64,000 bases of DNA from Polyporus tsugae (taxonomy: Eukaryota > Basidiomycota > Agaricomycetes > Polyporales > Polyporaceae): NCBI GenBank assembly GCA_024305745.1, contig JAHRBS010000007.1:310001-374000 (forward strand). Direction: 5' to 3'. This document shows positions 1 through 64,000 of this stretch, piece after piece (within the stretch, counting starts at the first letter, position 1; the number at the start of each line of letters is the position of its first letter). Position numbers and translations under genes: made by a program. Under the pieces are notes generated by a model. It was given only the letters and a program-made list of their open reading frames with translations. It was not told where the DNA came from and searched no databases.

Positions 1-1
1 C

Positions 2-112
2 AAGAACTTGGGAGCGACGAAATTCGTTAAATTCCGCTCTCAACTCGGGCTCCACTTTCCACAGCCAGCTTATAGCGCCAAATCCGCTTTCGTACCCATG
101 CCGAGTACTTAG
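2..112 (+). mobile_element. Ty1/copia polyprotein, extreme C-terminus (partial)
   Basis: The frame opening at base 2 reads through to a TAG at 110-112. It contains NLGATKFVKFRSQLGL, which fits the tail that follows the RNase H domain in fungal Ty1/copia polyproteins (compare the common pattern F-T-K-x-L-x-x-x-K-F-x-x-F-R-x-x-L-G-L). Only about 36 residues lie in the window; integrase and reverse transcriptase would be to the left. The stop is followed at once by a purine-rich tract and an LTR, which is the expected order for the 3' end of such an element. Family assignment is inferred from this arrangement plus the short motif. Confidence 0.7.
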
Positions 113-122
113 CGAGGGGGAG
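113..122 (+). promoter_or_regulatory. Polypurine tract of the copia element
   Basis: The purine-rich run ending GAGGGGGAG abuts the LTR start TGTTGAG. In LTR retrotransposons this tract primes plus-strand DNA synthesis. Position and composition are seen directly; function is from the family. Confidence 0.65.
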
Positions 123-376
123 TGTTGAGCGCGGCACTGCCAAGCGCTGGCAGCCAACATAGCCGCTAGGCTGTGACACCGCCATAGCGCCAGTTGTCAC
201 ACATGCCAGATTACTCATAGCCTCATCTATGATAATCGTGCACAGCTCGACTGTGCACCGTGTATGCTACTGTACAGTTCTTATATAGTCTAGTAGTATA
301 TATACAGCTCCCCAGAGCCCCCAATATAGAGAGTTCTTTACACCCTACCACCATCATCACTTAACAAGCCTCAACA
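123..376 (+). repeat. 3' LTR of Ty1/copia retrotransposon
   Basis: The segment starts TGTTGAG and ends CTCAACA, a perfect 7-bp terminal inverted repeat with the canonical TG...CA ends. It holds TATA-rich sequence (around 285-305), as expected for the LTR promoter. At 254 bp it is in the usual size range for fungal copia LTRs. The target-site duplication cannot be checked because the left end of the element is outside the window. Confidence 0.7.
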
Positions 377-917
377 ACCCCTCCAGGTGAGTATGCGGAG
401 CTTCCGCTAGAGTTGCTGCCCGGTGTGGGCTTTGCCCCCGGGTTCAACAATGTCTCCTATCTAAAACCCTTGAAGCTCGGAATCTTAGGCTTCGGATGCC
501 TCTGAGATGCCAGCCGCTGTCAGGTGTCGGTTCGTAACGCACGCAATTGCATTTCAGTGGGCGTTGAGATAACACAGGACAGATTCAGATCTTGTTGGCG
601 CGAGACGTATCCATGTTTCCTGGGTGCAAGCCTCGAAGTTGCCTCAAAGTGCGCAAGCTGGGTGGTAGCAAGGTGTTTAGCATGCCGACGTATAAGCGAG
701 AAGGGGAATAATGGAATAATCAAAAATTGATTGATGTTGCCAGGTGGGGGTGTCCAAAGGGGGAGATGCTCTGGCGCTTACTCTCCGGGCTCCGGGTGTT
801 TACCAATGTTTGATGCCAGCCGCTGCTGAGGGTTGAGGGGGAATAAGGTTCAGGATTTTAAACACGTGATCGACTCGGACCGAGGCTTTACAAACGCTCG
901 ATAATAATTCAGCCTGA
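377..917. other. Intergenic, no gene seen
   Basis: Only short overlapping ORFs on both strands. A short word (GATGCCAGCCGCTG) occurs near 506 and 812. Nothing else is recognisable between the LTR and the next open frame. Confidence 0.5.
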
Positions 918-1439
918 GTCCTCCTCCCAGAAATCGCCCCTCAACCCGAGGCAGCGGTGGGACGGAGCCTGGAATGGCATCAGCACCGTCTCACCGCTGT
1001 TACGGATCAGATCGGTCCCCAAATCCTGTGGGAGACATTTGAGCTCGGTTTTCGTTACGAGCTTTGGGCTCTAGATCGCTTCATACGACCAGTGCGTTCG
1101 CTCGCACACGAAGCGGACAGGGCACTACGCGTTGCGCGTGTGTTTCCCTCCAGCAGTCTGTGGGTCGTGCCTCATATCCCGTCGGACGATTCCTGGGGTC
1201 TATTCGCCCCTCTCCCTCAACGTAGAATCATTTCTCTGAATGCGCTTCGCGAGGTACTCATGGCATGGCCTCGGTGTCCTCGGGAGATCATGGACGGCAA
1301 ACCATTGCTGATTTCGGATTCGGTGGAGACTATCGAGGAGCAGGAGTTGGGGTTGGCGTTGTTTTACACTCAGACATTTTTCGACGCCTCTGGCCGTGCA
1401 CCTATCGTTCCCCATTGTTACCCTCCCGGGCCCAAGTAG
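918..1439 (+). pseudogene. Hypothetical protein, 5'-incomplete
   Basis: An open frame runs from just after a TGA at 915-917 to a TAG at 1437-1439, about 173 codons, with no ATG until near the end. The protein has normal composition, with patterns such as ALDRFIRP, ARVFPSSSLWVVP and FYTQTFFDASGRAPIVPH. It resembles lineage-specific basidiomycete hypothetical proteins, but I cannot name a family. Either an upstream exon supplies the start through a splice acceptor, or the gene lost its 5' end, perhaps on insertion of the neighbouring LTR element. Function unknown. Confidence 0.4.
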
Positions 1440-1689
1440 TTTATCCGTCTGTATCGTGCATGCACCATATGATAGTGTCCGTATGTTAAGTAGTCGAATA
1501 GTATTAGTTTTTTCTACGCTGTAGGCGACTCGCGAACCGGCTCGGCTGCATCCACATGGCCCTTTGTATGAGGCGCTGAAGGATCGCTGCTAACGACCAC
1601 AACTTAGGCACGAGGTTTCGGCTTGCTGTCTCCTTTTGCGACTCTTTGTTCGATATTGCTCAGGCTGACAGTCCCCCGTCCTCGTCGGC

Positions 1690-2374
1690 ATGGCCCTCAA
1701 GAAATCCAAGAAGACTGCGGCAAAGGTCATCGAACGAGAACATCCAGCCTCTCGTCCGTCCGGAAATCGCGGCGCATCTGTGGTGGTGCAGAACTACTAC
1801 GAAGCCAGTCCTTCTGGGGTGGAATGGACCAATCGCGTGGTCGATGTAGAGGAATATGACGATCCTCGTCCCTCGAAGTTACCACGACTGCATTCCCCAC
1901 CACCGAACGCGGAGTCCTCTACCTCTTTTACTGTCAATAACCCTCCGTTACCCGACATCCCCATCTCTGAAGGCGTACCCGAGGATTCCCATTCACGATG
2001 GCAGCCAGCTTATTGTGTTAACGCCGAAGATGAGCCCATGGTCGAAGATTCGATTTCCTCACCCCTGGGTGCACCACCTCCACATGTGGCCTCCACTAAC
2101 GACCACCCTCCACATCTGATGCCCACCATAACCTCCCAGGACAAGACAAATCAGAAAAAGAAGAAGGTGAGTAGCCTCCAACATGTGGCGTCTTGTCGTA
2201 CCGGCTTACTTGGCCGTAGAAGTTTGCGAATGAAAAATTAGACGAAGCCCGCGCCCACATTCCGCTCATTCTTCTTCGTCTGCTGGAGACAGAGGCACAT
2301 CCCAAGATACCCGGTCCATGTCAACATTGCAACCTCCCGGTGAAAAGGTTTGCTTGTCGTAGGTTACTAGGGGG
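1690..2374 (+). pseudogene. Probable truncated KDZ-transposase-associated (CxC2-like) protein, N-terminal part
   Basis: An ATG at 1690 opens a polar, Pro/Ser-rich frame that ends in a lysine run. A clear intron follows (GTGAGT donor near 2167, acceptor near 2221), and the frame resumes with an acidic/hydrophobic helix (HIPLILLRLLETEA) and a CxxC-type element (PCQHCNLPVKRFACR). A basic, disordered start, a helix and then cysteine pairs is the layout of basidiomycete CxC2 proteins linked to KDZ transposons. The frame then closes and only scrambled cysteine-containing fragments follow to about 2490, so the transposase part is missing. Family call is tentative; a zinc-ribbon hypothetical protein is the alternative. 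Confidence 0.35.
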
Positions 2375-2720
2375 CCAACATAAGAATCCAAACCCAGGAC
2401 CTCTCCGTGTCTCAGTCATGTTCACCGAGCCTGTCTCCACGACCGTATCTCCTCCATATCGCCGGGGTACAGTACTTGTTTTATATGTCGGTAAACTTGT
2501 TCGGGGCTTGATCAGCTATGCACGGAACGTCCAAATCGAAGTCTAAACCGCTAAGTATGCTGTCTTCGAAGTTCACGAATGATGGTACTTAAAACCCATG
2601 AACAGTTTCGAACGGGAGACCACTTCATGTACAAGTTTAGCACGGAAGGAAGTGCAACAGCCGACTTTACAACATCCATTAATTACCGAGCTCTAGAATG
2701 ATAACTTCAAAGCAAGTACG
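2375..2720. other. Intergenic, decayed sequence
   Basis: Possible degraded continuation of the preceding cysteine-rich ORF up to about 2490. No coding signal after that until the stop codon of the F-box gene. Confidence 0.4.
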
Positions 2721-4508
2721 CTATTGTAGTTTGCGCCAGTCCGAAGTAGGGAAGAAACGATAGCCCGTGAACACAACCGGTCCATCCACCAACTTCTCCA
2801 GTGGCTCCACGATGGGCCGCCAGGATACCCAGTCCGAGCAGGCTGATGGGTCGCGCGCTGGTGTGCACTTACGTTCGTTCGAGCCGACCGACCAGCCTTG
2901 CTCCGTGCACCCGAACTCCAACTGCGTCACATTGTAGCCTCCCATCTGCGACCGCTGCGAGAGGACACGCCCGAGTGCGGCACATCGCCCGCGGAGGTCC
3001 CCCTCGACCACGGCCATATCGCCGTCCCGCAGCGCGGTCCCCAGGTCCGTCCCAGACGCGAAGTGGAAGTCGACGGCCAGCGTCTTCAGCCCCGGACAGA
3101 CCACACCGGCGGCACGTCGACCGCGACGGCCGTCTGTGGCGTCGTCGTCCGAAGGCTCGCGCTCGTCGTCTCTGCGCGCGAGGTTCGGCAGGACGTACCC
3201 CGCCATCTCCCCGCGGACGTCGAGCCGGACGAGGTGCGGGAACGCGCGGAGCTCGACGCCCTGCACGTCGCGCCCGTCTAGCCCGGCGACCGTGAGGTGC
3301 GTGACGCGCGGCGCCCCGAGGCGGAAGAGCCGCACGAGGTCGTCGGGCCGCAGGCCCCGCCGGACGCCCGCGAGGCCGACGCAGAGCAGCTCCTCGTCCC
3401 CTGCGTGGCAGTGGACGGATGTGGCCTCGGCATTGCCGCGGATCTCCACGCGGTCCGTCGCGCTGATGTGTGAGTCGATCGAGGCGGAGTCGATGGGGAG
3501 CGTCGCGCATAGCGCGCCGTTGTCGACGTTGGCGCAGTTGATGTGGGTGGTGTCCGGGAATGCGAGGCGGGAGAGGATGAGGGCGCAGCGGCGTGTGGTG
3601 TCTGCGATGCGGAGGTGTCGCAGCACGGGGAGTGCAATGGAGCACGGGGGGTCGTCGTAGGCCCGTGGCCCCACGTCGAGGAGCACCAGTGTTTCCAGAC
3701 TGGGGGCGCAGGCTGCGAGCGCTTCACAGAAGCCTTCGTAGCTCGCTAGGCGGCCCTCGGGGCTGTACCGTCCGTACAGATTCTCCAGGGTGATGTGCTG
3801 TAAGGATGGGACTGTTAAACCGGGAAGCAAAACCGCAGGCGCAGTGATTCGCGTGAGGCGAGGAAGAGCGGCCGCAGATAGAGGTTCGACTCGTGGATTG
3901 GAAGTCCATGAACGGTGATCCGGGTCGGCGTCGAGGTCGAAGCTGATTGTCAACGTCCGAAGCTGATGCATCCCGGAACTGAGACAGCTCCATAACGCGA
4001 CAAGCTGGCTGCCATCAGCGACGGTGACCGCAAGCGACACGGTCCGCCCAGTATGGGAGGCAATGGAGCGAGAGAAGGCCCCCCAGAAACGGGAGAACGA
4101 TAGTTCCACGTTACGGGGGGCGGATCGCTCAAGCGTGACTCCTAAGTAGCCTACCGCGCGGTGGCTCGGAGAGAACTGCTCATTGGCCACCGCGTCTGCC
4201 CAGAATCGTGTAGTTCCGAGCAGCACGGACCGCCACCGGCGACAGACGTGGCCAATGCGGAAGCTTTTGCGATCCGTCCAAGACCCTTCGAAAATTTTAG
4301 ACAGGATCTCGAAAGGGAGGCGGTGGATGGGTGCGACGGCGTTGTGGATTGAGAGCAGAGCGAGGGCAAATCTGCGGTACTCGTCTGCCTTGGCTGCGGA
4401 CCACACTCGGACGTCGTTGTCGTCAAGTCCCACGAGGCTGGCGCGGTCGGTGATGGGCAGAGAGGACGCAAGGTCAGGGAAGGGAAAGCCGTCGACTGTG
4501 GCGGCCAT
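2721..4508 (-). CDS. F-box protein
   Basis: A single uninterrupted frame of 595 residues from the ATG at 4508. An in-frame ATG at 4580 would add 24 residues, but the 4508 start (MAATVDG) is favoured because it leaves a normal leader. Residues around 60-95 form the F-box: PIHRLPFEILSKIF, then CRRWR and a Trp-containing tail (FWADAV). After it come irregular leucine-rich segments (PRLTRITAP, PSLETLVLLDVG, LPVLRHLRIA, FPHLVRLDVRG), as in the large expanded F-box families of agaricomycetes. Such proteins act as substrate adaptors of SCF ubiquitin ligases, binding Skp1 through the F-box; the substrate is unknown. A GTAAGT lies near the C-terminus, but no acceptor at a suitable distance was found, so it is treated as intronless. 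Confidence 0.85.
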   Translation of the reverse strand: MAATVDGFPFPDLASSLPITDRASLVGLDDNDVRVWSAAKADEYRRFALALLSIHNAVAPIHRLPFEILSKIFEGSWTDRKSFRIGHVCRRWRSVLLGTTRFWADAVANEQFSPSHRAVGYLGVTLERSAPRNVELSFSRFWGAFSRSIASHTGRTVSLAVTVADGSQLVALWSCLSSGMHQLRTLTISFDLDADPDHRSWTSNPRVEPLSAAALPRLTRITAPAVLLPGLTVPSLQHITLENLYGRYSPEGRLASYEGFCEALAACAPSLETLVLLDVGPRAYDDPPCSIALPVLRHLRIADTTRRCALILSRLAFPDTTHINCANVDNGALCATLPIDSASIDSHISATDRVEIRGNAEATSVHCHAGDEELLCVGLAGVRRGLRPDDLVRLFRLGAPRVTHLTVAGLDGRDVQGVELRAFPHLVRLDVRGEMAGYVLPNLARRDDEREPSDDDATDGRRGRRAAGVVCPGLKTLAVDFHFASGTDLGTALRDGDMAVVEGDLRGRCAALGRVLSQRSQMGGYNVTQLEFGCTEQGWSVGSNERKCTPARDPSACSDWVSWRPIVEPLEKLVDGPVVFTGYRFFPTSDWRKLQ

Positions 4509-5014
4509 TGGAGTATCGTAGATCGTACCTAGGACGTGTACCACCGTGAGCGAACAGTGCGTTCGTGAAGAGCTACCCACTCACCAGTGGCAGAGGAGGC
4601 AGAAGAGCGAAGAGGGTGGATCAGCAGCCTCTTCGGTTGATAAATAAGTCATCAAGCATGGACGACCTCGTGGAAAAACATGTGTAGGACATGTTCCGAG
4701 ACCATCACCCGGTCATGTCGGATAAAATGAGTCCAGAGCCGCGTCTATGATAGAACCGTATTCAGTTGGCCATCAGAAGAACCAGCGAACGTACGCGTCT
4801 GCGAGCTTACGGAACGGCTCGGTGATTAGCATTCCACTCCGCTCTGCAAGACAATACATACTCTAGAATATAGATCAGCAAGCTGAGATGTCTGAGCACA
4901 AGTCCTGTACCACGGCGAGATACCGGACATATGTGAGGCGACAGCTGCTTGAAGGTTCGGGCCCGGAGGACATTGGCACAGCATAGGATCGTCGCCGATC
5001 AAGGAGATTATGTA
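4509..5014. other. Intergenic region upstream of the F-box gene
   Basis: Probable promoter of the F-box gene. A 19-bp interrupted inverted repeat (AACATGT, 5-nt spacer, ACATGTT) lies at 4677-4695. No gene seen. Confidence 0.4.
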
Positions 5015-5217
5015 CTAGTCCGCGAGTTCTGGAGAATGAATGGGTGATATGCCCTGTGTACGGTAAAATTCAGCCAACATGGTCATGTTATCGGCAGGAG
5101 TCGTAAAGTGAACTCACGCGTCGGGAAAAGGTGCCACCAGCGATGAGATGACCACCGTGCTCGAAGATGATTGCGCCGAAGGGAGTGTTGAACACATACT
5201 TGTGTTGGCTCCCTGAC
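5015..5217 (-). CDS. Unrecognised small gene, two 3' exons
   Basis: Two exons fit on the minus strand: 5217-5118 (100 nt) and 5053-5015 (39 nt), joined by a GTGAGT...ACAG intron with conserved phase and ending in TAG. The peptide includes KYVFNTPFGAIIFEHGG and HLIAGGTFSRR. A further upstream donor (GTACGT, near 5265) and acceptor (TCGCAG, near 5218) suggest at least one more exon, and a TATA-like TTATATATGC lies near 5325 on the minus strand. No ATG was found in the upstream exon, so the start is unresolved. I do not recognise the family. Confidence 0.3.
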
Positions 5218-5777
5218 CTGCGACAAGCAAACTTTATCAGGTCTTATTTGACGTACCGCCACGCGCGGAAATGTCGTCTTGCTGTGATCACTCAATAGAC
5301 CGAGTGAAATAAAAGAAGGACGAGCTGCATATATAATAAACGTCCAGAGACCCTATAAGGTCGCGTACGAGTGACAGTACAGGCAAGGCATAAGCAGGGG
5401 AAAGGTCCAAAGGTCCATAGCTCGGATCCTCCAGGATGCCCATAATCCAGCTTGCGAATGTCGAGTGTTCTCCATATCCAACAGGATCTCCAGGAGAGGG
5501 TGCCGACTCGCGCGGCGCGAGGTTTACGACGGGGTTTTGGTAAGCGTCATGAGAGGCAACAACGTGGACGGTAGCCGGTGACTGGGAAGAGTCTGAAGCA
5601 TGGCGAATGCATGCGCATCATGCGAGGCCGCGAGTTTGTGCAGGAGTGCGAACGCGAGGAACGCGATGCCGCGGACGATGGTTGCCGCGATTGGCGGTGC
5701 GAGGCTCGAGCGGGATCGGAGCGCGCTTGCTTAGGAGTGGTGATGGTAGGAATCGCTCAGAGGCGATCGGGATGCGT
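5218..5777. other. Intergenic, possible leader of the preceding minus-strand gene
   Basis: Contains the TATA-like element and candidate first-exon sequence of the gene at 5015-5217. No independent coding signal. Confidence 0.3.
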
Positions 5778-5987
5778 CTACAGCCCGAAGAGCTTCTTCA
5801 GGCTGGACTTGGACGTCTTCCGCTGGGCAGCGCGTTCACTCGAGGGACAGAGCACCTGGCGCACGTCCTCGTACATGTGATAGGTGTCGCGTGGCGACTG
5901 CGTGGATCCGAAGAGCACGAACGCGTTGGGTGCGGAGGGCGCGGTGGAGAAGAAGCAGAAAGCGGGAGTGCTGGTGGAGTAAGACAT
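5778..5987 (-). CDS. Small intronless protein, 69 aa
   Basis: The ATG at 5987 sits in a good context (CGAAGATG) and follows a 5' leader with no other ATG in it. A TATA element (GGTATATATGAGG on the minus strand, 6106-6116) lies about 120 bp upstream, which suits a short leader. The product has a hydrophobic/aromatic N-terminal half (AFCFFSTAPSAPNAFVLFG), a tyrosine-rich middle (DTYHMYEDVRQVL) and a basic C-terminus ending KKLFGL. No signal peptide cleavage motif is obvious. Function unknown. The promoter layout is the main reason for calling it real rather than the 182-residue extension of the same frame. Confidence 0.5.
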   Translation of the reverse strand: MSYSTSTPAFCFFSTAPSAPNAFVLFGSTQSPRDTYHMYEDVRQVLCPSSERAAQRKTSKSSLKKLFGL

Positions 5988-6105
5988 CTTCGATGGTGTT
6001 TGGAGAATGATAGTAGTGTTGCGAGAGAAGACTGGGAGGTCTCTGAGTGTCGAAAGGTCGCTGTGAGACTGGCTGATGATACAGACTTGGCTACGAAGAC
6101 CCTCC

Positions 6106-6116
6106 TCATATATACC
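6106..6116 (-). promoter_or_regulatory. TATA box of the 69-aa gene
   Basis: TATATATGAGG on the minus strand about 120 bp before the ATG at 5987. Confidence 0.45.
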
Positions 6117-7113
6117 AGCCAGAACATGGCGGATTGCTGCCATTAGCGAGCCTCCGGCGATGTGCATGGACGTGAAGTGCCAATCGACGAGTCTGGAGCG
6201 GTCGCGTACACAAGAAGTTCCCCTTCGCGGCAAGTGTTTGCGTCGAGGTAAACACGAGTACATAGCAGCCATCCGTTGCCAAGATACATGTCGCCCACAT
6301 AGACATCCGAGTGTAGAGCGAGCCAACGAAGCTGGAGGACGAGCTCGACAATGAGGGGGAAAGCGGAAAGGAGGTTAGACGCCGTAGCCCCTTGTTTCGC
6401 CACTGGGGTGTGCAAACAAATGCATGTGGGCGCTCGCGCACAACGATCATTTTTGGTTGAACCGCCATGCTGGCATGCACACTCGTTGATTCGGTAGCAC
6501 TGGCAAGTACTATTGACTCAACCACCATTGGGCCTGTTTACAGACATCCGCGGCTGGATTACAGGTACGTCTAGGTATCTGTTCGGCCCATTAGGAGAGC
6601 ACTAGATCTTCCGTAGTAAGCGCTAGTAAGCGTCCGTGAGTTTGCTTCGGGCCAGTGAAAACGATCCGACTCATTCCACGCATCCTTCAGAAGTCTCCAG
6701 CCGGGGCGATATAGCATGGCCCAGTCACTTGAGAGGATGATGTTCCAGTGTCCTACTCCCGGCCTCTTTCGCTCGGCCGCTGTAGTCAAATTGCAAGTTC
6801 GAATCTGACTGCGCGCTACCGTGACGCCGAGCTCGTCTTCAAACTTCCATGTCCGGCACGGCATTACAGCAAATGCCGATCGGGCTTGGACATCAGGGCG
6901 TGCCGCTCTCCATCGCTTTTTTCGCTCCTTTGGACCGTCCTGTATCCATAACGAACGTCATATCCCCCCACTTCCTGGTGTGGACTGTGTTGTGTACGTC
7001 AACGGCGTCGGAGGCCCATTGTATAGTCGACCCTTCTCATTCTCCATTGTAGCTACAACATGTATTTTATGCCTACCATGAGGCACGGCCTCGCAGGGCA
7101 ATAGACGGGATCG
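6117..7113. other. Long intergenic region, no gene seen
   Basis: Only short ORFs of unlike composition in several frames. No splice-linked coding pattern, RNA gene or terminal repeat was recognised. Confidence 0.45.
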
Positions 7114-7132
7114 AGAAAGAAAGAAAGAAAGA
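7114..7132 (+). repeat. (GAAA)n microsatellite
   Basis: Four to five tandem GAAA units upstream of the decayed dehydrogenase. Confidence 0.7.
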
Positions 7133-7265
7133 ACGGCGTCGGAAGAGATGATACTATGTAAGCACCCCGGTCGGAGAAGAGTCCTTCCCTCTTAGTTTAA
7201 AAGTGAAGTGTCCGGGGTAAGCTGGACTCACCACCGACGAGATTGTGGACACACTTTCACCGACC

Positions 7266-7877
7266 ATGTCTTCTTCAGCGCAGCACGACGTCGACAGCAC
7301 CCGTGTGTGGTTCAGTGAGTATCCGAAGCTCTATCGCAAAGTTACGATGCTGATATTGCTGTTCGCCATTCAATCACAGGGAGCAATCAGGGACTTGGAA
7401 AGGCTCTTCTGGAGACTATCCTCACCTCGCGCGACCGAGCAGTCGCTACGGCGCGGAGACCAGAGACGCTTTCCGAACTGTCACAGCAGTACCCATCGTC
7501 CCAACTACTCATCGTGCCCCTCGACGTCACAAACGAGGATCAGATCAAGGCGGCGTTCCAGGCCACGAAGGAGCACTTTTGCCGTCTCGACGTGGTTGTG
7601 AACAACGCTGGGTACGTCATCCAGAGCAAGATCGAAGGGACGCCAGAGGCTGAGGCGAGGAAGATAATGGAAACGCTCTTCTGGAGAGGCGCGCACGTTA
7701 CGAAGGAGGTACATAAGTCGGCATTTTAAAGGATGGCATGCACTCAGCTGACAAGAGGTTATGACCAGGCTATCCCACTGTTGTGTGATTTGAACCCTCC
7801 AGGTCAACATCACTTCCATAGGCGGATACATCGGGAACGCGACACGGGCGTATTGTGCAGGAAAATTCTAGCTACCT
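7266..7877 (+). pseudogene. Short-chain dehydrogenase/reductase, decayed
   Basis: Exons read as an SDR. Exon 1 (ATG at 7266) ends in VWF; after an intron the frame gives SNQGLGKALLETIL, VATARRPETL, LDVTNED and VVVNNAGY. After another intron come AIPLLCDLNPPG and then, in a different frame, VNITSIGGYIG and AYCAGKF. The cofactor and NNAG motifs and a YxxxK-like catalytic pair are visible. Damage: the Thr-Gly of the TGxxxGxG motif is missing at the exon 1/2 join, a frameshift separates the LNPPG and VNITS segments, and a TAG follows AYCAGKF, removing the C-terminal half (normal length about 280-300 aa). A very unusual splice pattern is the alternative to a pseudogene. Confidence 0.65.
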
Positions 7878-8584
7878 ACAACTCTTTGGACATTACTACG
7901 TCCACGATGACATCCACCTGGGCACCTGCGAACCTCGCGGACGACTGTCTACCATGGATCCGGAGGGGAGATGGTGCAAGAAGACATTGACGAACTTCAA
8001 GTTGAAACGGTGCACAACGTGCTGAGTGCTCAGTTAGATGTGCTTAGCTAATTCAGATGAGCATCAACGTCGGTGTTATCGGAGGGGATCGGTCGGCGAT
8101 CAAACGCAGTCGGCCCGACGGCATCTACAAATAGACATCCGCCTTTGTAGCGCCCTGGTGTCACTGTCACTGGCGTCGACGTTGCTTCTCCTCCTCCACC
8201 ACCACCACCCCGCTGCAGACCACCACCAGCTCCTCTTGGCTCCCTTTTCTCTCCTCTTGCTGGGACGATCACATTCACGTCCCAAGAGTTGGTATAAAGT
8301 CAATTTCGTGGACGGGAAGGTGTGACGTTGTTGTATGACATCATCGTGGCGGTACGTTGCTGAACCCTCGGCCTCCGACATGCTCTGCCATGCTTTTGCC
8401 GTCCATCTTTTGCGTGGTCCTAATGCTTTTTACTTTTCAAGCTGTGATCCAATTCTACTATTATCAGGACCTACCCACGTATTCTCTGTCTTCTTCAGTG
8501 TACAAGCCGCCGGCATCCTAGACCTCTGCTGTCGTCCCACTTTCTGCAGGACCCACCCGCTTCACCCCGCAAACATTCTTCAAT
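7878..8584. other. Intergenic; promoter side of the MFS gene
   Basis: A few scrambled ORFs possibly left over from the dehydrogenase, a CCT/CCA-rich stretch (about 8190-8260) and a TATA-like GGTATAAAG at 8291-8299, which could serve the transporter gene with a long leader. Confidence 0.4.
8291..8299 (+). promoter_or_regulatory. TATA-like element upstream of the MFS gene
   Basis: GGTATAAAG about 290 bp before the ATG at 8585. The distance requires a long or intron-containing 5' leader. Confidence 0.3.
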
Positions 8585-11500
8585 ATGTCGTCAGAGCGTG
8601 ATCCTTTGCTTCCACAAGCAGAGTCTCCGAAGCCCGACCTTTCGAAGCGATCGGGTGGGATCGGTCCCATGGAGATTTCAAAATCTACTCGCTACGGCAT
8701 CCTAGCAGGCATCTGGACTGCTACTTTTCTGTCTGTGTGTAATAATCTGCCACACGTCTAATGGAGATATACTCAAAGTTTCATTTCGTGACGACCGCCG
8801 CAGTCCCTGAACAGTGCGTATAAAGCCTAAAACAGCTATTGAACCTAGTCCTGACCTTGAAACCCGTGGCGCAGCAACTTTGGTTGCTACCCGTGAGCAC
8901 GTCCCGCATACACTGAGCGAGCGTTTTCTCAAGGTTCAATCGAGTGTTGCCGTCGATTTCTTCCGACTTCAACAAGGCCCACCAAGCAAGCTGGCTGGGA
9001 ACCGCGTACGTCAACGCAAACCCGCGCCATCGAGCAGCCAGCCGCATACACCCACTCACCGGTATATGTATCCAGGTACTTGCTAGCAACGTGTACTTTC
9101 ACACCGCTGTATGGCCGACTGTCCAATGTGATGGGACGCCGAGGTGCGAACCAAGCGGCCGTGTTCTTTGCGGGCCTCGGAACATTGGCGTGCGGGTTCT
9201 CCACCAACATGGAGACTCTCATCGCCGCCAGATTCGTAAACATTTTTCCAATTGTCCGATCCGAGCAGTCTTTACTCATGCGCGCACCTCTTCCAGCTCG
9301 GCGGTCTGGGAGGCGGAGGGATTTATACGACCGCGACGTGCGTACTGTTCGAATTTCCCCTGCGTACTGCTAACCGGTTACTGCTCTTAGGATTATTACG
9401 AGTGATATGTACTCTCTACGAGTGCGTAGCACCCGCCTATCTGTTCAACCCTCATTAAGTCTGTGCACCTAGAACCGTGGATTGACCCAAGGAGTCTCCG
9501 CTGTCTTCAACAGTGTACGTTCCCATTGCCAACATGCATTCCCCAGTGCTAACTTCCTCAATTCAGATGGGAATGGGTCTTGGTGGCCCACTTGGTGGAT
9601 TCATTGCTGATCGGTACATCTATCTCCCATTGTCATGACTACCTGTGATGTCGAGGCTGAAATGCCCCTTCCAGCCTAGGATGGCGGTGGGCGTTCCTCC
9701 TTCAGGTCCCGCTGTTTGCTATTTCCTTCATTTTGACCGCCTTCAACTTGCATTATGTGACCCCGGTGCGTTCTCGCGACACCTTTCGCTCAGTTTTTTT
9801 GTTGACGTCGATCGCTCTGTTCTAGGGAAGGGGCAAGAGCACGAAGGAAGTGTTGAAGAGGATCGACTATGGTGGGAGCGCTACCCTGCTCATTACGGTA
9901 CGACCACTCGAGCGCAATCCGAGCGCTATCTGACGCCCTCTTCCAGGTCCTGTCATTCCTTGTCTTCCTCAGCATGCGCTTCAGTGAGGAGCACCCAGTA
10001 CGTAGCCCTTCGTCTGTCCTTCTCACGTGGCCCTCTCTCCTAACGTGTCAATGGGCTAGTGGTCATCCCCGACCGTGTACGCGCCCATCTCGACCTCTAT
10101 CGTCTTCGCGTTGCTGTTCGTGTACATCGAGCTGCGGGTCGCGCCGGAACCGATCCTCCCGCCGTTCCTGCTCAAGGAACGAATCCCGGTCCTAGTTGGG
10201 ATCAGCAACTTCCTCGTCGCGACGTGCAACTTCACTGTCATGTACAACTTCCCGACGTGGTTCCAGACGGTCCTCCTCACGAGTGCGAGCGAGGCTGGTG
10301 CGTGCCCTCCCTTTCTGTTGGCAGGTAGTGGGCACGCAGCGGAGCTGACGTTGTACTTTTTGCGCAGGCGCACACCTTATTCCCAACGGGATCTCCGTGT
10401 CGTGCGGATCGCTTTTCGCTGGGTGGGTGCCACGGAGAGCAAACGTCATTTTTCATCGTGTGCTTACTTTGAGTTCGGTACAGTTGGGTCATGCACCGCA
10501 CGGGGAAGTACAGGAAGCTCAACCTCGTGTTTGGCCTCTTCCCCTTTGTAGCGGCGATCTTGCTATCCTTGATGCACGAAAATTCGCCGGCCGCTCAGCT
10601 CTGGCTTAGCATTGTGAGCGACTCGTCTCGTCGTCGTCCAGCAAGGGTATTTGCTGATGCTCAATGCATAGATTCCTCTGGGCTTCGGGAACGCAGTTGT
10701 ACTCCAGACCATGCTGAGTGCGTGTCCACTGCATCCCATCAATGTTCCTAAGTCTTAGCTCACCCGATACGCTCATCTTCACAACAGTCGCGCTGCTCGC
10801 CCATCTACCCCGTGAGTCGTTTGTCTGATCGTTGAGATTGAAGAACTGACTCGTGGATACGTGGCACAGAGGATGCGATGGCCGTCGGGACCGGATTTGG
10901 CCAGCTCTTCCGCGGGATCGGTCAAGTCGGCGGCGTCGCGATCTCGGCTGCCCTCTTCCAGTCCATCCTCGCGCGCGAGCTGCGTAGGCGCGTCCATACC
11001 CCAGACGCAGAAGAGGTTCGCGGTTTTCACCTTTGCCTGCAAGTCCACAGCAATACCGCTGACGCTGACACACTGCGTGTGCTCCCCACGCCAGATGATT
11101 AACAAGATCCGCCATTCGTCGACGCTCGTCGCGCAGCTCCCGTCGCACCTGCAGCGCGCGGCGCGCGACTCGTACGCGATCAGCCTGCGCGCGGTCTTCA
11201 TATTCGCCGCTGTCTCCACGTTCGCAGCGTACCTCGTGCGCCTGCCGGTACACCTCCCTTCCCTATTCCCCTTGGCACCAATTCGTTGGCTGACGACCTG
11301 CGCCCAACAATTTAGATTCCAGACAAGGCGCTCGACCAGCCGCGACCCCGCGCGCGTTCCATCAATGAGCTCCCGAACCCACACCCGACGCCGGCGGAGC
11401 TTGAAGAGGAACTCACGGGGTCGTGTTCAGGTTCGGGGATCACGAGCACCGACTTGACAGAAGTAGAGGAGGAGGAGGAGGAGGAGGAGGAGGAAGGTGA

Positions 11501-11624
11501 CGTCGAGGCGGTGTCCCCGCTCCTCCCCAGGCGTCGCCCGCAGCGGAGGCTGTCGACGTACGAGAGCTCGGACGGGGGCATGGACCTTGAGGACGACGTC
11601 ATTGGGGGGTCGGCGAGGCGGTGA
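8585..11624 (+). CDS. MFS transporter, DHA2 / vacuolar basic amino-acid (VBA)-like
   Basis: About 15 introns split a protein of roughly 580-600 aa. The first exons fit well: 8585-8734, 8804-8813 (10 nt), 8875-8892 (18 nt), 8945-9005, then from 9076. Joined, they give ATFLSSLNTTLVATLLPSIS, typical of helix 1, then WLGTAYLLATCTFTPLYGRL and the loop motif GRLSNVMGRRGANQ (motif A between helices 2 and 3). Later come LGGLGGGGIYTTAT, GLGGPLGGFIADRLGWRW, NFPTWFQTVLLTSAS and FGQLFRGIGQVGGVA, matching 14-helix DHA2 proteins of the Azr1/Vba group. These are proton-coupled exporters or vacuolar amino-acid importers; substrate not predictable. The cytosolic tail is acidic, with a Glu run encoded by GAG repeats (near 11465-11490), and ends SARR at TGA 11622-11624. 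No disruption was found. Confidence 0.85.
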
Positions 11625-11884
11625 TGCGCGCGGCCTATATGTGTTGGCTGGAGTGCAGGGGGCGAAGGATATCTTGGAAGGTGGTGGTCGCGGACAATTT
11701 GGAAGGTGAACGTTGTGGACAGTTTTCGTGTTGTGGTGATACCCCCTCGCCTCGAGGACGACTGGCTTTCAGCAATCCAATGAAGTTGGCCATGGTGGAA
11801 CGTCGTGGGTTGGGACATGATCATTTTATTCGGGATATGGATATTACGCCGGCGCAACATTCCTCGACTTGAAGGTGTTCACTG
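11625..11884. other. Convergent 3' intergenic
   Basis: Short spacer between the transporter stop and the stop of the minus-strand membrane protein. No gene seen. Confidence 0.5.
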
Positions 11885-12454
11885 TCACATCAACATCCCG
11901 CCCAACACTAGCCCCGACGTCGGCACGCCCCTCTCCTCCCTCGCCTGCATCTGCTCCCTCGTCTCCATCGCCACGACGACAGCGCACGCCTCCGCGACGC
12001 CGAAAATAACACACTTCAGCGCGATCACGCTCACGACGACGACGCACACCGCCAGAGCCGCGAAGCGCGCGGCCGCCGCCCAGCAGCCATTGGGCGACGG
12101 CGCGTCGAGCACGCGTTGGCCGTACGAGTCCTCGCGCACCGCGACCACCACGACGGCGAATAGCGCGCACAGCACCACGGCCAGGCACAGGTGCGCGAAG
12201 ACGCGGTCCTGCGCGAGGTCAGGGTCCGCCTGCATCCGCCGGATGAAGGCCTGCAGGTCCTCGAGCGGCGGCGCGATGGCGTCGTACCACTCGCTCGCCT
12301 CTTCACGGATCGCGGCGTGGGGAGTGCGCGGGCAGGGGGACCCGGATGAGGCTTCCTCGCGGCGGGATTGCTTGCGCTGGGAGGCGGTGGGGTTGGTGGA
12401 CATGAGTGCGGAGTACTCAGCCACGGCGTTGTAGCGCTGGATGAGGCCCGGCAT
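11885..12454 (-). CDS. Hypothetical two-span membrane protein, 189 aa
   Basis: Intronless frame from the ATG at 12454 (MPGLIQRYNAVAEY) to a stop at 11885-11887. Residues 1-85 are soluble and charged, with an amphipathic helix (WYDAIAPPLEDLQAFIRRMQ). Two strongly hydrophobic segments follow, about residues 87-106 and 130-162, separated by a short polar loop, then a charged tail. A TATA-like CTATATCAC lies about 35 bp before the ATG on the minus strand. Similar small membrane proteins are common in agaricomycetes, but I recognise no named family. Convergent with the transporter gene. Confidence 0.6.
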   Translation of the reverse strand: MPGLIQRYNAVAEYSALMSTNPTASQRKQSRREEASSGSPCPRTPHAAIREEASEWYDAIAPPLEDLQAFIRRMQADPDLAQDRVFAHLCLAVVLCALFAVVVVAVREDSYGQRVLDAPSPNGCWAAAARFAALAVCVVVVSVIALKCVIFGVAEACAVVVAMETREQMQAREERGVPTSGLVLGGMLM

Positions 12455-13024
12455 GGTGGGTTATGGCAGGCTAGTGGGTGATATAGGGCCGGGCCGACCT
12501 GGTTCGCGAAGGAAGTGGAGAGGGAGGAGTGGTTTGCTGGGCAGGGAAGGGGCGAAAACGACGCCTTTTTAAGTGTTTCAGAGATCGCTGCCGTTCGCCA
12601 GGAGTGGGGGTTATGGACGAGGGACTTGAAGTCCACTCCGCTAGTGGACTTTGAGATACGGTACTACTCCGCGCGACTGTGACATCGGTCAGCCGCTCTC
12701 GAAACAGACCAAGGATGGGTGTCAGCCTCGCTTCCAAGCCCCCGGTTCTCGGAATAGTTTGAATCTCACCGGGAGCGCTTCGATATCCTCCCCGATGTTA
12801 CGGCGGTCAGACCCACCCCTGACACAAAATGGTTTAGCTGGACACGGCTAAGTCAGGATTCGCCATCCTACCGTTCAATTCTGCCGCGGGAGTCCCTTGT
12901 TGAACCTTTTGTCTGAACTAGATGTCAATAGCCCACCAAAGAGTAGTCGTAAATGAGAAAAATCTCTTGAATACGATGGTATCATACATTGGTCTTTTAG
13001 CTTCTACCTTCTTCACGCTTCCAT
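12455..13024. other. Intergenic, no gene seen
   Basis: Promoter side of the membrane protein (about 12455-12640) and downstream side of the cyclase gene. Short ORFs only. Confidence 0.5.
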
Positions 13025-14712
13025 TCAATATAAGCTATCTAGAAGTACGCCTATATTCGCAATAGTCTGTGAGGACGAGTAAATAGAATGACACAAAAAC
13101 TGAGCACTCACAGCAGCGTTCGGCGGACTCGCAACACCTCCAAGGCTGCACAACAGCGCCAGTTGTCAATTGTCCATCAATATAAACTCGAATTATGTGC
13201 TGCTCACACGTTCAGCGGCCAGGACGAGAAGAAGAACGTGTAGCGGCCGGTCTCGGCGCAATGGTTCGAGAGCGCCTCGAGGTCGAAGAACTCGCCGATC
13301 GGCATGCCCCAGAGCCTATTCAACCGCGATCCCAATTTCCAATTCAAAATGAGACGCGAACCATCAGTACACGACGTATTTTGGGGAAGTAGGAACATAC
13401 CCGAGCAGGGTCGAGTGCAGGTGGCGGACGCCCTCCGGAGGGGGCCAGCGCTGTTGGGAATTGCCGCGTTTCGTCAACAAGGACCGGAGATACACGCGAA
13501 GCCAGAGCATTGTGAGAGCATTACCTCGAGAGCGGGCTGGTCGGATGCGATAGCCGCGAAGTGATTGTCCCACAGGAAGCGCTTCATGTCCTCGCTCTGT
13601 TCAATTCCCGCACTGGTCCGCCTGGGTCAGCCACACGCTCGGCTCCCTTTCGTGCCAGACCAAACTTACAAAGTTTCGGGCTTCCCAGAGAGGCCATCGC
13701 GCTCCTCCTGAGTCGCGCCATAGTAGCGCTGCATGAACCCGACGCGGAGGATGAGTATATCCGCGGGCTGGAACGTAACGCCTTGCGCCTTCGCAGCCGC
13801 AAGCATGTCCTCGACCGGGATCGCGTGCGTAGTGAACGGGTCGTACGAGAGCCTGCCAAACTTCTCGGTGTAGTACTTGACCATGTCGAGGAAGACGCCA
13901 CGGCCACAGATGCCGTGCTGAGCCCAGTCTGCCCGCGCACGGCAATCAGTTAATTGGTGGTTGTGGTAAAGCTTAGGTAGGCAGACGTACTATGGATACC
14001 GAACTTGATAAGCTCGGGGTCGACATTGGTGGGGTCTTGGATGGACATGGCGCCGACCTTAAAGAACGACGCCGGGGTGTTCTGATAGAACAGGCCATGG
14101 TGCAGGAGACCGAAGTGCTTCAGGCCATCCCACTGAGTACCCGACTGAGTGTTCTATGACAGGCATTAGACGGCACATGTAGTGGAAAATGACCGCGAAA
14201 TACCCACAATGTGTAGATGGTCATCATGCACCGCGCCGTAGCCGAGCTTGAACATGATGTCATGCTCTGGCGGCTTGCGGTTGAATACGGGCTGAGGGCG
14301 AGTAGCAGTGAGACTCAATCGGTAGAGATGGCAACGTGGATGAATTGAGACCAGTTAGACTTGCGGACGCACCTTGCTAGGGAAGTTGATGGGCCTGCAA
14401 TGTGCGGAGATAAAGAGCTTGGGGTAAGCTCTCGGGACATCGATCGACACCATCGGCCGCACTCACCAGTTCAGGCAGATAGACTTGCCAGTCCTACATA
14501 AAGCGCAACACAATATCGTCAGTCGATCTTACACGAGCTCAGAGTGCTGGGACGTACTTGATTTCCTTAGATGCCTCCTTGACCACCTCTGGCGTCAAGA
14601 GATTAACGGTCCCAAGCTGGTCGTCCTTGCCCCACACCTCCCAAGCACACCCCGAGAACTCCTTGAAGGTCGGAAGCTCGTCGAACTTGGGAAGTTTGCG
14701 GGTCGTCGTCAT
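13025..14712 (-). CDS. Cyclase-family hydrolase (kynurenine formamidase-like superfamily)
   Basis: The ATG at 14712 (MTTTRKLPKFDELP) begins a multi-exon gene. Exons 14712-14558, 14493-14467 (27 nt) and 14394-14373 (22 nt) are phase-consistent and give KTGKSICLNWPINFPSK. Next come HDDHLHI and NTQSGTQWDGLKHFG, the fungal variant of the HxGTHxDxPxHF metal motif, and a core with FYQNTPASFFKVGAM and GRGVFLDMVKYY. The 3' exons give RLWGMPIGEFFDLEALS, FFFSSWPLNVLGGVASPPNA and a last 42-nt exon (13066-13025). Members are metal-dependent hydrolases or cyclases acting on small amides or esters; the substrate is unknown here. Length is normal for fungal members. The family is clear; exact borders of the central exons were not all resolved. 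Confidence 0.8.
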
Positions 14713-15262
14713 CGTCGATGATGAAGGCTGAGAAGAACAGCCTGAGCCTGAGATGTGGGCGAACACGTCGGGCAGCCAAGCGGATGGACCGCGCTCGTTA
14801 TAAGGGGCGCGCACAGGGCGCGCATGCAGTTTAACCCAGTTGAACTCAGGAGTCAAAAGGTGGGAGAACCCACTGGAAATCACCCCAAACAGACTTCGAA
14901 TCCGGCCCAGTTGGCAACATGGAGGATGCAGTCGTGACCTGAAAGATTGCTCATCTGACCTCCGGTTTCATCACCCACTTGACCACGATGGGGCCGCGGG
15001 AGAGCGACGGAACGCGCTCACTCACGGGCACCGTGGCCGCCGAGCTGACGGGGTGTGCAGACCAAACACGGACGGAAGCCGCTCTACGATAGATAATAGG
15101 TCTAAGTGCTAGGTGGAATTGTGATACAGTCCGAAAGTAAATTACGTATCTTCAGCACTCCCCGACGACAACTTCGCCACACATTCGACGCGGATCTGGG
15201 GGCCACTCCACCAAACCTATGCACGGTAATCGATGATACGACATGCATCAGGCCGAGTTCGA
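14713..15262. other. Intergenic between cyclase and PRP4 kinase
   Basis: Upstream region of the cyclase (TATA-like TTATAA near 14797) and 3' flank of the kinase gene. No gene seen. Confidence 0.45.
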
Positions 15263-18298
<3,036 letters not shown>

Positions 18299-18623
18299 AT
18301 TTAAGATCGAGTAATTTGGGTTTACGGAGCACCGCACGATGAGAAGAGAGGGCTCGTTGTCGGCGACGACAGCGGTGGTGGTGGTCAATGAGGAAGAACC
18401 CGTTTGAGTCACTGCCGCCGAGGACCGCCCTGACCTTGGTTCGACTTGCTATCGACGCGCGAACCAAATGAAGTGGGAGATGAACCAGCGGGCCGGTTGA
18501 CATGCACCAAACTGATTGTTGCCTTGTGATCGCTCCACGCGACGAGAACTCGAACAACCACCTCGCCATCTCCCGCAACGACGACGACCGCCCCCCAGGA
18601 CCCCCTGCTCTCCATCGGCCGTG
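18299..18623. promoter_or_regulatory. Shared 5' region between PRP4 and shugoshin
   Basis: 325 bp separate the two divergent start codons, so both promoters must lie here or inside leaders. Bases 18504-18623 have a diverged relative at the right end of every 13-kb unit (for example 31499-31616). The part left of 18504 is unique, so only shugoshin copy 1 has this complete region. Confidence 0.6.
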
Positions 18624-18626
18624 ATG
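18504..18626 (+). repeat. Junction homology, left (native) version
   Basis: Begins GCACCAAACTGATTG and ends at the shugoshin ATG. Against the version at 31499-31619 it shows six substitutions and a 2-nt CG insertion, mostly in the last 50 bp; the last difference is the T of the ATG. Downstream of it the copies are identical. Confidence 0.85.
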
Positions 18627-20971
18627 AGCAGACGACAGTCGCGTATATCCATCGATGCCCGACAGAATGACACCCTCCTCGAGTTCGAGAACTGTGCGTG
18701 TTCCCAACGGGGTGTTCCCCACCCTCCGTCACCTCCGTCCATGCGATCTCACACTCATACTCCCATGCCTGCCCAGTCAAGAAGAAATTCCTCCTTGCCA
18801 ACAAGCACATCACCAAGTGCGTGCGGCCCCCCCCAGTTATATTGAACACTAACACCGACTGTGGCTGGACAATTAGGTTGAACTCGACCCTTAGCGGACG
18901 GATCGAAGAACTGAACGCACAGATATCCACTCTCTACGTCGAGAACCTCCGCCTTCGCGCTTCAGAGATCGCGCTCACCTCGCAGTTGAAGAAGGAACGG
19001 GAGAAGTCGAGAAAGATCTTGGCAGATACGGAGTCCGCGGTGAGCACGACCTTCATCTGTTGAGGCTGTTATATTGGCCCCCCGCACATGCTCTGCATGA
19101 AATGAGCTCCTCGATCACCTTTGCGCGGATCCTGTACTCGAGTTCTTGACGCGTGTCCCATGAGGATACCTATCAGGAGCTGCTCGTGCAGGCGGTTTGG
19201 CACAGTGGTCGAAGAGTGGGTAGGAGACACTACGCAGCCATCCGCATACGCCCGAAGGCTTTTGTGTGGTCAGGTTGAGGCATCTATGAAACTGGGGTAG
19301 ATGTATGCGTCTGTTCAGGACAAAAGCCCTCTTTTGGATCTTGTTTGAAGCTTTTAGGGCGTACGCCTACCATTCAGAGGTGAAGTAGCGGGGAACACCC
19401 CCATTTCAAGCTCACGAAGGTGTTGCCACACGGTACATGTGGGATGTAACAGTATGATGCTCATACCTTCTTCCTTTGCAGACACACTCGCTCATGAAAC
19501 AATTGGGGCTCATCCGGAAATCTTTCGGCGTTCCTCATGGCCGAACTACCCCCGAGTCTTATCCACCACCTCCACGCGCAAGACGTCCAATTCCTGATCC
19601 CAACGTCTCCCCACCACCCAATCGTATAGCTCGTCCGCCGACAATTCCCGTTCTCGTGGAAGATGAAGAGCCCAATCAGTCGTCTCCGGAAGACATGGAC
19701 GTGGATGACCTACCGGGATCCAGCCCAACGCTGCCGAAGAAGCGCACCAAGACCAGGTCAGGGTCGTCTACTACGAGCCGTCTTCCGGTTCCCCTATCGA
19801 AGGCGCCGTCCCCACCTGCTGTCGGGGTGTTACAATTCGAGTTCGACGAGCAATTGGTCAACGCCGGGAAACGACGACCATCTCGGCGACACAGCGGCCT
19901 CCTGCCAGTGACCAGCGTCTCGATCACAGCAGCTGTCGCTGACAACCTCGATCGCGCTCCCAGCCCCGTTCCCGATTCGCCTATACGGAGGGCGTTGGAA
20001 GAAGACTATTTGGCGACCGCAGAGCCTGATGAAGATGAGGTTGAGGCGATACTTCAGAGCGTCACCAAACGGAAGAGCAGGAGGGAGAGCGATCGAGCGC
20101 GCGAGTCTGATGCGGAGGTGGTGGCCCGGCCACGCGAACGCAAGAAGCGCGTTACGGAGCAACTAGCGGATGGTTTAGGGAGTGGCAAGTTCAAACTGAA
20201 GGACGTCACCAACGCCCAGGCGAGCCGCTCGTCTGGTACGTTCAGGAGACATGAAATATACGCGGGTTCTGGTGTCTCACGAACTCTGCATGACACAGAT
20301 CCCGAGCGGCAGCATACACCGGACGTCGATGCGCCCACCTCCGCCACCAGCCTAACGAGCACCTCTACTCGGAACTTCCTCTCCACACCCGCCACAACCC
20401 CTGCGCCTGGCTCTAAGCCCTCGTCCCATTTGCCGACACCGCGCTCCTCGAGCCCTATTGCGCCTCCATCTCAGTCCGAGCCGGAGCCCTCGGCGACTGG
20501 TCGTGCGCGTAGAGCACGAAGCAGCGTCAACTACGCGGAACCCAAGCTCAATACGTAAGTCTCCAATCGGGTCCTGTATTTCGATGTCTCGGTAACCAAA
20601 TGTCTTCTTTCTACAGGAAGATGCGAAAGCCCGACCCCGCATCAGCAACTGCGGCGTCAAGACGCTCCTCAGCCTCCACCTCGGCAGCCCACGAGGAGCC
20701 TCTACCACTTTCTTCGAGGTCGTCGTCATCGAACGGTACGGATGTTGATCCTGAGCCTGCGCCCGCGGGTACCACGAAGCGCAAGAAGTCCCGGGTGTAC
20801 GCCCCTCCGGAAGACGATGAGGAGAGCGAGGGGACACAGGCCGATGCGGAGTTCGGCAGCCTTCGCACCGGTACATGGGGCGGCGTGGACGGCCGACGGC
20901 GCAGCGTCAACGTATCGGGCGTACGCAGAGTCGAAGGTGACGATACCCGTCGACACAGTATGGCTGTATAG
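18624..20971 (+). CDS. sgo1: Shugoshin, copy 1 (intact, native start)
   Basis: Five exons: 18624-18693, 18777-18816, 18877-19039, 19482-20554, 20617-20971; 566 aa. All splice sites are GT/AG with conserved phase. Exons 1-3 encode the N-terminal coiled coil (ENFKKKFLLANKHITKLN, then RIEELNAQISTLYVENLRL), which in shugoshins forms the homodimer that binds PP2A. The middle is Ser/Pro-rich and disordered. The exon 4/5 join creates the C-terminal SGO motif (SSVNYAEPKLNTKMRKPD), the basic element that binds phosphorylated histone H2A at centromeres. Shugoshin protects centromeric cohesin from separase-linked loss. The start is firm: it is the first in-frame Met and begins the usual basic leader (MSRRQSRIS). 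The intron before exon 4 is 442 nt, much longer than its neighbours. Confidence 0.92.
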
Positions 20972-21411
20972 CCCCCGTGTTGGGGCCGACCTCCCGTGCC
21001 TTCTACCATCGGACTCGGTGGACGGGTCGAGGTTACCTTCCGGTCCACCCATCCTGTTCTCATTTCCGATATCTCGACGCCCTAAGTGCTGAGCCCGCTG
21101 CACGATGATCGGCGCGCCCGCAGCGATGCGGTTATATATGTCTATGGTGATGATGACTTTATGGTATTGATATGATATGTACCCTGATGATCCGCGAGAC
21201 CTTTCAGTTGCCACACTTACTTACGGCGTCTTCCCGCAACGCGCCAGATATATAATATTTCCCCGGCTTCTTGTCAGTACGCAAGCGGAACGAACCAAGC
21301 TGTATCATATGTATCATAACCATATTTTCTTCTCCCCGTGAATATATATTCGTTGTGCTTTGTTGACCGTAAGGGTTGCGAAGGCGCCTCCGTTTCCGAA
21401 TTACTGCGAGC
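20972..21411. other. 3' flank of shugoshin
   Basis: AT-richer stretch with several TATATAAT-like words; likely 3' UTR and terminator region. No gene seen. Repeated at +12,993, +25,986 and +38,979. Confidence 0.4.
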
Positions 21412-21431
21412 CATGCTTGCATGCAAGCATG
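21412..21431. repeat. Perfect 20-bp palindrome
   Basis: CATGCTTGCATGCAAGCATG equals its own reverse complement. Present in all four units (also 34405-34424, 47398-47417, 60391-60410), about 440 bp after the shugoshin stop. Confidence 0.8.
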
Positions 21432-22750
21432 TTTGACTGTCCGTCATTACTCTCACGCTGGCTCTGGCCAGGCCGAACCAACGACGTTCTAATGGGAGAA
21501 CTGCCTGCACATCAGCGGACCTTCCCTTCCGTTCGTCGTCATTCATTAGCATAATATATGGTACATTCCTGTTCCTACAAGACAAAACACTGCGCTGGAA
21601 CGTAGTGGAGACCCCCACCCCCGGATGCGCACTGGCACCGAACCTGACTTTCGGCTGCGCGTCGTTTGCGCGTTCGAGACACTGGTGCGAAACGCCTGTC
21701 GCGGACGACCTGCCTCGTCGTCGTAGCGCTGCTGCACGCATCATGTCGTCGCCCGATAGCCGTTGCGAACACCTGACCTGCTTATCGGAAACGCGTCATT
21801 GGGGGCTGTTCCATGGCACACAGCGAGAACTTGAACTTACTTATCCTGAGGAGCTCGGCCGCCGCAGTTCAAGTATAGGTAGGTGGCGCCACGCTTGTGC
21901 GGCGTATGGCAGCGATGCTTGCATCTGTAGGTGGAAGTCAAGCAAATGCCGCTAACTGGCCTCGCGAGCGCGGTCACCGAGGACAAACAATGGTCGAGAA
22001 CGCTCTGTGAGACGAACAAACAGATGTCAGTCGCCGTGACCGTGGTAGGGAGCAGAAAAAGAGATGGCTTACTGCCGACATCGCCGTCGCACAGCCTATT
22101 CGAGCGCGGTCCCAAACAAAATCTCGAGCGGACCTGCCACAGTTTCCCACCGGTATTGGAGATGGTCTGCATGCGGACATCATATCCCACGACCTGGACC
22201 CAGACAGTTCGGGATTGTCCTTGCGAGACGGCTTAATTCCCCCTCAATGACTCGGATCGCAGGATATCTGAGGGTAAGGCGTGTCAGCAATACGACAATC
22301 TATGTCCGAAATTACATACCCAAGTGGACACCGCGTGTACCCGTGTGCAAGCCCGAGATAGCCACAGCGAGTCGGCGGGAACGCAGAGCACGCGCAACTG
22401 TGCCTTTTACATCGCGCCGCAGGATGTCACCCCACGCCCAGGATGCCGCTTGCAACGCCTGCTATTCGCACAGAAAAAAGGAACGTCAGAGCGAACACAA
22501 GCCACCGATGACATGATGTTGAAAGGGACGTACCACGTCGTGGCGGCCATCACAGCGACGAGCATGTCGGCGATGGCTCCACCTCGGAAGGTAGGTGTCG
22601 TGGATGAGGACGGGTAGGTGAAGATGACATGGCTACGGGTAGGACAGATGTGAGAGCGAGTTGGAGGCGGATGCTACAAATCCGCTAGCACACTTCTGAC
22701 CTGCTTTTATGGTCAGCCAGGCGCCTTATTTTCGCTTCGTATGCGTATTC

Positions 22751-22788
22751 TTGCAACGCAACCGCGTCTCCGGGAGACAGCGTTGCAA
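22751..22788. repeat. Nested inverted repeat / hairpin
   Basis: A 9-bp outer stem (TTGCAACGC / GCGTTGCAA) encloses an inner GTCTCC/GGAGAC-type stem. It could fold as RNA or as a cruciform. Also at +12,993, +25,986 and +38,979. Confidence 0.6.
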
Positions 22789-23136
22789 TCGATGAATCTT
22801 GTCCGCATCGGAAGCGAATTGTCCCTCTTCGTGTAGCGGTTCATTCCACGGCGCGGAATTGCGCCGCGCCGCATGCAGTTCGTTGGCGGGAAACCCTTAG
22901 AAACTATCAGAAATCGCGCTATCGACTCATAGTCGTACCTTTTCCCAGCCATTCTGCATATGCGCAGTCCCAAGAATCCTTCGCTTGAACTTCAAGGCGG
23001 CGCCGCCCAATATCGCTTGTACGGTAGCCCTGTGGGCAAAAGCCCAAATTGATCGACCGTCGCCTTGTACTTCTCAGGGATGCCCGAGACCTCTCTCCGC
23101 GGTGCCTGATTGTCCCTGTCAATCGGGAGAGCCAAG

Positions 23137-23445
23137 CAATGAGGTCATCACACTTGCCTCTGGGACGTTCTGAACGGAGTCTGACTTCAGCATGAGCTCT
23201 ACAATACAGCACGTACACTTGCCGCTAGGCTTCGACGTCCCGTCCTGAATTCGTCGCGACACATTGAGAGTGCCCCCGCGCGATGCCAAGACTAATTTTC
23301 GCGTCGACTGGAGGATGGATCGCTGGCGCGACAATCGCAAAGAAGCAGCCTTGCCAACCGTCATCTTCGCAATAACGTTTCATATTTGCCAGCGCGATTG
23401 GAATCAATCTAGAATGTAGAAATGAGGTCATCACGCTAGCCTCAG
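23137..23445 (+). repeat. Short direct repeat pair
   Basis: AATGAGGTCATCAC plus a similar flank occurs at about 23138-23162 and 23421-23445, roughly 283 bp apart. Confidence 0.5.
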
Positions 23446-24092
23446 CGTGACTCTAATTCAATACGAACGGAATCTCGAAATAGCTTACCCAATGAACCTC
23501 GGACGTCAGTGTGGAGAAGTGAGACTGCACGCGCAACACCTTTTAGTCTGACCTTGGTTACCAATTCGTTCGCCTGCTCTCCATCGACCACGGCCGACGT
23601 GCACTGGCCGGCCGGCACGTCCCTCCGTATCTCGGATAGTCTTGCTACGTTTCTCGTACACCGAGTAGTGCACGTTTCAAGTCTGGAAACAATGTGCTAG
23701 TCAGTGTGGACCAGAACGTTACGCTTGCACCGCCGTAATACCACTCACACGACGACCTCGACCTGCTGACAACTACGTCCGCACGAGACGTCGATCCGGA
23801 TCGTCTGCCGACGGTTCCCGTTCACGGAGGGGAGGGTCTTCGTTTTCCAAGACCTGCCTAGCCTAATTTCCGTTGTTAGTGTTCGCATAGGTTGCGCGTA
23901 CAATCAGGGGAGGCTCGAGTACCGGTAAGAAAGATGAGGCGTACTCCAGCGGTGCCCGGCTTCAATGTAACTTATTGCCAATCACGGAAGTCTAGTCCAG
24001 CGCACAGATCTCAGCGCCGACAACCGGCACAGTCTGAGCTTTCAAACAGTTGGCCGCGTCCAAACGAGTGCTCGTCCCAGGCATTTAGCACT

Positions 24093-24414
24093 CAACAGAA
24101 ATTCGCCAAATTATCATGAACTGGCAATTTCCCGAGAAGCCATGGGCTCGACACGACCATGCAACCCGAACGCGTAACTTCCGGTCGCTAGTGCGGCGTC
24201 GCGATGAGGGGTGTCATGCCCAATGTGTCATATATTACCGCCGTCGAGTAAGCCACCGTCTAAGCTTTGAGGACTCGGAGTATAGAGATCGTGCTGAAAT
24301 ACCAGCCCGTCCCCGCCTCTCAGAGCTCGACAGAAATTCGTCAAGTTATCAAGAACTAGACGAATTCCACACGCCCCGGAATGCGCAACTTCCGGTCCCT
24401 AACGAGGCGTCACG
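24093..24414 (+). repeat. Diverged internal direct repeat
   Basis: Segment 24093-24206 resembles 24328-24414. Shared words include ACAGAAATTCG, CAA(A/G)TTATCA and AACTTCCGGTC, with small indels between them. It points to an old local duplication inside the unit. Confidence 0.55.
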
Positions 24415-25068
24415 CGAGCACATGGAAGGTGGGGCAGGACCGTGCCTTGGGCTCTGCTGCATTCAAACACGACGAAGCCTGGGACCGCGAGTCTCCCCTG
24501 ATGGGCCCGATTGGCCACAGAACACGTCGACGAGATCAATGCAGCAGTAAAAAAGATAACGCACCACGTACATGCGTGTTTCACCTCAGCGGGCTCCGCG
24601 CAATTTCGCTTGGGCGACAGCCCGGCAACGCTCCCGTATGACACCAATTGCCCGGTTGCAGTGTGCCAGCATTGTCGTTGCAGCGTCGCACTCGTGCTAA
24701 TCAAGGGATCTCAGCTGTCTGGCATAGCAATGGTCGTCAGCAAACCAGCAATCAGTGCAATGCAACGACTAACCGGGATATTGAGTACTGGCCACACGCT
24801 TGTAGATCCCCGTGCAGCTTGGCCGAACGTGCAGATCTGGTACACAACGTAAACGTCTGCGGTCATACCGCGCGCCTTGGAAACCATTTCGCTTACCACC
24901 AGTACGGAGATTGTGAGCGGAGAATTTGAGGTACGCGAGGTGCACAGTGCCGATCTCGCCTTGGACAGCTTGGCAACGCGACTCCACGCTCGTCGCCGAT
25001 CTGCGATCCGTGAGTAAGGACATCATAGGAACACATAGATCCCTTCTGACGTACCGAGATTGGCTCGT

Positions 25069-25887
25069 TTAGTCGACCTCGCTCGACCGGACACTGTGGA
25101 TCGGACTTGGATGCTTATTGCATGCTCGTGACATCACCGACATTGGCGAGATGCAACCACGGTCCTTCGGAAGGAATCGCCCGAGAGGCTGGATGTCCGC
25201 CAGAGCGCGAGTTCGTCTTTTCGTGGTTAGATAAACGTCATTTCCACGCCGTAACAGACACCTGTGGTAAGTACCGTCAGCACAAGCACTTCCTAGCTCG
25301 ACATTTGCTTGAGCTAACCTTCTCGTAGCGAATATTTGCGGCCGCACACAGAACCCTGCTGTAAGGAACGACCCTGATGTTAAAACTCGCCGATTGGTCG
25401 GGCACAAGTCGTGATTCAGCCTTAGCGTTGCAATTGGCACGTACTTACAGTTGCAATCCGTAGTTCTGCCGATTTGTTCTGCTGGAGCTTGACCACTGAG
25501 CTGTACTTGGTTTCAAAGTGGCGCGAGAAACGTCCTCCACGTCGCAGCAGTGTGCCGGTGTCTGCAAAGACGCCAATGTCAATATCTTGCGCCGGGCGTC
25601 AGGTCCGGACGGGACAGGTTCGAAGCTGGCTGTATGCGCGCAGGTAGACAATATTGATTCCACTTTCGAGTAAGATAAGCAGTCAAAACACACGAAACAG
25701 ACCAACCTGGAAATTGATAGTAAATGATGTACGACGTACCTGGTGTTTCCCCGCGCATAGGTTGGGTAGCTGTATGCCGTCTCAGGGTCTTCAATCGCAC
25801 GTCCGGCTCTAGACGAGCCCGGACATCGACGAACTCCGGTAGCACGACGCGTCTGCATGCCAAAACAATATGGCCAAAATCATTCAT
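25069..25887 (-). pseudogene. Unidentified spliced minus-strand gene remnant
   Basis: From an ATG at 25887 (MNDFGHIVLACRRVVLPEF) the frame runs to a GTACGT donor near 25741. A later segment (about 25586-25449) reads DIDIGVFADTGTLLRRGG and FSRHFETKYSSVVKLQQ and ends at a good GTAAGTAC donor. A downstream segment after a TTACAG acceptor contains GSVCGRKYSLREG before another donor/acceptor pair (about 25325-25265). Frames between segments could not all be joined without stops. No family recognised. A real gene with misjudged splice sites is possible. Confidence 0.25.
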
Positions 25888-25972
25888 TTAACGCTCTACA
25901 CCTCAAATGGCGCCGCTCTATCGTCTACGGACCAGACTACTCGCATCTCCTTCACACGTCCACGCGAACAAC

Positions 25973-26621
25973 ATGCCTGCTATTCGTGACCATTCCACTA
26001 CCTCAACGCGCATATGCGGGCACGAGCGAGCGTACTCGACCGGCCTCGCAAAGCTCAAGGCTGCGCTCCGTGATAAAATGACGGGCAAACTCAGTACGTA
26101 CCCATCGGGCACACACTCAGGCTCGTCGCAATACGGTCTAACGAAAAGAAATGCTAGGGCAACTCACCGGGAATCCAAACGTGAAGATGCGATGGTCGAA
26201 AAAGGGGTACGCACTCGGCGTCGTCGTCCGCGGTGGCCACCACTTGCGCTCATGGCCGACGTACGCCAATATCCCCTTCGCGGACCCCAGCGCGATCCCG
26301 GGCGGCCAGCCCACCATGCGCTTCCTCCTCGCGCTCTGGGACGTCGGTATCCTCCGCTTCGAGCCTGCGACCGCCAAAGACATCGACCTCGCCCGCCGAA
26401 ACCCGGATGCCGTCCTGCCGGGCACACCGCCCGCACTCCCCGCTCCGTTGTGCTGGGGCCCATTCGGGCGGAACGACATCGGCCTTGGTCGCCGCCGTCC
26501 AAAGACAAACCCGCTCGGCCTGCCGCTAAGACGTCCGAAAAATGGCCCAAAGACTGCAAAGCTCTTGTTTGACTCAGACGTGGAGGACGACGAGATTGTC
26601 GACACAGAGGCGGAGATCTAG
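25973..26621 (+). CDS. Hypothetical protein, 194 aa, unit copy 1
   Basis: Two exons, 25973-26093 and 26158-26621, with a 64-nt intron (GTACGT...CTAACG...CTAG) that keeps phase across KLRQLTGNPNVKMRW. The protein starts MPAIRDHSTTSTRI, has a basic helical region (GLAKLKAALRDKM), a Trp/Gly/Pro core (SWPTYANIPFADPSAIPGG, LLALWDVGILRFEPAT), a Pro-rich stretch (FGRNDIGLGRRR) and an acidic end (DSDVEDDEIVDTEAEI). An ATG at 25907 would add 22 residues, but 25973 gives a cleaner start. It looks like a lineage-specific agaricomycete protein; function unknown. It is the best-preserved unit gene besides shugoshin, with no internal stop. Confidence 0.6.
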
Positions 26622-26944
26622 TAGCGAGAACCGAGACCAGTCGGGTAGAGCCATGCTGTAGTTGATTCAGTCCTCTTCTGTTGCTGACGACGAGCACTGA
26701 GAAGGACTAGCGAACGTAAAAGGCACCAGGGATAGTGATTTACCACGGTGCAAGCGCATACAGCAGTGGCCGGCGGGAACGGTTGGGTGGGGACGTGGTG
26801 GTCAAGAGCAAGCGGGAAATGCGATGACGCGCGACGCGAGAGCTCTGTTTCCCATAATGGCAGGCACGAGCGCCTCGGGCGTGGTGGCGCTCTGCGAGCC
26901 GATTTCCCAAGTCCGTCCCTCTCTCTTCGCGCTTGACATCTATC

Positions 26945-26982
26945 ATTGGTCCATTGGTCCATGAAGCCCGTCGGATAAAAAT
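26945..26982 (+). promoter_or_regulatory. CCAAT-type boxes and TATA-like element
   Basis: Two inverted CCAAT boxes (ATTGG at 26945 and 26953) and GGATAAAAAT at 26973-26982, a promoter-like arrangement ahead of the small ORF at 27009. Repeated in units 2 and 3. Confidence 0.4.
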
Positions 26983-27008
26983 TCCTGGAACATGGCAAGA
27001 CTCTTCGG

Positions 27009-27266
27009 ATGTCTGTTGCATACATCTCAGCTCTGGGCCTTTGCGTGCTTGCTGCCAGGGGCTTGGAAATTTGTGCTACCGCTGTTCCGACTCCCGAGTC
27101 GTCTTCTCCGAGGCCAGGCTCCGACTCCTTTGCAATCGGATATGCTTGCAATACATTCCCTGATAATGTATGTGTCAGTTGGTGAGCTATATTTTACTTT
27201 CTCCAAGTGCTGAGTGATAGAATCCACAGGACCGTGCACTGTGATCGCGCAAATTTGCTTCCCTGA
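27009..27266 (+). CDS. Possible small secreted cysteine-containing peptide, unit copy 1
   Basis: Exons 27009-27181 and 27230-27266 (48-nt intron) give 69 aa; unspliced, the frame stops after 58 aa. The N-terminus MSVAYISALGLCVLAARG is hydrophobic and followed by ICATAVPTPESSS, which offers an Ala-x-Ala cleavage site, so it may be secreted. The mature part has Cys residues (YACNTF, DNVCVSW, HCDR). The TATA-like element is only about 30 bp before the ATG, which leaves a very short leader and weakens the call. Alternative: a chance ORF. Confidence 0.35.
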
Positions 27267-27869
27267 AGTCTCGTGGTCTAAACATTCTGAGTATACTGAT
27301 ATGCCAGATCTCCCAGTTGAAAGCAAATGACCGAGAAATTCACACTGACAAATATCATTCTGAGCGCTGCACGTTGCATCTGTTCTGAATATCTCATCTG
27401 AATATCGCGTAGCATCTTGAATGTGTGCCGAATGTTCTGAAGCTTCTGAGTGTCCTAAGCGTCGGCTTGCTGCACACAGAAAACTTCAAGCCAGTCATGA
27501 TCGGCTATGAAATGTTGAGTAACAAACCATAGCAACGCGGGGGCGAGACTCCGCCCGACCCCCGGCGCAGCTGATTGACCCTGGATGCATGACATGTTTC
27601 CAAATGTTAGGCTGGCTGATGTCAGAGAAATTGACAGCAACCTACCAGTGTCGGACACTCATCCGGACTGCTCGCCATCCTATCCCACCATCAGGGTCCG
27701 TCCCCTCGCTCAAACCCCTTTCCTTCTCATCTACCCGCCACCCCGCCGACGTCCTTCCCCATCACCCCCTCCCTCACCTCCATGCTTTCTACGCCAATGA
27801 TGTGCGTGCTCGTCCACCTCAATCATTCCCTCCGACATCTATCTCACCAGTGCGAGGAACGTGGTTTAG

Positions 27870-28698
27870 ACGAGCATACAATCGCCCGTATGCGTACTAG
27901 AAGACGAGCCTGTGCCTATCAAGGTGAGTACGCACAACTTCGACATCCACAGGTCGTGTGCTTACCAAGAAAATTTCACCGTGTGTGTTCAGCCATTCCA
28001 TGTGAAGTTAGAATGGCCCGAAAGTCGCAGACCCAGTGGAACACAAGAGCCGACCATTCGTGGAGGTGCATTGCGCTCCGAGCCAAGGCGTCCGATGTCG
28101 AGCGCTTGACTGATCAGTGTTCGGCAGTTTGCGATCGGCGGCCAAGTGCCTGCATTCAACATGATCCAAATTGCGGCTCTCCCTCCCTTCGTCCCACCAA
28201 CGCTCCGTCAACGTCGAATCGCCCCACAACATGGACTACCCTGGACGATTTCGTGCATAACACGACCCTCCCGCATAATATTCACCCCTGAATGTCACCG
28301 CCGGCGGGTGCGTGAACTCGCTTCGGAAGTGTGGCGTGTGCGGTACGGTGTCCCTTGGACCGCCTTGGACCGCACATTGCATTTTGAATGGGGTATATGC
28401 GCCGGTAAATACCTTTACAGCGAACTCCAGCACGATTACTGACTTAGGTTGTCCAATAGTGCCGGATCGCGCGGGAGATGGCGGCGGAGTCAAGTTTTCT
28501 TCGTGTTTGCAAGTTGGGACGGCCGCGCATGCACAAGTCTACGGCGACGGGTTCCAGGTGCTGCCTCCGCACGCGAAGCTTGGCATCCAACGCACTTGCG
28601 AGCTCGTTTCTCGCCCGAGTTCTCGACCGCGTGACTGGATGACAGCCCGCGATCCCCCGCCCGCTGTCTCGGACATGCCCGGAGCCCTCGCTCTCTGA
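27870..28698 (+). pseudogene. Spliced ORF with one premature stop, unit copy 1
   Basis: Starting at a TTTAG acceptor, exon 27870-28404 and exon 28448-28698 join in phase through a GTAAAT...CTTAG intron of 43 nt to give about 262 codons. Protein-like runs include EDEPVPIKVSTHNFDIHRS, ENFTVCVQPFHVKLEWPE, FAIGGQVPAFNMIQIAALPP and AHAQVYGDGFQVLPPHAK. A single TGA at 28107-28109 (after RRPMSSA) interrupts the first exon; the frame resumes straight after. The 5' exon was not located. No family recognised. The stop is present in all three copies seen, so the damage predates amplification. Confidence 0.4.
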
Positions 28699-28720
28699 CC
28701 TGGCTCTGCTGCTGTCCAAC

Positions 28721-29208
28721 GTGCTTGGAGCTGCTTGGAGTCGAGGAAGAGAGCGCAAGTGCGCCGGCCGCTGGGTCTCCCTTTGCGTCTCTGCCTGCCG
28801 GCCTCCCAGGCCCGCACTCCGTCCTGCGTCCGGCCCGCCCACGTTCCGGCGCGGATCCCTCGTGGTTCACTTCTCCTGCGTCCTACGTCCTGCCGTCCGA
28901 AGATTGCTCTCCGACTCTCCCTCCTCGTTTTTCAACTCCCTCGCCGACGATGGGAACATAGGACTTCAGGTTTGTGGCCGTGATTTCGTCCTTTCGCCTT
29001 GTGATTCTGACCACATCTTTTGCAGGGGATCCGTCTTTCGAGTGCGACGACTAAGGATGTGGCGAACCTCGATGATATCAGCTTTGACGGCTCGTCAAAC
29101 TGCGTAAGCATCATCCTGGATCAGAAGACGAACCGGATGAGACATATAAACGGACGAACCTGTCGCGACGGCAGCGTCCAGATACTAAACTCGGCCGACA
29201 CCACGTGA
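28721..29208 (+). CDS. Candidate two-exon ORF, start unknown, unit copy 1
   Basis: Exon to 28969 and exon 29026-29208 join in phase over a 56-nt intron with a CTGACC branch site and a TTTTGCAG acceptor. The joined region reads FFNSLADDGNIGLQ then GIRLSSATTKDVANLDD and ISFDGSSNCVSIILDQKTNR. The frame is open back to a TGA near 28639 but has no ATG, so an upstream exon would be needed. The part before FFNS is Arg/Ser/Pro-rich and may be non-coding. It lies at the left edge of the inner repeat block. Same at +12,993 and +25,986. Confidence 0.3.
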
Positions 29209-31020
29209 AGGCTTACAAGTAGACTGGAGTAGTTGGGCATGGCATCCGCGAGTCGCTCCCCGCAACATCGAGCGCGCTAAAGAGCTCAAAAGTCGGCTAC
29301 GACGGCCTTCATGTCCCACACTCGCGAAGGTCGCGAGGTGCTCTGCCATCCTCAACTCTTCAAGTCGATCGGTATCAAGGTCCGCCGCTGCGTCCATGAC
29401 TGTCCTGCCGTTGGTACGCACCCGCCGCCACCAACACTCGGCCTCTTCGCATCTCCGTTCTGGTTGCGCCACGAGCGTCCGAGTTCTCCGCCTCGGATGC
29501 GGCTCCTCCCAGACTGTATCTCCGTTTCTTTGCGTGGGACTAGGTGGGACTGTGATCGCGATCGAACGCGCCGCACTCTCTTGCCCTCTCCAGCCCAGTT
29601 CTCCCTTCCATGCCGCCGGTTCTTTGACCCCTCGCTCGTTTTGCCAAGATTGTTCTCCGACTCTCTGCCGGCTTTCCGCTCATCCATCGTGTTCGCCTTC
29701 CCCGAGCATTCTACTGGCACCCGGTCGGCGTCGCTCGTTCTCCCGGCGGAGGCTCGCTCGATTGAAGTTTGGTCCGGCATGGCCTGCGTTCCGTCGAACA
29801 CATCCGGGGGTTCGCTCTCGGACACTCTGGCGGACCGCCCGTGCTCTCCTTATCAGTGTAGGAGAAAGCACCGACGCGCTGTGTCTCACGCCGGCTCTAT
29901 CGCGCATTTGCGGGAATCACCACAGGCGAGTTCATGTCCACCTCTTGAATGCTTCTCCGAGACTTTGCCGCTGACTCTCCCGCCAGTTTGTCCTTGGCGT
30001 TTGATGAGGAAGAAAAACACTCTGCTCCCGACCCATCCGCCACCACGCGCCATGAGCGTGTTACCAGTACTGGGTTCGCGCCGTCACCTGGTGCGTTCAC
30101 CCGGTTTCGTCTGTTTGCGATTGTTTGAGCTGACGTTCCTCTCATGTAGGACTCACGGTCGGCTACGACTGCTTTGGCGGATCTGTGATGTCGGCCATCC
30201 TCAACTCTTCAAGTCGATCGGCATCAAGCTCCCAATGTACGGTCCACCCTGCTTCTACCACCATCCGGGTCCTTTGGTACGCACTGGCCACCGCCGATGT
30301 TCCTTTCTCTGTCGTCGCGAGTCGGACGGTGCGCCACGGGCGTTCTAGTCTGTCGCCTCGAGCGCACCTCCTCCCCGACTGTGCCGCTCCTTTCATGTGG
30401 AACGGAGGGCGGCGCGAACTCGCTCAACCACGACTGGGATCCACCCGCGCTCCTGCGTCCGGAGCTCGGTTCTCTATCCAGTTCTCGCTCCCCTCCATTG
30501 CCTCTCTGCAACCTTTCTCGTTCTCTCGAGATTGTTCTCCGACTCTCCCGCCGGCTTTCCGCTCATGTCTTGATGAGGAAGAAGAACGCCCTGGTCGTGT
30601 TCCCCTTCGCGCGGCTCCCGAGCGTCTTACCGGTACCAGGGGGGAGTAAATAGTTCTCGCCGCGCAGGCGGTGCAACCGCTTTCTTTATCCCACCACGCC
30701 GGCTCTACCGCGCATTTGCGGGAATCATTGCTGGTGAGTTCGTCTCCACGTCGTTAAATGCTTCCCCGAAGCTTTTCCGCTGACTCTCCTGCCAGCCCCT
30801 CCTTGGCGCGTTTGATGAGGAAGAATGCGCTGCTCCGGGCTGGTTCGCCACCACGGGCCGCGAGTGTCTTATAAGTACTGGGCTGGCGCGGGTGCGTCCG
30901 CGCGGTTTCGTCTGTTGGCGATTGTTTGAGCTGATGTTCCTCTGTTGCAGGATGCGCGGTCGCACATCCTCAACTCTTCAAGTCGGTCGCCGCTTGTCGA
31001 CTCGAATGCAAGTGTACGCG
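28901..31020 (+). repeat. Inner diverged tandem repeats, 0.75-0.9 kb, unit copy 1
   Basis: Two landmark words recur in order three times. AGATTG(C/T)TCTCCGACTCTC is at 28901, 29647 and 30529. CATCCTCAACTCTTCAAGTCG is at about 29347, 30196 and 30965. Between repeats 2 and 3 a 273-bp block (29887-30160 versus 30694-30966) aligns along its whole length with scattered differences and the same acceptor-like end. Spacing varies from about 750 to 880 bp. The repeats are well diverged, so they are much older than the 13-kb array. Confidence 0.75.
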
Positions 31021-31498
31021 ACCCTCCAGTCCGGGTGCGGAGCTGCTGGTGCCCGGTAGCTGTTAAGCGGTACGGGTGTCCTGGGCGCAGTCATGTCAAC
31101 GAGGCCCTCTGAATGCTCGTACTTAGTTGAAATATGATGTCCATGCTTTCTGAAGTAACCGGAGTGTGTAGACCACGAGTAGCGTAGATCTTCCTGCGTA
31201 CACTGCGTGCGAGTCGCCAGGGCGGGGTCCTTTGAAGTAGCGTAGACTCCCGGCGTGCATACAGAGTGCTACTGTACAACGACACTTAGTACTACTACCA
31301 CTAACTAGTACAAACGACACTTAGTACTTAGTACAAATGAGAGTCAAGGGCTGTCCACGGTCGGTTTCTGTGCGTGCCAAAACGGGCACAACACGACGCG
31401 AGATTGCGATCTGCGGTGGAGCAGAGTGGAGCCGATCTGTAGCCTAAACGCGCATCCTTCTCTCTCGATCACAGCTCGATCGCCACGACCGCGAGCTG
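31021..31498. other. Right end of the unit, no gene seen
   Basis: Contains ACGACACTTAGTACT twice (about 31274 and 31314). It becomes the upstream flank of shugoshin in copies 2-4. No TATA element or ATG-led exon was found that would clearly replace the lost promoter. Confidence 0.5.
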
Positions 31499-31619
31499 GC
31501 ACCAAACTGATTGTTGCCTTGTGATCGCTCCACGCGACGAGAACTCGAACAACCACCTCGCCATCTCCCACAACGACGACGACCCCCCCAGGACCCCCTG
31601 CTCGCCGTCGCCCGCGACG
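31499..31619 (+). repeat. Junction homology, unit-end version (copy 1/2 border)
   Basis: Diverged relative of 18504-18626 at the right end of the unit, continuing without break into shugoshin of the next copy. The same sequence is at 44492-44612 and 57485-57605. Left of 31499 there is no similarity to the sequence left of 18504. Confidence 0.85.
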
Positions 31620-33964
31620 AGCAGACGACAGTCGCGTATATCCATCGATGCCCGACAGAATGACACCCTCCTCGAGTTCGAGAACTGTGCGTGTTCCCAA
31701 CGGGGTGTTCCCCACCCTCCGTCACCTCCGTCCATGCGATCTCACACTCATACTCCCATGCCTGCCCAGTCAAGAAGAAATTCCTCCTTGCCAACAAGCA
31801 CATCACCAAGTGCGTGCGGCCCCCCCCAGTTATATTGAACACTAACACCGACTGTGGCTGGACAATTAGGTTGAACTCGACCCTTAGCGGACGGATCGAA
31901 GAACTGAACGCACAGATATCCACTCTCTACGTCGAGAACCTCCGCCTTCGCGCTTCAGAGATCGCGCTCACCTCGCAGTTGAAGAAGGAACGGGAGAAGT
32001 CGAGAAAGATCTTGGCAGATACGGAGTCCGCGGTGAGCACGACCTTCATCTGTTGAGGCTGTTATATTGGCCCCCCGCACATGCTCTGCATGAAATGAGC
32101 TCCTCGATCACCTTTGCGCGGATCCTGTACTCGAGTTCTTGACGCGTGTCCCATGAGGATACCTATCAGGAGCTGCTCGTGCAGGCGGTTTGGCACAGTG
32201 GTCGAAGAGTGGGTAGGAGACACTACGCAGCCATCCGCATACGCCCGAAGGCTTTTGTGTGGTCAGGTTGAGGCATCTATGAAACTGGGGTAGATGTATG
32301 CGTCTGTTCAGGACAAAAGCCCTCTTTTGGATCTTGTTTGAAGCTTTTAGGGCGTACGCCTACCATTCAGAGGTGAAGTAGCGGGGAACACCCCCATTTC
32401 AAGCTCACGAAGGTGTTGCCACACGGTACATGTGGGATGTAACAGTATGATGCTCATACCTTCTTCCTTTGCAGACACACTCGCTCATGAAACAATTGGG
32501 GCTCATCCGGAAATCTTTCGGCGTTCCTCATGGCCGAACTACCCCCGAGTCTTATCCACCACCTCCACGCGCAAGACGTCCAATTCCTGATCCCAACGTC
32601 TCCCCACCACCCAATCGTATAGCTCGTCCGCCGACAATTCCCGTTCTCGTGGAAGATGAAGAGCCCAATCAGTCGTCTCCGGAAGACATGGACGTGGATG
32701 ACCTACCGGGATCCAGCCCAACGCTGCCGAAGAAGCGCACCAAGACCAGGTCAGGGTCGTCTACTACGAGCCGTCTTCCGGTTCCCCTATCGAAGGCGCC
32801 GTCCCCACCTGCTGTCGGGGTGTTACAATTCGAGTTCGACGAGCAATTGGTCAACGCCGGGAAACGACGACCATCTCGGCGACACAGCGGCCTCCTGCCA
32901 GTGACCAGCGTCTCGATCACAGCAGCTGTCGCTGACAACCTCGATCGCGCTCCCAGCCCCGTTCCCGATTCGCCTATACGGAGGGCGTTGGAAGAAGACT
33001 ATTTGGCGACCGCAGAGCCTGATGAAGATGAGGTTGAGGCGATACTTCAGAGCGTCACCAAACGGAAGAGCAGGAGGGAGAGCGATCGAGCGCGCGAGTC
33101 TGATGCGGAGGTGGTGGCCCGGCCACGCGAACGCAAGAAGCGCGTTACGGAGCAACTAGCGGATGGTTTAGGGAGTGGCAAGTTCAAACTGAAGGACGTC
33201 ACCAACGCCCAGGCGAGCCGCTCGTCTGGTACGTTCAGGAGACATGAAATATACGCGGGTTCTGGTGTCTCACGAACTCTGCATGACACAGATCCCGAGC
33301 GGCAGCATACACCGGACGTCGATGCGCCCACCTCCGCCACCAGCCTAACGAGCACCTCTACTCGGAACTTCCTCTCCACACCCGCCACAACCCCTGCGCC
33401 TGGCTCTAAGCCCTCGTCCCATTTGCCGACACCGCGCTCCTCGAGCCCTATTGCGCCTCCATCTCAGTCCGAGCCGGAGCCCTCGGCGACTGGTCGTGCG
33501 CGTAGAGCACGAAGCAGCGTCAACTACGCGGAACCCAAGCTCAATACGTAAGTCTCCAATCGGGTCCTGTATTTCGATGTCTCGGTAACCAAATGTCTTC
33601 TTTCTACAGGAAGATGCGAAAGCCCGACCCCGCATCAGCAACTGCGGCGTCAAGACGCTCCTCAGCCTCCACCTCGGCAGCCCACGAGGAGCCTCTACCA
33701 CTTTCTTCGAGGTCGTCGTCATCGAACGGTACGGATGTTGATCCTGAGCCTGCGCCCGCGGGTACCACGAAGCGCAAGAAGTCCCGGGTGTACGCCCCTC
33801 CGGAAGACGATGAGGAGAGCGAGGGGACACAGGCCGATGCGGAGTTCGGCAGCCTTCGCACCGGTACATGGGGCGGCGTGGACGGCCGACGGCGCAGCGT
33901 CAACGTATCGGGCGTACGCAGAGTCGAAGGTGACGATACCCGTCGACACAGTATGGCTGTATAG
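31617..33964 (+). CDS. sgo1: Shugoshin, copy 2, start codon lost
   Basis: Same exons as copy 1 shifted by 12,993, but the initiator is ACG. The frame stays open upstream to a TAG at 31440-31442 and contains no ATG in that stretch. The first in-frame Met downstream lies after the coiled coil (SLMKQLG). The native PRP4-side promoter is absent. Unless a spliced upstream exon or a non-AUG start is used, no full-length protein is expected. Confidence 0.8.
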
Positions 33965-36900
33965 CCCCCGTGTTGGGGCCGACCTCCCGTGCCTTCTACC
34001 ATCGGACTCGGTGGACGGGTCGAGGTTACCTTCCGGTCCACCCATCCTGTTCTCATTTCCGATATCTCGACGCCCTAAGTGCTGAGCCCGCTGCACGATG
34101 ATCGGCGCGCCCGCAGCGATGCGGTTATATATGTCTATGGTGATGATGACTTTATGGTATTGATATGATATGTACCCTGATGATCCGCGAGACCTTTCAG
34201 TTGCCACACTTACTTACGGCGTCTTCCCGCAACGCGCCAGATATATAATATTTCCCCGGCTTCTTGTCAGTACGCAAGCGGAACGAACCAAGCTGTATCA
34301 TATGTATCATAACCATATTTTCTTCTCCCCGTGAATATATATTCGTTGTGCTTTGTTGACCGTAAGGGTTGCGAAGGCGCCTCCGTTTCCGAATTACTGC
34401 GAGCCATGCTTGCATGCAAGCATGTTTGACTGTCCGTCATTACTCTCACGCTGGCTCTGGCCAGGCCGAACCAACGACGTTCTAATGGGAGAACTGCCTG
34501 CACATCAGCGGACCTTCCCTTCCGTTCGTCGTCATTCATTAGCATAATATATGGTACATTCCTGTTCCTACAAGACAAAACACTGCGCTGGAACGTAGTG
34601 GAGACCCCCACCCCCGGATGCGCACTGGCACCGAACCTGACTTTCGGCTGCGCGTCGTTTGCGCGTTCGAGACACTGGTGCGAAACGCCTGTCGCGGACG
34701 ACCTGCCTCGTCGTCGTAGCGCTGCTGCACGCATCATGTCGTCGCCCGATAGCCGTTGCGAACACCTGACCTGCTTATCGGAAACGCGTCATTGGGGGCT
34801 GTTCCATGGCACACAGCGAGAACTTGAACTTACTTATCCTGAGGAGCTCGGCCGCCGCAGTTCAAGTATAGGTAGGTGGCGCCACGCTTGTGCGGCGTAT
34901 GGCAGCGATGCTTGCATCTGTAGGTGGAAGTCAAGCAAATGCCGCTAACTGGCCTCGCGAGCGCGGTCACCGAGGACAAACAATGGTCGAGAACGCTCTG
35001 TGAGACGAACAAACAGATGTCAGTCGCCGTGACCGTGGTAGGGAGCAGAAAAAGAGATGGCTTACTGCCGACATCGCCGTCGCACAGCCTATTCGAGCGC
35101 GGTCCCAAACAAAATCTCGAGCGGACCTGCCACAGTTTCCCACCGGTATTGGAGATGGTCTGCATGCGGACATCATATCCCACGACCTGGACCCAGACAG
35201 TTCGGGATTGTCCTTGCGAGACGGCTTAATTCCCCCTCAATGACTCGGATCGCAGGATATCTGAGGGTAAGGCGTGTCAGCAATACGACAATCTATGTCC
35301 GAAATTACATACCCAAGTGGACACCGCGTGTACCCGTGTGCAAGCCCGAGATAGCCACAGCGAGTCGGCGGGAACGCAGAGCACGCGCAACTGTGCCTTT
35401 TACATCGCGCCGCAGGATGTCACCCCACGCCCAGGATGCCGCTTGCAACGCCTGCTATTCGCACAGAAAAAAGGAACGTCAGAGCGAACACAAGCCACCG
35501 ATGACATGATGTTGAAAGGGACGTACCACGTCGTGGCGGCCATCACAGCGACGAGCATGTCGGCGATGGCTCCACCTCGGAAGGTAGGTGTCGTGGATGA
35601 GGACGGGTAGGTGAAGATGACATGGCTACGGGTAGGACAGATGTGAGAGCGAGTTGGAGGCGGATGCTACAAATCCGCTAGCACACTTCTGACCTGCTTT
35701 TATGGTCAGCCAGGCGCCTTATTTTCGCTTCGTATGCGTATTCTTGCAACGCAACCGCGTCTCCGGGAGACAGCGTTGCAATCGATGAATCTTGTCCGCA
35801 TCGGAAGCGAATTGTCCCTCTTCGTGTAGCGGTTCATTCCACGGCGCGGAATTGCGCCGCGCCGCATGCAGTTCGTTGGCGGGAAACCCTTAGAAACTAT
35901 CAGAAATCGCGCTATCGACTCATAGTCGTACCTTTTCCCAGCCATTCTGCATATGCGCAGTCCCAAGAATCCTTCGCTTGAACTTCAAGGCGGCGCCGCC
36001 CAATATCGCTTGTACGGTAGCCCTGTGGGCAAAAGCCCAAATTGATCGACCGTCGCCTTGTACTTCTCAGGGATGCCCGAGACCTCTCTCCGCGGTGCCT
36101 GATTGTCCCTGTCAATCGGGAGAGCCAAGCAATGAGGTCATCACACTTGCCTCTGGGACGTTCTGAACGGAGTCTGACTTCAGCATGAGCTCTACAATAC
36201 AGCACGTACACTTGCCGCTAGGCTTCGACGTCCCGTCCTGAATTCGTCGCGACACATTGAGAGTGCCCCCGCGCGATGCCAAGACTAATTTTCGCGTCGA
36301 CTGGAGGATGGATCGCTGGCGCGACAATCGCAAAGAAGCAGCCTTGCCAACCGTCATCTTCGCAATAACGTTTCATATTTGCCAGCGCGATTGGAATCAA
36401 TCTAGAATGTAGAAATGAGGTCATCACGCTAGCCTCAGCGTGACTCTAATTCAATACGAACGGAATCTCGAAATAGCTTACCCAATGAACCTCGGACGTC
36501 AGTGTGGAGAAGTGAGACTGCACGCGCAACACCTTTTAGTCTGACCTTGGTTACCAATTCGTTCGCCTGCTCTCCATCGACCACGGCCGACGTGCACTGG
36601 CCGGCCGGCACGTCCCTCCGTATCTCGGATAGTCTTGCTACGTTTCTCGTACACCGAGTAGTGCACGTTTCAAGTCTGGAAACAATGTGCTAGTCAGTGT
36701 GGACCAGAACGTTACGCTTGCACCGCCGTAATACCACTCACACGACGACCTCGACCTGCTGACAACTACGTCCGCACGAGACGTCGATCCGGATCGTCTG
36801 CCGACGGTTCCCGTTCACGGAGGGGAGGGTCTTCGTTTTCCAAGACCTGCCTAGCCTAATTTCCGTTGTTAGTGTTCGCATAGGTTGCGCGTACAATCAG

Positions 36901-38965
36901 GGGAGGCTCGAGTACCGGTAAGAAAGATGAGGCGTACTCCAGCGGTGCCCGGCTTCAATGTAACTTATTGCCAATCACGGAAGTCTAGTCCAGCGCACAG
37001 ATCTCAGCGCCGACAACCGGCACAGTCTGAGCTTTCAAACAGTTGGCCGCGTCCAAACGAGTGCTCGTCCCAGGCATTTAGCACTCAACAGAAATTCGCC
37101 AAATTATCATGAACTGGCAATTTCCCGAGAAGCCATGGGCTCGACACGACCATGCAACCCGAACGCGTAACTTCCGGTCGCTAGTGCGGCGTCGCGATGA
37201 GGGGTGTCATGCCCAATGTGTCATATATTACCGCCGTCGAGTAAGCCACCGTCTAAGCTTTGAGGACTCGGAGTATAGAGATCGTGCTGAAATACCAGCC
37301 CGTCCCCGCCTCTCAGAGCTCGACAGAAATTCGTCAAGTTATCAAGAACTAGACGAATTCCACACGCCCCGGAATGCGCAACTTCCGGTCCCTAACGAGG
37401 CGTCACGCGAGCACATGGAAGGTGGGGCAGGACCGTGCCTTGGGCTCTGCTGCATTCAAACACGACGAAGCCTGGGACCGCGAGTCTCCCCTGATGGGCC
37501 CGATTGGCCACAGAACACGTCGACGAGATCAATGCAGCAGTAAAAAAGATAACGCACCACGTACATGCGTGTTTCACCTCAGCGGGCTCCGCGCAATTTC
37601 GCTTGGGCGACAGCCCGGCAACGCTCCCGTATGACACCAATTGCCCGGTTGCAGTGTGCCAGCATTGTCGTTGCAGCGTCGCACTCGTGCTAATCAAGGG
37701 ATCTCAGCTGTCTGGCATAGCAATGGTCGTCAGCAAACCAGCAATCAGTGCAATGCAACGACTAACCGGGATATTGAGTACTGGCCACACGCTTGTAGAT
37801 CCCCGTGCAGCTTGGCCGAACGTGCAGATCTGGTACACAACGTAAACGTCTGCGGTCATACCGCGCGCCTTGGAAACCATTTCGCTTACCACCAGTACGG
37901 AGATTGTGAGCGGAGAATTTGAGGTACGCGAGGTGCACAGTGCCGATCTCGCCTTGGACAGCTTGGCAACGCGACTCCACGCTCGTCGCCGATCTGCGAT
38001 CCGTGAGTAAGGACATCATAGGAACACATAGATCCCTTCTGACGTACCGAGATTGGCTCGTTTAGTCGACCTCGCTCGACCGGACACTGTGGATCGGACT
38101 TGGATGCTTATTGCATGCTCGTGACATCACCGACATTGGCGAGATGCAACCACGGTCCTTCGGAAGGAATCGCCCGAGAGGCTGGATGTCCGCCAGAGCG
38201 CGAGTTCGTCTTTTCGTGGTTAGATAAACGTCATTTCCACGCCGTAACAGACACCTGTGGTAAGTACCGTCAGCACAAGCACTTCCTAGCTCGACATTTG
38301 CTTGAGCTAACCTTCTCGTAGCGAATATTTGCGGCCGCACACAGAACCCTGCTGTAAGGAACGACCCTGATGTTAAAACTCGCCGATTGGTCGGGCACAA
38401 GTCGTGATTCAGCCTTAGCGTTGCAATTGGCACGTACTTACAGTTGCAATCCGTAGTTCTGCCGATTTGTTCTGCTGGAGCTTGACCACTGAGCTGTACT
38501 TGGTTTCAAAGTGGCGCGAGAAACGTCCTCCACGTCGCAGCAGTGTGCCGGTGTCTGCAAAGACGCCAATGTCAATATCTTGCGCCGGGCGTCAGGTCCG
38601 GACGGGACAGGTTCGAAGCTGGCTGTATGCGCGCAGGTAGACAATATTGATTCCACTTTCGAGTAAGATAAGCAGTCAAAACACACGAAACAGACCAACC
38701 TGGAAATTGATAGTAAATGATGTACGACGTACCTGGTGTTTCCCCGCGCATAGGTTGGGTAGCTGTATGCCGTCTCAGGGTCTTCAATCGCACGTCCGGC
38801 TCTAGACGAGCCCGGACATCGACGAACTCCGGTAGCACGACGCGTCTGCATGCCAAAACAATATGGCCAAAATCATTCATTTAACGCTCTACACCTCAAA
38901 TGGCGCCGCTCTATCGTCTACGGACCAGACTACTCGCATCTCCTTCACACGTCCACGCGAACAAC

Positions 38966-39614
38966 ATGCCTGCTATTCGTGACCATTCCACTACCTCAAC
39001 GCGCATATGCGGGCACGAGCGAGCGTACTCGACCGGCCTCGCAAAGCTCAAGGCTGCGCTCCGTGATAAAATGACGGGCAAACTCAGTACGTACCCATCG
39101 GGCACACACTCAGGCTCGTCGCAATACGGTCTAACGAAAAGAAATGCTAGGGCAACTCACCGGGAATCCAAACGTGAAGATGCGATGGTCGAAAAAGGGG
39201 TACGCACTCGGCGTCGTCGTCCGCGGTGGCCACCACTTGCGCTCATGGCCGACGTACGCCAATATCCCCTTCGCGGACCCCAGCGCGATCCCGGGCGGCC
39301 AGCCCACCATGCGCTTCCTCCTCGCGCTCTGGGACGTCGGTATCCTCCGCTTCGAGCCTGCGACCGCCAAAGACATCGACCTCGCCCGCCGAAACCCGGA
39401 TGCCGTCCTGCCGGGCACACCGCCCGCACTCCCCGCTCCGTTGTGCTGGGGCCCATTCGGGCGGAACGACATCGGCCTTGGTCGCCGCCGTCCAAAGACA
39501 AACCCGCTCGGCCTGCCGCTAAGACGTCCGAAAAATGGCCCAAAGACTGCAAAGCTCTTGTTTGACTCAGACGTGGAGGACGACGAGATTGTCGACACAG
39601 AGGCGGAGATCTAG
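38966..39614 (+). CDS. Hypothetical protein, 194 aa, unit copy 2
   Basis: Same two-exon gene with identical translation, 12,993 bp downstream. Confidence 0.6.
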
Positions 39615-40001
39615 TAGCGAGAACCGAGACCAGTCGGGTAGAGCCATGCTGTAGTTGATTCAGTCCTCTTCTGTTGCTGACGACGAGCACTGAGAAGGAC
39701 TAGCGAACGTAAAAGGCACCAGGGATAGTGATTTACCACGGTGCAAGCGCATACAGCAGTGGCCGGCGGGAACGGTTGGGTGGGGACGTGGTGGTCAAGA
39801 GCAAGCGGGAAATGCGATGACGCGCGACGCGAGAGCTCTGTTTCCCATAATGGCAGGCACGAGCGCCTCGGGCGTGGTGGCGCTCTGCGAGCCGATTTCC
39901 CAAGTCCGTCCCTCTCTCTTCGCGCTTGACATCTATCATTGGTCCATTGGTCCATGAAGCCCGTCGGATAAAAATTCCTGGAACATGGCAAGACTCTTCG
40001 G

Positions 40002-40259
40002 ATGTCTGTTGCATACATCTCAGCTCTGGGCCTTTGCGTGCTTGCTGCCAGGGGCTTGGAAATTTGTGCTACCGCTGTTCCGACTCCCGAGTCGTCTTCT
40101 CCGAGGCCAGGCTCCGACTCCTTTGCAATCGGATATGCTTGCAATACATTCCCTGATAATGTATGTGTCAGTTGGTGAGCTATATTTTACTTTCTCCAAG
40201 TGCTGAGTGATAGAATCCACAGGACCGTGCACTGTGATCGCGCAAATTTGCTTCCCTGA
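40002..40259 (+). CDS. Possible small secreted peptide, unit copy 2
   Basis: Identical copy at +12,993. Confidence 0.33.
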
Positions 40260-40862
40260 AGTCTCGTGGTCTAAACATTCTGAGTATACTGATATGCCAG
40301 ATCTCCCAGTTGAAAGCAAATGACCGAGAAATTCACACTGACAAATATCATTCTGAGCGCTGCACGTTGCATCTGTTCTGAATATCTCATCTGAATATCG
40401 CGTAGCATCTTGAATGTGTGCCGAATGTTCTGAAGCTTCTGAGTGTCCTAAGCGTCGGCTTGCTGCACACAGAAAACTTCAAGCCAGTCATGATCGGCTA
40501 TGAAATGTTGAGTAACAAACCATAGCAACGCGGGGGCGAGACTCCGCCCGACCCCCGGCGCAGCTGATTGACCCTGGATGCATGACATGTTTCCAAATGT
40601 TAGGCTGGCTGATGTCAGAGAAATTGACAGCAACCTACCAGTGTCGGACACTCATCCGGACTGCTCGCCATCCTATCCCACCATCAGGGTCCGTCCCCTC
40701 GCTCAAACCCCTTTCCTTCTCATCTACCCGCCACCCCGCCGACGTCCTTCCCCATCACCCCCTCCCTCACCTCCATGCTTTCTACGCCAATGATGTGCGT
40801 GCTCGTCCACCTCAATCATTCCCTCCGACATCTATCTCACCAGTGCGAGGAACGTGGTTTAG

Positions 40863-41691
40863 ACGAGCATACAATCGCCCGTATGCGTACTAGAAGACGA
40901 GCCTGTGCCTATCAAGGTGAGTACGCACAACTTCGACATCCACAGGTCGTGTGCTTACCAAGAAAATTTCACCGTGTGTGTTCAGCCATTCCATGTGAAG
41001 TTAGAATGGCCCGAAAGTCGCAGACCCAGTGGAACACAAGAGCCGACCATTCGTGGAGGTGCATTGCGCTCCGAGCCAAGGCGTCCGATGTCGAGCGCTT
41101 GACTGATCAGTGTTCGGCAGTTTGCGATCGGCGGCCAAGTGCCTGCATTCAACATGATCCAAATTGCGGCTCTCCCTCCCTTCGTCCCACCAACGCTCCG
41201 TCAACGTCGAATCGCCCCACAACATGGACTACCCTGGACGATTTCGTGCATAACACGACCCTCCCGCATAATATTCACCCCTGAATGTCACCGCCGGCGG
41301 GTGCGTGAACTCGCTTCGGAAGTGTGGCGTGTGCGGTACGGTGTCCCTTGGACCGCCTTGGACCGCACATTGCATTTTGAATGGGGTATATGCGCCGGTA
41401 AATACCTTTACAGCGAACTCCAGCACGATTACTGACTTAGGTTGTCCAATAGTGCCGGATCGCGCGGGAGATGGCGGCGGAGTCAAGTTTTCTTCGTGTT
41501 TGCAAGTTGGGACGGCCGCGCATGCACAAGTCTACGGCGACGGGTTCCAGGTGCTGCCTCCGCACGCGAAGCTTGGCATCCAACGCACTTGCGAGCTCGT
41601 TTCTCGCCCGAGTTCTCGACCGCGTGACTGGATGACAGCCCGCGATCCCCCGCCCGCTGTCTCGGACATGCCCGGAGCCCTCGCTCTCTGA
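40863..41691 (+). pseudogene. Spliced ORF with premature stop, unit copy 2
   Basis: Identical, including the TGA, here at 41100-41102. Confidence 0.38.
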
Positions 41692-41893
41692 CCTGGCTCT
41701 GCTGCTGTCCAACGTGCTTGGAGCTGCTTGGAGTCGAGGAAGAGAGCGCAAGTGCGCCGGCCGCTGGGTCTCCCTTTGCGTCTCTGCCTGCCGGCCTCCC
41801 AGGCCCGCACTCCGTCCTGCGTCCGGCCCGCCCACGTTCCGGCGCGGATCCCTCGTGGTTCACTTCTCCTGCGTCCTACGTCCTGCCGTCCGA

Positions 41894-44013
41894 AGATTGC
41901 TCTCCGACTCTCCCTCCTCGTTTTTCAACTCCCTCGCCGACGATGGGAACATAGGACTTCAGGTTTGTGGCCGTGATTTCGTCCTTTCGCCTTGTGATTC
42001 TGACCACATCTTTTGCAGGGGATCCGTCTTTCGAGTGCGACGACTAAGGATGTGGCGAACCTCGATGATATCAGCTTTGACGGCTCGTCAAACTGCGTAA
42101 GCATCATCCTGGATCAGAAGACGAACCGGATGAGACATATAAACGGACGAACCTGTCGCGACGGCAGCGTCCAGATACTAAACTCGGCCGACACCACGTG
42201 AAGGCTTACAAGTAGACTGGAGTAGTTGGGCATGGCATCCGCGAGTCGCTCCCCGCAACATCGAGCGCGCTAAAGAGCTCAAAAGTCGGCTACGACGGCC
42301 TTCATGTCCCACACTCGCGAAGGTCGCGAGGTGCTCTGCCATCCTCAACTCTTCAAGTCGATCGGTATCAAGGTCCGCCGCTGCGTCCATGACTGTCCTG
42401 CCGTTGGTACGCACCCGCCGCCACCAACACTCGGCCTCTTCGCATCTCCGTTCTGGTTGCGCCACGAGCGTCCGAGTTCTCCGCCTCGGATGCGGCTCCT
42501 CCCAGACTGTATCTCCGTTTCTTTGCGTGGGACTAGGTGGGACTGTGATCGCGATCGAACGCGCCGCACTCTCTTGCCCTCTCCAGCCCAGTTCTCCCTT
42601 CCATGCCGCCGGTTCTTTGACCCCTCGCTCGTTTTGCCAAGATTGTTCTCCGACTCTCTGCCGGCTTTCCGCTCATCCATCGTGTTCGCCTTCCCCGAGC
42701 ATTCTACTGGCACCCGGTCGGCGTCGCTCGTTCTCCCGGCGGAGGCTCGCTCGATTGAAGTTTGGTCCGGCATGGCCTGCGTTCCGTCGAACACATCCGG
42801 GGGTTCGCTCTCGGACACTCTGGCGGACCGCCCGTGCTCTCCTTATCAGTGTAGGAGAAAGCACCGACGCGCTGTGTCTCACGCCGGCTCTATCGCGCAT
42901 TTGCGGGAATCACCACAGGCGAGTTCATGTCCACCTCTTGAATGCTTCTCCGAGACTTTGCCGCTGACTCTCCCGCCAGTTTGTCCTTGGCGTTTGATGA
43001 GGAAGAAAAACACTCTGCTCCCGACCCATCCGCCACCACGCGCCATGAGCGTGTTACCAGTACTGGGTTCGCGCCGTCACCTGGTGCGTTCACCCGGTTT
43101 CGTCTGTTTGCGATTGTTTGAGCTGACGTTCCTCTCATGTAGGACTCACGGTCGGCTACGACTGCTTTGGCGGATCTGTGATGTCGGCCATCCTCAACTC
43201 TTCAAGTCGATCGGCATCAAGCTCCCAATGTACGGTCCACCCTGCTTCTACCACCATCCGGGTCCTTTGGTACGCACTGGCCACCGCCGATGTTCCTTTC
43301 TCTGTCGTCGCGAGTCGGACGGTGCGCCACGGGCGTTCTAGTCTGTCGCCTCGAGCGCACCTCCTCCCCGACTGTGCCGCTCCTTTCATGTGGAACGGAG
43401 GGCGGCGCGAACTCGCTCAACCACGACTGGGATCCACCCGCGCTCCTGCGTCCGGAGCTCGGTTCTCTATCCAGTTCTCGCTCCCCTCCATTGCCTCTCT
43501 GCAACCTTTCTCGTTCTCTCGAGATTGTTCTCCGACTCTCCCGCCGGCTTTCCGCTCATGTCTTGATGAGGAAGAAGAACGCCCTGGTCGTGTTCCCCTT
43601 CGCGCGGCTCCCGAGCGTCTTACCGGTACCAGGGGGGAGTAAATAGTTCTCGCCGCGCAGGCGGTGCAACCGCTTTCTTTATCCCACCACGCCGGCTCTA
43701 CCGCGCATTTGCGGGAATCATTGCTGGTGAGTTCGTCTCCACGTCGTTAAATGCTTCCCCGAAGCTTTTCCGCTGACTCTCCTGCCAGCCCCTCCTTGGC
43801 GCGTTTGATGAGGAAGAATGCGCTGCTCCGGGCTGGTTCGCCACCACGGGCCGCGAGTGTCTTATAAGTACTGGGCTGGCGCGGGTGCGTCCGCGCGGTT
43901 TCGTCTGTTGGCGATTGTTTGAGCTGATGTTCCTCTGTTGCAGGATGCGCGGTCGCACATCCTCAACTCTTCAAGTCGGTCGCCGCTTGTCGACTCGAAT
44001 GCAAGTGTACGCG
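41894..44013 (+). repeat. Inner diverged tandem repeats, unit copy 2
   Basis: Same block at +12,993. Confidence 0.75.
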
Positions 44014-44609
44014 ACCCTCCAGTCCGGGTGCGGAGCTGCTGGTGCCCGGTAGCTGTTAAGCGGTACGGGTGTCCTGGGCGCAGTCATGTCAACGAGGCCC
44101 TCTGAATGCTCGTACTTAGTTGAAATATGATGTCCATGCTTTCTGAAGTAACCGGAGTGTGTAGACCACGAGTAGCGTAGATCTTCCTGCGTACACTGCG
44201 TGCGAGTCGCCAGGGCGGGGTCCTTTGAAGTAGCGTAGACTCCCGGCGTGCATACAGAGTGCTACTGTACAACGACACTTAGTACTACTACCACTAACTA
44301 GTACAAACGACACTTAGTACTTAGTACAAATGAGAGTCAAGGGCTGTCCACGGTCGGTTTCTGTGCGTGCCAAAACGGGCACAACACGACGCGAGATTGC
44401 GATCTGCGGTGGAGCAGAGTGGAGCCGATCTGTAGCCTAAACGCGCATCCTTCTCTCTCGATCACAGCTCGATCGCCACGACCGCGAGCTGGCACCAAAC
44501 TGATTGTTGCCTTGTGATCGCTCCACGCGACGAGAACTCGAACAACCACCTCGCCATCTCCCACAACGACGACGACCCCCCCAGGACCCCCTGCTCGCCG
44601 TCGCCCGCG

Positions 44610-46957
44610 ACGAGCAGACGACAGTCGCGTATATCCATCGATGCCCGACAGAATGACACCCTCCTCGAGTTCGAGAACTGTGCGTGTTCCCAACGGGGTG
44701 TTCCCCACCCTCCGTCACCTCCGTCCATGCGATCTCACACTCATACTCCCATGCCTGCCCAGTCAAGAAGAAATTCCTCCTTGCCAACAAGCACATCACC
44801 AAGTGCGTGCGGCCCCCCCCAGTTATATTGAACACTAACACCGACTGTGGCTGGACAATTAGGTTGAACTCGACCCTTAGCGGACGGATCGAAGAACTGA
44901 ACGCACAGATATCCACTCTCTACGTCGAGAACCTCCGCCTTCGCGCTTCAGAGATCGCGCTCACCTCGCAGTTGAAGAAGGAACGGGAGAAGTCGAGAAA
45001 GATCTTGGCAGATACGGAGTCCGCGGTGAGCACGACCTTCATCTGTTGAGGCTGTTATATTGGCCCCCCGCACATGCTCTGCATGAAATGAGCTCCTCGA
45101 TCACCTTTGCGCGGATCCTGTACTCGAGTTCTTGACGCGTGTCCCATGAGGATACCTATCAGGAGCTGCTCGTGCAGGCGGTTTGGCACAGTGGTCGAAG
45201 AGTGGGTAGGAGACACTACGCAGCCATCCGCATACGCCCGAAGGCTTTTGTGTGGTCAGGTTGAGGCATCTATGAAACTGGGGTAGATGTATGCGTCTGT
45301 TCAGGACAAAAGCCCTCTTTTGGATCTTGTTTGAAGCTTTTAGGGCGTACGCCTACCATTCAGAGGTGAAGTAGCGGGGAACACCCCCATTTCAAGCTCA
45401 CGAAGGTGTTGCCACACGGTACATGTGGGATGTAACAGTATGATGCTCATACCTTCTTCCTTTGCAGACACACTCGCTCATGAAACAATTGGGGCTCATC
45501 CGGAAATCTTTCGGCGTTCCTCATGGCCGAACTACCCCCGAGTCTTATCCACCACCTCCACGCGCAAGACGTCCAATTCCTGATCCCAACGTCTCCCCAC
45601 CACCCAATCGTATAGCTCGTCCGCCGACAATTCCCGTTCTCGTGGAAGATGAAGAGCCCAATCAGTCGTCTCCGGAAGACATGGACGTGGATGACCTACC
45701 GGGATCCAGCCCAACGCTGCCGAAGAAGCGCACCAAGACCAGGTCAGGGTCGTCTACTACGAGCCGTCTTCCGGTTCCCCTATCGAAGGCGCCGTCCCCA
45801 CCTGCTGTCGGGGTGTTACAATTCGAGTTCGACGAGCAATTGGTCAACGCCGGGAAACGACGACCATCTCGGCGACACAGCGGCCTCCTGCCAGTGACCA
45901 GCGTCTCGATCACAGCAGCTGTCGCTGACAACCTCGATCGCGCTCCCAGCCCCGTTCCCGATTCGCCTATACGGAGGGCGTTGGAAGAAGACTATTTGGC
46001 GACCGCAGAGCCTGATGAAGATGAGGTTGAGGCGATACTTCAGAGCGTCACCAAACGGAAGAGCAGGAGGGAGAGCGATCGAGCGCGCGAGTCTGATGCG
46101 GAGGTGGTGGCCCGGCCACGCGAACGCAAGAAGCGCGTTACGGAGCAACTAGCGGATGGTTTAGGGAGTGGCAAGTTCAAACTGAAGGACGTCACCAACG
46201 CCCAGGCGAGCCGCTCGTCTGGTACGTTCAGGAGACATGAAATATACGCGGGTTCTGGTGTCTCACGAACTCTGCATGACACAGATCCCGAGCGGCAGCA
46301 TACACCGGACGTCGATGCGCCCACCTCCGCCACCAGCCTAACGAGCACCTCTACTCGGAACTTCCTCTCCACACCCGCCACAACCCCTGCGCCTGGCTCT
46401 AAGCCCTCGTCCCATTTGCCGACACCGCGCTCCTCGAGCCCTATTGCGCCTCCATCTCAGTCCGAGCCGGAGCCCTCGGCGACTGGTCGTGCGCGTAGAG
46501 CACGAAGCAGCGTCAACTACGCGGAACCCAAGCTCAATACGTAAGTCTCCAATCGGGTCCTGTATTTCGATGTCTCGGTAACCAAATGTCTTCTTTCTAC
46601 AGGAAGATGCGAAAGCCCGACCCCGCATCAGCAACTGCGGCGTCAAGACGCTCCTCAGCCTCCACCTCGGCAGCCCACGAGGAGCCTCTACCACTTTCTT
46701 CGAGGTCGTCGTCATCGAACGGTACGGATGTTGATCCTGAGCCTGCGCCCGCGGGTACCACGAAGCGCAAGAAGTCCCGGGTGTACGCCCCTCCGGAAGA
46801 CGATGAGGAGAGCGAGGGGACACAGGCCGATGCGGAGTTCGGCAGCCTTCGCACCGGTACATGGGGCGGCGTGGACGGCCGACGGCGCAGCGTCAACGTA
46901 TCGGGCGTACGCAGAGTCGAAGGTGACGATACCCGTCGACACAGTATGGCTGTATAG
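44610..46957 (+). CDS. sgo1: Shugoshin, copy 3, start codon lost
   Basis: Identical to copy 2, including the ACG at the start position and the replaced 5' region. Confidence 0.8.
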
Positions 46958-49900
46958 CCCCCGTGTTGGGGCCGACCTCCCGTGCCTTCTACCATCGGAC
47001 TCGGTGGACGGGTCGAGGTTACCTTCCGGTCCACCCATCCTGTTCTCATTTCCGATATCTCGACGCCCTAAGTGCTGAGCCCGCTGCACGATGATCGGCG
47101 CGCCCGCAGCGATGCGGTTATATATGTCTATGGTGATGATGACTTTATGGTATTGATATGATATGTACCCTGATGATCCGCGAGACCTTTCAGTTGCCAC
47201 ACTTACTTACGGCGTCTTCCCGCAACGCGCCAGATATATAATATTTCCCCGGCTTCTTGTCAGTACGCAAGCGGAACGAACCAAGCTGTATCATATGTAT
47301 CATAACCATATTTTCTTCTCCCCGTGAATATATATTCGTTGTGCTTTGTTGACCGTAAGGGTTGCGAAGGCGCCTCCGTTTCCGAATTACTGCGAGCCAT
47401 GCTTGCATGCAAGCATGTTTGACTGTCCGTCATTACTCTCACGCTGGCTCTGGCCAGGCCGAACCAACGACGTTCTAATGGGAGAACTGCCTGCACATCA
47501 GCGGACCTTCCCTTCCGTTCGTCGTCATTCATTAGCATAATATATGGTACATTCCTGTTCCTACAAGACAAAACACTGCGCTGGAACGTAGTGGAGACCC
47601 CCACCCCCGGATGCGCACTGGCACCGAACCTGACTTTCGGCTGCGCGTCGTTTGCGCGTTCGAGACACTGGTGCGAAACGCCTGTCGCGGACGACCTGCC
47701 TCGTCGTCGTAGCGCTGCTGCACGCATCATGTCGTCGCCCGATAGCCGTTGCGAACACCTGACCTGCTTATCGGAAACGCGTCATTGGGGGCTGTTCCAT
47801 GGCACACAGCGAGAACTTGAACTTACTTATCCTGAGGAGCTCGGCCGCCGCAGTTCAAGTATAGGTAGGTGGCGCCACGCTTGTGCGGCGTATGGCAGCG
47901 ATGCTTGCATCTGTAGGTGGAAGTCAAGCAAATGCCGCTAACTGGCCTCGCGAGCGCGGTCACCGAGGACAAACAATGGTCGAGAACGCTCTGTGAGACG
48001 AACAAACAGATGTCAGTCGCCGTGACCGTGGTAGGGAGCAGAAAAAGAGATGGCTTACTGCCGACATCGCCGTCGCACAGCCTATTCGAGCGCGGTCCCA
48101 AACAAAATCTCGAGCGGACCTGCCACAGTTTCCCACCGGTATTGGAGATGGTCTGCATGCGGACATCATATCCCACGACCTGGACCCAGACAGTTCGGGA
48201 TTGTCCTTGCGAGACGGCTTAATTCCCCCTCAATGACTCGGATCGCAGGATATCTGAGGGTAAGGCGTGTCAGCAATACGACAATCTATGTCCGAAATTA
48301 CATACCCAAGTGGACACCGCGTGTACCCGTGTGCAAGCCCGAGATAGCCACAGCGAGTCGGCGGGAACGCAGAGCACGCGCAACTGTGCCTTTTACATCG
48401 CGCCGCAGGATGTCACCCCACGCCCAGGATGCCGCTTGCAACGCCTGCTATTCGCACAGAAAAAAGGAACGTCAGAGCGAACACAAGCCACCGATGACAT
48501 GATGTTGAAAGGGACGTACCACGTCGTGGCGGCCATCACAGCGACGAGCATGTCGGCGATGGCTCCACCTCGGAAGGTAGGTGTCGTGGATGAGGACGGG
48601 TAGGTGAAGATGACATGGCTACGGGTAGGACAGATGTGAGAGCGAGTTGGAGGCGGATGCTACAAATCCGCTAGCACACTTCTGACCTGCTTTTATGGTC
48701 AGCCAGGCGCCTTATTTTCGCTTCGTATGCGTATTCTTGCAACGCAACCGCGTCTCCGGGAGACAGCGTTGCAATCGATGAATCTTGTCCGCATCGGAAG
48801 CGAATTGTCCCTCTTCGTGTAGCGGTTCATTCCACGGCGCGGAATTGCGCCGCGCCGCATGCAGTTCGTTGGCGGGAAACCCTTAGAAACTATCAGAAAT
48901 CGCGCTATCGACTCATAGTCGTACCTTTTCCCAGCCATTCTGCATATGCGCAGTCCCAAGAATCCTTCGCTTGAACTTCAAGGCGGCGCCGCCCAATATC
49001 GCTTGTACGGTAGCCCTGTGGGCAAAAGCCCAAATTGATCGACCGTCGCCTTGTACTTCTCAGGGATGCCCGAGACCTCTCTCCGCGGTGCCTGATTGTC
49101 CCTGTCAATCGGGAGAGCCAAGCAATGAGGTCATCACACTTGCCTCTGGGACGTTCTGAACGGAGTCTGACTTCAGCATGAGCTCTACAATACAGCACGT
49201 ACACTTGCCGCTAGGCTTCGACGTCCCGTCCTGAATTCGTCGCGACACATTGAGAGTGCCCCCGCGCGATGCCAAGACTAATTTTCGCGTCGACTGGAGG
49301 ATGGATCGCTGGCGCGACAATCGCAAAGAAGCAGCCTTGCCAACCGTCATCTTCGCAATAACGTTTCATATTTGCCAGCGCGATTGGAATCAATCTAGAA
49401 TGTAGAAATGAGGTCATCACGCTAGCCTCAGCGTGACTCTAATTCAATACGAACGGAATCTCGAAATAGCTTACCCAATGAACCTCGGACGTCAGTGTGG
49501 AGAAGTGAGACTGCACGCGCAACACCTTTTAGTCTGACCTTGGTTACCAATTCGTTCGCCTGCTCTCCATCGACCACGGCCGACGTGCACTGGCCGGCCG
49601 GCACGTCCCTCCGTATCTCGGATAGTCTTGCTACGTTTCTCGTACACCGAGTAGTGCACGTTTCAAGTCTGGAAACAATGTGCTAGTCAGTGTGGACCAG
49701 AACGTTACGCTTGCACCGCCGTAATACCACTCACACGACGACCTCGACCTGCTGACAACTACGTCCGCACGAGACGTCGATCCGGATCGTCTGCCGACGG
49801 TTCCCGTTCACGGAGGGGAGGGTCTTCGTTTTCCAAGACCTGCCTAGCCTAATTTCCGTTGTTAGTGTTCGCATAGGTTGCGCGTACAATCAGGGGAGGC

Positions 49901-51958
49901 TCGAGTACCGGTAAGAAAGATGAGGCGTACTCCAGCGGTGCCCGGCTTCAATGTAACTTATTGCCAATCACGGAAGTCTAGTCCAGCGCACAGATCTCAG
50001 CGCCGACAACCGGCACAGTCTGAGCTTTCAAACAGTTGGCCGCGTCCAAACGAGTGCTCGTCCCAGGCATTTAGCACTCAACAGAAATTCGCCAAATTAT
50101 CATGAACTGGCAATTTCCCGAGAAGCCATGGGCTCGACACGACCATGCAACCCGAACGCGTAACTTCCGGTCGCTAGTGCGGCGTCGCGATGAGGGGTGT
50201 CATGCCCAATGTGTCATATATTACCGCCGTCGAGTAAGCCACCGTCTAAGCTTTGAGGACTCGGAGTATAGAGATCGTGCTGAAATACCAGCCCGTCCCC
50301 GCCTCTCAGAGCTCGACAGAAATTCGTCAAGTTATCAAGAACTAGACGAATTCCACACGCCCCGGAATGCGCAACTTCCGGTCCCTAACGAGGCGTCACG
50401 CGAGCACATGGAAGGTGGGGCAGGACCGTGCCTTGGGCTCTGCTGCATTCAAACACGACGAAGCCTGGGACCGCGAGTCTCCCCTGATGGGCCCGATTGG
50501 CCACAGAACACGTCGACGAGATCAATGCAGCAGTAAAAAAGATAACGCACCACGTACATGCGTGTTTCACCTCAGCGGGCTCCGCGCAATTTCGCTTGGG
50601 CGACAGCCCGGCAACGCTCCCGTATGACACCAATTGCCCGGTTGCAGTGTGCCAGCATTGTCGTTGCAGCGTCGCACTCGTGCTAATCAAGGGATCTCAG
50701 CTGTCTGGCATAGCAATGGTCGTCAGCAAACCAGCAATCAGTGCAATGCAACGACTAACCGGGATATTGAGTACTGGCCACACGCTTGTAGATCCCCGTG
50801 CAGCTTGGCCGAACGTGCAGATCTGGTACACAACGTAAACGTCTGCGGTCATACCGCGCGCCTTGGAAACCATTTCGCTTACCACCAGTACGGAGATTGT
50901 GAGCGGAGAATTTGAGGTACGCGAGGTGCACAGTGCCGATCTCGCCTTGGACAGCTTGGCAACGCGACTCCACGCTCGTCGCCGATCTGCGATCCGTGAG
51001 TAAGGACATCATAGGAACACATAGATCCCTTCTGACGTACCGAGATTGGCTCGTTTAGTCGACCTCGCTCGACCGGACACTGTGGATCGGACTTGGATGC
51101 TTATTGCATGCTCGTGACATCACCGACATTGGCGAGATGCAACCACGGTCCTTCGGAAGGAATCGCCCGAGAGGCTGGATGTCCGCCAGAGCGCGAGTTC
51201 GTCTTTTCGTGGTTAGATAAACGTCATTTCCACGCCGTAACAGACACCTGTGGTAAGTACCGTCAGCACAAGCACTTCCTAGCTCGACATTTGCTTGAGC
51301 TAACCTTCTCGTAGCGAATATTTGCGGCCGCACACAGAACCCTGCTGTAAGGAACGACCCTGATGTTAAAACTCGCCGATTGGTCGGGCACAAGTCGTGA
51401 TTCAGCCTTAGCGTTGCAATTGGCACGTACTTACAGTTGCAATCCGTAGTTCTGCCGATTTGTTCTGCTGGAGCTTGACCACTGAGCTGTACTTGGTTTC
51501 AAAGTGGCGCGAGAAACGTCCTCCACGTCGCAGCAGTGTGCCGGTGTCTGCAAAGACGCCAATGTCAATATCTTGCGCCGGGCGTCAGGTCCGGACGGGA
51601 CAGGTTCGAAGCTGGCTGTATGCGCGCAGGTAGACAATATTGATTCCACTTTCGAGTAAGATAAGCAGTCAAAACACACGAAACAGACCAACCTGGAAAT
51701 TGATAGTAAATGATGTACGACGTACCTGGTGTTTCCCCGCGCATAGGTTGGGTAGCTGTATGCCGTCTCAGGGTCTTCAATCGCACGTCCGGCTCTAGAC
51801 GAGCCCGGACATCGACGAACTCCGGTAGCACGACGCGTCTGCATGCCAAAACAATATGGCCAAAATCATTCATTTAACGCTCTACACCTCAAATGGCGCC
51901 GCTCTATCGTCTACGGACCAGACTACTCGCATCTCCTTCACACGTCCACGCGAACAAC

Positions 51959-52607
51959 ATGCCTGCTATTCGTGACCATTCCACTACCTCAACGCGCATA
52001 TGCGGGCACGAGCGAGCGTACTCGACCGGCCTCGCAAAGCTCAAGGCTGCGCTCCGTGATAAAATGACGGGCAAACTCAGTACGTACCCATCGGGCACAC
52101 ACTCAGGCTCGTCGCAATACGGTCTAACGAAAAGAAATGCTAGGGCAACTCACCGGGAATCCAAACGTGAAGATGCGATGGTCGAAAAAGGGGTACGCAC
52201 TCGGCGTCGTCGTCCGCGGTGGCCACCACTTGCGCTCATGGCCGACGTACGCCAATATCCCCTTCGCGGACCCCAGCGCGATCCCGGGCGGCCAGCCCAC
52301 CATGCGCTTCCTCCTCGCGCTCTGGGACGTCGGTATCCTCCGCTTCGAGCCTGCGACCGCCAAAGACATCGACCTCGCCCGCCGAAACCCGGATGCCGTC
52401 CTGCCGGGCACACCGCCCGCACTCCCCGCTCCGTTGTGCTGGGGCCCATTCGGGCGGAACGACATCGGCCTTGGTCGCCGCCGTCCAAAGACAAACCCGC
52501 TCGGCCTGCCGCTAAGACGTCCGAAAAATGGCCCAAAGACTGCAAAGCTCTTGTTTGACTCAGACGTGGAGGACGACGAGATTGTCGACACAGAGGCGGA
52601 GATCTAG
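51959..52607 (+). CDS. Hypothetical protein, 194 aa, unit copy 3
   Basis: Third identical copy. The corresponding position in unit 4 lies beyond the window end. Confidence 0.6.
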
Positions 52608-52994
52608 TAGCGAGAACCGAGACCAGTCGGGTAGAGCCATGCTGTAGTTGATTCAGTCCTCTTCTGTTGCTGACGACGAGCACTGAGAAGGACTAGCGAA
52701 CGTAAAAGGCACCAGGGATAGTGATTTACCACGGTGCAAGCGCATACAGCAGTGGCCGGCGGGAACGGTTGGGTGGGGACGTGGTGGTCAAGAGCAAGCG
52801 GGAAATGCGATGACGCGCGACGCGAGAGCTCTGTTTCCCATAATGGCAGGCACGAGCGCCTCGGGCGTGGTGGCGCTCTGCGAGCCGATTTCCCAAGTCC
52901 GTCCCTCTCTCTTCGCGCTTGACATCTATCATTGGTCCATTGGTCCATGAAGCCCGTCGGATAAAAATTCCTGGAACATGGCAAGACTCTTCGG

Positions 52995-53252
52995 ATGTCT
53001 GTTGCATACATCTCAGCTCTGGGCCTTTGCGTGCTTGCTGCCAGGGGCTTGGAAATTTGTGCTACCGCTGTTCCGACTCCCGAGTCGTCTTCTCCGAGGC
53101 CAGGCTCCGACTCCTTTGCAATCGGATATGCTTGCAATACATTCCCTGATAATGTATGTGTCAGTTGGTGAGCTATATTTTACTTTCTCCAAGTGCTGAG
53201 TGATAGAATCCACAGGACCGTGCACTGTGATCGCGCAAATTTGCTTCCCTGA
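52995..53252 (+). CDS. Possible small secreted peptide, unit copy 3
   Basis: Identical copy at +25,986. Confidence 0.33.
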
Positions 53253-53855
53253 AGTCTCGTGGTCTAAACATTCTGAGTATACTGATATGCCAGATCTCCC
53301 AGTTGAAAGCAAATGACCGAGAAATTCACACTGACAAATATCATTCTGAGCGCTGCACGTTGCATCTGTTCTGAATATCTCATCTGAATATCGCGTAGCA
53401 TCTTGAATGTGTGCCGAATGTTCTGAAGCTTCTGAGTGTCCTAAGCGTCGGCTTGCTGCACACAGAAAACTTCAAGCCAGTCATGATCGGCTATGAAATG
53501 TTGAGTAACAAACCATAGCAACGCGGGGGCGAGACTCCGCCCGACCCCCGGCGCAGCTGATTGACCCTGGATGCATGACATGTTTCCAAATGTTAGGCTG
53601 GCTGATGTCAGAGAAATTGACAGCAACCTACCAGTGTCGGACACTCATCCGGACTGCTCGCCATCCTATCCCACCATCAGGGTCCGTCCCCTCGCTCAAA
53701 CCCCTTTCCTTCTCATCTACCCGCCACCCCGCCGACGTCCTTCCCCATCACCCCCTCCCTCACCTCCATGCTTTCTACGCCAATGATGTGCGTGCTCGTC
53801 CACCTCAATCATTCCCTCCGACATCTATCTCACCAGTGCGAGGAACGTGGTTTAG

Positions 53856-54684
53856 ACGAGCATACAATCGCCCGTATGCGTACTAGAAGACGAGCCTGTG
53901 CCTATCAAGGTGAGTACGCACAACTTCGACATCCACAGGTCGTGTGCTTACCAAGAAAATTTCACCGTGTGTGTTCAGCCATTCCATGTGAAGTTAGAAT
54001 GGCCCGAAAGTCGCAGACCCAGTGGAACACAAGAGCCGACCATTCGTGGAGGTGCATTGCGCTCCGAGCCAAGGCGTCCGATGTCGAGCGCTTGACTGAT
54101 CAGTGTTCGGCAGTTTGCGATCGGCGGCCAAGTGCCTGCATTCAACATGATCCAAATTGCGGCTCTCCCTCCCTTCGTCCCACCAACGCTCCGTCAACGT
54201 CGAATCGCCCCACAACATGGACTACCCTGGACGATTTCGTGCATAACACGACCCTCCCGCATAATATTCACCCCTGAATGTCACCGCCGGCGGGTGCGTG
54301 AACTCGCTTCGGAAGTGTGGCGTGTGCGGTACGGTGTCCCTTGGACCGCCTTGGACCGCACATTGCATTTTGAATGGGGTATATGCGCCGGTAAATACCT
54401 TTACAGCGAACTCCAGCACGATTACTGACTTAGGTTGTCCAATAGTGCCGGATCGCGCGGGAGATGGCGGCGGAGTCAAGTTTTCTTCGTGTTTGCAAGT
54501 TGGGACGGCCGCGCATGCACAAGTCTACGGCGACGGGTTCCAGGTGCTGCCTCCGCACGCGAAGCTTGGCATCCAACGCACTTGCGAGCTCGTTTCTCGC
54601 CCGAGTTCTCGACCGCGTGACTGGATGACAGCCCGCGATCCCCCGCCCGCTGTCTCGGACATGCCCGGAGCCCTCGCTCTCTGA
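53856..54684 (+). pseudogene. Spliced ORF with premature stop, unit copy 3
   Basis: Identical, including the TGA, here at 54093-54095. Confidence 0.38.
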
Positions 54685-54886
54685 CCTGGCTCTGCTGCTG
54701 TCCAACGTGCTTGGAGCTGCTTGGAGTCGAGGAAGAGAGCGCAAGTGCGCCGGCCGCTGGGTCTCCCTTTGCGTCTCTGCCTGCCGGCCTCCCAGGCCCG
54801 CACTCCGTCCTGCGTCCGGCCCGCCCACGTTCCGGCGCGGATCCCTCGTGGTTCACTTCTCCTGCGTCCTACGTCCTGCCGTCCGA

Positions 54887-57006
54887 AGATTGCTCTCCGA
54901 CTCTCCCTCCTCGTTTTTCAACTCCCTCGCCGACGATGGGAACATAGGACTTCAGGTTTGTGGCCGTGATTTCGTCCTTTCGCCTTGTGATTCTGACCAC
55001 ATCTTTTGCAGGGGATCCGTCTTTCGAGTGCGACGACTAAGGATGTGGCGAACCTCGATGATATCAGCTTTGACGGCTCGTCAAACTGCGTAAGCATCAT
55101 CCTGGATCAGAAGACGAACCGGATGAGACATATAAACGGACGAACCTGTCGCGACGGCAGCGTCCAGATACTAAACTCGGCCGACACCACGTGAAGGCTT
55201 ACAAGTAGACTGGAGTAGTTGGGCATGGCATCCGCGAGTCGCTCCCCGCAACATCGAGCGCGCTAAAGAGCTCAAAAGTCGGCTACGACGGCCTTCATGT
55301 CCCACACTCGCGAAGGTCGCGAGGTGCTCTGCCATCCTCAACTCTTCAAGTCGATCGGTATCAAGGTCCGCCGCTGCGTCCATGACTGTCCTGCCGTTGG
55401 TACGCACCCGCCGCCACCAACACTCGGCCTCTTCGCATCTCCGTTCTGGTTGCGCCACGAGCGTCCGAGTTCTCCGCCTCGGATGCGGCTCCTCCCAGAC
55501 TGTATCTCCGTTTCTTTGCGTGGGACTAGGTGGGACTGTGATCGCGATCGAACGCGCCGCACTCTCTTGCCCTCTCCAGCCCAGTTCTCCCTTCCATGCC
55601 GCCGGTTCTTTGACCCCTCGCTCGTTTTGCCAAGATTGTTCTCCGACTCTCTGCCGGCTTTCCGCTCATCCATCGTGTTCGCCTTCCCCGAGCATTCTAC
55701 TGGCACCCGGTCGGCGTCGCTCGTTCTCCCGGCGGAGGCTCGCTCGATTGAAGTTTGGTCCGGCATGGCCTGCGTTCCGTCGAACACATCCGGGGGTTCG
55801 CTCTCGGACACTCTGGCGGACCGCCCGTGCTCTCCTTATCAGTGTAGGAGAAAGCACCGACGCGCTGTGTCTCACGCCGGCTCTATCGCGCATTTGCGGG
55901 AATCACCACAGGCGAGTTCATGTCCACCTCTTGAATGCTTCTCCGAGACTTTGCCGCTGACTCTCCCGCCAGTTTGTCCTTGGCGTTTGATGAGGAAGAA
56001 AAACACTCTGCTCCCGACCCATCCGCCACCACGCGCCATGAGCGTGTTACCAGTACTGGGTTCGCGCCGTCACCTGGTGCGTTCACCCGGTTTCGTCTGT
56101 TTGCGATTGTTTGAGCTGACGTTCCTCTCATGTAGGACTCACGGTCGGCTACGACTGCTTTGGCGGATCTGTGATGTCGGCCATCCTCAACTCTTCAAGT
56201 CGATCGGCATCAAGCTCCCAATGTACGGTCCACCCTGCTTCTACCACCATCCGGGTCCTTTGGTACGCACTGGCCACCGCCGATGTTCCTTTCTCTGTCG
56301 TCGCGAGTCGGACGGTGCGCCACGGGCGTTCTAGTCTGTCGCCTCGAGCGCACCTCCTCCCCGACTGTGCCGCTCCTTTCATGTGGAACGGAGGGCGGCG
56401 CGAACTCGCTCAACCACGACTGGGATCCACCCGCGCTCCTGCGTCCGGAGCTCGGTTCTCTATCCAGTTCTCGCTCCCCTCCATTGCCTCTCTGCAACCT
56501 TTCTCGTTCTCTCGAGATTGTTCTCCGACTCTCCCGCCGGCTTTCCGCTCATGTCTTGATGAGGAAGAAGAACGCCCTGGTCGTGTTCCCCTTCGCGCGG
56601 CTCCCGAGCGTCTTACCGGTACCAGGGGGGAGTAAATAGTTCTCGCCGCGCAGGCGGTGCAACCGCTTTCTTTATCCCACCACGCCGGCTCTACCGCGCA
56701 TTTGCGGGAATCATTGCTGGTGAGTTCGTCTCCACGTCGTTAAATGCTTCCCCGAAGCTTTTCCGCTGACTCTCCTGCCAGCCCCTCCTTGGCGCGTTTG
56801 ATGAGGAAGAATGCGCTGCTCCGGGCTGGTTCGCCACCACGGGCCGCGAGTGTCTTATAAGTACTGGGCTGGCGCGGGTGCGTCCGCGCGGTTTCGTCTG
56901 TTGGCGATTGTTTGAGCTGATGTTCCTCTGTTGCAGGATGCGCGGTCGCACATCCTCAACTCTTCAAGTCGGTCGCCGCTTGTCGACTCGAATGCAAGTG
57001 TACGCG
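54887..57006 (+). repeat. Inner diverged tandem repeats, unit copy 3
   Basis: Same block at +25,986. Confidence 0.75.
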
Positions 57007-57602
57007 ACCCTCCAGTCCGGGTGCGGAGCTGCTGGTGCCCGGTAGCTGTTAAGCGGTACGGGTGTCCTGGGCGCAGTCATGTCAACGAGGCCCTCTGAAT
57101 GCTCGTACTTAGTTGAAATATGATGTCCATGCTTTCTGAAGTAACCGGAGTGTGTAGACCACGAGTAGCGTAGATCTTCCTGCGTACACTGCGTGCGAGT
57201 CGCCAGGGCGGGGTCCTTTGAAGTAGCGTAGACTCCCGGCGTGCATACAGAGTGCTACTGTACAACGACACTTAGTACTACTACCACTAACTAGTACAAA
57301 CGACACTTAGTACTTAGTACAAATGAGAGTCAAGGGCTGTCCACGGTCGGTTTCTGTGCGTGCCAAAACGGGCACAACACGACGCGAGATTGCGATCTGC
57401 GGTGGAGCAGAGTGGAGCCGATCTGTAGCCTAAACGCGCATCCTTCTCTCTCGATCACAGCTCGATCGCCACGACCGCGAGCTGGCACCAAACTGATTGT
57501 TGCCTTGTGATCGCTCCACGCGACGAGAACTCGAACAACCACCTCGCCATCTCCCACAACGACGACGACCCCCCCAGGACCCCCTGCTCGCCGTCGCCCG
57601 CG

Positions 57603-59950
57603 ACGAGCAGACGACAGTCGCGTATATCCATCGATGCCCGACAGAATGACACCCTCCTCGAGTTCGAGAACTGTGCGTGTTCCCAACGGGGTGTTCCCCA
57701 CCCTCCGTCACCTCCGTCCATGCGATCTCACACTCATACTCCCATGCCTGCCCAGTCAAGAAGAAATTCCTCCTTGCCAACAAGCACATCACCAAGTGCG
57801 TGCGGCCCCCCCCAGTTATATTGAACACTAACACCGACTGTGGCTGGACAATTAGGTTGAACTCGACCCTTAGCGGACGGATCGAAGAACTGAACGCACA
57901 GATATCCACTCTCTACGTCGAGAACCTCCGCCTTCGCGCTTCAGAGATCGCGCTCACCTCGCAGTTGAAGAAGGAACGGGAGAAGTCGAGAAAGATCTTG
58001 GCAGATACGGAGTCCGCGGTGAGCACGACCTTCATCTGTTGAGGCTGTTATATTGGCCCCCCGCACATGCTCTGCATGAAATGAGCTCCTCGATCACCTT
58101 TGCGCGGATCCTGTACTCGAGTTCTTGACGCGTGTCCCATGAGGATACCTATCAGGAGCTGCTCGTGCAGGCGGTTTGGCACAGTGGTCGAAGAGTGGGT
58201 AGGAGACACTACGCAGCCATCCGCATACGCCCGAAGGCTTTTGTGTGGTCAGGTTGAGGCATCTATGAAACTGGGGTAGATGTATGCGTCTGTTCAGGAC
58301 AAAAGCCCTCTTTTGGATCTTGTTTGAAGCTTTTAGGGCGTACGCCTACCATTCAGAGGTGAAGTAGCGGGGAACACCCCCATTTCAAGCTCACGAAGGT
58401 GTTGCCACACGGTACATGTGGGATGTAACAGTATGATGCTCATACCTTCTTCCTTTGCAGACACACTCGCTCATGAAACAATTGGGGCTCATCCGGAAAT
58501 CTTTCGGCGTTCCTCATGGCCGAACTACCCCCGAGTCTTATCCACCACCTCCACGCGCAAGACGTCCAATTCCTGATCCCAACGTCTCCCCACCACCCAA
58601 TCGTATAGCTCGTCCGCCGACAATTCCCGTTCTCGTGGAAGATGAAGAGCCCAATCAGTCGTCTCCGGAAGACATGGACGTGGATGACCTACCGGGATCC
58701 AGCCCAACGCTGCCGAAGAAGCGCACCAAGACCAGGTCAGGGTCGTCTACTACGAGCCGTCTTCCGGTTCCCCTATCGAAGGCGCCGTCCCCACCTGCTG
58801 TCGGGGTGTTACAATTCGAGTTCGACGAGCAATTGGTCAACGCCGGGAAACGACGACCATCTCGGCGACACAGCGGCCTCCTGCCAGTGACCAGCGTCTC
58901 GATCACAGCAGCTGTCGCTGACAACCTCGATCGCGCTCCCAGCCCCGTTCCCGATTCGCCTATACGGAGGGCGTTGGAAGAAGACTATTTGGCGACCGCA
59001 GAGCCTGATGAAGATGAGGTTGAGGCGATACTTCAGAGCGTCACCAAACGGAAGAGCAGGAGGGAGAGCGATCGAGCGCGCGAGTCTGATGCGGAGGTGG
59101 TGGCCCGGCCACGCGAACGCAAGAAGCGCGTTACGGAGCAACTAGCGGATGGTTTAGGGAGTGGCAAGTTCAAACTGAAGGACGTCACCAACGCCCAGGC
59201 GAGCCGCTCGTCTGGTACGTTCAGGAGACATGAAATATACGCGGGTTCTGGTGTCTCACGAACTCTGCATGACACAGATCCCGAGCGGCAGCATACACCG
59301 GACGTCGATGCGCCCACCTCCGCCACCAGCCTAACGAGCACCTCTACTCGGAACTTCCTCTCCACACCCGCCACAACCCCTGCGCCTGGCTCTAAGCCCT
59401 CGTCCCATTTGCCGACACCGCGCTCCTCGAGCCCTATTGCGCCTCCATCTCAGTCCGAGCCGGAGCCCTCGGCGACTGGTCGTGCGCGTAGAGCACGAAG
59501 CAGCGTCAACTACGCGGAACCCAAGCTCAATACGTAAGTCTCCAATCGGGTCCTGTATTTCGATGTCTCGGTAACCAAATGTCTTCTTTCTACAGGAAGA
59601 TGCGAAAGCCCGACCCCGCATCAGCAACTGCGGCGTCAAGACGCTCCTCAGCCTCCACCTCGGCAGCCCACGAGGAGCCTCTACCACTTTCTTCGAGGTC
59701 GTCGTCATCGAACGGTACGGATGTTGATCCTGAGCCTGCGCCCGCGGGTACCACGAAGCGCAAGAAGTCCCGGGTGTACGCCCCTCCGGAAGACGATGAG
59801 GAGAGCGAGGGGACACAGGCCGATGCGGAGTTCGGCAGCCTTCGCACCGGTACATGGGGCGGCGTGGACGGCCGACGGCGCAGCGTCAACGTATCGGGCG
59901 TACGCAGAGTCGAAGGTGACGATACCCGTCGACACAGTATGGCTGTATAG
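57603..59950 (+). CDS. sgo1: Shugoshin, copy 4, start codon lost
   Basis: Identical to copies 2 and 3. The whole gene lies within the window although the unit does not. Confidence 0.8.
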
Positions 59951-62900
59951 CCCCCGTGTTGGGGCCGACCTCCCGTGCCTTCTACCATCGGACTCGGTGG
60001 ACGGGTCGAGGTTACCTTCCGGTCCACCCATCCTGTTCTCATTTCCGATATCTCGACGCCCTAAGTGCTGAGCCCGCTGCACGATGATCGGCGCGCCCGC
60101 AGCGATGCGGTTATATATGTCTATGGTGATGATGACTTTATGGTATTGATATGATATGTACCCTGATGATCCGCGAGACCTTTCAGTTGCCACACTTACT
60201 TACGGCGTCTTCCCGCAACGCGCCAGATATATAATATTTCCCCGGCTTCTTGTCAGTACGCAAGCGGAACGAACCAAGCTGTATCATATGTATCATAACC
60301 ATATTTTCTTCTCCCCGTGAATATATATTCGTTGTGCTTTGTTGACCGTAAGGGTTGCGAAGGCGCCTCCGTTTCCGAATTACTGCGAGCCATGCTTGCA
60401 TGCAAGCATGTTTGACTGTCCGTCATTACTCTCACGCTGGCTCTGGCCAGGCCGAACCAACGACGTTCTAATGGGAGAACTGCCTGCACATCAGCGGACC
60501 TTCCCTTCCGTTCGTCGTCATTCATTAGCATAATATATGGTACATTCCTGTTCCTACAAGACAAAACACTGCGCTGGAACGTAGTGGAGACCCCCACCCC
60601 CGGATGCGCACTGGCACCGAACCTGACTTTCGGCTGCGCGTCGTTTGCGCGTTCGAGACACTGGTGCGAAACGCCTGTCGCGGACGACCTGCCTCGTCGT
60701 CGTAGCGCTGCTGCACGCATCATGTCGTCGCCCGATAGCCGTTGCGAACACCTGACCTGCTTATCGGAAACGCGTCATTGGGGGCTGTTCCATGGCACAC
60801 AGCGAGAACTTGAACTTACTTATCCTGAGGAGCTCGGCCGCCGCAGTTCAAGTATAGGTAGGTGGCGCCACGCTTGTGCGGCGTATGGCAGCGATGCTTG
60901 CATCTGTAGGTGGAAGTCAAGCAAATGCCGCTAACTGGCCTCGCGAGCGCGGTCACCGAGGACAAACAATGGTCGAGAACGCTCTGTGAGACGAACAAAC
61001 AGATGTCAGTCGCCGTGACCGTGGTAGGGAGCAGAAAAAGAGATGGCTTACTGCCGACATCGCCGTCGCACAGCCTATTCGAGCGCGGTCCCAAACAAAA
61101 TCTCGAGCGGACCTGCCACAGTTTCCCACCGGTATTGGAGATGGTCTGCATGCGGACATCATATCCCACGACCTGGACCCAGACAGTTCGGGATTGTCCT
61201 TGCGAGACGGCTTAATTCCCCCTCAATGACTCGGATCGCAGGATATCTGAGGGTAAGGCGTGTCAGCAATACGACAATCTATGTCCGAAATTACATACCC
61301 AAGTGGACACCGCGTGTACCCGTGTGCAAGCCCGAGATAGCCACAGCGAGTCGGCGGGAACGCAGAGCACGCGCAACTGTGCCTTTTACATCGCGCCGCA
61401 GGATGTCACCCCACGCCCAGGATGCCGCTTGCAACGCCTGCTATTCGCACAGAAAAAAGGAACGTCAGAGCGAACACAAGCCACCGATGACATGATGTTG
61501 AAAGGGACGTACCACGTCGTGGCGGCCATCACAGCGACGAGCATGTCGGCGATGGCTCCACCTCGGAAGGTAGGTGTCGTGGATGAGGACGGGTAGGTGA
61601 AGATGACATGGCTACGGGTAGGACAGATGTGAGAGCGAGTTGGAGGCGGATGCTACAAATCCGCTAGCACACTTCTGACCTGCTTTTATGGTCAGCCAGG
61701 CGCCTTATTTTCGCTTCGTATGCGTATTCTTGCAACGCAACCGCGTCTCCGGGAGACAGCGTTGCAATCGATGAATCTTGTCCGCATCGGAAGCGAATTG
61801 TCCCTCTTCGTGTAGCGGTTCATTCCACGGCGCGGAATTGCGCCGCGCCGCATGCAGTTCGTTGGCGGGAAACCCTTAGAAACTATCAGAAATCGCGCTA
61901 TCGACTCATAGTCGTACCTTTTCCCAGCCATTCTGCATATGCGCAGTCCCAAGAATCCTTCGCTTGAACTTCAAGGCGGCGCCGCCCAATATCGCTTGTA
62001 CGGTAGCCCTGTGGGCAAAAGCCCAAATTGATCGACCGTCGCCTTGTACTTCTCAGGGATGCCCGAGACCTCTCTCCGCGGTGCCTGATTGTCCCTGTCA
62101 ATCGGGAGAGCCAAGCAATGAGGTCATCACACTTGCCTCTGGGACGTTCTGAACGGAGTCTGACTTCAGCATGAGCTCTACAATACAGCACGTACACTTG
62201 CCGCTAGGCTTCGACGTCCCGTCCTGAATTCGTCGCGACACATTGAGAGTGCCCCCGCGCGATGCCAAGACTAATTTTCGCGTCGACTGGAGGATGGATC
62301 GCTGGCGCGACAATCGCAAAGAAGCAGCCTTGCCAACCGTCATCTTCGCAATAACGTTTCATATTTGCCAGCGCGATTGGAATCAATCTAGAATGTAGAA
62401 ATGAGGTCATCACGCTAGCCTCAGCGTGACTCTAATTCAATACGAACGGAATCTCGAAATAGCTTACCCAATGAACCTCGGACGTCAGTGTGGAGAAGTG
62501 AGACTGCACGCGCAACACCTTTTAGTCTGACCTTGGTTACCAATTCGTTCGCCTGCTCTCCATCGACCACGGCCGACGTGCACTGGCCGGCCGGCACGTC
62601 CCTCCGTATCTCGGATAGTCTTGCTACGTTTCTCGTACACCGAGTAGTGCACGTTTCAAGTCTGGAAACAATGTGCTAGTCAGTGTGGACCAGAACGTTA
62701 CGCTTGCACCGCCGTAATACCACTCACACGACGACCTCGACCTGCTGACAACTACGTCCGCACGAGACGTCGATCCGGATCGTCTGCCGACGGTTCCCGT
62801 TCACGGAGGGGAGGGTCTTCGTTTTCCAAGACCTGCCTAGCCTAATTTCCGTTGTTAGTGTTCGCATAGGTTGCGCGTACAATCAGGGGAGGCTCGAGTA

Positions 62901-64000
62901 CCGGTAAGAAAGATGAGGCGTACTCCAGCGGTGCCCGGCTTCAATGTAACTTATTGCCAATCACGGAAGTCTAGTCCAGCGCACAGATCTCAGCGCCGAC
63001 AACCGGCACAGTCTGAGCTTTCAAACAGTTGGCCGCGTCCAAACGAGTGCTCGTCCCAGGCATTTAGCACTCAACAGAAATTCGCCAAATTATCATGAAC
63101 TGGCAATTTCCCGAGAAGCCATGGGCTCGACACGACCATGCAACCCGAACGCGTAACTTCCGGTCGCTAGTGCGGCGTCGCGATGAGGGGTGTCATGCCC
63201 AATGTGTCATATATTACCGCCGTCGAGTAAGCCACCGTCTAAGCTTTGAGGACTCGGAGTATAGAGATCGTGCTGAAATACCAGCCCGTCCCCGCCTCTC
63301 AGAGCTCGACAGAAATTCGTCAAGTTATCAAGAACTAGACGAATTCCACACGCCCCGGAATGCGCAACTTCCGGTCCCTAACGAGGCGTCACGCGAGCAC
63401 ATGGAAGGTGGGGCAGGACCGTGCCTTGGGCTCTGCTGCATTCAAACACGACGAAGCCTGGGACCGCGAGTCTCCCCTGATGGGCCCGATTGGCCACAGA
63501 ACACGTCGACGAGATCAATGCAGCAGTAAAAAAGATAACGCACCACGTACATGCGTGTTTCACCTCAGCGGGCTCCGCGCAATTTCGCTTGGGCGACAGC
63601 CCGGCAACGCTCCCGTATGACACCAATTGCCCGGTTGCAGTGTGCCAGCATTGTCGTTGCAGCGTCGCACTCGTGCTAATCAAGGGATCTCAGCTGTCTG
63701 GCATAGCAATGGTCGTCAGCAAACCAGCAATCAGTGCAATGCAACGACTAACCGGGATATTGAGTACTGGCCACACGCTTGTAGATCCCCGTGCAGCTTG
63801 GCCGAACGTGCAGATCTGGTACACAACGTAAACGTCTGCGGTCATACCGCGCGCCTTGGAAACCATTTCGCTTACCACCAGTACGGAGATTGTGAGCGGA
63901 GAATTTGAGGTACGCGAGGTGCACAGTGCCGATCTCGCCTTGGACAGCTTGGCAACGCGACTCCACGCTCGTCGCCGATCTGCGATCCGTGAGTAAGGAC
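57603..64000 (+). repeat. 13-kb tandem unit, copy 4 (cut by window end)
   Basis: The first 6,398 bp of the unit, about 49%, with the same junction as copies 2 and 3. The window ends inside the decayed section, so the right limit of the array is not seen. Confidence 0.9.

What the first reader, a model, noticed from the sequence alone, without database searches (positions are those of the whole stretch)
18624..64000. At least 3.5 identical head-to-tail copies of a 12,993-bp unit carrying shugoshin
Seen directly: the period is exact and all ORFs compared translate identically in every copy. Tandem amplification of a centromere-cohesion gene is unusual, since shugoshin dosage affects chromosome segregation. 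Identity over 13 kb including decayed non-coding DNA means the amplification is very recent, is kept homogeneous, or is an assembly artefact.
Basis: seen in the sequence. Interest (0 to 1): 0.9.

Follow-up and report, generated by a model that had tools for sequence, protein, structure and literature searches.

The report
Headless shugoshin copies in tandem array
A mushroom chromosome (probably Ganoderma tsugae) carries four identical back-to-back 13-kb copies of a segment with the chromosome-cohesion gene shugoshin, but only the first copy keeps the gene's start codon, so the array likely does not raise full-length shugoshin; a second, uncharacterised gene is intact in every copy, and its relatives lie in similar repeats at five other places in the genome.

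Summary
The tandem array is real in this assembly. There are four exactly identical 12,993-bp copies (C7:328626-380597), then a fifth, partial copy holding only the shugoshin segment at 96.55% identity. Copy 1 has ATG; copies 2, 3, 4 and 5 have ACG, and copy 5 also has a +1 frameshift. So the shugoshin-dosage reading is weak. The internal shugoshin segments switch once from right-flank type to left-flank type (8 columns, then 95), the signature of one homologous crossover between diverged shugoshin copies. The same switch occurs in an unrelated array on contig C2 (151, then 12). The cargo left intact in all four copies is a 194-aa Ganoderma gene of unknown function. Its paralogs occupy 13 loci in this genome, 6 of them tandem repeats of 11-15 kb. 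By eye, no identical-score pair at that spacing appears among the listed kinase, P450 or F-box matches. I read this as homologous-recombination amplification tied to that gene family. Circle integration is the main rival. Copy number 4 is unverified without reads.

The parts
18626..31618 (+). full unit copy 1 (12,993 bp)
   Evidence: exact lag match
31619..44611 (+). full unit copy 2, identical
44612..57604 (+). full unit copy 3, identical
57605..64000 (+). unit copy 4, cut by the window end; goes on to C7:380597 (window position 70597), followed by partial diverged copy 5 up to C7:383351
18504..21373 (+). left shugoshin repeat R-left (2.87 kb; 96.4% identical to R-right at C7:380478-383351)
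18624..20971 (+). shugoshin gene copy 1: exons 18624-18693, 18777-18816, 18877-19039, 19482-20554, 20617-20971; 566 aa; ATG present
   Evidence: orthologs start MSRR; Pfam
31617..33964 (+). shugoshin copy 2, start codon ACG at 31617-31619
44610..46957 (+). shugoshin copy 3, start codon ACG at 44610-44612
57603..59950 (+). shugoshin copy 4, start codon ACG at 57603-57605
18626..19095 (+). 470-bp stretch identical in R-left, the hybrid repeats and R-right; the crossover is inferred to lie here
25973..26621 (+). second gene in unit copy 1: exons 25973-26093 and 26158-26621, 194 aa; Ganoderma family of unknown function (86-90% identity to P0171-P0174)
38966..39614 (+). second gene in unit copy 2, identical
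51959..52607 (+). second gene in unit copy 3, identical (copy 4 lies at C7:374952-375600, outside the window)
15266..18412 (-). left neighbour, divergent: protein-kinase gene with an Arg/Ser-rich N-terminus (PRP4-like by recall; that the kinase frame and the Arg/Ser-rich frame are one gene is inferred), marks the native 5' side of the shugoshin locus
   Evidence: Pfam Pkinase at 15266-15898; frames; the name PRP4 is recalled

Best explanation
This is a tandem array of four identical 12,993-bp units, likely produced by homologous crossover between two diverged direct copies of the shugoshin gene, in which copies 2-5 have ACG where copy 1 has ATG. How it works: the left shugoshin copy (native upstream side and ATG) and the right copy (ACG start, +1 frameshift) flank about 10 kb that carries a second gene. 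An unequal exchange inside their 470-bp identical stretch gives a hybrid repeat whose first bases are right-type and whose remainder is left-type, and adds one unit; further exchanges between now-identical units would add more. Shown here: the units, the single type switch, the start-codon difference, and the same topology at a second, unrelated locus. Inferred: that the exchange was an unequal crossover on the chromosome, that copies 2-4 make no full-length shugoshin, and that any selection acts on the second gene rather than on shugoshin.
For: Four equal units between diverged repeat ends (96.4%). Of 105 variable columns among left, internal and right repeats, 8 are right-type then 95 left-type with no exception (the other 2 are end-of-alignment columns); the independent C2:36-66 kb array gives 151 then 12 with no exception. 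The crossover falls in a 470-bp identical stretch (0 of 469 aligned differences, against 2.4-6% elsewhere in R). All 9 aligned homologs whose N-terminus is present start MSRR, which makes ACG a true start loss. The right neighbour is the ortholog of G. sinense GSI_04647, next in number to its shugoshin GSI_04648, so the 10-kb body has likely come between two copies of a once-single locus. Second-gene paralogs: 6 of 13 loci are 11-15 kb tandem repeats, while by eye no same-contig, same-strand, same-score pair 9-16 kb apart exists among 118 P450 matches, 147 F-box matches or the listed part of 155 kinase matches; Fisher p about 8e-8 against the F-box rows.
Against: No reads are available, so the number 4 is not verified, and consensus calling from mixed reads could hide small differences. 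Single-crossover integration of a circle gives the same topology. dN/dS between copy 1 and copy 5 is 0.21, which means both were under constraint for most of their divergence; that fits poorly with an old pseudogene and better with two functional lineages that met recently. ACG can serve as a weak start in some fungi (recalled). A family locus read as a single copy (C14) has no flanking direct repeats, so the repeats are not a fixed part of the gene's surroundings. In the third array (C2:616-659 kb) the switch is not clean: 42-44 columns of one type, 1-3 of the other, and 8 where the internal repeat differs from both ends (53 variable columns). The controls are score listings of the best candidates, not a scan of the whole genome.
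Confidence: 0.6

Rival explanations
1. The array entered as a circle of about 13 kb (or a multimer of it) that carried a headless shugoshin segment plus the second gene and integrated by one crossover at the native shugoshin gene. The host gene would then be rebuilt at the left end (native ATG joined to the circle's 3' part), with a displaced headless copy at the right end.
For: One event explains why the left repeat borders the kinase neighbour, the right repeat borders the conserved GSI_04647 neighbour and the body appears only between them. G. sinense looks like the empty site (consecutive tags). dN/dS of 0.21 fits two recently separate functional lineages. Unit sizes are narrow, 11.2-14.7 kb at six loci. 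Tandem integration of a circle was proposed for a 17-kb segment in wine yeast (PMC3053389, passages seen).
Against: No circle can be seen from an assembly. The three arrays read share no nucleotide sequence and only the second gene at protein level, so there is no common element backbone. The single-copy C14 locus has no flanking direct repeats.
Confidence: 0.22
2. The array, or its copy number, is an assembly artefact: the 470-bp identical stretch forms a loop that the assembler walked more than once.
For: The loop length would be exactly 12,993 bp, and the four units differ at 0 positions; the two bodies of the C2:36-66 kb array are also identical (9,026 bp). The matching published assembly used PacBio reads with N50 18.45 kb, SMARTdenovo and Pilon (PMC8481371, passages seen), so 52 kb of identical sequence exceeds most reads.
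Against: Reads of that length span the 470-bp stretch and often a whole unit, so the hybrid junction should rest on reads (inference). Artefacts should not single out one gene family. The three bodies of the C2:616-659 kb array differ from one another by 6 to 18 substitutions over about 7.8 kb. Three of ten named Ganoderma clusters of the second gene stand for several members (P0177: 13, P0171: 4, P0181: 4; the other seven 1 each), while the three Ganoderma clusters of the right-neighbour gene have 1 each. BUSCO completeness was 98.5% in the paper.
Confidence: 0.13
3. The array is kept for extra shugoshin.
For: From the base after the start-codon difference on, copies 2-4 equal copy 1, so the rest of the gene is intact.
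Against: Start codon ACG in copies 2-4; the first ATG of the spliced copy 2 is out of frame and gives 27 codons; the first in-frame ATG is codon 96. The right-type upstream region shares only about 120 bp with the native one.
Confidence: 0.05

Closest known systems
CUP1 tandem arrays of Saccharomyces cerevisiae (PMC4232551; title and abstract start seen in a search listing only)
   Same: identical head-to-tail gene units in a fungus
Zygosaccharomyces region B in wine yeast, a 17-kb circle proposed to integrate, in places in tandem (PMC3053389, passages seen)
   Same: similar size, tandem option, circle-integration model
   Different: region B was proposed to insert by nonhomologous recombination as one shared segment; here the arrays share only one gene and have diverged repeats at both ends
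Non-allelic homologous recombination between flanking segmental duplications (general knowledge)
   Same: diverged direct repeats, hybrid junction with one switch
   Different: recurrent in this genome around one small gene family

Membership tests
Tandem array made by homologous crossover between flanking repeats | head-to-tail units of fixed period | tested here: met
Tandem array made by homologous crossover between flanking repeats | direct homologous repeats at both array ends | tested here: met
   R-left and R-right, 96.4% over 2.87 kb
Tandem array made by homologous crossover between flanking repeats | internal repeats are hybrids with a single switch | tested here: met
   8 then 95 columns, no exceptions
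Tandem array made by homologous crossover between flanking repeats | copy number varies between strains | not testable with these tools
   no sister-strain reads or assemblies held
Circle integrated by single crossover (wine-yeast region B type) | unoccupied site in a relative | tested here: inconclusive
   consecutive locus tags GSI_04647/GSI_04648 in G. sinense; DNA not seen
Circle integrated by single crossover (wine-yeast region B type) | shared element sequence between integration sites | tested here: not met
   no nucleotide match among the C7, C2:36-66 kb and C2:616-659 kb arrays; one shared protein family only
Circle integrated by single crossover (wine-yeast region B type) | extrachromosomal circle present | not testable with these tools
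   needs DNA from the strain
Shugoshin (Sgo1) gene | Shugoshin_C motif | tested here: met
   spliced copy-1 protein 33.6 bits against cut-off 23.3; 27.7 bits at five places in the genome; as an isolated ORF 23.2
Shugoshin (Sgo1) gene | Shugoshin_N coiled coil | tested here: inconclusive
   spliced protein 27.0 bits, E 3.8e-6, below the curated cut-off of 30; the same stretch aligns nearly residue for residue with orthologs annotated with Shugoshin_N
Shugoshin (Sgo1) gene | conserved start codon, copies 2-4 | tested here: not met
   ACG in copies 2-4
GTF2I-like fold (second gene) | fold match to GTF2I repeats | tested here: inconclusive

The most novel reading that the evidence does not exclude
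A small uncharacterised gene family marks a previously unrecognised kind of 11-15 kb self-amplifying unit in Ganoderma genomes: the unit integrates at a host gene by homologous exchange, rebuilds that host gene at one border, leaves a headless copy at the other, and multiplies in tandem. Shugoshin would be one of several host genes used as a docking arm.
Probability: 0.17. Interest if true: 0.85.

Novelty: new variant of a known kind. Interest (0 to 1): 0.55.

Why it matters
It corrects a tempting reading (extra doses of a cohesion protector) to one that can be tested: a single base at the array border decides that only one of four otherwise identical gene copies has a start codon. More broadly, it links one unknown gene family to recurrent tandem amplification at 6 of 13 loci in one genome. 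That would be a natural system for studying how large fungal tandem arrays arise, whether selection or a self-amplifying property drives them, and how essential genes at the borders survive.

Tried and rejected
Genome-wide assembly duplication: rejected as a full account, because no exact tandem pair was seen (by eye, in listings sorted by score) among 118 P450 rows (92 of 403 first-look candidates scored), 147 F-box rows (150 of 409 scored) or the listed kinase rows (155 matches found, 119 of 316 scored, the last rows not listed). The nearest case is an F-box pair 9,945 bp apart with different scores (C8:782574 and C8:792519, 40.3 and 40.5 bits), which looks like ordinary tandem paralogs. Dikaryon haplotypes joined end to end: unlikely, since the matching published strain is a protoplast-derived monokaryon and sequence beyond the repeats is not duplicated. 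A dispersed transposon as the unit: a 1.5-kb body segment was found only in the four copies, and a 2.4-kb segment only there apart from a repeat inside the unit and two short matches on C17; a 9.9-kb query gave an uninformative result. rDNA as the unit: no 5.8S match in the assembly. A flanking-repeat structure at every second-gene locus: not found at C14. Pfam gives no family for the second gene (best E 0.11 among 21 members) or for five ORFs of the C2 repeat arms. Structure searches gave only a weak lead. A search for Shugoshin_N in the genome gave nothing, with no control ringing. A clean single switch in the C2:616-659 kb array was expected and not found. The G. leucocontextum telomere-to-telomere paper does not mention shugoshin in its main text (PMC10817607, passages seen).

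Full report
WHAT IS THERE. The window is C7:310001-374000 of a 43,241,137-base, 18-contig fungal genome. Comparing the window with itself at lag 12,993, every base matches from 18626 on, and the last mismatch is 18625. With the sequence to the right added, the array has four full units that are equal letter for letter, and then a partial fifth copy of 2.75 kb at 96.55% identity. The left end also shares 118 bp (94.9%) with the end of the unit. So a 2.87-kb repeat, R, lies at both ends of the array in diverged form (R-left C7:328504-331373, R-right C7:380478-383351, 96.4%).

WHICH ORGANISM. The closest shugoshin is from Ganoderma sinense (83%). A published Ganoderma tsugae assembly has 18 contigs and 43.26 Mb (PMC8481371; passages seen, outline and abstract). 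This is very likely that assembly, but the identification rests on these two numbers and on kinship. It came from a monokaryon, PacBio reads of N50 18.45 kb at about 220-fold depth, SMARTdenovo and Pilon. 'Shugoshin' does not occur in that paper's main text, and 'tandem' occurs only in connection with repeat-finding software.

THE SHUGOSHIN GENE. R is the shugoshin gene: five exons and 566 aa in copy 1. The spliced protein scores 33.6 bits for Shugoshin_C (cut-off 23.3) and 27.0 bits for Shugoshin_N, under the curated cut-off of 30. Shugoshin_C is found at five places in the genome, all in this array. Twelve sequences were aligned, the query included; two ENA fragments lack the start, and the other 9 homologs all start MSRR. 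At the matching position copy 1 has ATG (window 18624) and copies 2, 3, 4 and 5 have ACG. In the spliced copy 2 the first ATG is out of frame and gives 27 codons, the first in-frame ATG is codon 96 of 566, and the only ATG within 400 bp upstream opens a 36-codon frame that does not reach the gene. Copies 2-4 are therefore predicted not to make full-length shugoshin by ordinary initiation. Weak initiation at ACG, or an upstream exon spliced in, is not excluded. Copy 5 also carries a +1 shift before the Shugoshin_C motif; from exon 4 on its frame stays open for 504 codons because the last intron is read through.

HOW THE ARRAY AROSE. I aligned R-left, an internal R and R-right. Of 105 variable columns, 2 lie at the alignment edge; the other 103 split into 8 right-type columns followed by 95 left-type columns, with no exception. 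Between them lies a 470-bp stretch identical in all copies, against 2.4-6% divergence in exon 4, exon 5, intron 3, the upstream bases and the 3' region. This is what a single homologous crossover between two diverged copies leaves behind. The start-codon difference lies exactly at the 5' border of that stretch, which is why the extra copies are headless: they inherit the right copy's first bases. dN/dS between copies 1 and 5 is 0.21 (26 synonymous, 16 non-synonymous changes), so both lineages were constrained until recently.

THE ANCESTRAL LOCUS. The gene right of R-right corresponds to GSI_04647 of G. sinense, whose shugoshin is GSI_04648; Trametes cinnabarina (g85, g86) and Sparassis (SCP_0412580, SCP_0412590) also have consecutive tags in the same two calls. 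On the left is a kinase gene; whether that neighbour is conserved was not tested. So a single shugoshin next to these neighbours is the likely older state, and the 10-kb body is new. Either an unequal exchange followed an earlier duplication, or a circle carrying a shugoshin segment integrated by one crossover. The topology is the same, and I could not separate them.

OTHER ARRAYS. Searching the genome with this protein gave 27 matches, 4 of them first exons of the C7 copies; the other 23 fall into 13 loci. Six loci are tandem: C7 (4 copies, 12,993), C2:43.7 kb (2 copies, 12,861), C2:625.5 kb (3 copies, 12,651), C9:918.7 kb (2 copies, 12,527), C6:63.0 kb (2 copies, 14,653) and C2:134.8 kb (3 copies, 11,178 and 11,198). 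I read two of the five sister arrays in full. The C2:36-66 kb array has diverged end repeats (3.84 kb, 95.9%), internal repeats with a clean single switch, 151 columns then 12, and two identical 9,026-bp bodies. The C2:616-659 kb array has three bodies that differ from one another by 14, 6 and 18 substitutions over about 7.8 kb, and its switch is not clean: of 53 variable columns 42-44 are of one type, 1-3 of the other and 8 fit neither. For C9 I saw only that two 3.4-kb stretches are identical; for C6 and C2:134 kb I have positions and scores only, and the third C2:134 kb copy scores lower. The three arrays read share no nucleotide sequence and only this protein. A single-copy locus on C14 has no direct repeats of that kind, but resembles the C2:36-66 kb body in patches and has an 871-bp inverted repeat.

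CONTROLS. In listings sorted by score I found, by eye, no two matches with the same contig, strand and score 9-16 kb apart: 0 of 118 P450 rows, 0 of 147 F-box rows, and none among the listed kinase rows (155 found, some not listed). Against the F-box rows, 6 of 13 loci gives Fisher p = 8e-8. Rows are not exactly genes, only the best first-look candidates were scored (92 of 403, 150 of 409 and 119 of 316), and the family may simply live in unstable regions, so the p-value is a guide only. In the protein collection, three of ten named Ganoderma clusters of the second gene stand for several members (13, 4 and 4), while the three Ganoderma clusters of the right-neighbour gene have 1 each. This hints at near-identical copies in other assemblies, but members could also be strains.

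ARTEFACT? The 470-bp stretch could form a loop of exactly 12,993 bp, and zero differences in 3 x 12,993 bases would also follow from re-walking a path or from averaging reads. Against a pure artefact stand long reads, the distinguishable copies in a sister array, the second array with its own diverged ends, and the specificity for one gene family. I take the array as likely real and the copy number as unverified. If real and independently called, zero differences bound divergence below about 8e-5 per base.

VERDICT. The shugoshin-dosage interpretation does not. The array is a recombination product whose extra shugoshin copies lack the start codon. The more interesting thread is an unknown gene family that sits in 11-15 kb tandem repeats at 6 of its 13 loci in this genome. 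Library searches on shugoshin duplication, Ganoderma assemblies, tandem duplications, circles and fungal arrays (listings only, except where passages are cited) showed no description of this, but most subscription papers are not held.

Noticed in passing
window 2632-6595 and C7:395432-399383: A 3.99-kb inverted repeat (93.8%) with a 619-codon F-box frame on each side flanks the array; the two F-box matches are 83 kb apart.
   Followed up: partly
C7:317132-317868 and C7:394291-395050: A further inverted repeat (85%) and smaller ones lie on both sides of the array, hinting at a rearrangement-prone region.
   Followed up: no
whole genome G000: No 5.8S rRNA match was found (39 of 1354 first-look candidates scored), so the rDNA seems to be missing from this assembly, withheld, or missed.
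   Followed up: no
protein collection: Named Ganoderma shugoshin hits in the best 120 of 289 come only from G. sinense, while the right-neighbour gene is also found in G. leucocontextum and G. adspersum; the shugoshin locus may be unusual or mis-annotated there too.
   Followed up: no
L043 and L044, C14:852859-853716 and C14:861115-861984: An 871-bp inverted repeat (89%) brackets a single-copy member of the second-gene family, like long terminal inverted repeats.
   Followed up: no
window 29886-30961 (unit positions 11261-12336): Inside each unit there is a 278-bp direct repeat at 78% identity and smaller ones nearby, with no Pfam-supported gene.
   Followed up: no
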